From assembly GCA_034440575.1 (NCBI GenBank), contig JAOTOL010001634.1, positions 1,934,501 to 1,998,500 on the forward strand: a DNA stretch of 64,000 nucleotides, read 5' to 3'. Below the pieces are notes generated by a model. That model did no database searches and was not told the DNA's origin. It worked only from the letters and a program-made list of their open reading frames with translations. The stretch is from Imbricaverruca yamaguchii. Taxonomy: Eukaryota; Arthropoda; Thecostraca; Neoverrucidae. Made by a program: the position numbers and the translations under genes. Shown here piece after piece: positions 1 through 64,000 of the stretch; the stretch's first letter is position 1; the number at the start of each line of letters is the position of its first letter.

Positions 1-2334
1 TGGGCCAGGTGGTGGCCGGCCGCCTTCCCTCACGGTGATAACCTGCCGATGGTAGTAACCCTGCTGTCCGTCCTCAGTGGCGGTAACGTGCTGGTGGTGG
101 ATCTGGGCCGGCTGGTGGCCGCCCGCCTTCCCCACGGTGATAACCTGCCCTGGTGGTAACCCTGTTGTCCGTCCTAGTGGCGGTAACGTGCTGGTGGTGG
201 ATCTGGGCCAGGTGGTGGCCGGCCCGCCTTCCCCTCACGGTGATGACCTGTTGGTGGTAATCCTGCTGTCCGTCCTCAGTGGCGGTAACGTGCTGGTGGT
301 GGATCTGGGCCGGTGGTGGCCGGCCCGCCTTCCCTCACGGTGATGACCTGTTGGTGGTAATCCTGCTGTCCGTCCTCAGTGGCGGTAACGTGCTGGTGGT
401 GGATCTGGGCGGTGTGGCCGGCCGCCTTCGGTGATGACCTGTTGGTGGTAACCCTGCTGTCCGTTCAGTGGCGGTAACGTGCTGGTGGTGGATCTGGGCC
501 GGTGGTGGCCGGCGCCTTTTTCTCTTGTCCTTCGTTGTGGGGTAACGTGCTGGTGGTGGATCTGGGCCGGCTGGTGGCCGGCCGCCTCCCTCACGGTGAT
601 GGCCTGTTGGTGGTAACCCTGCTGTCCGTCCTCAGTGGCGGTAACGTGCTGGTGGTGGATCTGGGCCAGGTGGTGGCCGGCCCGCCTTCCCTCACGGTGA
701 TGACCTGTTGGTGGTAACCCTGCTGTCCGTCCTCAGTGGCGGTAACGTGCTGGTGGTGGATCTGGGCCAGGTGGTGGCCGGCCCGCCTTCCCCTCACGGT
801 GATAACCTGTCCCTGGTGGTAATCCTGCTGTCCGTCCTCAGTGGCGGTAACGTGCTGGTGGTGGATCTGGGCCAGGTGGTGGCCGGCCCACCTTCCCCTC
901 ACGGTGATAACCTGTCCCTGGTGGTAACACTGCTGTCCGTCCTCAGTGGCGGTAACGTGCTGGTGGTGGATCTGGGCCGGCTGGTGGCCGGCCCGCCTTC
1001 CCTCACGGTGATGACCTGTTGGTGGTAACCCTGCTGTCCGTCCTCAGTGGCGGTAACGTGCTGGTGGTGGATCTGGGCCGGCTGGTGGCCGGCCCGCCTT
1101 CCCTCACGGTGATAACCTGCCCCTGGTGGTAACCCTGTTTTCCGTCCTCAGTGGCGGTAACGTGCTGGTGGTGGATCTGGGCCAGGTGGTGGCCGGCCCG
1201 CCTTCCCTCACGGTGATAACCTGCCCTGGTGGTAACACTGCTGTCCGTCCTCAGTGGCGGTAACGGCTGGTGGTGGATCTGGGCCGGCTGGTGGCCGGCC
1301 CGCCTTCCCTCACGGTGATAACCTCCCTGGTGGTAACCCTGCTGTCCGTCCTCAGTGGCGGTAACGTGCTGGTGGTGGATCTGGGCCAGGTGGTGGCCGG
1401 CCCGCCTTCCCTCACGGTGATGACCTGTTGGTGGTAACCCTGCTGTCCGTCCTCAGTGGCGGTAACGTGCTGGTGGTGGATCTGGGCCGGCTGGTGGCCG
1501 GCCCGCCTTCCCTCACGGTGATAACCTGCCGCTGGTGGTAACCTGCTGTCCGTCCTCAGTGGCGGTAACGTGCTGGTGGTGGATCTGGGCCGGCTGGTGG
1601 CCGGCCTGCCTTCCCCTCACGGTGATAACCTGCCCCTGGTGGTAACCCTGCTGTCCGTCCTCAGTGGCGGTAACGTGCTGGTGGTGGATCTGGGCCGGCT
1701 GGTGGCCGGCCCGCCTTCCCCTCACGGTGATAACCTGCCCCTGGTGGTAACCCTGCTGTCCGTCCTCAGTGGCGGTAACGTGCTGGTGGTGGATCTGGGC
1801 CGGCTGGTGGCCGGCCCGCCTTCCCCTCACGGTGATAACCTGCCCCTGGTGGTAACCCTGCTGTCCGTCCTCAGTGGCGGTAACGTGCTGGTGGTGGATC
1901 TGGGCCAGGTGGTGGCCGGCCCGCCTTCCCCTCACGGTGATGACCTGTTGGTGGTAACCCTGCTGTCCGTCCTCAGTGGCGGTAACGTGCTGGTGGTGGA
2001 TCTGGGCCGGCTGGTGGCCGGCCCGCCTTCCCCTCACGGTGATAACCTGCCGCTGGTGGTAACCCTGCTGTCCGTCCTCAGTGGCGGTAACGTGCTGGTG
2101 GTGGATCTGGGCCGGCTGGTGGCCGGCCCGCCTTCCCCTCACGGTGATGACCTGTTGGTGGTAACCCTGCTGTCCGTCCTCAGTGGCGGTAACGTGCTGG
2201 TGGTGGATCTGGGCCGGCTGGTGGCCGGCCCGCCTTCCCCTCACGGTGATAACCTGCCCCTGGTGGTAACCCTGCTGTCCGTCCTCAGTGGCGGTAACGT
2301 GCTGGTGGTGGATCTGGGCCGACTGGTGGTCAGC
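1..2334 (+). repeat. Minisatellite carrying copies of the exon 1 acceptor and exon start
   Basis: About 22 tandem units precede the real exon; the array enters from the left edge. The unit begins TGGCGGTAACGTGCTGG and ends ctgtccgtcctcag. Starts of the exon-homologous block are at about 79, 179, 281, 381, 470, 538, 637, 738, 843, 948, 1049, 1153, 1256, 1357, 1458, 1561, 1666, 1771, 1876, 1978, 2083, 2185 and the genuine 2290. The period is 101-105 bp in most of the array and only 102 or 105 in the last seven intervals, so one frame is open from 1570 into exon 1 with a 34-35 residue repeat. Roughly 40 bases of each unit copy exon 1; the remainder is intron-derived. Confidence 0.93.
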
Positions 2335-2461
2335 TCCGAGCTACAGCCGACACTGGAGCTGAGTGTCCTGGCGGACATGAGCCGTGCTGAGCTGGAGGAA
2401 GCCGTGTACGATCGCTACCACTTCCTGCTCACTGACCTGCAGGTGCTCTTCGCCGACTCTG
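2289..2461 (+). CDS. VPS13: VPS13 exon 1 of window
   Basis: The exon begins one base before a GGC codon, after the acceptor tgtccgtcctcag, and ends G|GTGGGTGG (phase 1). It encodes about 57 residues with NVLVVDLGRLVVSS, ELEEAVYDRYHFL and LTDLQVLFADSG, the VPS13 pattern of a conserved 'VVDLG' strand followed by 'YD.(F/Y)...L.D.QVL..DSG'. The start was chosen because the whole upstream minisatellite repeats this acceptor and the first ~40 exon bases, and only this last copy continues into VPS13-like protein. The reading frame stays open far upstream through the array (to 1570), so gene finders may over-extend this exon. Confidence 0.92.
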
Positions 2462-2736
2462 GTGGGTGGACTACACGGCCTTATCTGCTCCTAGCCCAAT
2501 AGCTTTTTCCTACGGCTCCTTTCATTTGAAAATCATGATGTTTGGGCAGAATTAGAAAACAAGCCAATCCTGGATTTTAGTCATCCAAAACTAGGATAAC
2601 TATGAAACTGTTCTACCCCTTCTCTTCTGGGTAATGGAATGATTCTCCGTGACAAGAAACTGACCCATGGTTCTTGCTGTTTCGTAGATAAATTCGAAGT
2701 CCTGTGGTTATTATTATCGGTTTTCATTCTTGCAAT

Positions 2737-2901
2737 CCGGGGGACGAGTGGTCTAGGGGTAAGTTGCTCGTCTCACAATCGAAGTATTGTGGGTTCGAGC
2801 CTCACCTATCGCTACTCTTCGCCCGCGACCAATCGGCGTGAGAGATTGGCATGGCTTCTACATGACTCAACGGTCAATGTGTCGTAAAACCAATAACCAA
2901 C
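2737..2901 (+). mobile_element. tRNA-derived SINE, family 1, copy 1
   Basis: The head resembles a tRNA with A box (GTCTAGGGGTAAGTTGC) and B box (GGGTTCGAGCC). It is followed by the family domain CGACCAATCGGCGTGAGAGA...GTCGTAAAACCAATAACC. A 12-bp target duplication, CATTCTTGCAAT, is at 2725-2736 and 2902-2913. The inserted copy is almost full length. Confidence 0.9.
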
Positions 2902-2913
2902 CATTCTTGCAAT

Positions 2914-3867
2914 GAATAACATGCTGGGGTGGAAACGAGGAGTTTGCATCATGCTAATATTATCATTATAATTGCATGGGCTGCATTGTTCTTCAATTAA
3001 AAATCAAAATTAGTTAACTCTATGTCTACAATGCAAAAACGAAGTTTCTTAGCACTGAAAATTGCCCTCTCCGAATTAAAAGGCCTTAAGCTTGCTCTTT
3101 ATACCCAGAGATTCGAAGTATCAGTAAAGTCCGGTTTCGATTGGTATCCTGGTGATCAGTGAAGCCCACTTCGCATATAAACGTCTTGATTTCTAGCCCT
3201 TTTAGCTGCGGATTTTCTCACCCACGGGCCAAGCAGTGACGTGACGATCCTAGAAACTATGAAGTTCGTGGGCCATCAGATAACCGAATGAATTAATGCG
3301 TCTGTCCCCGCGCCCTCAACCCGAAAGGCCTTAGTGCCCATTTCCTCTACCGGTCGCGCACGTGCCTCATTCGGAATTGGTTTACCCTCATCAAACCTCT
3401 ACCGGATGAGAAAAATATAATCTGTCCCTTCGGCGGTTGAGGAAACGCAAACTCGGAATACGACAAATGTGCCGCAACAGTGGCGCTCAGCATGAAAACG
3501 TTTAACCTGACTTAGGCCAGGAGCACAGTCATTGGGTCATATATTTCATACTTTATTTATTTTATATATTTTTTGTGAAAGAATTTGAAGAGGCATGGGA
3601 TAGGTGATGGGTATGAACAGTCACCCATGTTTTGTGTCAGCAGCTACACTACATTGTCTCCAGTGCATTCGGAGCATCCAATTCGTAACCGGTAATCGGA
3701 GCTGGGCGTCTTAAATTTGATGGGTACATTGTAGGTTCAATCTAGAGCTTGTTGTTGCAATCTAAGCAGAGCTTGTTGCGTGAACCCTGGCCCCACCACC
3801 CGATCCATGAACTCCAGTTCAACGGCAGAATTTAGATCGAAAGTTTAACGTGCCGCCAATGCACCAA
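2914..3867. other. Intron sequence, nothing recognised
   Basis: Part of VPS13 intron 1. Mixed composition, with no long open frame, tandem repeat or splice-supported exon seen. Confidence 0.5.
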
Positions 3868-4034
3868 CACGGCCGCCCGGTAGCTCGTCCCCGGCCTTGT
3901 CGGGCCAGCTGCCAACTGATACTCCCGGCCGGGGGCTAAATGCGAGCGCACGAAGCGTCTCGAACCCTGTGTTGCCAGAACAGGGGAGATCAGTGCAGGC
4001 CAGCGCTCTAACGAACTGAGCTACCGGGGCGGCA
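3868..4034 (-). mobile_element. tRNA-derived SINE-like repeat, family 3
   Basis: On the minus strand it begins CGCCCCGGTAGCTCAGTTCG with TTAGAGCGCTGG (A box) and, after an extended arm, GGTTCGAGACGC (B box). It then runs into a GC-rich tail ending GAGCTACCGGGCGG. The long insertion between the boxes and the lack of a cloverleaf 3' half argue for a SINE rather than a tRNA gene. No clear target duplication. Confidence 0.55.
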
Positions 4035-4912
4035 TATGGAACAACACCCTTGCTCAAACATATAAAACGGGTTCCTCCGTAGAAATACGATAACACCGCT
4101 AAATGCGCCGCACTACTCAAATGCCCTTCACTCTGAAAAGGTATTTCGCCCCAAGGAAAAGATTTCAGAGTAAAGAAAACTTTTAGTCTGCATATTGAAT
4201 GGCATTCAGTATGCTCCAGTGCAGCCCCCTTCCCCCGCTCAACTAATATTGTCAGCGTCGAGGGACTTCCGCAGCAGCACGCCTGCGAGGAAATGGCTCG
4301 CCTCCAGACGAGTGGCTGCCTCCCTCACCCTTGAAAACGCACGGATCTGCCCCTAGAATAAACACTATTTGAGCTCGTGAAGCAACTCAAGCCATCGCCA
4401 CAAAACTGTGCGTCTGCTTCCCGGTCGGTGCCGGAATAAAAACATAGCTTGCAACATGTCATTCATCCTATAATAGCTGCTGCACAATAGGGTCCATTGG
4501 ACTCTCATGACAGAAAGTAGATACATTAATAAACAAAAATGTCGGCAATACTACGCGCAAGATAGGAGCAAGCAATGTAAAATTCCACCGCATTGCATAT
4601 TTGTACCAAATAGCACTATAACCATACCACCGCCAACAGCTGATTGAAGGACAAAACTCGACCGGTCGTCTCCGTGCCTCGACCTGCAAGACCTCCACTG
4701 GCCAAAGCTTAACTTATTCCAGTGGAGGGCCCTGGAACAGACCCAACGTTGAGCATCCAGTATCGTGATGTTGGATAGATATGAGCTACGAGTGACAACA
4801 TCAGCTGGATGTTTTTCCATTTTATCTTGCATGCGCGACATCACTGTAACTGCGAGCCAAATTGCGTTTTGCATTGTCGAACCACATGTCAAAATAACCA
4901 CCGTTGCAATGA

Positions 4913-4948
4913 CTGGCGATCCAGGGGAGTCCTCTCCTGGATCGCCAG
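4913..4948. other. Perfect 13-bp hairpin downstream of the EGF exon
   Basis: CTGGCGATCCAGG (4913-4925) pairs with CCTGGATCGCCAG (4936-4948) across a 10-base loop. It lies about 110 bases past the stop codon of the minus-strand EGF-domain exon, so it could sit in that transcript's 3' UTR; alternatively it is a repeat relic. The rest of 4035-5054 shows nothing else. Confidence 0.6.
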
Positions 4949-5054
4949 CCGTCGGTGGTGACGCACCTCGGCTATCCACTCTAGTATTCAGCAACACCAC
5001 GGTACATAATAACCACTCCAAGTCTGTCGAGCTTGTCGGCGCCGAACCGCGAAG

Positions 5055-5696
5055 CTAGCTATGCATGCTGCGCCTCATACAGAACCTGCCCGCCCAGCCC
5101 TCGAGACACAGGCAGCGGAACTGTGTGAGTCCTCGTGGCCGGCACGTGCCGCCGTTCCGACAGGAGTGAGTCCGCTGGCAGATGGGACTGACGCCGCCTG
5201 CGCCGACCAGGCCGCGCTTAGCCCGTTCCGGCCCAGCGTCGACCAGGTGCGTCTCCAGCAGCAGGGACACCACGCCGTCGTCGATGATGGCGCGCTTCCT
5301 GCGCAACATCGGATGGCCGGCGGCCAGTGGGTGTGCTCTGACGGCTGGGTCTGGCTGGGTTCCGCCGCCGTCGCCGCCGGTGTTGGTGCCTGGGCCTGGC
5401 TGGGTTGCGCCGCCGTCGCCGCCGGTGGCCTGGCCGTTGGGTTCGCCGCCGTCGCCGCCGGTGTTGGTGCCTGGGCCTGGCTGGGTTGCGCCGCCGTCGC
5501 CGCCGGTGTTGGTGCCTGGGCCTGGCTGGGTTGCGCCGCCGTCGCCGCCGGTGTTGGTGCCTGGGCCTGGCTGGGTTCCGCCGCCGTCGCCGCCGGTGTT
5601 GGTGCCTGGGCCTGGCTGGGTTGCGCCGCCGTCGCCGACGGTGTTGGTGGCTAGGCCAGTCTGAGCTTGCTCCTTGACATTACCGGAGTCTGTCAT
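5055..5696 (-). CDS. EGF-domain protein with 15-residue repeats, probable terminal exon nested in VPS13 intron 1
   Basis: A 213-codon minus-strand reading frame. Residues about 20-113 are six to seven copies of a 15-residue repeat of the form GGDGGATQPGPGTNT (45-bp DNA period, one copy altered to EPNGQAT). A basic site RRKR follows at about 132-135 and a KR at about 160. One EGF module lies at about 173-206, with six cysteines in the order C-x5-C-x5-C-x9-C-x-C-x8-C and the signatures NGGTC and EGWAGRFC. The frame ends seven residues later, with no transmembrane segment. This suggests a secreted precursor cleaved at dibasic sites. No signal peptide is seen, and the frame is open upstream of the ATG to about 5735, where an acceptor-like cggttaccccgccag occurs. 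This is therefore probably the 3' exon of a longer minus-strand gene. Function and family are unknown; the plus-strand frames over the repeat are shadows. Confidence 0.6.
   Translation of the reverse strand: MTDSGNVKEQAQTGLATNTVGDGGATQPGPGTNTGGDGGGTQPGPGTNTGGDGGATQPGPGTNTGGDGGATQPGPGTNTGGDGGEPNGQATGGDGGATQPGPGTNTGGDGGGTQPDPAVRAHPLAAGHPMLRRKRAIIDDGVVSLLLETHLVDAGPERAKRGLVGAGGVSPICQRTHSCRNGGTCRPRGLTQFRCLCLEGWAGRFCMRRSMHS
5345..5655. repeat. 45-bp coding minisatellite
   Basis: Six to seven 45-bp units, GC-rich, with cores such as GTTGGTGCCTGGGCCTGGCT on the plus strand. The period is a multiple of three and encodes the 15-residue repeat of the minus-strand EGF-domain exon. Confidence 0.85.
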
Positions 5697-5736
5697 GCTG
5701 ACTGCCTGGGTGACACTGGCGGGGTAACCGATGTGA

Positions 5737-7366
5737 AATTCTTACACAGTTTACATAGTTTACGGATGACATTGGTAACGTAAGCTCACATTTTGGATAA
5801 AGGACGCGGTCCTCAACACTTACCCTGCCATCATCAAGCACAGCATCCACGCCGTGTATTGCACACAGAGCGCCAAGTCGGTTTCGACGCGAGTCGTTTT
5901 GGCAGCCCTGGTCATCAGAAGATTTATGTCCGTTTCCTGTGTCTTTGCGAGCTTGTGTTCGCCGCGCTCAGCTAAATGGTGCAACATTTTGCTTCTCGGC
6001 TGATTGTTTGCTTCACCTGTGAATGATTGTGGTTAATGACATTCTTCTTCTTTGGCTTAAGGCAATGTTGGCAACAAGCAAGGTTGTGCATTTGTCGTTG
6101 GACAAGTTCCGAGCAGACGGGTCTCGTCATTTGGCGGCTTGTAAACGACGCAAGTCCGAGTGGATTGTATGTTTGTGAGATGCTACTACATTCGCGTTTT
6201 GAACTCTAGGCATTGAAAGGCTTCTTATATCCAGCAGATGAAACGTGATGATCTATAATGAACCCGTTATATTTAAGCTGCCTGGAGTTCCCTAGTATTT
6301 ATTTCCAAGATATTTTGAATGATAGCGTGCGAAGCATATACCACGAAGATGAATCGCGATGTGTTTCTTCGGCAATGATTCGTTCATCTAGCATTCGGCG
6401 GTGGGAGAGTCCTTGGACTGGATGACCACCTGAGCTTACCCTTCGCTGACCCTGCCCTTGGTTAACCGAGAAAAGCAGAATGATGCACCAAAATCGCACC
6501 CAAGCAGAAGGTTACACTAAAACCGCGCTTAAGCAGAAGGCCATACCGAAATCGTACCTGAGCAGAAAGCTACATCCAAGCCGCGCGGAAACAAGCGGCT
6601 ACACCACAGCTGCTACTTTAATTTACCCAGCCAAAATATGCATCAATGAAACGTGCCTCTGTTGAAGGACATACCCCTAACCGCACAAGCCACGTAAGCA
6701 TTCTTGCCATTGATAAGGCTATGGTTGCATGACATTGATTTAACAATTCACAAAGTAAAGTTCATTCATTTGTAACTACTAGGTTCAGATATTGAGACCA
6801 AACATGATTGGCATTGTCGTTCATGACAGGCATGTCCAGGAGCTCCGCCACGTAATTTTGTTTGGGGTAATGGCAAATGCGATCCTGAAAATCTGCTTTA
6901 GACGCGCGTTACAAAAATACAGAAATACCATTAACTTATCGTGTTTGCATTGTCACCGATACGTTATTGCCATATGCGCGTCCGTCCTGCATCACAATTA
7001 TAACTGAAATTATATCACATTCAGCTCTTGACGTGTGCGCCACGTAACTTTGATTTACAAAACAATGCAATGCGTAGCTATTCAGAACACTCGTTACCAT
7101 TCCGTCCCGTCTTTGTTCGGGCTTTCCCGTCGCACCAACTGGGTATAGGTCCTATAGCAAATTTCTCACGCGGATTTGTAGCGGCGGCGAGGAGCGACAG
7201 GACGACACACAAACTTCGGTTGAGAGACCAGAGCTCTAATCCTACGCTAACCTTTGTCCTTCCCGTGTCGTTCTTCACTCGAGTAATTCCAACACAGGGT
7301 ACAATTCATGAAAAGGGGAGGACATGTCGCGGCACAACCTTGGCGAATATATCCGACGGGCTACAT
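5737..7366. other. Intron sequence with a short degenerate repeat
   Basis: Mostly featureless VPS13 intron 1 sequence. At 6490-6610 there are about four degenerate ~30-bp units built around AAGCAGAAGG/CTACA. No exon is supported. Confidence 0.5.
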
Positions 7367-7368
7367 TA

Positions 7369-7727
7369 GGGTGGAGTGATTTCCAAAATTTTTGGTGTTA
7401 AAGTCTTAAAACTTGCGTTTGGTTCTAAAAAGACGATCTGCAAAGTTTTAGAGCAATCTGAGGCCGGGAAGCCGCCGCGCCTCAGGGCTTTCTGAGGCCG
7501 AAATGACGTTTTTCTACCAACTTGCGGGATCAAGCCCGATTTCAGGAATTTAAATAATTAGATAGCAAATAAATATTTATTTCATTGCATTGTATAGTTT
7601 TTCATCCACCGTTGTGCTAATTTTCACTTCCCTAACTTGAAAATTGTGCCTGCCACGACGCAGAGTTCCGGAAGGTGTGCCGCCCGCAGCGCCACCACTC
7701 CCCTCTATCGGCAGAAGTATGAACTGC
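7369..7727 (+). repeat. Left terminal inverted repeat of the transposon
   Basis: Pairs with 11284-11651 in reverse complement. Conserved blocks include GTCTTAAAACTTGCGTTTGG, GACGATCTGCAAAGTTTTAG, GCCGGGAAGCCGCCGCGCC, ATTTTCACTTC and CTCTATCGG. Divergence is concentrated at about 7386-7398 and 7527-7545. Confidence 0.85.
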
Positions 7728-8495
7728 GACCATTCACCGTTCATTCCGCAATATAAGTATCTTTCTTGGTCAATTGGGGGGCAGGTAGGTGGCGGATTTG
7801 AGACAGTGCACAGTGTGCTGACTTCTTATGCGCACAGCGCTATTTTATTACGATTCCAGCGACTTCTATCGACAGCTACACACGATTGGAGCGTAGCCAC
7901 AGCCGGCTTTGGCATATTGTGGCCTGCCTTTCAGCCTCCAAGCTCACAATGTTTACCTGAGATACCCTGCTAGCATGTTTTCTTGGCTGCATGTGAATTG
8001 TTGCTGCAGATATTTGAACTTAATTAATTTACTTTGGCAGAAACACTGACAATCCCACACCTTACTGGGTGGGTACTCGGTTGCACGACTAACGCATACC
8101 GCTCAAATTTAGCAGTACTGGCGATGATTGTGTACTCCGACCATCGATTGCCCACCAACTGTTACATTTGCTCACCATCACCACCATGATCATGGGTAAA
8201 GAGTTGCTTTGTAAGTTACCCCACTGGCGGCCAATATATTGCGCGGCCACGGCCGGGGTGGCCGAGGCATATTCTCCAACCATGACCATGGTTGAAACCG
8301 AAAATAAGGATCTACGAGGGCGTGTGTCGCACGCGGAATTTCCAATGCAGTTATGCACCCTGAACTTCCTGGTATAGCAAAAAAAACTTTGTGATACATT
8401 TTTATCCTATGGCGAGGGATGAATTTTGAAACTTACCAGTTGCCTAACCAGTTTTTGCCTCTTTTCCAGACTAGTGAACCTATCAGATTTCGAGT

Positions 8496-9790
8496 ATGAA
8501 AGTAAAAAAGGTTAAGGGAAGTTCATTCCGATCGAAGACGGCTCGCTTTGCGTTGGGCCATCCCTGCGAACTGCCGAAGAACCAACTGCCACTTCAGATT
8601 CATGTATACAACTTCTACAGACTACAGTCTAACAGACTTCGGGCTGTCGACAACCATGCAGCGGGCGAAAGGCAAATCGCCACGAGCGTTGCCAAGGGCG
8701 TTGTATACCTTTGGGGGAAAGCAAGCGTCCCTGTTAAATCGTTTCAGTCGATTGTCCGGGGTGTCCTGGTGATTATGAAGAAAGGAAAGGATCTAACAAA
8801 GACCCCAATAAAGAAACGCGCTGGCGCAAGCAAAACGATTCCCCTCCATGAGCTGATTGACATCTGCGCGTGCAGTTGTCATTCGAGAAATGCCTGCAGC
8901 TGCCCCAGCGAGAACAAGGTTCCATACCGCGAGTGGAATTTCTTACAAGACCAGCGAGGTGAGAGGAAGCGAAGCATCGGCGGCATTGACATGAAGGCCT
9001 CCAATGCATTGGGGAGGAGGCGAAGAGATCAGAACCGTCTGCGGCCTGACCCGGCTTTCCTTCAGACGGACGCCAACGACTCGGATCCTGGTCCCTCGGG
9101 TCTGACCGAGCACAGCACGGGACACGAGCCCGAAAGCATGGACGAGGGAAGCAATGGTGACGATGCATATGACACAGGGAGTGTCCACGAACCAACACAG
9201 ACTAGGGCTCCGTACAATATGATGCCTCTGGAGAATTTCGCTAAGGAGTGTGACCGGTACATTGAGGTCACTGATAGGATTGCAGCGGCCCTTGGCACCG
9301 CTCTCTTGAAGGACCTTGGCCTCGTCACTGAGAACGACACGAGGCACGTCATCACACGAGATAAAGTGATAAGAGCCAGAAAAAGGGCACAGGAGAAAGA
9401 AAAACGAAAGCTAAAGGAGGGCATAGGCGGTAAGGTGCAGTGCATGGGATTCGATGGGAGACAGGATATCACAAAGATACGAGAGAAAACAAATGAGCAA
9501 GACGTACGGCTTACGGGAAAAGAGAAGCATCTGGTATTTGTGAGCGAGCCAGGTAGAACCTACATCGCTCACAGAACACTGACATCAGAAAATAGTGCAT
9601 CAATTGCTGGCAAGGCTTTAGAAGTCGTTCGGGAGTGCGACTCAGAAGAATCCCTGCAGGCAGTATTGGTCGATGGCACTGCCGTCAACACAGGCCGCGA
9701 AAACGGTGCACTCACGAGGATGGAGCGCCAGCTGGGCCGTAGCGTCCAGTGGCTCATCTGCCTTCTTCATGGCAACGTGCTCCCGATGAG
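8496..9790 (+). CDS. Transposase-like protein, N-terminal exon
   Basis: 431 codons from ATG at 8496 to a donor GATGAG|GTATGTG. A 3' splice-like tract, tgcctcttttccag, ends at 8469, so a 5' non-coding or short coding exon may lie upstream. Residues about 122-140 hold a Cys-rich DICACSC...CSCPSENKVP segment, a likely metal-binding element. A basic or coiled stretch with RKRAQEKEKRKLKEG follows at about 293-309. Residue 393 is the Asp of VLVDGTAVNTG, followed by ERQLGRSVQWLICLLHGNVL. These motifs are shared with a large, mostly uncharacterised protein family that I know from arthropod genomes; the flanking inverted repeats argue that the family is a transposase. The Asp of the DGT motif is a candidate catalytic residue (inference). 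Confidence 0.75.
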
Positions 9791-10048
9791 GTATGTGCCG
9801 CTTGTTTTTTTATATAATAAAACAAGAATTGACTGAAATACATCGCCACTATCCACCTGATCCTTACAAATTACATGACATACAATAATATACTGCGTCA
9901 TCTGCATACCTATCTAGAACCATGGCAATTTGTGAGTCCGTAGTACAATCCAAACACTTGCCATGCCATTTGCCCATTTAGACCCTGATAAATGTTAATC
10001 CAATTCCTTCCTTGTCCCAATCCCATTCTGTCCTGGGCTTTTTCGCAG

Positions 10049-10643
10049 GCATGTGTTCGTGGAGCTGGATGAAGGCCACGGTACCAGTGGGTCCAATTCC
10101 TTCAAGGGCCCGCTGGGACAAACTATAGCTGGTGACATTCACCGCCAGCCGGGGGTGGACTTCCGTCCCATACCATTCAACGCACCTGACATCGCGGAGC
10201 AGGTTGTCGCGGACCTGTCTGCTGACCAGCGCATCCTTCTCCGATACTGCCGAGCCGTCGCCACCGGCGTTGTCAGTGCTGAGCTGGCACGCACCAGGCC
10301 GGGTCCGCTTAACCACGCGCGGTGGCTAACTCTCGGCATCAGAGTGCTCGTACTGTACACGATAACTGCGTCGCCAACCCTGGCTCTGACAAAGATGACA
10401 GAGTTTGTCCAGCAGGTGTATGCCCCTATGTGGTTCGACATCAAGGCGCGCCCACTCTTCACACAAGGAGTCGTGCATCTCTTCAGAACGATGGGACTTA
10501 TTCAGACACAGACACCTGAAGTGCAGACAGTGGCGAAACGTTCAGTGCAACGAAACGCGTGGTTCGCCCACCCGAAGAACCTAATCGCGGCCATGGTTGT
10601 CGACGCTGAGAGGTCGATCCGGGAGAGGGGGGGGTCAAACTGA
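10049..10643 (+). CDS. Transposase-like protein, central exon
   Basis: Joins the N-terminal exon after a 258-bp intron (acceptor ggctttttcgcag), completing Arg to read LPMRHVFVELDEG. It contains SADQRILLRYCRAVATGVVS, PGPLNHARWLTLGIRVLVLY, QQVYAPMWFDIKARP and RNAWFAHPKNLIAAMVVDAE. The HARWL block resembles the Arg-Trp element of hAT-type RNase-H-fold transposases, but the family assignment is inference. The frame ends with RERGGSN-stop just after an 8-base G run (10627-10634), where the real frame is lost. Confidence 0.75.
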
Positions 10644-10645
10644 GC

Positions 10646-10981
10646 ATGAGTGCGCGGAGTAACTCGGGATCCCGGTGCCGACAGTTCATGGTGCCCCCAT
10701 TGAACTGGGAGGCGGCCACATACACCGACATGATTCAATGGGACCATGTCGAGGTGACCGAACCGCCAGTTACCGCTCACATGTCGAACGACGAGATTAT
10801 GTCAGCCGTCGACCAACCTCTCTCGCTACCGGCATTCCCATGCCACGCACAAAGTATCGAGCGATGCGTTACGGCGTCCACGCGTGTGTTCGGCGAGGAC
10901 AGGCGACACGGCATTATCGTATCGCGCCAGGCCAGTTGTGCCTCGAGACCGAAATCCGCCAAGAAAAGTGACTTCGTGTAG
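10646..10981 (+). pseudogene. Transposase-like protein, C-terminal segment in a shifted frame
   Basis: This continues the transposase in a different frame, after an indel in the G run at 10627-10634. It encodes RQFMVPPLNWEAATYTDMIQ, WDHVEVTEPPVT and LPAFPCHAQSIERCVTASTR, the conserved C-terminus of the same family, and then a stop. No splice sites explain the shift, so the copy is either inactivated or misread in the homopolymer. A (GA)n tract follows directly. Confidence 0.7.
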
Positions 10982-10987
10982 CGGTAA

Positions 10988-11078
10988 ATGTGAGAGAGAT
11001 GGGGAGAGAGAGAGAGAGTGAGAGAGTGAGAGAGAGAGAGATATAGACAGTCAGGCAGAGACAGAGACAGAGAGATAG
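10988..11078 (+). repeat. Imperfect (GA)n microsatellite
   Basis: A run dominated by GA with AGAC and ATAG interruptions, between the transposase stop and the right inverted repeat, inside the transposon. Confidence 0.9.
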
Positions 11079-11283
11079 CCGTGTGCAATTCGTAGTCGTA
11101 TGGTGGTCCAGGATCTTATTTAGATGAGTAGGTCTTAGGACTAACTGCGCTTAGTTCGTTCTGTTCGTGTGCCTATTTGTAGGCATAACAACCATCCGAA
11201 TATACCCTGTCTTAGATCCGCCCCTCCCTGCCTTCAGTTGTCACAGAGAGGAACTAAAACGGGAAAAACGACCAATACACACA

Positions 11284-11651
11284 GTTTACACTTCCACCGA
11301 TAGAGGGCAGTGATGTCGCTGCGGTCGGTACACCTTACGAGACTCTGCGTAATGACGGGCACAATTTTCAAGTCAGAGAAGTGAAAATTGGCATAGCGGT
11401 CAATAAAAGACTGTAGAATGCAATGAAACAACTCTTTATTTTCTATCTAATTATTCGAATTCTTGAAATGGTGATTTATCCCGCAAGTTCGTTAGAAAAC
11501 GTCATTTCGGTCTCAGAAAGCCCTGAGGCGCGGCGGCTTCCCGGCCTCAGATTGCTCTAAAACTTTGCAGATCGTCTTTTTAGAACCAAACGCAAGTTTT
11601 AAGACTTTATCCCCCAGCGTTTTTACAAAAACGCATAAAATCACTCCACCC
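11284..11651 (-). repeat. Right terminal inverted repeat of the transposon
   Basis: Reverse-complement partner of 7369-7727, with the same blocks in inverted order. Its outermost 20 bases differ from the left arm by a small insertion, GCGTTTTTAC-like and itself palindromic, at about 11618-11635. Confidence 0.85.
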
Positions 11652-11659
11652 TAATGCAC

Positions 11660-12270
11660 TTGTGTAGTCGTGGTGCCCGCTCGGTGCAGCCGTGGTGCCC
11701 GCTCGGTGCAGCCGTGGTGCCCGCTCGGTGCAGTCGTGGTGCCCGCTCGGTGCAGCCGTGGTGCCCGCTCGGTGCAGCCGTGGTGTCCGCTCGGTGCAGC
11801 CGTGGTGTCCGCTCGGTGCAGCCGTGGTGTCCGCTCGGTGCAGCCGTGGTGCCCGCTCGGTGCAGCTGTGGTGCCCGCTCGGTGCAGCCGTGGTGCCCGC
11901 TCGGTGCAGCCGTGGTGCCCGCTCGGTGCAGCCGTGGTGTCGCTAGGTGCAGCCGTGGTGCCCACTAGATGCAGCCGTGGTGCCCTCTCGGTGCAGCCGT
12001 GGTGTCCGCTCTTCGGTGCAGCCGTGGTGCCCATTAGATGCAGCCGTGGTGTCCGCTAGATGCAGCCGTGATGTCCACTAGATGCAGTCGTGGTGCCCAC
12101 TAGATGCAGCCGTGGTGTCCGCTAGGTGCAGTCGTGATGCCCACTAGATGCAGTCGTGGATGCCCACTAGGTGCAGTCGTGGTGCCCACTAGATGCAGTC
12201 GTGGTGCCTGCTCGGTGCGGCAGTGGTGCCCGCTCGGTGCAACCGTGGTTCCCGTCCGGTGCCCCTTCGA
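11660..12270 (+). repeat. 22-bp minisatellite abutting the transposon
   Basis: About 27 units of GTGGTGCCCGCTCGGTGCAG plus CC. Copies are nearly perfect at the left and increasingly diverged to the right (CACTAGATGCAG variants). The array starts within about 10-20 bases of the transposon end. It is not at a splice junction. Confidence 0.95.
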
Positions 12271-12429
12271 TGAGGCAGTGCCCGCTGGGTGCGACACTTG
12301 TGCTTGGATTATCTAGATAGCAACTCAAGCTTTCGTCCCATCTCGCCTTTGCCCTACTTTTCAAAAGTTTGAAAACATTTTGTGCAACCGGCTCGCAACG
12401 TGACTGCAGACCTAACCACCGTACGGAGG

Positions 12430-12598
12430 GGGGGGGGACGAGTAGACTAGGGTTAAGTTGTCAGTTTCACAATCGAAAGGTTGTGGGTTCGAGTCTCATC
12501 TATCTCTACTCTTCGCCTGCGACCAATCGGCGTGGGAGATTGGAGACGCTACATGACTCAACGGTCGATGTGTCGTAAAACCAATAACCAACCAACCA
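12430..12598 (+). mobile_element. tRNA-derived SINE, family 1, copy 2
   Basis: Same family as 2737-2901: A box TAGACTAGGGTTAAGTTG, B box GGGTTCGAGTCTC, then CGACCAATCGGCGTGGGAGA and the AACCAATAACCAACCA tail. A short duplication TACGGAGG is at 12422-12429 and 12599-12606. Confidence 0.88.
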
Positions 12599-12679
12599 TA
12601 CGGAGGCGCCGTGCTTGATCCCGCGCCCTTCGATGCTTCGACCGAATCAGCTTCAACACCGACAGACGCGAACTTTCAG

Positions 12680-13115
12680 CCATCATACGAACGGATTTGA
12701 GTAAAACCTTTGACAGCTTCGACCACGTGATCCTTCAAAAACTCCGATGGTATGGCCTTGACCCAACCTGGTTTCGCAGTTACCTGGGTGACCGGGGACA
12801 GACAGTGAGATGGTTTCTGGGTCCCCTTCTGACGCCCACGGTATCCTCCAGGGTTACATAGCCTGTTTGCTCTTCAGCCTCCTAAGTAACGACCTTCTAT
12901 TCTACTTTCCTGAACATCATCTTATCTTATCTGATCTGATCTGATCTGATCTTATCTTATCCACCTTATCGTGTGCTGACGACATTCAGCTGCTCGACTG
13001 CGGTATTCGGATCAGGAAAATCTGCAGAATCACAAAATCCGTTTTGAACATCCACTCGAAATTCTTCGGACATGGTCTTGATCAAGCTCACTCATGATGA
13101 AGCCAGACAAAACGG
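12680..13115 (+). pseudogene. LINE reverse-transcriptase fragment
   Basis: The plus-strand frame reads LSKTFDSFDHVILQKLRWYG then LDPTWFRSYLGDRGQTV. These are reverse-transcriptase motifs around 'lSkAFDtvdH..L..kL..yGi....f.syL..R.Q.v' of jockey/I/L2-type LINEs. Frameshifts follow, and a run of ATCTTATCTGATC repeats lies at about 12920-12965. Inactive remnant. Confidence 0.75.
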
Positions 13116-13421
13116 CCTTCATTGTCGTTGGCTCTGAGCAAAACATAGAAAACCTGTATATTTCGGGTCTAAAGTTATAAATGTCGAACTATCACAGGCC
13201 GTCAAACTGATGTGTATCTCCATCTATCACGTTATATAGCGAGGGGGGAGGAAGCACACCAAAAAAGTGAACCCGTCATCACTTCACGAAGAACACTGAA
13301 ATTACTAATTTAGACCCACGTCTTTCCGCATGTCACTTCATTTCGATCGGGGGCGTCCAACAATCAGCCACAGAGTAAAATGCGCTATGCACTTCGAAGC
13401 CAGGATTGTTAGGGGAACACG

Positions 13422-13745
13422 TTGCCCGGAACACATCGGTCCGGATTTGGAGTCCCTGGGGTGGCGCAGAATCGAGCGCCTCGTGGAGTGGCGGGATGTC
13501 ACCAAAATATGAGTAAAGTGTTCCATAGTGCCACGGATCCTCAGGCTCTGCGTGAAATGTTGCGAGCCCGTTCCAAAGTGTGGCGGCACGTGATCCGGTC
13601 GGCCGGTGCCCGCCAGCTGCCGAGACGCTGGCTAGCATGCACGCAGAGAAGTTCTGCATTCCCGGCCGCTGCCTCTTGGAACCAGCTCCTCCGACCGTCT
13701 CGGGCTCCCCCTCCGTGCCAGTTGAAGTCGGCTGTGTAGGAAATT
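13422..13745 (+). pseudogene. Probable LINE ORF2 C-terminal remnant
   Basis: The plus-strand frame ends with RRWLACTQRSSAFPAAASWN then QLLRPSRAPP and LKS. This is close to the 'R.F...a..lWNsLP..l....s...Fk..Lk' tail of LINE polyproteins. It lies on the same strand about 300 bases beyond the reverse-transcriptase fragment, so it is probably part of the same dead element. A 153-codon antisense frame over it is treated as a shadow. Confidence 0.45.
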
Positions 13746-13799
13746 TGTCGTTGCTTGTTCGGATATCCATTGCAAAATATTGTATCTGCCGCAATAATC

Positions 13800-15501
13800 C
13801 GTAAAATGCTTAACTCAGAAATGTCACAAATGTATTGGTTGCATTATGTCCCATTTCATGTAATTTTCACCATATGGCCTCTTGACCTGCCATTCCGAAT
13901 CTCTCGGCGGAACACATTTAGAAGTGCTTGAGCAGTCCATCAAGCAGCTGTGTAGTCACCTAGTGAGTACACACAGAGTGTGTCTGTTCGCTGAACTGGG
14001 TGTGCAAGTTCGATTTCATGTCATGCTACATAGTATTTTTCGCATTGCCGTGCGTTGAGGCCGTTGCGTCAGCGGAAACCAAGAAACGGCTCCAAATGCA
14101 AACCTCATGATCCATGTGTGGTCTTCTGGCTCAATCTAAGCTGCAGTGAGTTTGATTAGTGAACGTGCGGTTGGAGCTTCCCATGCAGCAGAATAGACTC
14201 AGCTAGTTTGCTTGTTGCATGACCTCGTCTGCCAACGTGGTGAGTAACAAAACACTCGAGCCAGCCCAGTAGCCCTTTAGCCGCAGGACAAGCCTCGCCA
14301 CATATTTCAGGAATGGCTGCAGATGGTCGTGCACCACGGTAGTTCTGGAGAAGTCCCCTGTATGCACCACGCTAGTTATCCGGGCAGATAAAAACGTCGC
14401 GGCACTCGTTGGATCCTGTGCTGGTGTCCCTTTTAAGGAGAGATTTCATGCGTAGATTCTGAGCTCACAATCCAATCGGGATATTGCATTTCACCGGCTG
14501 AATACTAACTGGAGCTTAGGGCGCCGGCAGCATACAGCCACGACCGTCCACTGCCTCTTTCCCAGCCTTCCCTGGCTAGCTGCCAGCAGATCCTCCCGAT
14601 GGAGAACTAGCTGAGTGAGGGTCTAGCTACAGTCGTTCGTCCTGTTGGCGTCGGGAAGATTAGTGCTGGTTGACACTTTACAACCTCGGCCATCTGGGGG
14701 AAGGGGGCGAGCCTGCCCGATGTCATTCTGTGATGTGTTTCCCATCTGAAGAGTAGTATAGATTGACAGCGGTTCTGTCGCTGAATGTGCTATAGGTCTG
14801 GTTGGCTAACCTGGTGCAAGCTTGCAGGGGGTACCACCCACCCCTCGCCAACAAATGTGGCATGCCCTTCATCCAAATTGTGAATAGTGTATTCTCGAAA
14901 CAATGTATTTATCGAATCTTTTAAACCGACGGTCGGATTTCGGTCGAAGTATGATACAGTTACAATGTTCGTATTGAAAGAGCGAAGTTCTTAACTGCAC
15001 TACGATGTACCAAATATTGATGAAAACTGCCTGTTGCCTGATGCTAAGTGTACACTGTGTGGTGTACTTCGTGCTGTCCAATTTGGATTGCATATTGTCG
15101 GGTGAAAACTGTATGCTATCTGTTGTTGAGTGTGAACTGTCCGGTGTGCAATGTCAAGAGTTGGATTGATATTTTGGAATCGTGGGCTTTGAGAGTAATG
15201 TCTTAAGTTCATCCAGTTTGGAGAGGATGATTTTATTCCCACTTGTGGCATTTAAAACTCCCCTTTGTATTTTCCAGTGATTTGCTTGCATATTTTCATA
15301 GTGTTTGCAGTCATCGTGAAAGAACATCATACAACCTTTAAAAGTTTTAGTGTGAAATATGAGATGATTACTTTTGAAGAGGATACTTTTCTGGATTGTA
15401 GCAATCTAAGACTTCCAACCCTGGTGCTATCTGGTCGGAACTGCAAATGCTGTGTGACGTTGTGCACTGTTTGTCTAATGTTCGTCTGCGTTGGATTACA
15501 G
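13800..15501. other. Intron sequence, nothing recognised
   Basis: The 3' part of VPS13 intron 1 before exon 2. No supported exon, tandem array or transposon end was found. Confidence 0.5.
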
Positions 15502-15619
15502 GCGACGAGTGGCGCTCCAACCGAAATCGACCCGCGTCAGAAAACCACTTGCTGCCCAAGGTGCAGGCCGAGATGGTGTTCTCCAACTCTGTCCAGCAGC
15601 GCTACACGCTAGTGCCAAG
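15502..15619 (+). CDS. VPS13: VPS13 exon 2 of window
   Basis: Acceptor cgttggattacag, donor CCAAG|GTTTGTC (a weak donor). It encodes about 39 residues, DEWRSNRNRP...LLPKVQAEMVFSN...RYTLVPR. It completes the split glycine of exon 1 to give ADSGDEW, as expected for VPS13 ('DSGD.W'), and leaves two bases completed by exon 3. The preceding intron is about 13 kb and holds most of the mobile elements of the window. Confidence 0.88.
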
Positions 15620-15927
15620 GTTTGTCAGCAGGCCGAACAAGCAGGCTGTACTGGTGAGCATCTGCTCGTGTGTGAACCTGCCACGTCGCGGATAAAAACA
15701 CTTTATCGTAATCATATGCTGGGAGAGCATTCATAACGTCCATGGTTCATTTAGTACCAAGGTTCATAACGTCCAAAGCTTACAACGTCCAAGGATCATA
15801 ACGTTCAAAATGCAAAATAAAGTCTAAAGATCCCAAATGTCTCGGATAGAGTGTTTTCACAATGTTCAAAGTTCATAACGTCCAACGTTCACAAACTTGA
15901 AAACTACCTTCATAGGGAGCGTTCATA

Positions 15928-16098
15928 GTGGCAGGAAGGCCGAGTGGTTAAGGTATTGGGCTCTGGATACCAAAGGCCCGGGTTCGACATTAGTGTCGCT
16001 CGGGACATTTCCCGCGACCCACCGGTGAAACAGTGTGGGCGGCGCAATTAGCCGTTAATGTGCATAAAGTGCGCCGTGAACCACCCAATAAATAAGCA
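15928..16098 (+). mobile_element. tRNA-derived SINE, family 2 (Leu/Ser-like head)
   Basis: The head GGCAGGAAGGCCGAGTGGTT carries a tRNA-Leu/Ser type A box; CCCGGGTTCGACATT is the B box. The tail GCCGTTAATGTGCATAAAGT ends CCACCCAATAAATAAGC. A 13-bp duplication, GGGAGCGT(T/C)CATA, is at 15915-15927 and 16099-16111. It is inserted in the foldback-like element and so is younger than it. Confidence 0.9.
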
Positions 16099-17099
16099 GG
16101 GAGCGTCCATAACGTCAAAGGTTATGAACGCCAAAGTTAGTACCAAAGTTCATAACGTCCAAAACTAGTTCCTCAGTTGTCCGCTAGAGGAGACAACGGA
16201 ACCATGGCGGTGAAATCGTGCGGCTGTGTGTGCTTGCTGTCAACTTGTGGCAGGAGTGTGTGGGTATTGTCGCATATCACCTGGCAGATGTGGTGCGAAA
16301 CGTGGTCCGGTGTTTTTTTTTTGTGTGTATTCTGAAATTGTCTCCAGTTCCTCCAGGGGACGAACACATTTCCTTAGAGGGTCGCCTTAGGTGGGAAAAT
16401 TCGTTGAGCGAGTGCAGGGGCTGCGCTCGAGAATACTGAGGGGCAACTTATCATATAAAAATAGCTCCTTTGGCTGGAACATCCATTTCAAAGGGGCGGG
16501 GGAGTGTTTTTGTAGGTCGAAGCGGCGCTACCTTACACCGGGGAGCGGGAGTAAAGGCTGCCGTGGGATGCTGGGGATGTATCGCGACGTCCCTGCTTAG
16601 CAATTTTCATCAGCTGCCTGGACGGTCCCCTAACGCCTTTGCTTTGGACTTTGACCGTGAGAGGTACGGTGCACCGACGCGTCCGGCCGGTTATCGTGAC
16701 AAGCGTTGGGGCATAAATTGGAATGCATGCAGTTCAGTTAGTGAACACATAACAAAACGGAATGGATGCATTCGAATCTAGGGATATATTATTGAGGTAA
16801 AGCGACCATACATGCCTAATTTTGAACGGATATGTACAGTTTTAGGAGCGTATTTTCATTTTAGTCTTCGAAAAATGAGATTGCGAAGTTCATTCCGCAC
16901 TTTAAAAAAATCGCATTGTAACTGTTTTGCAAGGTAAGATAGGTTTCCAAGTTTCCTAACAGAGTCTCCTACTTCATCCATCAGCAGCACGGAGCATGTG
17001 GAAAAGTTCTTGGCTAAGTTGAGACATTGCTAAGGGGAAGAAAGCAAAAGCTAGTGTGAATTGGATATTTGTCTAAGTGGAAAGATTCTGATTGGTGTG

Positions 17100-17265
17100 C
17101 TCCTAAGCCCAAATAACCAACCAACTCTGATTGGTGTGCCACAGGACTCCGTTTTAGATCCTCTCCTATTTATAATCTTCGTGAACAATATTGAGGTTAG
17201 GTTGAGGAATACGGTGCTCAAATTTGCTCCTCATATGAAACTGGTAACAATGGCTACGCTGCCAG
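17100..17265 (+). pseudogene. CR1-like reverse-transcriptase scrap
   Basis: The frame reads GVPQDSVLDPLLFIIFVNNI then LRNTVLKFAPHMKLV. This matches the RT block 'GVPQGSVLGPLLFiiFiNDi....LKFADDtKL' with key residues lost (G to D twice, ADD to APH). Dead fragment inside the foldback-like element. Confidence 0.8.
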
Positions 17266-18253
17266 CTCTCTGAATAGACCCGGCCGGTCGGCCAGTCCGC
17301 GGCCTTTTTGCGGTCAGTCGGTCGGCCAACCGGAGACGCTTCCCCGGTACGCTTTCCGGTGGGACGTGGGTTATCAGCGATAGATAACACATATGCAACA
17401 TTGAACGTGCCGGGGTGAGCTATGGAGAAGGTAGGCTTCCTGCAGGGGAAGGAGTGGACGGAACGATGAGGTGCACCTAACGCTGCGTTTGCCACTGCCA
17501 CCTGTTGAAAGAAACCGGAGACACAGCCGTACGATTTTACCAACAGGGCTGGGCTGGTTCCTCTAGCGGACAACTGAGGAACTATCTTTTGCCGTCATGA
17601 ACTTTGGTACTAAATTAACTTTTTGAACGTTATGAACGCTCGCTCTGGAGCCAGCTTCGGAGGATGTGATCTCTGGACGTTATGAACTTTGGATGTCGCA
17701 GACGCACACTACCAGAGACATGTTTTACTCTCTTGGACTTTATTTCACATTTTAGACGTTATCATCCTTGTACGTTGTGAGCTTTGGACGTTTTTAACTT
17801 CGATGCTAAGTGAACCTTGGATGTTTTGATATTGCCACAGTATGCAATACTGTTTTGCGTATTTCTCCTTGGTTCCGCGATTTGCTAATTGGTCATGTAT
17901 CTCTAACCCCTTAAAAATGTTCTTACAGACATTGAGATTTGAGTTCACACATACTCTGCAGGGCTTCACCCGTTTCTACACCCGTGGTAGCGAACATACT
18001 TTAGACGTAGAACCTGCTGTGGTGTGATGAGCTATATGTCGGTGATACGTCTCTGCACATAATTACCTACGTTCCCAAATATACTGCTGAACGCATGTCA
18101 CCATGTTGTGTAGAATGTCCCTGTCCCTGCGCAGTTTGACGGAGTTGGTGCATCTGATCCGAAAGATGTCTTATATACCCCGAGTACATTTTAAAACACA
18201 TTGCTGTTGTCGCTTCATCGTCTGTCATGCTTGACAACTGACTCGGTCTTCAG

Positions 18254-18425
18254 ACACAAGCTGGACATCACGATGAGCGAGTGTCGTCTGAACCTGTCCG
18301 ACCGACGCGTCCGCCGACTGGTGGACTTCTCCGAACGTCTGCCGGTGCCTCGGCCGCTGCAGTATCAGGACGCCGTGGACGCCATGCCGCCGCGCACCGA
18401 CCACCTCTGCATGCAGGAGTGTCAG
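18254..18425 (+). CDS. VPS13: VPS13 exon 3 of window
   Basis: Acceptor gactcggtcttcag, donor GAGTGTCAG|GTCAGTAC, phase 0 at the end. It encodes HKLDITMSECRLNLSDRR, then RLVDFSERLPVP, matching the VPS13 'v.lsd.k...l..l...iPlP' element. The ORF continues open past the donor into the 33-bp minisatellite, but that repeat is not VPS13-like and the donor fits exon 4 in phase. Confidence 0.9.
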
Positions 18426-19110
18426 GTCAGTACTGACGACCACACCTGGGAGAGTGTCAGATCAGTACAGACGGCAACACCGGGGGGCGTCAGATCACTG
18501 CAGACGGCAACACCGGGGAGTGTCAGATCACTGCAGACGGCAACACCGGGGAGTGTCAGATCACTGCAGACGGCAACATCGGGGAGTGTGTCAGATCACC
18601 GCAGACGGCAACATCGGGGAGTGTGTCAGATCACCGCAGACGGCAACACCGGGGAGTGTCAGATCACTGCAGACGGCAGGACACCTGAGAGAAACTTGGG
18701 TCAGTACTGACGGGAGGGGGCATCGGGGAGTGTCAGATCACTGCAGACGGAAACACCGGGGAGTGTCAGATCACTGCAGACGGCAACACCGGGGAGTGTC
18801 AGATCACTGCAGACGGCAACACCGGGGAGTGTCAGATCACTGCAGACGGCAACACCGGGAGAGTGTCAGATCAGTACAGACGGCAACACCGGGGAGTGTC
18901 AGATCACTACAGACGGCAACACCGGGGAGTGTCAGATCACTGCAGACGGCAACACCGGGGAGTGTCAGATCACTGCAGAGGGCAACACCCGGGAGCGTGT
19001 CAGATCAGTACAAGACGGTAACACCGGGGACAGTGTCAGATGGCAACACCGTGGAGGGTCATATGGGCAGAGGGCAACACCGGGGAGAGTCAGATCAGTA
19101 CAGACCAGTG
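18412..19110 (+). repeat. 33-bp minisatellite seeded on the exon 3 donor
   Basis: About 20 units of GGGGAGTGTCAGATCACTGC plus AGACGGCAACACC. The real junction reads GAGTGTCAG|GTCAGTACTGACG; the closest repeat units read GAGTGTCAG|ATCAGTACAGACG (about 18452, 18865). The unit is therefore the exon end plus donor with the first intron base changed from G to A. One intact GGTCAGTACTGACG copy survives at about 18699 in a scrambled context. Most units keep a multiple-of-three length. Confidence 0.92.
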
Positions 19111-19114
19111 TTGG

Positions 19115-19285
19115 AATTTCACTTCTCAGTCTTGGACTCAGTGTATAATTTTTTGGTTTGCTAAAATATGGGAGTGTATAATGGCTATAAACCCAATTTA
19201 GTAGTGAGTTCACTTTTATACACAATAGTGAATACATAACATGCCTACGTAATAGTGCATACTTTTAGCAAAGCTAAAGAACACC
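19115..19285 (+). repeat. Dispersed AT-rich repeat, copy 1
   Basis: Begins TTTCACTTCTC(A/G)GTCTTG and continues as degenerate ~27-bp units around GGAGTGTATAATTTTTTGG. A second copy in the same orientation is at 20540-20745. Confidence 0.65.
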
Positions 19286-19777
19286 TTGTTTAATTTGTCC
19301 ATGCATTAAGAGCGCATAGTTTTCCTCAGATCATAGCAAGTGCTGTGAAAGGAAGTGCATAGCTCCAACTTAATATTCTCAGGCAAGAAAGGATACTCAT
19401 TCATGAATCACCGCTTTGACTATTTTGTGTAGTGTTCATTTGTAGTGGGACTGTTTGCAAGTGATCAGCCACAAACGTGTTAATCTGGAATTCTGAGCAT
19501 CAGACACTTAGAAGTTTCATCAATCGGCTCAAAAACGCCTCCATTGCCCACCTCGGCAATTTTCTTTTAAGACGAATAATGTTCAGTTGCTACGTAAGTT
19601 TCAATTATCCATTTAGTTGTCATAGTATTTCCAAAAAGCTCTTGCCGATAATTAACAATAACTTGACCCAAGGACGGATTTAGAGCGCGGGCCGGACCCA
19701 TGCCCCCCTCCCACTCCGACAGGCCCATTTTTATTGAAATTGCGCACCAAAATTGCATTTTTTTCGAAATCTGTGAG

Positions 19778-19780
<3 letters not shown>

Positions 19781-19819
<39 letters not shown>

Positions 19820-19831
19820 GTGTGTGTGTGT
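19781..19831. repeat. (TA)n and (TG)n microsatellite
   Basis: About 17 TA units followed by ATTTATG and a short TG run. Other intron sequence from 19286 to 20539 shows nothing further. Confidence 0.95.
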
Positions 19832-20539
19832 ATTTATGTATTGTCGCATCAGACCCGATGAATGATGGTGCTGCTCAAATCTGGTCAGTTTTCCTAAATC
19901 AAACTTTTTCATCCCCACCCTGAACCCGGCTTCTGGATTCGCCACTGACTTAATCAATGAGGTGCATGATATGTTGTGAATGAGTAACCATATGCAAATG
20001 TGTAACGCCGTATGAGAAGGCGGCACAGGACGAAGACAATATTTTGTGCATGCTTTGTTCTGTTTTCCGCTGTGAAGAAGCGCTACGTCATCCAAATTGT
20101 GTAGGCGAATCCACGTGCCTGTGTCAATATACGAAGCGATGCCTTTTTGTCGTCGAATAACGCTTGACATGGCTACTGCCATCTTGCCATTCTTAATGCT
20201 TTCCGTAAAGAAACAAAATTAGGGAGCATTTCCGCACAAAATACAGCTGCCCCATGGGGCGACAGCAGCTATGTCAACGAAGATTTTAAGCCCTATATGT
20301 AACTGGTTAACATTGATTCAGCATAATTGTTTCCATGGTGTGATTTCTGCTGATATGGGCAGCATTCTATTGTGTTTCGGGACTACGACAGCCCAAAGGA
20401 TGTCATGTAAACCAAAAACAGATTACAAAGTCAAGTTCACAAAGGTGGTTGCCATTCATCGTATATTTAATGTCTACTGGATAGTTCGCATCAACAGACT
20501 AGCGTTGCTTCTAGAAATAAAAGTTCATTCCCCTTCAGT

Positions 20540-20745
20540 GTTTTATTTTCACTTCTCGGTCTTGTATTCGGAGTGTATAATTTTTGGGCTTGCCAGAGTA
20601 TGGAGTGTATAATTTTGAGAAACACTATGTAATGGAGTATTTAATTTTCCAGTTTGCCAAATTATGGGGTGTATATTGAAGTACCAAGTAATGGAGTATA
20701 TACATTTGATAAATAACGAAGTGTATACATTTTGAAAAAATGCAG
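20540..20745 (+). repeat. Dispersed AT-rich repeat, copy 2
   Basis: Same start (TTTCACTTCTCGGTCTTG) and the same GGAGTGTATAAT-type ~27-bp units as 19115-19285, with about six units. The two copies are direct repeats about 1.4 kb apart. Confidence 0.65.
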
Positions 20746-20772
20746 TGATGTTTCCTGGAATGAAGAATAAAA

Positions 20773-20932
20773 ACCCGGGGCCTCGGTAGCTTAGATGGTG
20801 GAGCGTCTGACTCGAATCTCGCGGCCGGCGGCATTTACAGAGTCCACCCACGACCAATCGGTGTGATAGTTTGGCGACGCTATGCAACCTTGCGGTTGAA
20901 TGCGTCGTAAAATAACCCGAGATTCTTTTTCT
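20773..20932 (+). mobile_element. tRNA-derived SINE, family 4, sharing the family 1 tail
   Basis: The head CCTCGGTAGCTTAGATGGTG is a different tRNA-like start. The 3' half, CACGACCAATCGGTGTGA then TTTGGCGACGCTA and GTCGTAAAATAACC, is homologous to the tail of family 1. A 9-bp duplication AGAATAAAA is at 20764-20772 and 20933-20941. Confidence 0.75.
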
Positions 20933-20941
20933 AGAATAAAA

Positions 20942-21398
20942 CGCCTTCAAATCATTTGTTGGGTTCCTACCGAGTGTCACAGACAACCAGATGGTGTCCA
21001 CCACACATCGTCGTCTGAGGTCATCCACGTTACGTGGATGACTTGTAAGGCAACTTCCTGAGCAATGGTAGAGAAAGTGATCACAAAAGTATGCTTAATG
21101 GATGTCAACCAAGTTTATGTATCAATACCTGTCACTCCTGACATGCCCACACCGCACAACTAATACATATCCACAACACGCCTCAAGAGCAGGACGTTCG
21201 CGCACCCACTGATATATTGCAGGGTCTAAAATGTTGCTTCGGGATATGGGTTTCGGAATATATAATGGTTTAAGGAACGTTATACTAAAACAATCCGTTT
21301 AAAATCTTTTATTCTCACGACCATGAAGCCTTTTTAGTGAGAAAGCTGAAATTTGTTTTTATTAAAGTCAATTCTTTAATTCTTTAATTGAATTCTTT
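20942..21398. other. Intron sequence, nothing recognised
   Basis: VPS13 intron 3 interior; no supported feature. Confidence 0.5.
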
Positions 21399-21439
21399 AA
21401 GTGCATAGAAATTCATATTAAATGAATTTCTATGCACTT
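21399..21439. other. Perfect 18-bp AT-rich hairpin
   Basis: AAGTGCATAGAAATTCAT (21399-21416) and its exact reverse complement (21422-21439) are separated by ATTAA. It is preceded by repeated ATTCTTTAA. It could be the core of an inverted-repeat element or a cruciform; no small-RNA precursor context is evident. Confidence 0.75.
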
Positions 21440-23869
21440 TTTAGTTCATGTCTGGAATGTTTAGTTGAAGCAAGGAATGACTTGGAAGGATAAAAGCGAC
21501 TAGACGGGCGGGCAAATTGCCGCTGTAAATCCGACTATCGTCACGGACGAGCGGAAATTAGCGTCTTATTTCCCACCATTATTGCTATGAAATACAAAAA
21601 AAAAACAAGTTAGAGGAAACTGCAAAGAGAATTACAGGGAACTTTTTTTCTCAATTAATAATGATCAGGATTATGGGAAGAAATTAATCATTGGATCAGA
21701 ATGAGGCTTATAAGATTGTAGAAGATTAGATCAACACATGTACATCTGAATTTGTCCGGAGCGGGGAAACCTCGCGGTCGGAGTGGCATGAACACAACTA
21801 TTCCCGCTTGTTGATGAAATTCGGAAATCAGTATAAGTCATGAAATCGAAAGAAGGTGAAATTTCTGGTTTTATGGAGCTTCATTTTGGAGCAAAGTGTT
21901 AGCAGGTTTTAAGAACGTTTTGGTACCATTCAGGCGCTTTTGATGGGGAAGGTCCTTCCGATATCTTTTATGTATATCGCTCTTGACTGCTTAAGAATAT
22001 AATTATGAACGGTTTTATTTATCCCATTTGATGCAGAATATATCATTCTCAAAGAAAGTAAAAAGAAATGCATGATTCATGGGTTTTCGTGGCAATGGTT
22101 TAAATAGCTCCAGCCAGAGTGGGAACTGGAAAGCGGTGAATCCATTGAATCCAAGAACAGACCTTCGTACGCGGTCGGACTGGTAAAGATGAATTCCTTT
22201 ATTTGGTTAGCGGAGCGTAGTGATTTTTATTTCATTGAAGGAAGGATTTTCTTTAAAGCTCTTCGCTGCTATCCGGATGGAATTGACTGCTAGCCTGAAT
22301 GCTAGCCTTAATGTTTTTTTTTATTTATTAAAAACAACTTCTTCTTTTTTAATCCTGAATGATCCCCAAAAGAATTTGATAAATGGCTAACTTACAAAAA
22401 ACCTAATCTATCATAACTTAGCCAAACCTAATACCTTTGTATGCTTCATGGAGGTAAAATGTGTGTAAAACTTGTGTGGAAAAGTAATAATGCCCGTGAA
22501 AATTCCTATGGCATGGCAAAACATGGCTAATATCCACCAGTATTTTGGAGATTTGGGGGAAGTGCTACCCTTTGTGGCTTACCAGTTGTGTAGATGCTAA
22601 TCTAGCTCTTGGTATTTAGCCATACATTCTTCTGGACACATCTGGACTCTGTTCTGAGGTTTTTCCACAAATAGAGAACATACACATGAAGGCATTGATG
22701 GCTGTTTATTAATTCACCTGCACTTCACCAGACAATCATGCATAAATGGAATGTTATGGAATGATATGGAAGATGGAATGTTGTGAAATATGGAATCGTC
22801 AGTGACATTAATATCATATTCAAACCGCAGTGATCCATATTTTGTCATCTGTTGACATCTGTTGTACTTGTGCATGCTAGCAAGCTGATATTCTTCCAAT
22901 CTGGCTGGTATCTCATTTTCTGCTCCACTCCTGCGTCCTCTTGGAATGTCCCTGCAGGTGACCTGAAATAACAAACGTGCATTATCCTCAATTATACTGG
23001 AAAGTGTATGCGGTAGGGGACCCAGTATGACTGAATCTTCCTCTCCATCCAAGTTATCACTATTGTATAATGACATCTAGGTGTCTTGCTAGTTAAGCAT
23101 GTCTTCATCCAGCAATGCAAGGAGCGTATTTTTTTCTGGAGTGTATGTTTCTTTGGATGGCAAAAGTTAAAAAGGCCACTTTTCAAACTCTGCTCCCTTT
23201 AACATGACCATGCTGACATGATAAGGTGTGTATCAAGTCATCGTGTAATTAAAAAGTTAACAATAGTATTATACATTGCTATGCAACAAGTGTAAATATA
23301 CTGCGTGTTGCTAGTCGCTTACTTCAAGCTGGTATAATTAATTCGGAAGTGTTTATCGCGATAATCCTACTTGACATTTGTGGAAGGTTTCTTTGTGCCA
23401 GAATCATATACCCAATACCAGCCCATAGCTTTGGGTATAGGATCGTCCCCACTCCCGTCATTCGGCGTCAGGTGTAAACAGACAAAATCCAGATTGCGAA
23501 GTCCCATCCAAAAGGTGTTTCAGCTTAATGTGTTTCAGAGTTGTTGACGAATAATTCGATGTCGATGCACATTCCTGTCGAATTTGCTTCTTGCATGGTC
23601 GTTATACTTTGGCGCCAATACCGTTCGAATGCATGGATTTAGGTAAGTGTGTAGGGGAAAGGTCGGAAGGGCAACCGACATTCTTTAACATGAGCACGTC
23701 TGGCGGTTCCCCTTCGCCAGGGGGGGGGCAGATGTCTGCCCCCATCCACCCTATGATCTCCAGAACTATGCTAGCTAGCAACAAAAGGAAAGCGGCGTTA
23801 GATAGCTGGTGACAAGTTCTATCGAAATCATTTAGTTTTTTTTTTGCTCAGTTCAATATTTAGGTCATT
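21440..23869. other. Intron sequence, nothing recognised
   Basis: AT-rich VPS13 intron 3 with no supported exon. A small triplication of TGGAATG(T/A)TATGG occurs at about 22748-22795. Confidence 0.5.
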
Positions 23870-25801
23870 GGGTCATCATAGGTCAAATTCGACCAGATCG
23901 TGTGGGACTCTCGGATATTGACAAATATCTCAGGACCTGCAACAGATAGAAACAAACGGCGAACGCTTTCCGACAGCCCTTGAGATGTCCTATGGACAAT
24001 ACTCGGTGTGATTTAAGATCAGGTCAACAGATAGGTAACCAGAGGTCACCGAACTTGGGTAAAATGTATTGTAATTTTTCGGTACAAATTGTTTGACAGC
24101 ATGGCGATGGGAAGCTGCTTTTGCTTTATAAGACGAAAGACGCCTTCGATGACGTTTAATAGTACGTCCAATATTTGACGTTGACCTCGGTTGACCTAGG
24201 TTAAGTCCGTTCTGTGGCCGAGGCAGGTCATGTCGCATATCATTTAAAACGTCTTAACGAGAGAATTTAGCAGGTGTTATAATTTTGCATGACATTTGGT
24301 TTTATACCACATTGATGTTCGCTATATAATTTACTGCGGGATAATGCACGGCTGAGTAAGTGAAAATGGTCGCACAAATGTTTGTGATATATGCGCCGCG
24401 TCCAGCACTGATCAATTTCCGAATGTTCCGAGACGATTCGCAAGAGACATGATAGAAAGGCACGGTATTCAAGAGATCGGGTCTACATTGTAGTGGATAG
24501 GTACGGAAAAGACGCATTCCATTACAACAAACGACATATCTTCGTTCAACGCTCATATAGAACAACACTCGAGGCTTCGCTAATAGCTCGTCACTCTGTG
24601 TGTTATTGAACTGCAGATTTCACGCTCAGAACCCTTTTGTTGACACGCTCGGATCACATTTCCATTACACCAATCGCCGCGGCGGCGGCGCGACCAGGCG
24701 GCGATTTCAAAGGCGACACCGCAAGCAAAGCCGTAAGGCTATCGCGTGGCGCTGATTATCGTGTGGCGCCCGCCAACATAGTACGCGCTCTTCCCACGCT
24801 GGCAACGCGCTAGAAATCAGTCCGATCTCTTCACATCGGACCCAACTAGCTCTGTAGCAAAATTTGCCCATATGTATTGAATTTATCATGTAGTCAGTCA
24901 TTGCATTCTCGCCTAACAATTTCAATGCAAGACAAAATGAAGTAGCTATGTAAAAGTATTGGACAATTTACCACATTTTGCTTGACCTGACCTGACCAGG
25001 TCAAATATTAGGAATGTGACCTTAGATGGAGGGTACTAAGTGACCAAGGATCATTCGACACGTATCTTTTGCGCATTGAGGAGACAAGCCGATCGGCGTT
25101 GGTTTGATGGCTCCAGTCCAATACTGTGATAAATAATTTGCAGTTATGTGCGATGACCTAAGATGACCTTGCAGAGGTCATAGAGTAAATGATTGACTCG
25201 CATATTCATAATAGACCTCAAAGTGCATGAAATTTGCAGAGGACAATAGAGGCCAATCACGTACCCAAGCAGGAATACTTTTTACTCCGAAACTATGACC
25301 TCAGGTCAAGGTCATGAGGTAGCTTAGCGAGGTCATGCAATGTATAAATCGACACGCCTTGGCGATATAAGCACAATGACGGTAATTTCAGCCTTCTTGT
25401 TCAATACAGTGCGATACAATGCGCATAAATGTGCCAGTGACCTCAGGTGACCTCAGATGACCTTGGTGAGGTCACCGAGGAAAAATGTCAGCGGTAGCAT
25501 TGAGCATAGCTTCCAACTACACGCCACAACCGTTGTTAGGTCATTCCGAGGGCAAATATGTAACCAGGAAACGTTTGTATATTTTGCTATAGCCCTATAA
25601 TGGGGGAAGCCATGGCCGCGACCTGACCTCGGGTCAACGCGACGGAAAAACCGCGAGATATATATTATGATCCCTGATGAGATCATGACGTGTTATAAGT
25701 TTGAAATCAATCGTCCAATTATCCTGGAAATGGTGCCTCCTAGAACTCCGAGGGACGTCGGGTCACTTCGCCGGACCTGGTGACCTGACCTGAGATGACC
25801 C
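23870..25801. mobile_element. Putative non-autonomous TIR element rich in TGACCT motifs
   Basis: Starts GGGTCATCATAGGTCAAATT and ends with the inverted partner TGACCTGAGATGACCC. The interior has many copies of TGACCTCAGGTGACCT-like and AGGTCA motifs in both orientations. No intact gene. The termini are short and the target duplication is not clear, so the boundaries are tentative. Similar TGACC-rich sequence recurs at 38623-39260 and 62640-62700. Confidence 0.45.
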
Positions 25802-26111
25802 ATGGTTAAAAATGTATGAGGATATGCAGAAAAGACTAATGAGCAGCCATGCGGGGTTTAGCTTTGCTAACTAGATTAGTATGGCTGCAAATTAGGAAAA
25901 ACCGCAGGGGCAGATATCTGCCCCCATCCCCGGACGTGCGCGTGCTAATATAAATTTTGCGACCATCCCCATGGAGTAGCTTGAATGTTGGGATACAAGC
26001 GGTGCCCGTGCCCAGGTGCTCTACCTTCGGCCGCCTATGTTTGGCACTGGCACGGCACGCCGAGATGCTGACCTGTAACCTTCAGCCAGTGCCCTGTGCC
26101 CTTCCTGGCAG

Positions 26112-26266
26112 CTGGAGATAGACGCGACGCAGCTGCGGCGGATTCGCCGTCGGCTGCGCCACGACATGCGCCGCTCCGTGGTGGCCGACACGCCGGACAG
26201 CCCCCTGGTGGACAGTGGCTCGGTGGCGTCCACCACACTCTCGTCCACGGGAGCCGAGGTGCACAG
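26112..26266 (+). CDS. VPS13: VPS13 exon 4 of window
   Basis: Acceptor gtgcccttcctggcag, donor GTGCACAG|GTGAGACTC, ending in phase 2. It encodes LEIDATQLRRIRRRLRHDMR then a Ser/Thr-rich stretch DSGSVASTTLSSTGAEVHR. This is the poorly conserved linker that follows the first helices in VPS13 proteins; assignment rests on phase and position more than on similarity. The last 41 exon bases plus donor are tandemly duplicated just downstream. Confidence 0.8.
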
Positions 26267-26367
26267 GTGAGACTCGGCTCGTGATCAAGTGTTGCTGCGT
26301 CCACTACGCTCTCGTCCACGGGAGCCGAGGTGCACAGGTGAGACTCGGCTCGTGATCAAGTGTTGCT
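26226..26367 (+). repeat. 71-bp tandem duplication of the exon 4 end plus donor
   Basis: Copy 1 (26226-26296) contains the last 41 bases of exon 4, the donor and 30 intron bases. Copy 2 (26297-26367) repeats it with only two or so changes, including GAGGTGCACAG|GTGAGACTC. There are thus two complete donors in tandem. The real exon end is assigned to copy 1 by phase; using copy 2 would add 71 bases and shift the frame. Confidence 0.93.
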
Positions 26368-26894
26368 GGCGACCATCTCTGTAGCCGGTTCACTTGTACG
26401 CACCTGGGTCCCCCGCCGTAGGTGCAATAAATGTCGACCGCTAAACCGACCTCATATTTCCGTCAGAAGTATTCATGCTTGTGCTCTTTGTGTGGCGTTC
26501 ATTCCGCGTTGTTCCTGTTGTTTACTCTATCCTTCGTACGATGGGCAATTAGCGTGATCAATTGGAAGGTACAAATATAATGAAATATATAAGAGCAGTT
26601 CGACTATGTGGGGAAGTATCACATGTACAAAGACAAGTAAACTATCCCTGGCCCGAACCCTACCATCACAAAGGATCGTTCTTAACTAGCATCAGCAATG
26701 CCAATATTGCAGCAAGCCCATTCAGGCTGCGTTTTTTGCCACCCAAATGATGACACTATCTCTTCAAGTGACTTGATGAACAAAACTAACATGCAAAACG
26801 CTTTGGAAACATGGTAATGCATCTGCCGATGAGAACTGACTACGTCACCAGGAGCTGCTCATAGCGTACGTCACCCCCCCCCCCCCATGCTGAG

Positions 26895-27090
26895 GCGCGG
26901 CACGTGCGGTTACGAGGGACGTAGGGATCAGGATCACGAGTTCGGCAGGATCATGCGGGAGGCCGGCGACTCTGAGCCGGAGGTGGCGGAGAGCGAGCAA
27001 TGGGCTCGCGCGGTGGACCAGCCTGGCTTCCAGGACAACGTGTCTGCACACAACACGCTCCGGCTGATGCTGCGCGTCCAGATACCAGAG
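26895..27090 (+). CDS. VPS13: VPS13 exon 5 of window
   Basis: Acceptor is a C-run followed by atgctgag; the donor is ATACCAGAG|GTGGGCTC (phase 0). It encodes an acidic, low-conservation linker (DQDHEF, EPEVAESEQWARAVDQ) and then NTLRLMLRVQIPE, which joins exon 6 to give LRVQIPE-VTIHLDRS, the beta-strand pattern expected before 'L......d.PyL.l'. The acceptor is the least certain in the gene because there are other AGs within 60 bases, but this one restores phase. Confidence 0.78.
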
Positions 27091-27468
27091 GTGGGCTCGC
27101 ATGCCTGCGCCGAGCTGTGGCAGGAATACCGTGCTGATTCACCGGCAGCGTTAGCTGCTATCAGGTCTGGTGCTTGTCCATCAGGTACCTGATGCCTGAT
27201 GGTGGTTTCACACCATTCCTGACAGGTAACTATTTATGTCTTGGTGATGTAGTCAGAATGCACCCATTAGGTATGGAAGACGTCATGTGGCATGATCGGT
27301 ACTTATTATCGGTATATATTATTGATCAAGTGATCTTTCCTGGAGTGACATGATCCGTGTGTGACAATTAATGTGAGGTGTGTCCTCAGATTGCAACCCA
27401 TCTGGACTGCTCCGGTACATGGCTAACCACCCTCACCTCCTGCTGTGGTGACTCCAAGCACACCCCAG

Positions 27469-28560
27469 GTGACGGACGATCCACCTGGACCGGTCCGGTG
27501 ACGCGGCGGACCGTCCCTGCCCCTGTGATGTGGTGACGTGAGGTGTGTCCTCAGGTGACGATCCACCTGGACCGGTCCGGCGACGCGGCGGACCGTCCCT
27601 GCCCCTGATGTGGTGACATAAGATGTGTCCTCAGGTGACGATCCACCTGGACCGGTCCGGCGACGCGGCGGACCGTCCCTGCCCCTGATGTGGTGACGTG
27701 AGGTGTGTCCTCAGGTGACGATCCACCTGGACCGGTCCGGCGACGCGTTGGTGCGGACCGTCCCGTCGCGGCGCCCCCCCTTGATGTGGTGACGTAAGGT
27801 GTGTCCTCAGGTGACGATCCACCTGGACCGGTCCGGCGACGCGGCGGACCGTCCCTGCCCCTGATGTGGTGACGTAAGGTGTGTCCTCAGGTGACGATCC
27901 ACCTGGACCGGTCCGGCGACGCGGCGGACCGTCCCTGCCCCTGATGTGGTGACGTGAGGTGTGTCCTCAGGTGACGATCCACCTGGACCGGTCCGGCGAC
28001 GCGGCGGACCGTCCCTGCCCCTGATGTGGTGACGTGAGGTGTGTCCTCAGGTGACGATCCACCTGGACCGGTCCGGCGACGCGGCGGACCGTCCCTGCCC
28101 CTGATGTGGTGACGTGAGGTGTGTCCTCAGGTGACGATCCACCTGGACCGGTCCGGCGACGCGGCGGACCGTCCCTGCCCCTGATGTGGTGACGTGAGGT
28201 GTGTCCTCAGGTGACGATCCACCTGGACCGGTCCGGCGACGCGGCGGACCGTCCCTGCCCCTGATGTGGTGACGTAGTTTCCTCGGACTCCACTTGACCG
28301 GCCCGGGGGCGGGGGGGGCCCCCCCTGATGTGGTGACGTGAGGTGTGTCCTCAGGTGACGATCCACCTGGACCGGTCCGGCGACGCGGCGGACCGTCCCT
28401 GTCCCTGATGTGGTGACGTAAGGTGTGTCCTCAGGTGACGATCCACCTGGACCGGTCCGGCGACGCGGCGGACCGTCCCTGCCCCTGATGTGGTGACGTG
28501 AGGTGTGTCCTCAGGTGACGATCCACCTGGACCGGTCCGGCGACGCGGCGGACCGTCCCT
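27469..28560 (+). repeat. 80-bp minisatellite carrying copies of the exon 6 acceptor and exon start
   Basis: About 13 units. Exon-homologous starts are at 27469, 27555, 27635, 27715, 27811, 27891, 27971, 28051, 28131, 28211, a degenerate unit near 28275, 28355, 28435 and the genuine 28515. Each unit has gtgtgtcctcag followed by about 47 bases of exon 6 and then an intron-derived spacer. Upstream copies hit TGA shortly after the exon-like block. The period is almost exactly 80 bp, and the copies are near identical, suggesting recent homogenisation. Confidence 0.94.
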
Positions 28561-28745
28561 ACCTGATGCTGGTGGTGACGTCACTGTCGGCTGAGGTGGC
28601 CCAGATGACGTACGGTCCGGCGGCCCAGCTGTCCTTGTCCGGACTGCGATTGGTGGATAAGCTGCACGCTACCAGTGGCGGCGAGTACCTGGAGCTCATC
28701 TCCACGGCGGAGCGGAAACAGCTCGCTACCTTGCTCTACAGGAAG
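28515..28745 (+). CDS. VPS13: VPS13 exon 6 of window
   Basis: Acceptor gtgtgtcctcag, donor TACAGGAAG|GTGGGTAC, phase 0 at both ends. It encodes 77 residues: VTIHLDRSGDAADRPYLMLV, then SLSAEVAQMTYGPAAQLSLS, and EYLELISTAERKQLATLLYR near the end. This is a well-conserved VPS13 repeat-groove segment. It is the last of about 13 near-identical copies of acceptor plus exon start; the upstream copies run into a TGA about 17 codons after the acceptor, so only this copy can encode protein. Confidence 0.93.
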
Positions 28746-29868
28746 GTGGGTACATAATCATACACCATTGGCGTAGTTCGTTCTTAGGGCGCTACATACT
28801 TCCATAACAGAGTGGAAGTGATGTTTTTTTTAGCATTTCGGGAACATTGAGTAAAAGACGTATGCAAACACATAGACACTCAGATTGCAACCCTTCTCCC
28901 TACATTTTATTCTTCAAGCATGTTTCAATTTTTCGTCCTAAAAAATGTCAGCTATGGCACACATCACAGCTTGCTATTTCTTAGTCTTCCCATGCTTTAT
29001 CCATGACGACGTCAAATATCCTCTCTCCCCTTGGCTAAATCCCCGGCTGAGAGCCCTGCCATTCGTTGGAGCGATGAAGTTTGAAAATCATCTGTCTTGA
29101 GTTTCGCTATCCATTTTAATTTTGTGCAGCGTGCAATTTCAGGTTTTTAAACTTTCCATGCAAAGGCGACACGGCCAAGTGGTCTGCTTCGCTACGCGGT
29201 CGTTTCCGTTTTGTTAAGCACTGTCGCTGCCTGGCGCTGCCCGTTTGCTTTTGTCATGCTTCTGTCTCGCCATCGTGGTATTTTCATGTCATAAGCGTAG
29301 CGGTACTGACTTAGGCAGCCTACTTGCATCTTCCTGCTGTGCAAGGGCGTGCATACGAGACAAAATATCCTATCGCGAGGATAAATGCACGTTGAAAGTG
29401 CAAATGACTGTTAACCGTTAAGACACTACGGATACGGTAGAGAAAGAATGCAATTTGAAAGCGATTCAGCATCCTCCGTATAGTATAATTGCTATCGCAT
29501 TTTGCGCATACACCATTATTGTCTTCCCCTAACGTCAGAAGTTAGCAGCATTTGGCACAGTTCGTTTTGATATGCACACTAGAGAGCGGGTCGCATCTCC
29601 GATATTTTCCAAAATTTTCATATGTGTATAGGAATTCGCTTATCATTCATGTCAAAATAATCAAACTGTACTTGTGAACGTTTACCTAGACCGTGTGATT
29701 ACAATATTTTTCGTTTATTGGTACGCACAAACTAGATTGATCATATATTTCATAAAAAAATGGATTAAGCTATTACTTAGCCCATGCCCGTATAACAAGC
29801 GATACCAATAACCCTGTACTCCGACACACCCCAAAGCACAGTATCTCACGCCCATTTGCATGCTTCAG
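28746..29868. other. VPS13 intron 6, nothing recognised
   Basis: AT-rich intron between exons 6 and 7 without repeats or open frames of note. Confidence 0.5.
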
Positions 29869-30011
29869 GTGAGCCCGAGCTGCCCAGAGTTCAGCACCGT
29901 CTTCCACAGCGTCGAGCAGAGTGCAGTGTTGGACATCGGCACCATCAACGTCCTGTTCCATCGTGGAGCGGTTCTCACCCTGGTCAAATTCCTTCAGTAC
30001 GCAGGAGAAAG
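29869..30011 (+). CDS. VPS13: VPS13 exon 7 of window
   Basis: Acceptor ttgcatgcttcag, donor GGAGAAAG|GTGCGTAG, phase 2 at the end. It encodes VSPSCPEFSTVFHSVEQSAV then INVLFHRGAVLTLVKFLQYA, matching VPS13 'PEF...yh.v.q.i.v.f..l.v.lHr.al..l..Fl'. A degraded CR1-like LINE starts within about 100 bases of the donor. Confidence 0.92.
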
Positions 30012-30084
30012 GTGCGTAGCTGGAAGAACCGAGACGTTCCTGGAATTGTTTACACCCAGTTTATATTCAAGTAAAAATTATTTT

Positions 30085-31905
30085 CTACAAGCTGAGTAAA
30101 GTTTCTAGCACAATTGATCCACTGGAAGTAAATGGGACTATATTGCGTGAGGATATTGAGATGGCTGAGGGACTGAGCAAGCATTTAAATCAGTGTTTAC
30201 ATTGGAAGATATGACCAATCTGCCGACCGTACACCATAGTTCAGTGACATGTGATCGGATAAATGATGTTGGTTTCATTGGTAGTGATGTTGTTTTCAAT
30301 CATATCAGGAAAATCAATCAAATCAAAAATCAATCATACCAAACAAGGCAGCAGGACATGATGAAATTTATGGTAGGGTATTGCGGGAAGCTGAAAAGGA
30401 ACTGGCATTACCACTTAGTATAATATTTTGTAGATCTGTTTCACAAAATGAAATTCCAACAAATTGGAAAAGGGCAAATGTAGTTCCTATTGTTAAGAAA
30501 GGACAAAGAGGGAAAGTTGAAAACTATCGGCCTGTAAGTCTCACATCTCTAGTCTGCAAGGTACTCGAAGCAACTATCAAGGATAGAATAGTTATTTGGA
30601 AGGAAACATATTTATTCAAGATACTCAACATGGGTTTAGGAAAGGGCGATCATGCCTGACAAATCTCTTGCACTTTTTGAACTTCGCCACAGAACAATTT
30701 GATCAGGGAAATCAGGTTGATATGGCGTATCTTGACTTCAGTAAGGCCTTTGACAAGGCACCCCATACACGGTTAATGATACAGCTTCAGGCCCATGGTT
30801 TTGCAGGTAGCATCTTAAAATGGATATAATTGTGGCTTTCAGATAGACAACAAAGAGTGATGCTAAATGGTACAAAGTCATCATGGCAAAATGTTCTTAG
30901 TGGAGTCCCACATGGGTCAGTACTGGGGTTCATTATATTTGTAAATGGCATTGAAAGTGGCCTAAGCAGTAAGGTTTTGAAATTTGCGGATGATTTGAAA
31001 GTATTTAGGGCAATAACAGGTCAAAATGAGTATATTTCGCTGCAAAAAGACTTGGACGAACTTGTGAAGTGGTCTGAAGAATGGCAAATGAAATTTAATT
31101 TTGATATGTGCAAAATCATGCATGTGGGTAAGTAGCATGTGAAGGCTCCATACTTGATGAGTGACTCAACAGGAGGAGGATTTAGGTGTTATTCTAAGCA
31201 CAAAATTGGGGGCATCAGAACAGACCAAGGAAGCCAGGAAGAAGGCACTGGTAATAATTGGGTAAATAAAAAAGAATGTATCATAGAGAAGTGAGGAAGT
31301 CATCAGGAAGCTTTACTGTGCACACGTCAGGCCACATTTGGAATACTGCATCCAAGCTTGGTCTCCTAGCTATGAAAAATATTGTTGGCTTTTAGAGAGA
31401 GTACAAAAGAGGGCTACAAAAATGGTTAATGGTATATGTAACCTGGCATATGAGGAAAGATTGAAGAAATTAAATATGTTTTAACTTAGATATAGAAGGC
31501 TGAGAGGAGATCTCATCGAGGTCTTTAAATTTGTCCATGATCTGGAGAGGAGATATCTTGTGGAAATGCTTGAATTTAATAGAAATGATGCAATTAGAGG
31601 TCATCAATTCAAAATTAAAGTTAACCACAGCAGAACAAGGTTGAAACAGTCTTTCTTCACCAACAGGGTAGTAGAACACTGGAACCAGCTGCCAGAAACT
31701 ATTGTAAGTAGCAGCACATTGAGCGTCTTTGAAAGCAGCATAGACAATCATTATAAGAATAGAGGGGTCGCTTTTTAGTACTACAGGAAGGGCTGATCGA
31801 CGGATTTTGTGGGCAGCTGGTTGAGTGTACACAGTGCAACCAAGAAGGGCCCTTGTGGCTCATAGTTGGACTTATATTCTGTGTCTTTATGTCTTTATTC
31901 CAACA
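30085..31905 (+). mobile_element. Degraded CR1-like LINE, reverse-transcriptase half
   Basis: Ordered non-LTR retrotransposon motifs across several frames: IPTNWKRANVVPIVKKGQRG and NYRPVSLTSLVCKVLEATIK (30430-30600), QHGFRKGRSC and VDMAYLDFSKAFDKAPHTRL (30615-30780), LSDRQQRVMLNG and SGVPHGSVLGFIIFVNGIES (30835-30960), the polymerase box KFADDLKVF (about 30980), HVRPHLEYCIQAWSP (about 31320) and VVEHWNQLPETIVSSSTLSV (about 31670). At least four frameshifts or stops, and the loss of the PLL after GSVLG, make it inactive. The 3' end runs into TGTCTTTATGTCTTTATTC. There is no endonuclease part, so it is 5'-truncated. It lies in VPS13 intron 7, same strand. Confidence 0.9.
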
Positions 31906-32014
31906 TGTCAGTTGTGTTGTTCCTAACTCTAAGTGCCGAATTATGGGAAACACGCTCGCCCGTTAATTCTGTTTCGATATGCTTCTTGTATTTCTGACAC
32001 TGCATAATAACCCT

Positions 32015-32075
32015 CATTGGCCGTGAATGTGCATATCGTGCGTCGTGAGACACCCAGTAAACAAACAAAGAAGCA
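32015..32075 (+). mobile_element. 3' tail fragment of a family 2 SINE
   Basis: GCCGTGAATGTGCATATCGTG and CACCCAGTAAACAAAC match the 3' half of the SINE at 15928-16098. The tRNA-like head is missing. Confidence 0.65.
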
Positions 32076-32189
32076 TGCTAACCCTCGCCTATCGAGAGGG
32101 GAGAGCGAATGCGCTGTATGAGGGTCCGGGCCACGTCTGGCTGGGAGGTGCCGGAGCGGGTTCCGGGCATTGGGCGGTTGGTGGCTGGG

Positions 32190-32710
32190 TGGTTGGCTCA
32201 CCCCGCCCTTGTTGGTTGGCCGCCGCCGGGCCGGCTGGTGGTTGCCGGCGGGCGACTGCGGCTGGCCGCCGCCAGGCCGGCTGGTGGTTGCCGGCGGACG
32301 ACTGCGGCTGGCCGCCGCCGGGCTGGCTGGTTGGTTGCCGGCGGGCGACTGCGGCTGGCCGCCGCCAGGCCGGCTGGTTGGTTGCCGGCGGGCGACTGCG
32401 GCTGGCCGCCGCCAGGCCGGCTGGTTGGTTGCCGGCGGGCGACTGCGGCTGGCCGCCGCCGGGCTGGTTGGTTGCCGGCGGGCGACTGCGGCTGGCCGCC
32501 GCCAGTCCGGCTGGTGGTTGCCGGCGGGCGACTGCGGCTGGCCGCCGCCGGGCTGGTTGGTTGCCGGTGGGCGACTGTCGCCGCTGGTGGTTGCCGGCGG
32601 GCGACTGGGCTGCCGCACCAGGCCGGCTGTGGTTGCGTGGCGCGCGGTGGTGGTTGCCGGCGGGCGACTGCGGCTGGCCGCCGCCGGGCCGGCTGATGGT
32701 TGCCGGGGAG
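32190..32710 (+). repeat. GC-rich minisatellite, about 45-60 bp unit
   Basis: About ten imperfect units of GGTTGCCGGCGGGCGACTGC followed by GGCTGGCCGCCGCCAGGCCG. It lies in VPS13 intron 7, more than 2 kb from exon 7 and 4.6 kb from exon 8, so it is not splice-seeded. Long open frames on both strands here are composition artefacts. Confidence 0.93.
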
Positions 32711-33489
32711 TCGCCCCCTCACCCACAACTTCTGCAGCCGCTCCGACATCCTTTCAACCCTTCTTCTCGCCACCACTACACGAATTTGTTTTAGCGAGAC
32801 CAGGTTTCTATCCACATCACATACGCCCGTGAGTGCGCCCGGCTGGTCATGTAGCGAGGAGGGTTTGTGGGTTTTGGGTGTGACGTGGCGCTGTCGGATG
32901 GTTATGATTCGGGTACACGACATGGGCACTGCCACCGCCGCCGGCACTCGTCCATTTACTGGACCCACCCGTGTATCCCAAGACAACACAGCACATCCAC
33001 CATCCACTTCCCCCCTGCCCCCATCCCGCACACACACACAGCATCGACGTTCTAGGGGCATCCAGCTGCAAGCATGGCCTGGGTAACATCCAGCACAATT
33101 TTGGCAGTGATGTTTCTGACCGCTGAATACTTGCGTTGAATTCGAACCAAGTCCACTGGTCCTTAAAACTACCCCTTTAAGCATTCATGCAACAGTCACT
33201 CGCTCTTTTCATTCCGCACGATCATTCGGTCCCTATGAAGACGAAAAAACGAGTTCGCCCACAATTTCCCCCTCCAGTGTTACGCAAGCACTTAGCGAGT
33301 CGTATTCCAATTCACTTGGTTAGTCCCGAAAGCATATTAATTACCCGCTCTGAGACCTACTTGTAAATGGCTGGTGCGACTCTCCTGATTGCGTAATTTG
33401 TACCTATTGTCGTTACTGCCCTTAAGGCTCGGCAAAACCGGTCGGTGCAACTTCCCCTGGGCTTCTGTGCTGTCGTATGACTGAACTCA

Positions 33490-33975
33490 GGTATCAATGG
33501 CCAACTTACCTAACCTTATTCAATCGACGCCACGCCGGGCCTTACACGTTGAAGACGTGCGACCGGGTCTGACGTATCCCACGGGCTGGCACGGATCTCT
33601 ACCATGTTGGGTACGTCCCTGGTCGTCTTTATATCCTAGCCGCCGGCCCTACCTCTTTAGCCTCTGGGCTTATGGCACACTAAACCCGTCCATGTGTCCC
33701 TCGAATCTCTGCACCAACCGTGCCCACGTGCAGAGTTCGGGGGTGGACAAATTGCCGGACAGAGTTTTGCCTTTACCCTATAGTCCGGCGCCAGACATCC
33801 GCCGAACGCAATGTGGTGGCCCCTTTATCGGCCCCTCCCACATGCATACCATGTTCGCCCCCTCACCTACACCCCTGGATCGCAGAGGCCAGCGGGATTT
33901 TGCGGTCAAGAGATACCGCAGCCCAGTTAACAGTTGCCCCTTAAATAACGCCCAAGAGTAACAATCAGGAGAGTT
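33490..33975 (+). repeat. Dispersed repeat, plus copy (LTR-like?)
   Basis: Homologous in reverse complement to 44990-45480. Shared blocks include TACCTAACCTTA, CGCCGGGC, GACGTGCGACC, GGGCACGGATC/TGGCACGGATC, CTAGCC and GGCCCTACC. A TATA-like TCTTTATATCC / TCTATATAACC precedes the CTAGCC block, which would suit an LTR promoter, but no terminal TG..CA or internal genes were found. Confidence 0.5.
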
Positions 33976-34680
33976 TCGTCATTGCGCCCTTTCGTCATCC
34001 CCCCACACACTTTGAGGAAGGGAGGATCAATGGCTTATCACGGTCGACGCCCGAGAACACATCGCCCATAGGAGGGCAGCTGGCGGGCTGTCTTGCTTGG
34101 TATATCTGCACGGGTCGTCAAATTCTTCTTGCGGCCATCCCCTATGTGCCATAAATTCGTCCGGGGGGAAAGAACCACAAACAGACAAACAGACAAACAG
34201 CTTGGAGCGAAATCATAAGATAGAGACCGAGATGGTGACCATGCCAGGGACGGACAGCTAAACTGGGACCAAGTGTTGGCCCGAGAGTGAGATCAATACA
34301 ATAATAGAAGCAGAAGGATATTTAGACTGAAATCAAGAGACAGAGACTGAGAGTGAGACGATGGCATATCATTGCAGGGGATTTTCAACAAAGACCCTCC
34401 GATCAAGGTCAACCCCTTCAGAAGTGCCATTATTTCCAACCAGCTGCATCTAGGTCCAGACCATCTAGGTTGATAATGGCATCAGTTGTGTGCTCACAAA
34501 CTGTATCAAATTTAATTTGCCTTGCCTATTATTCGGTATCGAATCAGGAAGCGAGCTTGGCAATTTTACCATACGTCAGATTAGAGAGGCCAAGTCGCAT
34601 CCAGGTATTTATTTGGAGTCCAGGGGACTCCAACTCCCGTCACATTGAATACAATCCACATGTAATTTATGTACGTTAAT
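33976..34680. other. Intron sequence, nothing recognised
   Basis: VPS13 intron 7 interior before the homopolymer tract; no supported feature. Confidence 0.5.
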
Positions 34681-34800
34681 ATAAAAAAAAAAAAAAAATA
34701 AACAACCCTTAAAAATTGGGAAAAAATTTTTTTTTCACACACCCCCAAAATTTCCCCAAAAAAACACACCCCCCCCCCCCCCCCCGCCGGGGGGGGGGGT

Positions 34801-34837
<37 letters not shown>

Positions 34838-35023
34838 ACCAACCCAGAAACCCAAGGGGAGGGGGAGTGGGGGGGGGGGTCGCTTTTTCTTTTTTCAGCC
34901 ATCTGGCCACCGCTAGACGCCCCTGAAGCGTCGGCCCGGCCCCCCCCCCCGCGCGCCTTCGAGCCCCCCCTCCCCCCCCCCCCCCCCCCCTCTTTTTTTT
35001 TTTTTTTTTTTTTTATTCTTTTT
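34681..35023. other. Homopolymer-rich low-confidence sequence
   Basis: Successive runs of A, C, G (over 30 bases), C and T, with very little intervening sequence, between two normal-complexity flanks. This looks like low-quality consensus rather than real genomic sequence. The frames here (poly-Pro, poly-Gly, poly-Phe) should be ignored. Confidence 0.75.
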
Positions 35024-37310
35024 TTATTGTACCCAATCCCAGGGCTTCGGGGTGAGCTCGCGCTTCTGATTCGTGGAGTATTCTTCCCCAGGTCACTCGC
35101 ATCGTCAAGCCGCCTGGGGCCTTCATGGCGTTCTAGAAAGTTCTGGATTGGGTGGCGACTGCTCGAGATCCGGGCCATCGACCTCACGGGCCGATGACCC
35201 TTCTGCCGGAGATGGTTCAGCTGGTGTTTGCACCTCCGGGGCACTAAGCCATATTCCCGGATGTTGTTGCCGGAGCCGCCTTCTGATCTTGGCGCCGGCG
35301 CCACTCGCGTTTGCTTTTGCTTCTCGGACAAATAATTAAATCCAAATAATTAAATCGGATTGAGGTGACGGAGATCTGGCTGGGCTTCTGGCGGCCTGTT
35401 CTGGCGGAAAATATTAAAATTTTGGTGTAGAAAAAAAAATGTAAGCCTCCTTACAGCACCCTCCTCCAAGTGTCCTTGTTTAGCAATGGCGGGTAGCACT
35501 CTAAATTCTAGGATGGCCGATGGCACATCTTTTGGGCATATTGTGGTACAAGGAACATATTCCGATCATGTCAGGTGACTTAGTTATGGTGTTATTCTTG
35601 AGGTGTCGGGCGATTTGTGCTAAGACGGCACTGATGCTACGCACTGCAGTATTAGTGAACCAAAGCCCGTATTTTTGCCAATATTTTGTTTGATTAATCA
35701 GATATAGCTGGGAGTTAAGTCTTCGACATTTCCCACCTAGCATAAGGGCATTCAACTTTTGAAGGCCACAAGGTCTTGCCGGTGTTGGCAATTGCAGATT
35801 TTTTTACACGTACGTTCTATGAGTAACCTCAAAGAAGTACTCGAATGTTATATTTCTTGTATGCTCACGAGAAGCCATCACAGAGCCATGTAAAATAATT
35901 AATCCGCGCCGGGATTGCACAGACTGTCGCCTTCATTTGGCACGGGTGGGGACTGGTACGGCCCCCTATAAATCACAGACAGGGCAGGGTAGAGAAACAA
36001 ACCAAAATTCAGCGCGCAGCTTGCTACAAGCTCTGGCTGGCACCAATAATGGTGCTGTGGGGTAGGATTATGGTTTTATCAAGTTCTGAAGCTCGAGTTC
36101 GCAAGAGGCTGCCCTATCAAATTGTGATAGCATGGCCAAACATGAAATATGCGAGTTTTCGTCGCGATTGAAGCACTTTTGGTCGTGCCGGATCAATCCC
36201 AAAGTTGTCAAAGTCGTGGAATTTAATGAACCGCACTTGCTCGACGAATTTCAGTGCGGCTTCTAGCGTCAAAAATCAACTACAGACAATAGCATTAGAT
36301 TGGTGCACGGCATCAAAAGTGGTTTGTGCATCAAAGGCACAATAGCTGCCTACTTAAACATCATTGCCGTATTCGGCCGATTACACAAGTCCGCACGGAC
36401 GCACGAGCTCCACAAGATAGTATACCCAAGCACGAACTCCACAAGATACCCAAGCAGTTAACACAGACCGTAGTTGTATGGATAAAAGGAAATATTCAAA
36501 TCAGATATATGTATCTCTTGTGTGTGTCTAGGTGCGTCTTTGCATACATAAATTAATTGCATATATCACTGATACGGCAATTTGATATGCATTCAAAACA
36601 AGAACAAATGTTCTGCAAATAATAATTCAATAGCAATGATGGTATATACTCCCCTTCTGAATAATGAGCTTGGGTCCCCGCTGATGAAGATGTTTTGGCA
36701 ATACACACTTGGGAGCATTTATCGTATCCATTTGAAGCATTTGAAATAATACGGAGACAGCGTGAAACATAATCAATATCAAGACAACCATCTCTACGTC
36801 GACTGTCACCAACTCGAAGACTCGATCTGTGTCCGATATTATAGCTGGGTCACGGAAACACGTGATAAAGAAATATGCACGTGAAACGCACGATATTGTA
36901 CATGTAGCATAATGGAGGTATGATATGTATTCACGAAGCAAAGCGAAGTAAAATGGCAATATTTCCTTGTAAGGTTTAGTGGCAGTTGGTTCTGGACTAA
37001 GAGAGCATTAAGTAAAAGCAGCACCACCATAGCAACTTGCCAGCGTCCACATTTAGCTCGTCTTTGACCCACAATGTCGCGAACGATGGAACGCAAGAGG
37101 CCTGCTGCCATCAGCTGTTTGCCATTATAACGTTACCCCGATGACAATGATTATATATTTTGTTTGCAAGCTTCTTTGCCAATTATCGTTTTAGGGAAGT
37201 TCGTACACTGGCGAGCACCGCCAAGGGCGTGACTGAGTTAGCGGTATGTTTGCGGGTGCGTTTCTGCCGCGATGTGGCCGGTGGCCTGCAGCCGCAGCTC
37301 TCCGTTCCAG
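35024..37310. other. Intron sequence with a repeat terminus
   Basis: The 3' part of VPS13 intron 7. At 35400-35456 the minus strand reads CTGTAAGGAGGCTTACAT, the same end motif as at 43147 on the plus strand, suggesting a shared repeat or LTR terminus. Nothing else was recognised. Confidence 0.4.
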
Positions 37311-37482
37311 ACTGCCCACCAAGTCGGTGACTCCGTCGCTGCCGTTGCTGACGTCGCCTGCCGCTGCGCCGACCGACGGCCGACCGACGCCTGCCGGCGC
37401 CACTCGGCTCAGCCTGTCGGTCCGCCTGCGGGAGGTGATCGGCAGGCTGTGCGACACCGACTCGGACTTTGTCGAGGTCAAG
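37311..37482 (+). CDS. VPS13: VPS13 exon 8 of window
   Basis: Acceptor cagctctccgttccag, donor GAGGTCAAG|GTTGGTGA, phase 0 at the end. It encodes a Pro/Thr-rich spacer (KSVTPSLPLLTSPAAAPTDG) followed by the conserved strand TRLSLSVRLREVIGRLCDTD and SDFVEVK. The spacer is typical of the variable loop before the 'v...l..v.v.LcD....ia.i' motif in VPS13 proteins. Confidence 0.88.
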
Positions 37483-38622
37483 GTTGGTGACTGGGGAAAG
37501 GCTCACCGCTGCGGAGCCAGCCGGCTATGACCGACAGCGGTCGGAGAGGGGTGTGTGTGTGTTCCAGTGGACCAGCCTACGACATCGGCATTAGTTCTTG
37601 CCGCACATATATTGAAGCGTGTGTTTAACTTAGCTGCAGAATGCATGAATCATCACACGTCTATGGAGTTCGATATGAATTTGAACGAAGACACCATCCA
37701 CCAGCACTCTGTGCTTTGTGAGTTCTGTTTACGTTGGTGAGCAATATTATCTTGTCCTTCATGTATGTTTATAAATAATTTGCATTGTCGTTAATTTTGC
37801 TCACTATCTTGCATTTCCCTGTCTATCTCCACGCTACGGTTCGTTGAGCCAGCGCTGGATGGAACCTTCAAACGCTTCCTCGGTTTTCGAAACTCCACCG
37901 CTTACACTCGTCCTGTACACTCCCCGTATGTACAAATATGCAATGCAAAACTATACACTGACTACAGCTGGAAGGCTTATCTCAATACACGGTGCTAGCG
38001 AAATGGATAAACGGCAGGCCTGGTCTTGACCGCAAAGTCCTTTTATCTGGCTAAACCTCACATAATTGCTGGAAATGACTCCTTTGTTGTGAAGTAGCGC
38101 AAGGAAGGGCGGGAATTAGATGTGATGCTTCCCACTTTTGCCTTTGCCCAAGCTTTTCACAGTTCCACATCTACACATACGCTCTGGTTGCTACCACGAA
38201 CTCGTCCACCCTTGCAGATGAACGTGGAAAAAATGACGGGGTGAACAGTTCGAGGATTCGCATTTGCATTGATTCTGATAGGCTCAGCATGACCAGCTTT
38301 ATATCTCGCTTCTTCCGGTGTGGAGGAGCAATGAGTAGGCACCATCTAATCTATTTTTTTAACTCTGTGATTTAAGACATTGGATACCAGTTTTTCGGTT
38401 GTGTGATGTGAGGAGCGGATTTAGTTGAAGCATTCCCAGAAGTTCAGGTCCGCACTTCACGACTTCGTCAAGGGACGGGCAGCTTCAATGATCCCGTGGT
38501 AAATCTGGTAAATAATTTAGCAGTCAGCAGGGGAGGAGGCAGAAGCACCCCTCCTATATACGCAAAGCGAATACCCTATACACGACCTCAGCACCGATGC
38601 AGTTCTCTGCGACTTTACATAT
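37483..38622. other. VPS13 intron 8, first part, nothing recognised
   Basis: No supported exon or repeat. Confidence 0.5.
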
Positions 38623-39675
38623 GGGTCATTCCACGTCAAATCGCACAAGAAATTCCCCGACCCTCTCCGATTTTGATGAAAATTGGTACACCTGTAGTAC
38701 CAAGTAAAGAACACATCACGCCAACTTTTAGCCCAGAGTGACCTTTGGGGTCAGATCTAGAGGTCATCCTAGGTCACGTTTTTTACCGACTTGACATCAA
38801 TAAATTGCAAATATCTCATGTGTTATTTAACTTAGCGGAATGAAATTGGTGTCAAAGTGCGCAGAAGCACTTTGGAGCGAAATATTCAGAAATATGGCAA
38901 AAGTTGCACGTGACCTCCCGTGACCTTTGACCTAACCAGGTCAAAGTATACAAATATATTTTTATATATGTTTGCCTGCCCCTAATTCGACGAAACGGTG
39001 GTATATTAATGGTCGTAATATTATCTAAGAACCTGCAAAAAGAAAGGCGGAGACTTGAAAACTTTTGAGATATCGGCCTTTGAGTATTGTCATAGGACCA
39101 AATGGATGCATGCCCCGAGGCTATTTACCATATTATCGATGATAACTCTGGTTACCTTTGTCCGATTATCGTCAAATTTGTTGCGCAAGTCATCGGTGGC
39201 AAACTGAACTATTTTCCAGATTTTCAGGTTGACATGACCTCACATGAACTAACATGACCTTGGGAAGTTTGTATTGCCTAAATACATGCAATATTGCAAC
39301 TTACGTGAATATTCATGGCCATGATATGATTCATGTTAACCGAGAAATCGATAACATTGAGTACCGAAAGTGGACTAATACTGATAGGTCCACCTTAGAG
39401 TGGTTACGCATACTTCTGAAGATTTTGTGCGATCATTTTGCGAGCAGCTGGAAATACTTGTAAAGCATGATTTTGTCGCCCGTGCCCAAGGCAATTATCT
39501 GAAAGGCCTAAAGGAAACACTAGCTCCTGCAGAGGTAATTGTTATTGGAGATTTTTCCGAAAACTACGCTATGGTTACACAGGATGAGGTACAGTCCCAT
39601 CATTGGAACAAACTGCAGGTGACAATCCATCCGTTTGTGGCTTATTGGCGAAACAACGCAGGGGACCTCAAACAT
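38623..39675 (+). mobile_element. Transposon remnant with a DFSENY-family protein fragment
   Basis: Begins at a terminus-like GGGTCATTCCACGTCAAAT followed by TGACC-rich sequence. From about 39390 a plus-strand frame encodes VVTHTSEDFVRSFCEQLEIL, VKHDFVARAQGNYLKGLKET and VIVIGDFSENYAMVTQDEVQ, then SHHWNKLQVTIHPFVAYWRN and AGDLKH. 'GDF.ENY....QD..Q..HWN..Q.T.hPfv.Y' belongs to a protein family I know only as uncharacterised, transposon-associated sequences of cnidarians and arthropods. The Asp/Glu of DFSENY are candidate catalytic or metal residues (inference). The frame ends abruptly where homopolymers start. Confidence 0.6.
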
Positions 39676-41435
<1,760 letters not shown>

Positions 41436-42092
41436 GGAAACATATGCTAATGGCTACTGAGCAATTACTGCTGGTGCTAGAAACTACGAAAATGAAAACA
41501 CACGCACACACAAATCGGAGTCCATTGCTTCTTGTCTGCTGTATTGAATAATGTCCTGGGCTTACCACTCTTTGTATATTGATTATGGATGAGACATATA
41601 TATTATTTTTTGCTTTCGTGGGGAGCAGTACTATTCTTTCACCAATGATTACGCTTATGCTGACGAGAACAGATCCATGTAACCCAACACCTGACTAAAG
41701 CACCGGAAGCCTTCATTAATTCACTACTAAAGCCTTGATGTTTATGGGACCGAATTTCAAGTTAATTTATGTGGATGCACAGCAAACTGGTGTGAATTGT
41801 GTTTTGAGTTTACCTACGCGGTGGTCGATGTCGTTTGGAATGTGTTGCGCTCTATCGCGCTGTGCTACACTGATGCTATGAGTAGCAAAACATTGATGTC
41901 AGCATATTGTATGAAGAAAATATATTGAGACTAATATACTATATATGGAATACTCCATGGGTCGAAGCCTAACATCACCCCGGTCGTCCAGAGGTTTTAG
42001 TTATATATTCACGGACTAAAATTTCTTGAAGTCTCTTGAATTAGCTTCTTGATGTGGTCTTTCTTGATAATGCGCCCCACTTCTGCCGCCAG

Positions 42093-42206
42093 TTGACTGG
42101 AGCGGACGTTGATGTGCAGCTTAAAGCAAATGAGAAGAGGATCCTGCAAGTGTCGTTAGCAGAATTCACTATGGAGGACATCTCAGAGACAACACTATAT
42201 TCGAAG
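42093..42206 (+). CDS. VPS13: VPS13 exon 9 of window
   Basis: Acceptor cttctgccgccag, donor TCGAAG|GTGATTGC, phase 0 on both sides. It encodes 38 residues, LTGADVDVQLKANEKRILQV then LAEFTMEDISETTLYSK. The pattern 'aDv.v......v.a.l..f.i.D....tlY.Ki' is typical of VPS13. Base composition is closer to the introns than in neighbouring exons. Confidence 0.88.
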
Positions 42207-42629
42207 GTGATTGCCTTTTTGCTTAGCAGTGTTTCGTACATCTAGTGTATTCCCGGACAAGGTGGTGGTTGCTCATGTCTCCCTCATTTCGAATATTTAG
42301 AGCATGGTACGTAAATCCCCAAGGAACTCTAATTGCGTATTATGATTGCTTACTGCCTTAGCGCCATAAATGATAGCATGTCGGTGCGTGAAAGATCTCC
42401 CTTCCTCCCATTTTTCGAAGCAATGCTAGACTGACAGCAATTTCCGTCTGAACTGGTGAAGCAACACCAGTGATGTAACCCAACACCACCATCTGCCTGC
42501 AGTGTCAGCAGCGTGGTATCAATGTCCACGGTGTCACAACGTCCACCCATATCAGGGCCATAGTACCAATGTCCACGGTATCATGACGTCCGCTCATGTC
42601 AGCGACGTAACGCCAGCGTACACTGCCAG

Positions 42630-42797
42630 ATCATATCGATGGAGGACGACAAGCTGCTGGAGTTGAGCATCAGTCTGCTGTCCGGTGGCCGCTCGCCGCT
42701 GGAGCTGGCCAACCCCACCCTACCTCAAGGCTCCGTACGTCTGCGGATCGGCCGCCTGCACGTGCTGCTGCTGCACAAAATCGTCGCCGAAATGCGG
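42630..42797 (+). CDS. VPS13: VPS13 exon 10 of window
   Basis: Acceptor gcgtacactgccag, donor GAAATGCGG|GTGAGAAG, phase 0 on both sides. It encodes IISMEDDKLLELSISLLSGG then SVRLRIGRLHVLLLHKIVAE, continuing YSK from exon 9. It is followed directly by SFLAPF of exon 11, as in the VPS13 'vG.l.vv.l.kfv..ll.fl..F' element. Confidence 0.9.
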
Positions 42798-42997
42798 GTG
42801 AGAAGCACCTCCGGTATGGCGAGCGGTAGACATACGCTGTCGAAAAAAGTGGACAGACATTCCAGCCATAGGTGTTGTTCTTCGGTTGCGAAGCTCGCTG
42901 CTGCTCCCCTCATCTCGAAGTGGTGTCACACACGACATTACTATATGATTATCTGGCCGTAGGTCAGCGAAGTTGATGTTGTTAGCTGCTTAGTTGG

Positions 42998-43052
42998 TAT
43001 TACAAGACTCAACGGTCCACGTGACGTAAAACCAATAACCACCACCACCAAG
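42998..43052 (+). mobile_element. 3' fragment of a family 1 SINE
   Basis: AAGACTCAACGGTCCACGTG then GACGTAAAACCAATAACC matches the 3' end of the family 1 SINEs. The tail is expanded as ACC repeats. No tRNA head. Confidence 0.7.
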
Positions 43053-43143
43053 CGAGAAATATTGTGTTGCATTGTGCAAGTTGTGTTAAGTAATGCAAGT
43101 TTAGGGGAACCTGGTCACTCTGAACGTTGATATCGCAACCGGA

Positions 43144-44066
43144 GTTCTGTAAGGAGGCTTACATTCTTTCGGCACGAAGTTTCCAATATTTTCATACCCG
43201 ATAAGATCCCGGCCAATAGCTCCTTCCCTTATTGTATTTTCTCTTTAATCCGCCCGGCTGGACCCGACCAGTGCGCACCTGCGCGGATCAATGGCGGTAG
43301 GGAAAACTCTGCAGCAATTAAGCGCCGAACCCGGGCTAATCACCTCGTTCTGGCCCTCTACCCCGCCCCAATCAGTCAACAGCAAGTGTTTTGATGACAA
43401 GCCGGTCCCGATCAACATAAAGAGAAAGGGCGGCCAACCGTAAGATCGGTAACCACGGTGAAAATTATAGACCCTCAGTGGAAAATTCCAGACCTCCAGA
43501 CCGTCCCAGGCGGTCCCAGACGGCTTCGCGATACACACGGCCTAAGGGGAAGGAAAAATACACTCACACCAAACAAGAGCAAGAACTTAATCCGAAGCCC
43601 TGGGAGTACCCAGATAATAGAGGAGGCGGAGCTAGAGCGAGTGGAAGAAAAACCGGCAGCCTGACAGAAGGGCTCTTTCTCACGGACTCTCTCACATTCA
43701 GACAGGCGGACGGAACGGAGACTCAGGAAGGACCCACTCAGGGTAGGACAGACATAAATTGATAAAGAGATCGTGTAGATGGAGGTAGATATAATAGTTG
43801 TGACATGAAGTGCTGCGCGGAGGAGGATAACGGACGGCTGGAGAGCGACAACCATCGGCCATGTGAATGTCGTATGTCTGACATGTCTTCCTCTTTCCTA
43901 AACCTTGCCGAACCAACCTAAGTTCTATCATGCAGCTTCTGCTTGCGCAACCTCATTCACTCTGCTGAATGGTGTTACCTGTCTTATGGGAGGAACCAAA
44001 TAGGATAATTTTGGGGCGGGGAGGAAGTGTGTCGCGTGCAAGGATGGAGATGTACTAGATGGCAAG

Positions 44067-44126
<60 letters not shown>

Positions 44127-44989
44127 TGTGCGCGTGGCGCGTGTGTGTGTGTGTGTTGTTTGTGTGTTTGTGGGGGGGTATACAGTGCGTGGACGTAATG
44201 TGATGCGGCGTATATAAATGTAAGTATATTGGATTAAGGATATACATCCTGTGGTAGCATTAGCAGAGACCGGTGGTAGCAGTTCGGCGGTGATGCACAG
44301 GAGGAGCAGTGGAGCAGGATCGGATAAAGTAAAACAGGAGTATAGCAAAATTATGCGTGGAACAATTTCTGTCTTCCTCTCCCCGTCCAAATGCACTCGA
44401 CCTTCAGACTAACAGGGGTTCACATAATCACATTATTGGTGACCTATCTGTCGTGGTGTAGCCTATTCTTTTCAATCCACACCTTACCTGAACTCAAGAG
44501 ATACAATTCAGCTTTGCGTTCAGTGGTGTAACTATTTTGACAAGTAGTATTTAGGTCAAATTCAGATTGGCGAATACCGACAGCAGTGTGTGACCCTTCT
44601 TGGGCATTAGCGTCAATGGATGACGTAGGTTGACGACCCCCTCCCCCAAGACCAACGGTAGCGTAGTAAATGCCTCGACGACCAGGTGGACGGAGGGGAG
44701 AATGTTTACGCCCAGAACTGAAATGACTTGGGGGCTGAGGGGCGCGTGCCGTACTTTTCCCTGAGGAGTATGTGTCACGCTTTTCCCCCGAGAATAGTAC
44801 CGTGGGTTTCCGACACAAGGGAATGATTCACACATAATGCTTGGATATGTCCCTCAGATTAATTTGTTATATGGAGTCAATTTATAAGCGAGGAAGCCGA
44901 CCTGCGAACTGTCCTCCTGTGGACTGAATGTTGTCCGGTGACGGTAGTGAGTGTTTAAGCTAGTCTAAATTATTTTGAATATCAATGGT
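43144..44989. other. VPS13 intron 10 with a repeat terminus and a microsatellite
   Basis: TGTAAGGAGGCTTACATTC at 43147 matches the inverted copy at 35436-35456. No intact gene is recognised. Frames at 43458-43855 on both strands have no family resemblance I can name. A (GT)n tract lies at 44070-44155. Confidence 0.45.
44070..44155. repeat. (GT)n microsatellite
   Basis: About 24 perfect GT units followed by interrupted GTGTGCGTGTGCGCG variants. Confidence 0.97.
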
Positions 44990-45480
44990 GTTATATTTAT
45001 GATCTGCGTTTGAAAGATATATGATTGTGAGAGGGCACGATGAACGGACACTTCGGGGGAATTAGCTCACCTACTCTGGTTCTTTGACCACAAAATCCCG
45101 CTGGCCTCTGTGACCCAGATGCACAGATGGGGCGGGTGGAGTATGCATGTAATGCCGTTAATGGAAGCAAACATTGAGTCTGTCGAGTTTGTTGGCGCCG
45201 GACAATAGCATATTGCAAAGCACTGCACGGTCGTGAGTCCGCCTCCGTTCGCCGTACGTTTGGGCACGGAGCTGTACAGCGGTTCGGGGGAACGTACGGA
45301 CAGGTTTGGCGTGCCGTAAGCCCCGGGACTGAAAGGGTAGGGCCGGCTAGGTTATATAGACTACCAGGGGACATGCCAAACGTGGTAAGGATCCGTGCCC
45401 ACCCGTGGACACAATGACCTGGTCGCACGTCTACGGCTGATAAAGCCCGGCGCGGCATCGACTGTCTTAAGGTTAGGTAG
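44990..45480 (-). repeat. Dispersed repeat, minus copy (LTR-like?)
   Basis: Inverted partner of 33490-33975. Its reverse complement contains TACCTAACCTTAAGACAG, CGATGCCGCGCCGGGC, GACGTGCGACCAGG, GGGCACGGATCC and TCTATATAACCTAGCC. A short related motif, TGTCGAG(C/T)TTGT(C/T)GGCGCCG, also occurs at 5025-5044. Confidence 0.5.
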
Positions 45481-46893
45481 GTCGGTGTTGGTCAAAGACA
45501 CAAAAGGACTTGTATAAACCCTCGGAGTCAATACGATGAGCCACCTCGTTGCAGTTAAGACTTTGTCCAGGCGAGGAATGCAGCCAATAACGGTGAGGCC
45601 AGTTATGATTGCCAGTGAAAGGTTTACATGTTCGGCGAGCGTACCATCAGGAATAGAGCAATGATCTCTCGGTATATGTGTTTGTGTACCGCTGAGGGAT
45701 GGTCGGGAGCTAAATTCGGGGACCAAGCAATTCATTGATTAATAAGAAAGCATGAATGGGACGAGCGAATGTGAAGTGAATGAGGATAATGAATGTGTGT
45801 TAGGTAGTGTTAAGGACCAGCGGTAGCCGCTTCGGGCTAAACACGGGAACCTATTTCGTGCGGTACATTGCACAAAACTATGCTATTTTTAGCATCCAAA
45901 GGGTCCTGATTCGGGACAAGTCATTCAGAACCAATTGTACTTCCACTAATTCTCTACTACAACATATTAATTATGATCTGGGTAGACACTCACTTACCAA
46001 ACTATTCAAAAACTTTGACCTCGTACAACATATAAATTCGTGTTAGGGGCAGTAACAAACAACACCAAGCTGGCTGGGGTTTGGGGAATGTGCGGTGTAG
46101 GTGGCAGGGAAACACAACACAGCACACGCCCGACATAGGCAAAAGCAACATGAGATATTTAGCCCAGTGTAAGTACAGTCAGCCCAGGTTCAGCCGTGTT
46201 AAGGTTCAGTGTTAGTTTAAGATTAGTCCTTGATGCACCAGTTCGAGTTAGTTAAGTTGAATTTCAGCTGAGTTTACACCACCTTTCAAAACACCCCGAC
46301 GACCCCACTATACATCCACCCCAAGAAACCACCGCACTCAAACCCATCACGTCCCCACACCCCACCGATGGCAGAGCCGCCACCCCTGCAGTTCCATCAG
46401 TGCATCAAGGCATTGCTAATCACTCAGCGGCCCTGGATCGCACCGCGGTATCTGCTCAGCGGTGATGAATGCAAATTTGCATTCAGGGCAACTCCCAGAA
46501 GTCCCCGAGGGCGTTCGCGGGCGGGAGATTTGCCATTGTTAAGGATTTTATGGTCGATAGATGGAAATTTAGTGCGGGTAAACTAAAATGTTTGCTCGGC
46601 TATTTGGTGAAGTTTTCCTCCAAAATACGAACATTGTCAGAATTATTAATCGATCCCAATAGCTACGAACTTCGCTTGGCCTGATCTCGACCTTGGTTCG
46701 TCCTCTAGCATGAGTGGTTGTGAGTGATAGTATGCTTAGATGCTTGCTGGGTCATGGAGGTCAACTTCCCACTCCCGCAGCCGGAAGGAGCTGAAAGAGT
46801 CACGATGTTGATGGTGAAGACTGCACATGGACGTCAGCGGACCGCTCCGCCACGGCCACCTCCATAACGCTGTTTCTGTCAACCACCGTGCAG
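45481..46893. other. VPS13 intron 10, last part, nothing recognised
   Basis: No supported exon or repeat. Short frames lack any recognisable domain. Confidence 0.5.
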
Positions 46894-47086
46894 AGTTTCC
46901 TGGCGCCATTCATCATTCCCGAGCTGGGCGGCTGGGCGGCCCGCGAGGCAGAGCGTCGCCTGGCGGGTGGTGTGGCAGTCATGAAGCGGCAGGCGCCCAC
47001 CATAAGTCTGTCAGTGCAGCTGCACGCGCCACTGCTCGTCATCCCGGCGCACTCGATCTCCCGCGATGCCCTGCTCGTCAATCTCG
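46894..47086 (+). CDS. VPS13: VPS13 exon 11 of window
   Basis: Acceptor caaccaccgtgcag, donor AATCTCG|GTCAGTGG, phase 1 at the end. It encodes SFLAPFIIPELGGW, then RQAPTISLSVQLHAPLLVIP and SRDALLVNLG. The 'ri.l.v.i.aP.ivIP..s.s...lvvdLG' element is one of the clearest VPS13 signatures. Read-through of the donor gives a stop within about ten codons. Eight copies of the donor follow at 69-bp spacing. Confidence 0.94.
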
Positions 47087-47610
47087 GTCAGTGGTCTGAT
47101 CCACCTCAGTGAAGCTGCAGCCATGCTCCTTCCAACCAGCCGTGACCTTATCTCGGTCAGTGGCCTGATCCACCACAGTGAAGCTGCAGCCATGCCCCTT
47201 CCAACCAGCCGTGACCTTACGTCGGTCAGTGGCCTGATCCACCACAGTGAAGCTGCAGCCATGCCCCTTCCAACCAGCCGTAACCTTACCTCGGTCAGTG
47301 GCCTGATCCACCACAGTGAAGCTGCAGCCATGCCCCTTCCAACCAGCCGTGACCTTACCTCGGTCAGTGGCCTGATCCACCACAGTGAAGCTGCAGCCAT
47401 GCCCCTTCCGACCAGCCGTGACCTTACCTCGGTCAGTGGCCTGATCCACCACAGTGAAGCTGCAGCCATGCCCCTTCCAACCAGCCGTGACCTTACCTCG
47501 GTCAGTGGCCTGATCCACCACAGTGAAGCTGCAGCCATGCCCCTTCCGACCAGCCGTGACCTTACCTCGGTCAGTGGCCTGATCCGCCACAGTGAAGCTG
47601 CATCTTCCAC
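47087..47610 (+). repeat. 69-bp minisatellite starting at the exon 11 donor
   Basis: Eight copies of the donor motif CTCG|GTCAGTGG(C/T)CTGATCC at 47087, 47156, 47225, 47294, 47363, 47432, 47501 and 47570, exactly 69 bp apart. The unit continues with CAGTGAAGCTGCAGCCATGC and CCAGCCGTGACCTTA. The period equals 23 codons, so three frames over the array remain open on the two strands, but not in the exon 11 frame. All copies keep an intact GT. Confidence 0.95.
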
Positions 47611-48381
47611 AACCATGCCTCTTCCAGCCAGCTATGACATCCGTGAGGCGTGACGTATGAAACGGTTGTTAAAAGCTAAGCGGAGTGGCCAAGTTTTCTA
47701 ATGAAACACGAGTACCGTTTTGTGGACGGTGAACTCGCGGTGCATGGGATAACGTTCATCGAATCGTGTAGGTGTTTGTAGCAAGTAATACAAATAGGGC
47801 CCTCGTTATGTGAAGGTCAAAACATTTAAAGGAGAGCTCAAATACACTCCAGTTACGGCCAGAACATCACAATCAAAGACACTAAGATATGACATTCGCT
47901 ATCCTCAACTTTAACATGGGAAAACTCGGAATTTATTTCTGGGACGAAGTCATTCCATCCCCTTGATTCTTCCCTGTCTACGGTGATGTTGGTAGTACAT
48001 TATTGTTTTAAATATATGAGAATATAAAAGTCAGGTTAGTACTATTGAAGACGCATGCCTCACTGATTGCGTATGCAGAATGGTTAATTAATCGCCGCCA
48101 TTACCACCATTTTGAGCGGCCTTTTCATGGCTATTGCCTGCACTGGATGCTATGGCTAGTGATGCAGGGGATTTATGATAATGTACTGTCGGTTTTCCTG
48201 GCCACATCAATAGGCGACCCGATACGGTGGTAGTCTGCCCCAGAGACGTTGCGTGCGCATATGCATGCATGCGATCATACGCGTACTTTCCGAAGCCACC
48301 GTCACCATGTCGCCATCTAATTGCACATGGCTAGTCAAGCTGTCGGGTACTGAGTTGGGTCGTCGTGTGTCTGCGTCTCAG
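47611..48381. other. VPS13 intron 11 remainder, nothing recognised
   Basis: Unique-looking intron sequence between the 69-bp array and exon 12. Confidence 0.5.
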
Positions 48382-48512
48382 GCGACCTGACCGTGGAGAA
48401 CCTGATCCAGCTGAAGGAGACGCCGTCCCGGCACGTGACCGACAGCATCATGGTGCGCCTGTCCGATGTGCAGATCGGCCGCGCCGTGCTCACGATGAGC
48501 GGCGATCTCGAG
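48382..48512 (+). CDS. VPS13: VPS13 exon 12 of window
   Basis: Acceptor tgtctgcgtctcag, donor GATCTCGAG|GTAAGATC, phase 0 at the end. It encodes DLTVENLIQLKETPSRHVTD then IMVRLSDVQIGRAVLTM. It completes the split glycine of exon 11 to give NLG-DLTVEN, the VPS13 'LG.l.v.N.f' junction, followed by 'd.m.v.L.d.q..Rav'. Confidence 0.92.
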
Positions 48513-48962
48513 GTAAGATCTTCTCGTGGTCTGTCCATACCAAAGGCCGAGGTGATCTACACTTAGCTAGCCGTCGGACGTGGGTCACAATTTAGGTATG
48601 GAACATTGCAGTGACGCAAGCTCGAGTTCAGAGTAGCTGCCACCTAACTCCCGCTCAGCATCACAGCAACTCATAATCTGATCGCACTTGATAACATAGC
48701 AGATCGCTTACGGTGTGCAGGGTATGTCTGGTAGTGAGTATCGGATTGTTATCAAACTACGTTTCGATTCTTAGTGTACGTTCAAAATAATACCAATGGC
48801 AGCAATACGAATAAATGCGTTTGGCCTCGTCCCTTTTCCCACTGAGAGCGGGAAGATGATCCATGTTGGCAATTCATTATCATGACTTGTGGTGATCTTC
48901 GTCAGACAACACCAAAACGGCTGCCTCATAGAGCGTTCACCAGATCTGTCCGTTCGACGTAT

Positions 48963-49100
48963 GTTGGATCCCATCATGGCGCCGCCAGTCACACAGGTAG
49001 TGATCTGATCATGGGTACGGGTGTACCACAGGTAATGATCTGATCATGGATACGGGTGTACCACAGGAATGATCGCATCATGGCACCTGTTGTCCCACAG
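48963..49100 (+). repeat. 34-35-bp repeats of the exon 13 acceptor and exon start
   Basis: Four units (48963-48996, 48997-49031, 49032-49066, 49067-49100), each ending cacag and beginning with a G(T)(A/G)(A/G)TGATC..ATCATGG block. That block copies the exon 13 start GTGGTGGATCCCATAATGG. The first unit is closest to the exon (GGATCCCATCATGGCGCC). Units 2 and 3 also read AG|GTA(A/G)TGATC, resembling donors. Confidence 0.85.
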
Positions 49101-49293
49101 GTGGTGGATCCCATAATGGCGCCGACTGCGCTGCGTATAGACGTGCAGAGGGTGGTGCTGCCGGCGCCGACGGGAGTTCTGCCGCTCACCGTCACCGCCA
49201 GCCTGGAGATGCTCGCCCTGGACGTTGCCCAAAGTGACGTGGCACTCGTCTACTCGATAGTGACGGAGAACTTGGCCGAGGGACGGTGGTCCG
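49101..49293 (+). CDS. VPS13: VPS13 exon 13 of window
   Basis: Acceptor cctgttgtcccacag, donor GGTGGTCCG|GTGAGTGGG, phase 1 at the end. It encodes VVDPIMAPTALRIDVQRVVL, PLTVTASLEMLALDVAQSDV and IVTENLAEG, matching 'ep..l...v.RNL......P.i.v.g.l..l.v.lsq.D...i..il.eNl.eg' of VPS13. Tandem copies of its acceptor and first bases lie upstream, and about 20 copies of its donor lie downstream. Confidence 0.94.
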
Positions 49294-49985
49294 GTGAGTG
49301 GGTCACGCCGTGATACCGTGTGGTGAGTGGGCCACACCGTGATACCGTGTGGTGAGTGGGTCACACCGTGATACCGTGTGGTGAGTGGGTCACACCGTGA
49401 TACCGTGTGGTGAGTGGGCCACACCGTGATACCGTGTGGTGAGTGGGCCACACCGTGATACCGTGTGGTGAGTGGGCCACACCGTGATACCGTGTGGTGA
49501 GTGGGCCACACCGTGATACCGTGTGGTGAGTGGGCCACACCGTGATACCGTGTGGTGAGTGGGCCACACCGTGATACCGTGTGGTGAGTGGGTCACACCG
49601 TGATACCGTGTGGTGAGTGGGCCACACCGTGATCCCTGTGGTGAGTGGGCCACACCGTGATACCGTGTGGCGAGTGGGCCACACCGTGATACCGTGATAC
49701 CGTCATACCGTGTGGTGAGTGGGCCACACCGTGATACCGTGTGGCGAGTGGGCCACATCGTGATACCGTCATACCGTGATACCGTGTGGTGAGTGGGTCA
49801 CACCGTGATACCGTGTGGTGAGTGGGCCACACCGTGATACCGTGATACCGCCATACCGTGTGGTGGGTGGTCCACACCGTTATACCGTGTAGTGAGTGGG
49901 CCACACCGTGATACCGTGATACCGTGTGGTGGGTGGTCCACACCGTTATACCGTGCAGTGAGTGGGCCACGTCGTCATTCCTTAT
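49294..49985 (+). repeat. 29-bp minisatellite starting at the exon 13 donor
   Basis: About 20 units of GTGAGTGGGCCACACCGTGA plus TACCGTGTG. The first unit begins exactly at the donor of exon 13. Almost every unit preserves GTGAGTGGG preceded by GTGTG, so each is a strong donor by consensus. Unit boundaries become irregular (TACCGTGATACCG expansions) after 49680. Confidence 0.96.
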
Positions 49986-50639
49986 GGGAAGCACAGGTCG
50001 AGGAAAGCGTCAACATTTTTCAGAGTAAGTCGCCAATAGTATCCGGTGTCCGTTACGGGTAACCTGCAGTGTTATCGAGGGTGGCGTTATCGAAGAACGT
50101 GAGAAGATGCGGTCGAGTTTTTTCTGTCGCACGGCTGATCTGTCGAGCGTGCCCAGATGTGTATTGCAGGACAAGATAGGTAGCTTATAAGTTCATCGTT
50201 TGCTTAATTCGGATTATAGACTGGGTGGTGTTGCTTGGTTTTCTTTGTTCAGCCTTTACCTGGCGTGATCCGACTTTATGATCGACTTCACTTCGCTTCG
50301 CTTCATTTGACCTAACACTATTTCACATCGCTATACTTCAGCATGTCGTGCCTCACATGGCCTCACCCCATATCATTTACTTCATCCACCTCATCTCCCA
50401 TCACCTCACTTCCAATCACCTCATCACCCAACATTACGCCATCCCAACTCACCTGACCATATTTGATTGTAATCCGAGGGGAGGCACAATTTGTGCTGAG
50501 ACCTAGCCTTTCATCTGATCCAAGACTGGGCATGCAAAACCCGACTAGCCGAAACACCGAGCTCGGTCGCATCCTGTCTTCCAGAATAGACTATTCAAGT
50601 GACAATCAACGTAATGATCTGTATGACCTGACCTGACTC
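49986..50639. other. VPS13 intron 13 middle, simple-sequence rich
   Basis: No gene. At 50285-50450 there is a pyrimidine-rich stretch of CTTCACTTCGCTTCG and TCACCTCA-type simple repeats. Confidence 0.55.
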
Positions 50640-50945
50640 GACTTGTCCTGTAACATTTCTGAGGAGAGCTGGCCGACCTTTTCTCCGGACTGTCAAGCCA
50701 GCACTAGCCCGGACCTGTGTGACCTGACATGATTTGTCGTATATCGGGAAAAAACTGACGGTTCCTGTCTCCGAAGCTGATCTCCAGGCCAATATAATGC
50801 CTGATTCGTGTAACCTGATCTGTCACACGCCAGAAAAGAACTGGCGAGACATGTCTCCAAAACTGATCTCTAGGCCAGTATAGCGTCTGATCTCTCTGAC
50901 CTGACCTGTCACATGTCAGAGGAGAGCTGGCGGACCCTGTCTCCG
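50640..50945 (+). repeat. Degenerate ~86-bp repeats of the exon 14 acceptor and exon start
   Basis: Copies equivalent to the exon start AGGAGAGCTGGCGGACCCTG occur at about 50662 (AGGAGAGCTGGCCGACCTTT), 50747 and 50834 (AAAAGAACTGGCGAGACATG), ahead of the genuine 50920. Each is preceded by TGACCTGA.. and a TGTC-type tract. Divergence is high, so this is an old array. Confidence 0.78.
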
Positions 50946-51092
50946 GATCTGTCCGCCCAGCTACCTCCCGGAGTGGACGACCTGGTCGGCCACCGACTGC
51001 AGGCGTTCCTCTCGGGTCAGGCGCGACCCGAGGCCACCGTCACCATCTCACTGGACGGCGCTACTATTACACTCTACGATGACAGCGGACAG
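50920..51092 (+). CDS. VPS13: VPS13 exon 14 of window
   Basis: Acceptor ctgtcacatgtcag, donor AGCGGACAG|GTGATGCC, phase 0 at the end. It encodes ESWRTLSPDLSAQLPPGVDD, a variable linker, and then ATVTISLDGATITLYDD, matching VPS13 '..f.l.l..l.l.Lyd'. Three degenerate upstream copies of its 5' end are spaced about 86 bp apart. Confidence 0.9.
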
Positions 51093-51584
51093 GTGATGCC
51101 ACGGACAAACGGGACTCAGCACTGGCGGGCCGCTTAAGCGTGACTGCTCGAGAATATGAGATATTAGTGATTCCAATGATTGACTGCCTTGCGAAGTCAA
51201 GGTTCAACGGGCACGTTCGTCTCCACAAAGTTGTAATGTTACCCTGGACACAGGGACGTGTAATTATTCCACACGAATTGTCAGTTTAGAAGAGAGTTGA
51301 TAGTTCAAGCAGCTGATAAGAGTAGTAAGTCATGCGATTTTAAGCGTAGGAACTGACAAAGTACAGCTAAACACCCACATGGCACTAGGTAAGCGGCTGA
51401 CGGTCATGCAGGCAATAATGGTACATTGTGAAGTGAATACAGTGATGTATTCGATTGCCTGCTGTTGGGGAGCTGCAGTAGTTGTAGTGGCACTTCAATG
51501 GTTGTTTAAGGTGCGCTGCATTGCTCCATTGCTGCTCCAGCTAGCTGAAGTCCAGCCAACCGCTCACACCGGCCTCCTCTCCAG
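51093..51584. other. VPS13 intron 14, nothing recognised
   Basis: No supported feature. Confidence 0.5.
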
Positions 51585-51760
51585 GCGGACGACTCGAGCT
51601 CGCCGACGCGAGATGAGACGCACGCGCTGCTCCGCTGCGAGATCGAGGATGCACGAGCCGAGGTGGACCAATTCTCTGACCGATCTCTGACGGCCCGCAT
51701 GACCCTGCATCAGGTCACTGTGACTGACGCTCGGCCCAACAGCCCAGCCGCGTACACACG
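51585..51760 (+). CDS. VPS13: VPS13 exon 15 of window
   Basis: Acceptor ggcctcctctccag, donor TACACACG|GTAAGAGC, phase 2 at the end. It encodes an acidic start (ADDSSSPTRDE) and EIEDARAEVDQFSDRSLTAR then MTLHQVTVTDARPNSPAAYT. The 'v.D.RP.....i.r' element is strongly conserved in VPS13 proteins. A second in-frame GT after CATCAG is not used, because the conserved strand continues through it. Confidence 0.92.
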
Positions 51761-52677
51761 GTAAGAGCGGCTCTGTCTGGCGGTCAGCGCTTTTGTTGCT
51801 GGTTTTCCAGGGTTCCCTCCTGCACGCCGGTGTATGTTCTTATCATTGGAATCGTTAAAAAACGTGTTTAAAAAGTAAAGAATAAATAAAAGGAGCGATG
51901 GCAAACAAACTTTTGATCAACGTAGCACAGTATCATAGAAGAGGCACGTACGGATGAATTATTAAGATACTAATCAGGCAGGCGTAGGTAAGGATGTTTG
52001 TTTTAAAAAAAGTAAGAGGGAATGTTGTATAAAAGGAGTGTTCCGATGGCGTCGTTGCAGTGTGTAGGACGGAATGTGACATCACCCATGTGACACTTAC
52101 GATGGAGACCTCACTGCATTGTGCTTCATTCGACCTGTTTGTGTGCTGTTACATGGGTGACTTGGATGCACCCGAGAGCTGAAAGTTTCGCTTAGAATAA
52201 ATGTCGATGGGTGTGAGATTAATGGCGTGGGATAGTGCTGGGCCCGTCCACTATACGTAGCTGACGTGTTTAGGTCTAGTTGGAAGCTGAGCGGAAAAGG
52301 TCTTGGCTACTTGGGTCGTAACGGTTCATGAAAGACGTCACCCTCTCGATTACGCTTATGCCGTTGAATTTAAGTTGTAGAATCGCGTAGCGCGTTCGGG
52401 ATCTCCGCGCGTGCAAATCAGAAAGCTGCCGTAGTAAATTAGAAATAGTGTTGGTGTTGCTCTCATACTGTTCGACTTCACTGTGTACTTCGACAAGTCG
52501 ACAACTTTATCAACTCTTCCCTGGACATAATTCATTCGGAAGTTGTTCGTGAATGCCTTCGACTGTCCAGATACCACGTGTAGATGCACACATGGCCCCG
52601 GTACGACCCACGATAATGATTGTTCCCCCCAGTACCGGGGAGCCGCAGCGACGCTGACCAGTACGTCTGTTGTGCAG
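51761..52677. other. VPS13 intron 15, nothing recognised
   Basis: No supported feature. The acceptor of exon 16 is preceded by a normal tract. Confidence 0.5.
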
Positions 52678-52891
52678 TATTCTGGAGTCGACAGGAGAGG
52701 GTTCGCTGCTGGAGGTGACCCTGGAGCGGGTGTCCAGCGGTGACAGGACGGTGCGCGTGCTGGTGGCCGGCTGGCGGCTCTGTCTATCCGTGCCGTACGT
52801 GGCGCTGGTGCACTGTTTCTTCAGCGGCGCGTGTCCGGCGGCGGCAGACAGCGGCGCCGGTCAGGCCGCCCGGCCGGCCTGGACCAGCCAG
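52678..52891 (+). CDS. VPS13: VPS13 exon 16 of window
   Basis: Acceptor gtctgttgtgcag, donor ACCAGCCAG|GTGAGCGCC, phase 0 at the end. It encodes ILESTGEGSLLEVTLERVSS, VRVLVAGWRLCLSVPYVALV, HCFFSG and then an Ala/Gly-rich tail. This fits the VPS13 'v....l.l.vs..yll.v..ff' segment at the end of one groove repeat. Confidence 0.91.
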
Positions 52892-52944
52892 GTGAGCGCC
52901 CGCTAGCTACCCCTCCCCCCTCGGTCGGGGCTGGCCGCCAGTGA

Positions 52945-53500
52945 CGTGGTCTCGGGTGCTACCGCTGAGGTTGTGACCGCTGCCCTGGGGCTGTGGGTCC
53001 TGCCACCGGAGCTGTAGGTGCTGCCTCCGCAGTTGCGGGTGGCGATGTCGCTGCAATTGGGGGTGCTGCGGTAGAAGTCATGAGCGCTGCCGCCATAGTT
53101 GTGGGTGCTACGGCCTGAGTTGTGGGTGCTACCGCGGGAGTTATAGGTGCTACGGTGGAAGTCATGGGTGCTACCACCGAGTTATGCGTGCTACCGCCGG
53201 ATCTGTGGGTGCTATCTCAGTAAGTGTGGATGCTACGGTGGGAGGCGCTGGTGTTACTTCGGAACTATGGGTGCTACGGTGGGAGTTGTGAATCGGGTTC
53301 CGGGTGTGGCTATTTGGACCGGTTGTGGTTGTTTGACTGGTGTTGTGCTACGATCTGTAGTGGTGTGGATGATGTGAGGTGAGTTGGTGGTGGTGCTGCC
53401 GGGGATTGTAGGTGGCGCAGCCGGTTCTGCCGACAGCTGATGATTTTGTAACCAGGATTTTTGGGGGTTTTGTTGAGTTGGTGGTGTCATGGCAAAATGT
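52945..53500 (+). repeat. Degenerate ~21-24-bp minisatellite downstream of exon 16
   Basis: More than 15 imperfect units around GTGGGTGCTACCGC and GGAGTTGTG, starting some 55 bases after the exon 16 donor. The donor itself is not visibly part of the unit, unlike the arrays at exons 3, 11 and 13. Confidence 0.8.
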
Positions 53501-53634
53501 GTAGGTGCTGCGCTCAATTAGTCGGGAACGTTGTCTTCGGACGGGCGGCGAAGTCTCAATAGTGAATCAGTGTTAGGTGCGATAGTGTTCGGTGCCGGGT
53601 TGGAGGCGCGTAGTCGTTACAACTGAACGCTGTC

Positions 53635-53801
53635 GGGGACGGGTAGTCTAGGGGTAAGTTGCTCGTCTCACAATCGAAAGGTTGTGGGTTCGAGTCTCGC
53701 CTGTCGCTACTCTTCGCCTGCGACCAATCGGCGTAAGAGATTGGCGACGCTACATGACTCAACGGTCGATGTGTTGTAAAACCAATAATCAACCAACCAA
53801 T
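53635..53801 (+). mobile_element. tRNA-derived SINE, family 1, copy 3
   Basis: TAGTCTAGGGGTAAGTTGCT (A box), GGGTTCGAGTCTC (B box), then CGACCAATCGGCGTAAGAGA and the AACCAATAATCAACCAACCA tail. A duplication TGAACGCTGTC is at 53624-53634 and 53802-53812. Confidence 0.92.
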
Positions 53802-53812
53802 TGAACGCTGTC

Positions 53813-54436
53813 AGCGTTCGGAGAAGTAGGCAGCTACGATTAGTAGTGGTGGTTACCTCGGAGTAGCACTTGTGCGTGCTCCATTTGCTCACTCTAGACG
53901 AGAACGGCGCAGTGCTCGCGTTATCAATAGCGTTAGCGAGAGAGAATGCAAATATGCAGGTCCATGTTGTTTGATAGCAGTGGAGTAACATTTCTCAACT
54001 CATAGGTTACAGATGTTGGATGGTGAGCTAAAATGTTGTGGCGCTCAATGACGCCCACCAACATAGTAATGCCTGCAAGTATCCAACGCATTGTATGACC
54101 AGAAAATTAAGGAAGCTCTCTTTTAAAAGTCAGGAGCATATTTTCACAATTTCAAACAAAGTTCTTTCGATGGCTGGTGAATTCTTCAAAAAGTGCATAA
54201 AGATGAAATACTGAAATACATCCACCTGGGTGAAATTAAACTTACATGCACTTCTTAACTGAGTCGTATTTCCTCTGCATATTTAAAAGTTGTATGAAGT
54301 ATATGTTTATCAAACGAGGTCCAATGTACGCGCAGCTTTTATGAAGAAGATAAGGTACCCATACTACCTAGAATGCCTGCTACTGCTATTTAAATAGTAA
54401 TTTAGTTATCCCCTGTATGCTATCGTCTCCTTTCAG
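53813..54436. other. VPS13 intron 16 remainder, nothing recognised
   Basis: No supported feature. Confidence 0.5.
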
Positions 54437-54533
54437 CTTTGTCACGAGCATTTGGAAGGAACACCCAGTTCATCTGCAAGCACCAGTGGATACCTCTCGG
54501 CTGCCAGATCTGCTGTTCAAGAAGAAGATCAAG
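54437..54533 (+). CDS. VPS13: VPS13 exon 17 of window
   Basis: Acceptor gtctcctttcag, donor AAGATCAAG|GTAAACAT, phase 1 at the end. It encodes a Ser-rich linker, LCHEHLEGTPSSSASTSGYL then SAARSAVQEEDQ. The segment is of low conservation; support comes from good splice sites, phase agreement with exons 16 and 18, and the position where VPS13 proteins carry a variable loop. Confidence 0.72.
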
Positions 54534-55140
54534 GTAAACATTGTTAACCCTCACCTGCGCATGACATTTTGCCGCCGTCCTCGGTGCAGAAGGCTTTTGA
54601 ACTCCCACACACCTTGTAGTTTCCAAACGAACAGTACCATGAGTGGATATAAAAAAGCCAGCACGTGGTACGTGACGAGACCTCACGAATGATACCAGAG
54701 GTTGATATTTTTGTTCATTGATTAGCCACCCAGGCCAGTTTTGCCCTTTTTATTGATAAATTTCGCGTTTGGCCGTTCCATGTGACAGCAAAAACCAATA
54801 TGGAAGGTAAATGATATTGCGAAAGGCCTTGAAATGTTCAGCATAACATTTTTCAGTATTCTGCGATGCTAACGATGTGTGACGTCATTTCGAGTTTCGA
54901 CCCATAGGTGAAGGGTCAGACCGGGTCGAAATGTTGACCGCATTCTTCAATTCTGAAACTTCCGAGAAATACCAGGAAATACTATTTTCTAGTATCCACG
55001 AATGCAAATTGTTAGCTTCAGTTATAGATTTAGTTTCAGTGGCAAATATAACCTCAGAGTGACTCAGACGCCGAAAGTGGTCACCTGAGGTGAAGTTCGG
55101 TAAGTGACCTCGGATGAGATTGTAAAGATGAGATATCTAG
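54534..55140. other. VPS13 intron 17, first part, nothing recognised
   Basis: No exon. TGACC/GGTCA-type motifs near 54890-55115 resemble those in the 23.9-25.8 kb element, but no ends were found. Confidence 0.45.
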
Positions 55141-55154
55141 GCAAGCATGTCGGG

Positions 55155-55314
55155 GGGACGAGTAGCCTAGGGGTAAGTCGCTCGTGTCACAATCGAAAGG
55201 TTGTGGGTTCGAATCTCACCTGTCGCTACTCTTCGCCCGCGACCAATCGGCGTGAGAGATTGGCGACGCTACTTGACTCAACGGTCGATGTGTCGTAAAA
55301 CCAATAACCAACCA
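55155..55314 (+). mobile_element. tRNA-derived SINE, family 1, copy 4
   Basis: TAGCCTAGGGGTAAGTCGCT, GGGTTCGAATCTC, CGACCAATCGGCGTGAGAGA and the AACCAATAACCAACCA tail. A 14-bp duplication GCAAGCATGTCGGG is at 55141-55154 and 55315-55328. It is the best-preserved copy in the window. Confidence 0.93.
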
Positions 55315-55328
55315 GCAAGCATGTCGGG

Positions 55329-55779
55329 TTAGTTATCAACCACCTTACCACATCATATTGACTATTTGGAAGCTATACTAATTTCCGGTGATTCGCGATT
55401 TCACCGAACAAAAGTCTGACACGTTCCCTCGACTTCTTAGCTCAGGCACCCGACAAGCCTTTTTCCAATTTCTTACGCCTTATGATCCGAAAGATATGCT
55501 CCTGGTGCACCAAGCGGTCGTGCTGTAACCCAAGCCGGTTTGCGCGGTCGCGAAAAAAAAATCATCAGGTGGTTACATCAGCTGTCACATCCTTTCATGT
55601 GCTTGGGCAAGGATTATATTAAATCAGAATCGTCAAGTCCATGTAATGGGCTATATTACGCCAGGTCTGTTCTTATGTATCTGCCTCTGTCTCTGTCTTT
55701 GTCCCTGGCTCTGTGCCGATATCATCTTAACTCTTTCAACGGTAGTTAGACTTGCACAAATATATATGATCCGTCCTCG
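55329..55779. other. VPS13 intron 17 middle, nothing recognised
   Basis: No supported feature. Confidence 0.5.
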
Positions 55780-56409
55780 ACAGCAGACCTGATTGCAATA
55801 CACGTGTCTTCGGCTGCAGATCTGACCGTAACCCCTTGGCGGAGATAGCTTTGGTTGTTACCTTCTTTTATCTCCTTGGTAGGTCTGCCTGTAACCCCCA
55901 CCCCACCCTCCTCTCCACTCGGCGAAAAATCTGTCTGTAGGCCCATCTGTGGTCGGCGGTAGTTCTGACATGTGATCCACTCTCCCCTCGGCGCCAAATC
56001 TGTCTGTAGGCCCATCTGTGGTCGGCGGTAGTTCCGACATGCGATCCCCTCTCCCCTCGACGCCAAATCTGTCTGAAGGCCCATCTGTGGTCGGCGGTAG
56101 TTCTGACATGTGATCCACTCTCCCCTCGGCGCCAAATCTGTCTGTAGGCCCATCTGTGGTCGGCGGTAGTTCTGACATGCGATCCACTCTCCCCTCGGCG
56201 CCAAATCTGTCTGTAGGCCCATCTGTGGTCGGCGGTAGTTCTGACATGCGATCCACTCTCCCCTCGGCGCCAAATCTGTCTGTAGGCCCATCTGTGGTCG
56301 GCGGTAGTTCTGACATGTGATCCACTCTCCCCTCGGCGCCAAATCTGTCTGTAGACCCATCTGTGGTCGGCGGTAGTTCTGACATGCGATCCCCTCTCCT
56401 CGATGACAG
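55780..56409 (+). repeat. 69-bp minisatellite ending at the exon 18 acceptor
   Basis: Seven regular units from about 55900; AGTTCTGACATG landmarks are at 55961, 56030, 56099, 56168, 56237, 56306 and 56375, each 69 bp apart. Degenerate copies lie before (GCAGATCTGACCGTAACC at 55818, GTAGGTCTGCCTGTAACC at about 55881) and resemble the exon 18 start CAGGTCTGACGATTACC. In the regular units the homologous site reads GCCAAATCTGTCTG, so AG is lost. An antisense frame of about 200 codons over the array is a by-product of the 23-codon period. Confidence 0.87.
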
Positions 56410-56570
56410 GTCTGACGATTACCGCTCAGCTCCGCACTCCCGAGCTCGTGCTACTGGTTGATCCGACAGAGAAGTCTGGTCGGAAGCTGGTGGTCAGGGC
56501 GGAGGTGGCCGCCAACTACATCCGGGCTGCCGGCCAACGGTCGGCTGCACTGTCCCTGACTGACCTACAG
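56410..56570 (+). CDS. VPS13: VPS13 exon 18 of window
   Basis: Acceptor ctcctcgatgacag, donor GACCTACAG|GTCAGCAC, phase 0 at the end. It encodes LTITAQLRTPELVLLVDPTE, then KLVVRAEVAANYIRAAG and ALSLTDLQ, matching VPS13 'l.i...l..PEivl..d......Lvl..e......' closely. A 69-bp minisatellite ends at its acceptor, and a second copy of its exon-end/donor motif sits about 245 bp downstream. Confidence 0.93.
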
Positions 56571-56822
56571 GTCAGCACCGCAGTCTCCCTGTGTGGCTTT
56601 CGGTCACGACTGGGGTCTCCCCCGGTATGTTAGCCCTGGATCAGAACCGGGTACTGCCCTTGTTTGACTCCCTGGGTCGGGACCGGCGTGTCCCTGTGCC
56701 CTTGGGTCTGGACTGGGGTTTACCCTGTGTAGCCCCATGGGTTGGGACCGTGCTTTGCCTCGTGTAACCCCCTGGGTCGGGACCGGGGTCTGCCCCTGGT
56801 ATGCCGATCTACAGGTCAGGGC
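56571..56822 (+). repeat. Degenerate repeats after exon 18 with a second exon-end/donor copy
   Basis: About five imperfect ~50-bp units around CCCTGGGTCGGGACCGGGGT. The block ends GATCTACAG|GTCAGGGC (56808-56823), matching the genuine exon 18 end GACCTACAG|GTCAGCAC, which suggests that the array arose by duplicating the exon end and donor. Confidence 0.75.
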
Positions 56823-56939
56823 AGACCGGTCCGCCGCGATTCATGGGCAGGCTAGTCTTGTTTCTCAGTAGTTGTTCGGCGGTATGCAGCCGATACTGCA
56901 CACGCGTACTGCGCTGAACCGTGAGCCACGTAGTTTCGC

Positions 56940-57277
56940 ACTCTCCTGCACAGTATTGATGGTATATCCCGACACTTCCGCCTGTGTTTCCAGTGGTATG
57001 CAGTATTGATGGTATATCCCGACACTTCTGCCTGTGTTTCCAGTGGTATGCAGTGTTGATGGTATATCCCGACACTTCCGCCTGTGTTTCCAGTGGTATG
57101 CAGTATTGATGGTATATTCCGATGCTTCTGCCCGTGTACCGTGTGGTGTACGATATTGATGATACATCCCAACACTTCTGCCTGTGTACCGTGTGATGTA
57201 TGATACCCAACACTTCTGCCTGTGCTCAGTGTCTGGTATGCAGGCTCGATAGTACACCTTGATGGCGTGTATTTCAG
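56940..57277 (+). repeat. 50-bp repeats ahead of exon 19
   Basis: Landmarks CAG(T)(A/G)TTGATGGTATAT are at 56951, 57001, 57051 and 57101 and then degenerate to about 57235. Each unit contains a TGTGTTTCCAG acceptor-like tract and CCGACAC. The exon 19 junction reads GTGTATTTCAG followed within 16 bases by CCGACACGG, so the array probably derives from this acceptor. Confidence 0.72.
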
Positions 57278-57451
57278 CTATGTCAGGGCCGACACGGTGC
57301 CCTGCGGCGGTCGGAGCGGGTCATTCTGCAGCCGTGCGACCTGTCGCTGAGTTACAGCGGACCCGACGGCGAGACGGTTGTCTCAATGGTGATGAACTGG
57401 AACAACATCAAAGTCCATCTTGTGGAGGCGGCGGTGCGCACTTTCTCCCAG
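57278..57451 (+). CDS. VPS13: VPS13 exon 19 of window
   Basis: Acceptor gatggcgtgtatttcag, donor TTCTCCCAG|GTACATAG, phase 0 on both sides, 58 codons. It encodes SERVILQPCDLSLSY then VVSMVMNWNNIKVHLVEAAV and RTFSQ. The 'vLqPcd' motif followed by 'i.v..s...i.v.vs...i..i' is diagnostic for VPS13. Confidence 0.93.
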
Positions 57452-57733
57452 GTACATAGGTTGTCTTCGCTCAGCAGCGGAAGCCGCAGGGTGATTGGTG
57501 GACACGAGGAAAATAATGCCAGCATTTGGCTGTGTGAAGGTATTGAAGACGCGGGTTTTTGAAGCATACTGATGGCTATCAAATTGCCTGTGGCAAATCG
57601 AGATAGCAATATGGGTATCTTAGGCATGAACAATCCAAAGTTAGCACCGAACGATTGCCACATCGCGAAGGCGTTTCTTGTGTGTAAGCTTAAGATGTTT
57701 ACCGGCTGAAGGACGCGAGGATTTGACCACCAG

Positions 57734-57881
57734 GTGGTGTCTGATGTACGACTTCACGTGGGCCACGGCGAGCAGCCAGTGTGCTCGGCTGACTGTGGCA
57801 GTCCGCCCTCCAGTCCGTCCTCTGACAACATCTGGCTCCCCAAGAGCATGGAGAAGCCGTCGCCTGTCGATGACGCGCCGG
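57734..57881 (+). CDS. VPS13: VPS13 exon 20 of window
   Basis: The donor CGCCG|GTGAGTGAG is clear (phase 1). The acceptor is either gatttgaccaccag (used here) or gccacggcgagcag at 57775; both keep phase 0. It encodes a linker with SADCGSPPSSPSSDNIWLPK, close to the VPS13 '...nlW..k' element before the next groove repeat. Conservation is modest, and the 5' edge is uncertain by about 42 bases. Confidence 0.75.
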
Positions 57882-57987
57882 GTGAGTGAGGTGTTGGCGC
57901 CCAGCCTGGGCCGGCCCACATTCGATTTCAAGTCTGGTTTGTTGGATGCTAGGATGAAGTATTCTTTTCTTTTCTTTTTACTTGTTA

Positions 57988-58825
57988 GCTTTGTAACTGA
58001 TTCTGGGACAAATGTACGTAAGCGCAAATGTACGTATGCGCAAAAGTACGTAAGCGCAAATGTACGTAGCGCAAAAGTACGTAAGCGCAAGTGTATGTCA
58101 GCGCAACAGTACCTGAACGTAAAATAATGCAAGAGGAAATTTACGTATGAGCCAATGTACGTACATTTAGGCTTGCGTGCCTTTACGTTAAAGCACATTT
58201 GGTTAGGTGCATATGCCATACATTTGCGCATACGTACATTTAGCCTTACGTACATCTGCGTGTACGTGCATTTGCGCTTACGTACATTTGCGCATACGTA
58301 CATTTGCGCTTACGTACATTTTCGCGTACGTACTTTTGTGCATACGTACTTTTGTGCATACGTACTTTTGTGCATATATACATTTGCGCTTACGCACATT
58401 TGCGCATACGTACATTTGCGCTTACGTACATTTGCGCATACGTACTTTTGTGCATACGTACTTTTGCGCATACGTACATTTGCGCTTACGTACATTTGCG
58501 CATATATACATTTGCGCTTACATACATTGTGCACACGTACTTTGCGATTACGTACATTTGCGCATACGTACATTTGCGCATACGTACTTTTGCGCATACG
58601 TACATTTGCGCTTACGTACATTTGCGCATGCGCACTTTTGCACATATATACATTTGTCATACCCACATTTGCGCTTACGTACATTAGCCATACGTACATC
58701 TGCGCGTACGTACAATTGCCTTACGTACATCTGCGCTTACGTGCATTTGCTTACGTACATTTGCGTACGTACATCTGCCATACGTACATTTGCTTTACAT
58801 ACATTTGTCCGGTTACCTTGTAACT
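57988..58825. mobile_element. Inverted-repeat element made of TACGTA-containing tandem repeats
   Basis: The left part (58005-58145) repeats AATGTACGTAAGCGCAA and GTACGTATGCGCAAAA. From about 58150 to 58810 the same unit appears in reverse complement, TTGCGCTTACGTACATTTGC and GCATACGTACTTTTG, for more than 30 copies. The ends are inverted: GTAACTGATTCTGGGACAAATG on the left against CATTTGTCCGGTTAC on the right. The structure parallels the foldback-like element at 15.7-17.8 kb. It lies in VPS13 intron 20. Long frames on both strands are repeat artefacts. Confidence 0.75.
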
Positions 58826-59084
58826 ACTACATTTTGGTGGTAATTGTAATGCTATGTCCTGCTATTTTGGAGTCTCAATACATCGCGTAGGTTGCGATAA
58901 GTCTACTCATGACGAATGCTGCTAGCGAAGTGGATGTTTTGATCGACTTTTTTGATTTGGCGATGATTGGGTCAGTGTCCTCCATATCCGTTTGAATCAG
59001 GATGACGTCTGGTTATTGCGTATATCGTGATATTTTTGGGATTTGCTTTTGTTGCTCACTGTAATGCGCCCGCATCTTTCTCAG

Positions 59085-59164
59085 GTGAGCATGTATGTAC
59101 CAGACCAATATTTCCCAACAAAAAGCCCGTGGAATCACTGGAGATTCACCTACCCTCTGTATCG
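59085..59164 (+). CDS. VPS13: VPS13 exon 21 of window
   Basis: Acceptor gcatctttctcag, donor GTATCG|GTAAGACT, phase 0 at the end. It encodes EHVCTRPIFPNKKPVESLEI then HLPSVS, a short exon matching 'E.l.v..p.i.v.lE' in VPS13. It is AT-richer than most exons here. Confidence 0.82.
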
Positions 59165-61255
59165 GTAAGACTATATCGACCAAGTGTTTCATGTGGTCGA
59201 TCTATTTTCGCATTGTGAACGTCAGCTAATGTGTGCATAAAGGATTTACTAGTAGGGTGCTCATTTTTCTTTCTATGTTATGAGCGCATCAGTCACCTAT
59301 ATTCTACGCAATGCACGTGTATTCTACGCATCTATAGCATTCGCCGGGCGTATTTTCACTACGCGCTTACCAATGTTTTGTCAAATGGTTGGGGTGATCT
59401 TTGTAACCATGGAGAAAAAGTACGAGTTTCTCATGATGATGATGATGAATTGGGGTTTTGGGGCGCGTCGACTACCAGGGTCATTTTGAGCCATTTTGAG
59501 TTTCCCAAAGCTATTAGTGGTACGAAAACGTTAGTTTGTTCGTTATTTTGCTAAGTCAATAAAATAAGTAGAAGTTATCTACTTCTTTGCTGCACCATTT
59601 ATCTTGTTCTAAATTTTGAAAAGTATAAACGTTGCCGCTGTCAACACCAGGTCAGGCAGTCCTTACCGATAAAAAGGCCTAATGTATTTTGAAATTTGTC
59701 TACGTCTTTCCTGCTCGCTTAGTTACTCGGATTTTGTGAGATATCCTTTTTATAAAATTACGTTTCTCTAAATATTGTTACCACATGGCAGCACCAATAT
59801 TTTTATTTGTTTAATACAAAATGTACAATAAAATTACATTCCCACATAGAAGGAAATACCATAGCATAAAACGAGAAGAAATGGTGAAGAGGAATAGGCC
59901 ACAAATTATGTTGCCAGCACTTAGTGGAAGACGACGTTTGATAAAGTTTTTGTAAAGATGGCAAAGAATATAGGAAGAATTGCTCGGAGCCTACGCCTTG
60001 TGTGTGTCTGTGGGCTTGATCTGAATGGTGTATTTGATACATTCACCAACTGTGCCGTTTCTCGTGGTCCAGAATTCAAATTGAGATTCGTTCGAGTAGC
60101 TTGCATTTCGTGTTAGAAATTCACGCGTGCTTTACCCAATAAGTGAGCGATCTCTGACTAGTTATATCCGCTGGCCCAAAGCCAATTCATTCAACTGGTC
60201 AATCCCAAAATGCAACGTGCCACATGCATAAGTAGCATTGCAGATCCCATCACGTTAAAGTGAAAGCAAGAGGATGCGCAATAGGGATGCAGTTTGGTAT
60301 TGACCGTGTTTGTTTGCCCAGAATAGGCATGGGTAGAGCTGACTGCATTTGAGGATACTTGCTATGCTGCAGTTCAGAACGCCCACAAAAACTTCGAATG
60401 ATCCTCGCGATAAGGCTTTTGGTTTCGCTAGCTATCTACAATCTAGTTGGTATGCTTGCCTTATGTGTTGGGCTGGTCTCAATTGTTTGGTTTGTCGTCT
60501 TTGTCGTAAATTCTGGCCAAAATTTGTAGCATTTACTGATCTGATCAAGCTGATCAAAATAGGCGGTTACTGATGTGAACGGTAGAAGGTGGTTACTTCA
60601 GAGGTGGACAAATGTATTTCTAGACAACGAATGCATGGACTGTTATATACATCACATATCGACACTGGCTGCTACGGATACTTATAGTCCGTATCAGGGT
60701 TGTGGTGTTACCGGGAATAACTAGTCTTTGTCATGACAACCATTTTTACCGGTACAAAAATGCACAAATACATCACTGGAAAAAAGCAAGGAACAAAAAG
60801 ATGTTATGCTAACACTTCCTGTGACATTTTCAGCTCCAATGTTACGTGACATTTTGCTAGACATACAAACGGTATGTCTTACATATCTGGAAAACATTAT
60901 GCAAAGTATTTGCAGGGCCTTGATCAGTAAAAATCGGTGACAACAGTTTTGCTGGCAGAAACTTCCAACCCTGGTTTGTACGCCACTATCGAATTGAATG
61001 TGTCTTACCATGGCGACGAGCCCCGCGTGCATGATCAGCCTTGTAATCTGTGACTTTTAGGGACACTTCTGGATCCGTACCAGCGATCACTTTGCTGATC
61101 CTGCTCTTCAAGTGTAATCCAAGGAGGCTTTATCCTTGGTAGACGTCCTGTTTATTATGATTCCTGATGGAGTTTGATGGACCGCAGTTAGACACACAAG
61201 GGGGGAGGGGGCACCCGCACGCTTCACCCAAAGCAACTCAACCTCCTCCAGTGGA
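59165..61255. other. VPS13 intron 21, nothing recognised
   Basis: About 2.1 kb without exon-like or repeat structure beyond a small (GAT)n at 59433-59447. Confidence 0.5.
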
Positions 61256-61261
61256 TTTTGT

Positions 61262-61350
61262 CTGTAGTAGCTGGTATATCGATTCACGTGGCAATCTGAC
61301 GTTTGTGTGTCGATTCACGTGGTAACCTGGCATTGGTGTATCGGCTTCCG
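61262..61350 (+). repeat. Short ~44-bp repeat before exon 22
   Basis: Two to three degenerate units around GTGTGTCGATTCACGTGG(T/C)AA and CTGACGTTTG/CTGGCATTGG, ending about 30 bases before the exon 22 acceptor. The acceptor is not clearly part of the unit. Confidence 0.6.
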
Positions 61351-61377
61351 ACGTTACCCGCCAACCGTGCCCGCCAG

Positions 61378-61483
61378 GTGATATTTGAGCGGGAGGAGGA
61401 TGACCAGCGATTTCCCGTGCTGGTGCTTCAGTCGGCCCTCCAGTTGTCAGTATGTGACTGGAGTCAGCTGGCTTACCTCAAAG
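61378..61483 (+). CDS. VPS13: VPS13 exon 22 of window
   Basis: Acceptor accgtgcccgccag, donor CTCAAAG|GTGTGTAA, phase 1 at the end. It encodes VIFEREEDDQRFPVLVLQSA then LQLSVCDWSQLAYLK, matching the VPS13 'l.le.g.g....P.l.l..s......w......' segment. The ORF extends upstream of the acceptor, but into short intronic repeats. Confidence 0.88.
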
Positions 61484-62498
61484 GTGTGTAACCCCTCCTG
61501 GGCTGATGATCACCGCTCCATGCTGTTGAGCTCCCCACAGGGACGTGACGTTACAGCTGCAGCAGCTGGAGCATGTTTTGACGTCATAATGATATTCTGG
61601 TGTTCGAGGGATAGCATTTAGCCCTTGAATTCCACATCTCATCCTCAGTTCGGAGGATTTTCCATAAAAGTATTAAATATATTGAGCCTTCGTCGGACCC
61701 TCAAAGTAATGCAATATTTTTATATTGGTGAAGCCATTAATTGTGACCATCCCTAAGACAGCCAATGGATGATAGTACCAGGGTTTTTATATAATTTTGA
61801 GGGCAAGTGCCCCCTCAATGTTGGCTTTGCACCCTCAATCGTTTCGAATCTAAAAAGAGAACATATGGGGTGTGTCCCCTCCCAATCCATTTGCCCCCTC
61901 CCCATTGCCTTCATGTATTGCGCCCCCAATAATTTTCAGAAATAAACGCCCGTGGATAGGACCATGACCCTATGTCGTGCTTATGGTCCCTACAATTTAC
62001 CAAGTCTGTAAGGCCGTTTTTGAAGGGAGTATGTTCCTCTGGAAGTGTGTTAAGTCCGCCAACTCTCTAAAGTAGTCACTCTTTAGGCCCCAATACGTTA
62101 GCCTCTCCCATCTGAAGTTGTGGCCTCCCTCCGGATCATCATCGGATCGGTATGCTCTGGACAGCCTTCGCTTCAGTGCCTTTCAGCGGTGCCCGACACA
62201 TACCGTCACGCCATTCTGTCTAATTATATGCGTGTCGGTATACTGAGTGCGATTATGAATTAGCGTTTAATGTTTTTTTTTGTGATAACATTAAAGGTAA
62301 ACCGTGAATTGGCATCGTCTGTTCGAACACTTGAGAACTCAATTTTACTACTGGTAAGGGCGAAGCCCAAGTGCATGTTGTTCATCGAAAAAAAACAAGG
62401 TGGTGATAGGAGTGACCCGACATGACATGGCTCGACCCCGCCGGCATGCATTCAAAGCCTTGGTAACTGTGCGTGTTATACTTGTACTATACCCGCGC
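61484..62498. other. VPS13 intron 22, first part, nothing recognised
   Basis: No supported feature. Confidence 0.5.
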
Positions 62499-63291
62499 CG
62501 TCTCGGGGAAGGAGGGTCGTTAACGACCCCCCCCCCCCCTATTAAGGTTTACCGCGGATAGTGAAAGATCGGCGCGCGGTAGCGCGCCGAAATTTGGCAT
62601 GCATTTTCCCACATCAATTTGACATGTTGTGTCGAAACTTTGAAGTCAGGTCATCTGGAGTCAACGAGCTTGTCAAGGTGAAGTGAGGTGACCTCCAAAA
62701 AGTTTAACCAGTAGTCACGTTTTAATGGATAAAGATATTTGAATGAAGCTTGCAGTTTTGCTTATCTTTAGAAATGCAACAAAACGCACCGGAGGAATTT
62801 TTATTTTTCCGTTTTTGATTACTTATTAGTTTTGCATATTTTCCCATTAGAGTTCAAATCGAAGATTCTGACTAAAGTAAGCATTTTCTATTGGCGCAAG
62901 CTGACTTGGAACAATGTTTTTCGGTCCACTGTACCCATTAGAGAAGGAAAATTAAAGAAAACTTAAGACTCAAAATTTTGAAATTTCACGAAAAAGAAGA
63001 TTTTTGGGTGGCCAACAATTTTATGGTCCTGGTCGATTTCGCTGTCTTTTTCTTATTCCAAATAATTTTGGTTTGCAACTTTCCCCCAACGTGAACCTCA
63101 GAGCGAAGAAGATTATGTAAGTTGTGAAAACCTAGCCCCCTAGTGACGTCACTTTTTGGGGGAAGAATTTTGGGGTGGCGCCCGGCCCTACTCGTCGAAC
63201 GCTTTCCCATGACGCATCTTTCGTTCTCGTGAGACGCTTAGTTTGGAGATTAGAGGGGGTCCCTATCGACCCCCCCCCCGAGACGGGGTGT
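62499..63291. mobile_element. Putative MITE with CCGTCTCGGGG ends
   Basis: CCGTCTCGGGG at 62499 and its inverse CCCCGAGACGG at 63281 bound about 790 bases. Just inside the left end is a perfect 16-bp palindrome, GGGTCGTTAACGACCC, and inside the right end a related GGTCCCTATCGACCCCC. There are no coding frames of note. The termini are short and the target duplication is not visible. Confidence 0.5.
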
Positions 63292-63981
63292 GAGGATATG
63301 ACCGGAAAGATGGGGAGGGCTAAAGCCCTGTTTTATTTCGACTGGAATCTAGTTCGTCTCCTTAAATTTATATGTTCGTGTAAATGCTCATTTGGTAATT
63401 TCCATAACATACTCGTAATTTGTATTTAAAGAAATGGCATTGTTTGGTCCTTCCATGTGTCCACATAGTTATCCTAGTTCTAGTTTCAGCTCTATGAGTT
63501 AATAAGATGATTAGGGTTCATCAGTGCCTTAGAATTTGCAACTTGTACGCACTATGTACCTGTGACTATCCCCACTAGCCTGCGCTTGCTCCGGTCTTGT
63601 GCTGGTTGCAGTCCTCTGTCTAAACGTTTTTTTTTCGCCAAACTTTGGAGATTGCCGAAGTTCGACTAATATTTGTGTTTGCTCTCAGCGCAATGCAGGT
63701 GAAGCAGTGTGGTGTTTTGATGTGTGGCTCGGTATAGTGCTTTATAATGTTATCCGTACGTGTATGTTTCAAGCCTTCTGTGGTTGGAGCGAGGTTGGAG
63801 CGAGAATGGGTGCGTCTCGAACCTTGCAACAAAAGTCCTAATCAAGAGAGTTCGAGGTTCTTGCTAAGGGCAGGAGTGCTTGGCAAGAGCGTAACACCGG
63901 ATCAATGATGACCCGGCTACTTGGTCGGGTGTTCTTTGCATGGGTCAGCAACTGACTTGATCTGTCGTGACTTTGTCACAG
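63292..63981. other. VPS13 intron 22, last part, nothing recognised
   Basis: No supported feature before the exon 23 acceptor. Confidence 0.5.
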
Positions 63982-64000
63982 GTGAGCTTCAGCTGCAGGT
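63982..64000 (+). CDS. VPS13: VPS13 exon 23, truncated by the window edge
   Basis: After the acceptor gtgactttgtcacag, two bases complete the split glycine of exon 22 to read KGELQLQV. VPS13 proteins continue from a similar 'gel.l.v' strand into a conserved 'yYN..l..WEP.iE' block, which should lie just right of the window. Confidence 0.8.

Follow-up and report, generated by a model that had tools for sequence, protein, structure and literature searches.

Why so many minisatellites lie on the exon-intron junctions of a single barnacle gene is the question raised by a 64,000-nucleotide stretch of the Imbricaverruca yamaguchii genome (GenBank assembly GCA_034440575.1, contig JAOTOL010001634.1, positions 1,934,501 to 1,998,500), referred to here as the window. 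The gene that it carries on the forward strand is of the VPS13A/C type. The gene model for the window comprises 22 exons with GT-AG boundaries and consistent phases that together give 1144 codons free of stops, and it matches a VPS13C chain in the PDB (E=5e-63). In a protein search in which 7991 candidates were scored, the VPS13A-like protein of Amphibalanus amphitrite shared 67% identity with the window gene over 92%, and the best of the 6 matches listed was from a barnacle, not a lancelet. Alignment to the A. amphitrite protein led to the start of exon 5, placed by hand at 26895, being dropped in favour of 26949. The donor of exon 22 (61378-61482) is unsure, the hand model placing it at 61482 and the automatic model at 61487.

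Gene-wide counts refer to 126 junctions, 44 in the window and 82 outside it. Taken one by one, the internal exons of the complete gene model show no stop. Joined end to end they are not open in a single frame, for which the unsettled exon 32/33 pair, kept with the hand donor of exon 32, is at least one reason. No Rfam match was obtained at gathering thresholds. A search of the flanks for open frames of other genes was too noisy for use; four frames were inspected, one of which we take to be a MED22-like exon. The sequence looks poor at approximately 39.8-41.4 kb of the window.

A junction was scored as spanned when its 10 exon and 30 intron bases matched a tandem neighbour with an identity of at least 0.70. 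Eight of the 44 window junctions are spanned by this test, and 5 of the 44 under a stricter one using 20 exon and 20 intron bases. Copies of a junction are called decoys below.

The largest unit is at the acceptor of exon 1 (gene exon 11; 2289..2461, placed, like the other array-bearing exons below, by gene model and protein alignment), where a 105-bp minisatellite (1..2329, identity 0.97) begins about 300 bp upstream of the window and ends within the exon. Each unit consists of approximately 56 bp from the acceptor side and 41-49 bp of exon start, and AG is retained in 21 of the 22 decoys in the window. Exon 6 (gene exon 16; 28515..28745) carries at its acceptor an 80-bp array (27475..28622, identity 1.00) with 35 intron and at least 45 exon bp per unit, some copies being exactly the junction. 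Two decayed arrays cross acceptors, one with a 35-bp unit at exon 13 (gene exon 23; array 48992..49102, identity 0.70) and one with an 86-bp unit at exon 14 (gene exon 24, 50920..51092; array 50748..50944, identity 0.72).

At the donor of exon 3 (gene exon 13; 18254..18425) each copy of a 33-bp array (18416..19041, identity 0.80) includes about 10 exon bp, and AT replaces GT in nearly all decoys, 17 of 18 being without GT, with 0 of 8 retaining the dinucleotide in a second count. The donor of exon 4 (gene exon 14; 26112..26266) is instead simply duplicated (26226..26368, identity 1.00 in the junction test), with a 71-bp unit of 41 exon and 30 intron bp that was found at a single place in the genome. 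Its two copies are 97% identical, with 1 bp of microhomology. Exon 11 (gene exon 21; 46894..47086) is followed at its donor by a 69-bp array (47083..47602, identity 0.85) that retains GT in 7 of 7 decoys. At exon 13 (49101..49293) a 29-bp array (49293..49970, identity 0.80) starts with the GT of the donor, so that this exon is flanked by arrays on both sides. As the copies share only 4-6 exon bases at exon 11 and 1 at exon 13, these two arrays lie against the junction more than across it.

These are eight of the eleven junctions at which the initial annotation had reported junction copies. The other three, both sides of exon 18 (56410-56570) and exon 19 (57278-57451), failed the test. A 69-bp array (55911..56399) stops 10 bp short of the exon 18 acceptor, the exon 18 donor gave a single match of 0.69, and a 50-bp array (56951..57240) ends 37 bp before the exon 19 acceptor. 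Similarly, a 31-bp array (61272..61343) ends 34 bp before the acceptor of exon 22; all three arrays are near and do not span. The arrays do range in age, as that annotation held, with identities from about 0.7 to 1.0. In the window the authentic boundary is still beside an intact exon with the frame kept, as seen from the open frame and the A. amphitrite alignment.

The pattern recurs at junctions outside the window, beyond the reach of the initial annotation, where 14 of 82 are spanned, giving 22 of 126 (about one in six) for the gene, 11 donors and 11 acceptors. The tandem units combine exon with intron sequence from the junction beside them; of the 22 spanned junctions, 16 share at least 7 exon bases with the copy and 6 share 6 or fewer. 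The splice dinucleotide is kept in 204 of 222 decoys, a tally limited to copies at least 75% identical to the junction over 30 bp. Comparison of the 19 junction arrays with one another (blastn, E up to 1e-5) showed no similarity, and the sequence common to insertions that marks a dispersed or mobile repeat is absent from them. In the two introns compared that carry an array at each end (window exons 13/14 and gene exons 47/48), the arrays of the pair are likewise dissimilar. Units are multiples of 3 in only 5 of 19 cases, which indicates no selection on frame.

Among the 28 two-copy runs listed, only two in-gene runs with units of at least 50 bp are isolated, that is, do not belong to a longer array: the exon 4 donor and the donor of gene exon 61, where the unit is 62 bp and the copies are 100% identical. 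Both straddle junctions and have 1-2 bp of microhomology at their ends. Microhomology between AG and GT motifs, which had been put forward as a cause, is not favoured by these two youngest isolated duplications, though they are two cases only.

Whether such a distribution exceeds chance depends on what is counted. A naive point control, which counts each array once per copy, gave no excess, with copies at 18% of junctions (8/44) versus 13% of intronic points. The founder test counts arrays as founding events, and here 8 of 22 window arrays overlap an exon edge. Uniform placement predicts 0.73 (8 was reached in 0 of 1,000,000 simulations) and GC-matched placement 2.0 (P=8e-5). With at least 4 bp required on each side of the junction there are 6, with 1.8 expected (P=0.003). 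Taking the gene in its entirety, overlap with an edge is seen for 19 of 54 arrays, where uniform placement predicts 2.4 and GC-matched placement 5.9 (P=2e-7); with the 4 bp requirement the figures are 17 observed and 5.2 expected (P=8e-7). The excess recurs downstream of the window, in 9 of 23 arrays (1.6 expected uniform, P=9e-6; 4.0 GC-matched, P=0.005), and is weak upstream, where 2 of 8 arrays overlap an edge and P is 0.02 under uniform placement and 0.06 after GC matching. Exon interiors seldom yielded copies: 428 points were tested on either side, and 1.3% of the 856 tests gave one. Array-bearing junctions have a GC content of 0.636 versus 0.579 for others (p=0.007), and because exon edges are GC-rich and arrays favour GC-rich DNA, part of the junction excess is explained by composition.

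Exons of myosin and kinesin genes, taken in order of E-value, served for comparison. Twelve of their 116 junctions (one in ten) are spanned, one duplicated locus included, and 23 of 54 arrays in the two families lie within 50 bp of an exon edge, against 10.9 expected after GC matching (P=1e-4). In kinesin, 6 of 14 arrays overlap edges, two duplicate loci being among the 6, with 1.6 expected (P=0.0025). The myosin overlap is not significant (4 observed; 2.5 expected uniform, P=0.23, and 3.2 GC-matched, P=0.4), and 15 of 40 myosin arrays are within 50 bp of an edge versus 7.8 GC-matched (P=0.005). A kinesin gene is present twice on the same contig, with 94% identity across the main aligned stretch, and its donor array has 8.3 repeat copies in one version and 10.0 in the other. 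Long open frames beside some myosin exons suggested stop-free arrays filling introns, a reading that was dropped because the letters of L024 and L035 show nearby stops. The interpretation in the initial annotation is upheld in part. A true excess at junctions finds support, since it replicates in the rest of VPS13 and in kinesin; in myosin only the crowding near edges goes beyond the GC-matched expectation, and GC explains a share.

The closest competitor attributes everything to composition, with minisatellites arising in GC-rich DNA, exon edges tolerating them and nothing junction-specific involved. Matching for GC does raise the number of overlaps expected, for VPS13 from 2.4 to 5.9 and for myosin and kinesin combined from 3.6 to 4.8, and the myosin overlap fits. 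However, GC alone does not account for the VPS13 arrays, for which a threefold excess remains after matching, and the kinesin overlap, counted with its duplicate loci, and the proximity in both families also exceed what composition predicts. As a full account it is unlikely.

The arrays are probably 'mirage' minisatellites, i.e. GC-rich exon-edge duplications that were tolerated since the exon survives and that then expanded. A segment of approximately 27-105 bp straddling or abutting a junction would be duplicated in tandem by a repair or replication error. Such founders would arise preferentially in GC-rich DNA and so mostly within or beside exons. Those wholly within exons would break the protein and presumably be lost, whereas one straddling a junction would do no harm: the exon stays whole, and the copy in contact with it continues to supply the right splice site. 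From there the array may lengthen or shorten on the intron side, by slippage or by unequal exchange, so that the true junction stays outermost among the copies, and the splice site touching the exon is predicted to be the one used in the mRNA. Position, structure, the non-kinship of the arrays, the statistics, the two-copy stages and the intact decoys were all observed directly. The VPS13 excess beyond GC may call for an additional junction-specific bias. A broader proposal, that a junction-directed process beyond composition founds splice-site minisatellites genome-wide in the barnacle and floods introns with intact decoys, driving intron growth and testing splice-site choice, is tentative and somewhat doubtful.

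One form that such a bias could take is mutation tied to transcription or splicing, for example breaks at spliceosome-bound or R-looped junctions that found duplications at splice sites. The excess beyond GC in VPS13 and kinesin and the equal numbers of donors and acceptors are consistent with this, but the effect is weaker in myosins, and we consider it improbable. It is much less likely still that the arrays predate the junctions, duplicated AG/GT sites having created or slid the present introns, as suggested for lancelet globins in part of PMC3087553. The many decoys that keep the splice dinucleotide would suit intron creation or sliding, but the A. amphitrite alignment is without gap at most junctions of the gene model, so exon ends seem unmoved, and the two arrays at the ends of a single intron are unlike. 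An assembly artefact is very unlikely. Tandem arrays are easily misassembled and part of the window looks poor, but point changes are common to subsets of copies, and arrays of this type are spread over several genes and several contigs.

Some donors are trailed by dozens of their own copies, which provides a natural experiment on site choice by the spliceosome. The two-copy cases open to direct study both the origin of minisatellites and the route by which a duplicated boundary is proposed to become a new intron. The Rogers model of intron gain by tandem duplication wants both intron ends from one duplicated exon segment, and in the two introns checked the ends are unlike. A literature search brought up, among the matches listed, no account of junction minisatellites in barnacles or other crustaceans, and the exact phrase 'mirage minisatellites' was not found.

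Mirages in amphioxus, which the initial annotation had rightly mentioned, are treated in parts of PMC3087553 and PMC3902484. Those of Adh3 (Canestro et al. 2002, as related in PMC3087553) are alike in that tandem units lie over the exon-intron boundary beside an intact exon, but are in a lancelet, have units of 10-72 bp, and somatic instability is reported for them. In the globin genes BflGb6 and BflGb9, 5' and 3' boundaries are affected and many copies retain AG/GT, as here, but the units are 150-160 bp and the relevant part of PMC3087553 describes one boundary per gene. Two haplotypes of BflGb6 have 6 and 3 repeats, compared with 22 of 126 junctions and up to 51 counted copies in VPS13. Lancelet PGBD5 also has tandem repeats, of 60 and 108 bp, over its 5' and 3' splice sites, but according to the section of PMC3902484 concerned they are imperfect, with the 108-bp unit in 3 copies; the same source cites troponin C too. 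Internal tandem repeats of human duplicated genes, as covered in part of PMC2812944, vary as minisatellites at exon-intron boundaries and are sometimes said to make introns, but belong to recent primate paralogues, and half of them are coding. Daphnia, like the barnacle a crustacean, has duplications at or in introns, which the portion of PMC4202315 on new introns attributes to staggered double-strand breaks, but there the repeats are 4-12 bp long, are shared with a single neighbouring exon and belong to newly gained introns. The view that the gene-wide pattern is new thus needs qualifying: the kind is not, as lancelet mirages had already been reported, but the crustacean lineage, the density and the statistics are.

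By homology, the gene in the window is of the VPS13A/C type. The genome searched comprises 767,457,503 bases in 1,430 contigs, with the window at C1401:1934501-1998500. Twenty exons were built by hand at first, and exon 5 was later corrected and exons 21 and 22 added. All 22 window exons have GT-AG boundaries and matching phases and form an open frame of 1144 codons. The predicted window protein matches a VPS13C chain in the PDB, in stretches that fall between residues 4 and 897 (E = 5e-63). In a search restricted to proteins of comparable length there were 6 matches (24-42% identity), the named ones being from insects and molluscs. When the query was padded to full length, the top hit among the 6 matches listed was an Amphibalanus amphitrite VPS13A-like protein (67% identity over 92%). 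The DNA therefore most probably comes from another barnacle or a close relative, rather than from amphioxus. A 264-kb spliced alignment to the A. amphitrite protein, in which the match of one short exon was placed by hand, contained 64 exons and recovered 21 of the 22 hand-modelled window exons unaltered. Gene exon numbers are ten higher than window exon numbers, so that window exon n corresponds to gene exon n+10.

The initial annotation described about ten junctions of this gene as being expanded into the adjacent minisatellite. Each junction, represented by 10 exon and 30 intron bases, was compared with the intron-side sequence at all offsets from 10 to 400 bp, with a cut-off of at least 70% identity. 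A copy was found at 8 of the 44 window junctions, namely 1a, 3d, 4d, 6a, 11d, 13a, 13d and 14a (window exon number followed by a for acceptor or d for donor), all of which had been named. However, the nearest arrays to 18a and 19a, also named, are 10 and 37 bp away, respectively, and 18d has a single match at 0.69, below the cut-off. Beyond the window, 14 of 82 junctions in the same gene are spanned, or 13 of 82 if 20 exon and 20 intron bases are used. Spanned junctions are divided equally between donors (11) and acceptors (11). Copy alignments indicate that the array units are built from the edge of the exon concerned and the adjoining edge of its intron, though at 6 of the 22 spanned junctions 6 or fewer exon bases are common to junction and copy, including 4-6 at 11d and one at 13d.

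Pairwise comparison of the 19 VPS13 junction arrays detected no sequence similarity at E values of 1e-5 or below, and a single genomic location was found for the exon 4 unit. Unit lengths range from 27 to 105 bp, and are multiples of three in 5 of the 19. Of 222 copies with an identity of 75% or more to the junction over 30 bp, 204 have the GT or AG intact; the threshold is biased towards intact copies. Window exon 3 is the exception, as AT replaces GT in nearly all copies other than the true junction (17 of 18 lack GT in the copy alignments, and 0 of 8 are intact in the count of such decoys). The pattern in this donor array (window 18416-19041) would fit the spread of a single disabled copy. 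Among 28 listed two-copy runs, only two lie inside the gene, have units of at least 50 bp and are isolated from longer arrays, and both straddle donors, those of exon 4 (71 bp, 1 bp end homology) and gene exon 61 (62 bp, 2 bp).

In intron 1, on the minus strand and opposite to VPS13, an open frame at window 5058-5741 includes an EGF domain (Pfam E = 2.3e-5). A 45-bp array (5345-5711) is in this frame, and therefore may be coding. Intron 7 carries a decayed reverse-transcriptase element (30288-31775), the RVT_1 match for 30830-31132 being just below the cut-off. A short recurring element, perhaps a SINE, is located at approximately 2606-2884, 12321-12575, 53627-53801 and 55104-55329, judged by eye from similarity of translated stretches. 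Two segments (39600-41430 and 34680-35030) are rich in A and homopolymers, unlike the remaining window, and are possibly low-quality assembly. On the minus strand at C1401 ~2097287-2097502 (window 162787-163002), an exon that we take to be MED22-like has a 41-bp array stopping ~25 bp before the acceptor.

A naive point control in the window goes against an association with junctions, as a tandem neighbour is present at 13% of intronic points and 18% of junctions. However, every copy in an array adds to this control, whereas what matters is the duplication that founded the array, and arrays were therefore reduced to one unit each. The founder test then gives how often a founder of such size meets an exon edge without being wholly exonic. 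Of the 22 window arrays, 8 touch an exon edge, compared with 0.73 expected and 2.0 for GC-matched founders (P = 8e-5). Because the window had been picked for its pattern, the remainder of the gene was tested. Overlap with an exon edge was found for 2 of 8 arrays upstream (P = 0.022 uniform, 0.059 GC-matched) and 9 of 23 downstream (P = 9e-6 uniform, 0.0053 GC-matched). Over the whole gene the total is 19 of 54, against 2.42 expected and 5.93 GC-matched (P = 2.3e-7), which supports an excess at junctions; the window share is 7 of 22 in this run, as the array at exon 1 extends across the start of the window.

Myosin and kinesin exons elsewhere in the genome were sampled by E-value order, and their edges were estimated with the help of domain matches and splice signals. 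The myosin sample, in which a few loci still have flanking sequence in common, includes 40 of 72 myosin-head matches (excluding one in a single 720-aa frame, those with stops, and two overlapping loci already chosen), and the kinesin sample 20 of 126 (excluding those with stops and four overlapping neighbours). Spanned junctions number 5 of 79 for myosin and 7 of 37 for kinesin, though four of these seven represent two events, as two loci are copies of one gene, and one (L073) sits at the threshold. The clearest case is L050, where 30 exon and 30 intron bases recur unchanged 85 bp on. In the two similar kinesin gene copies L067 and L066 (G000:C1362 near 850625 and 1420871), the same arrays flank one exon on both sides, and the donor arrays differ in length, with 8.3 and 10.0 copies. 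Myosin arrays overlapping exon edges (4 of 40) do not exceed the GC-matched 3.2 (P = 0.4); the corresponding values are 6 of 14 against 1.6 (P = 0.0025) for kinesin and 10 of 54 against 4.8 (P = 0.017) combined. Within 50 bp of an exon edge there are 15 of 40 myosin arrays (GC-matched 7.8, P = 0.005), 8 of 14 kinesin arrays (3.1, P = 0.004) and 23 of 54 combined (10.9, P = 1e-4). When the duplicate locus is left out and one edge is corrected by hand, the combined values under a uniform null are 8 of 53 against 2.7 for overlap (P = 0.005) and 22 of 53 against 6.9 within 50 bp (P = 2e-7). The spanned-junction rate is higher in VPS13 (22 of 126) than in myosin and kinesin (10 of 114), and the difference is not significant (P = 0.058).

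The simplest account has three steps. Short tandem duplications would be founded preferentially in GC-rich DNA, and this step is supported by the GC contrast between VPS13 junctions with (0.636) and without (0.579) arrays (p = 0.007). Duplications within exons would disrupt the protein, while those straddling a junction would spare the exon together with one functional splice site; this filtering is supported by the alignments running across junctions and by the scarcity of copies within exons. Copies would then increase in number into the intron, as we infer. These steps do not account for the excess that VPS13 retains after GC matching, which may need a junction-bound process.

Mirage minisatellites, in which the tandem units span an exon-intron boundary, have been reported in several lancelet genes, among them Adh3, globin genes and PGBD5 (PMC3087553, PMC3902484), and the amphioxus cases mentioned in the initial annotation are of this kind. 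No statistical test against composition was met with in these reports, and no report of junction minisatellites in a barnacle or other crustacean was found among the open-licence papers listed. The VPS13 arrays have the structure by which mirages are defined in the lancelet reports. They are of this known kind, new in the lineage, and at a density greater than that in the lancelet cases there described.
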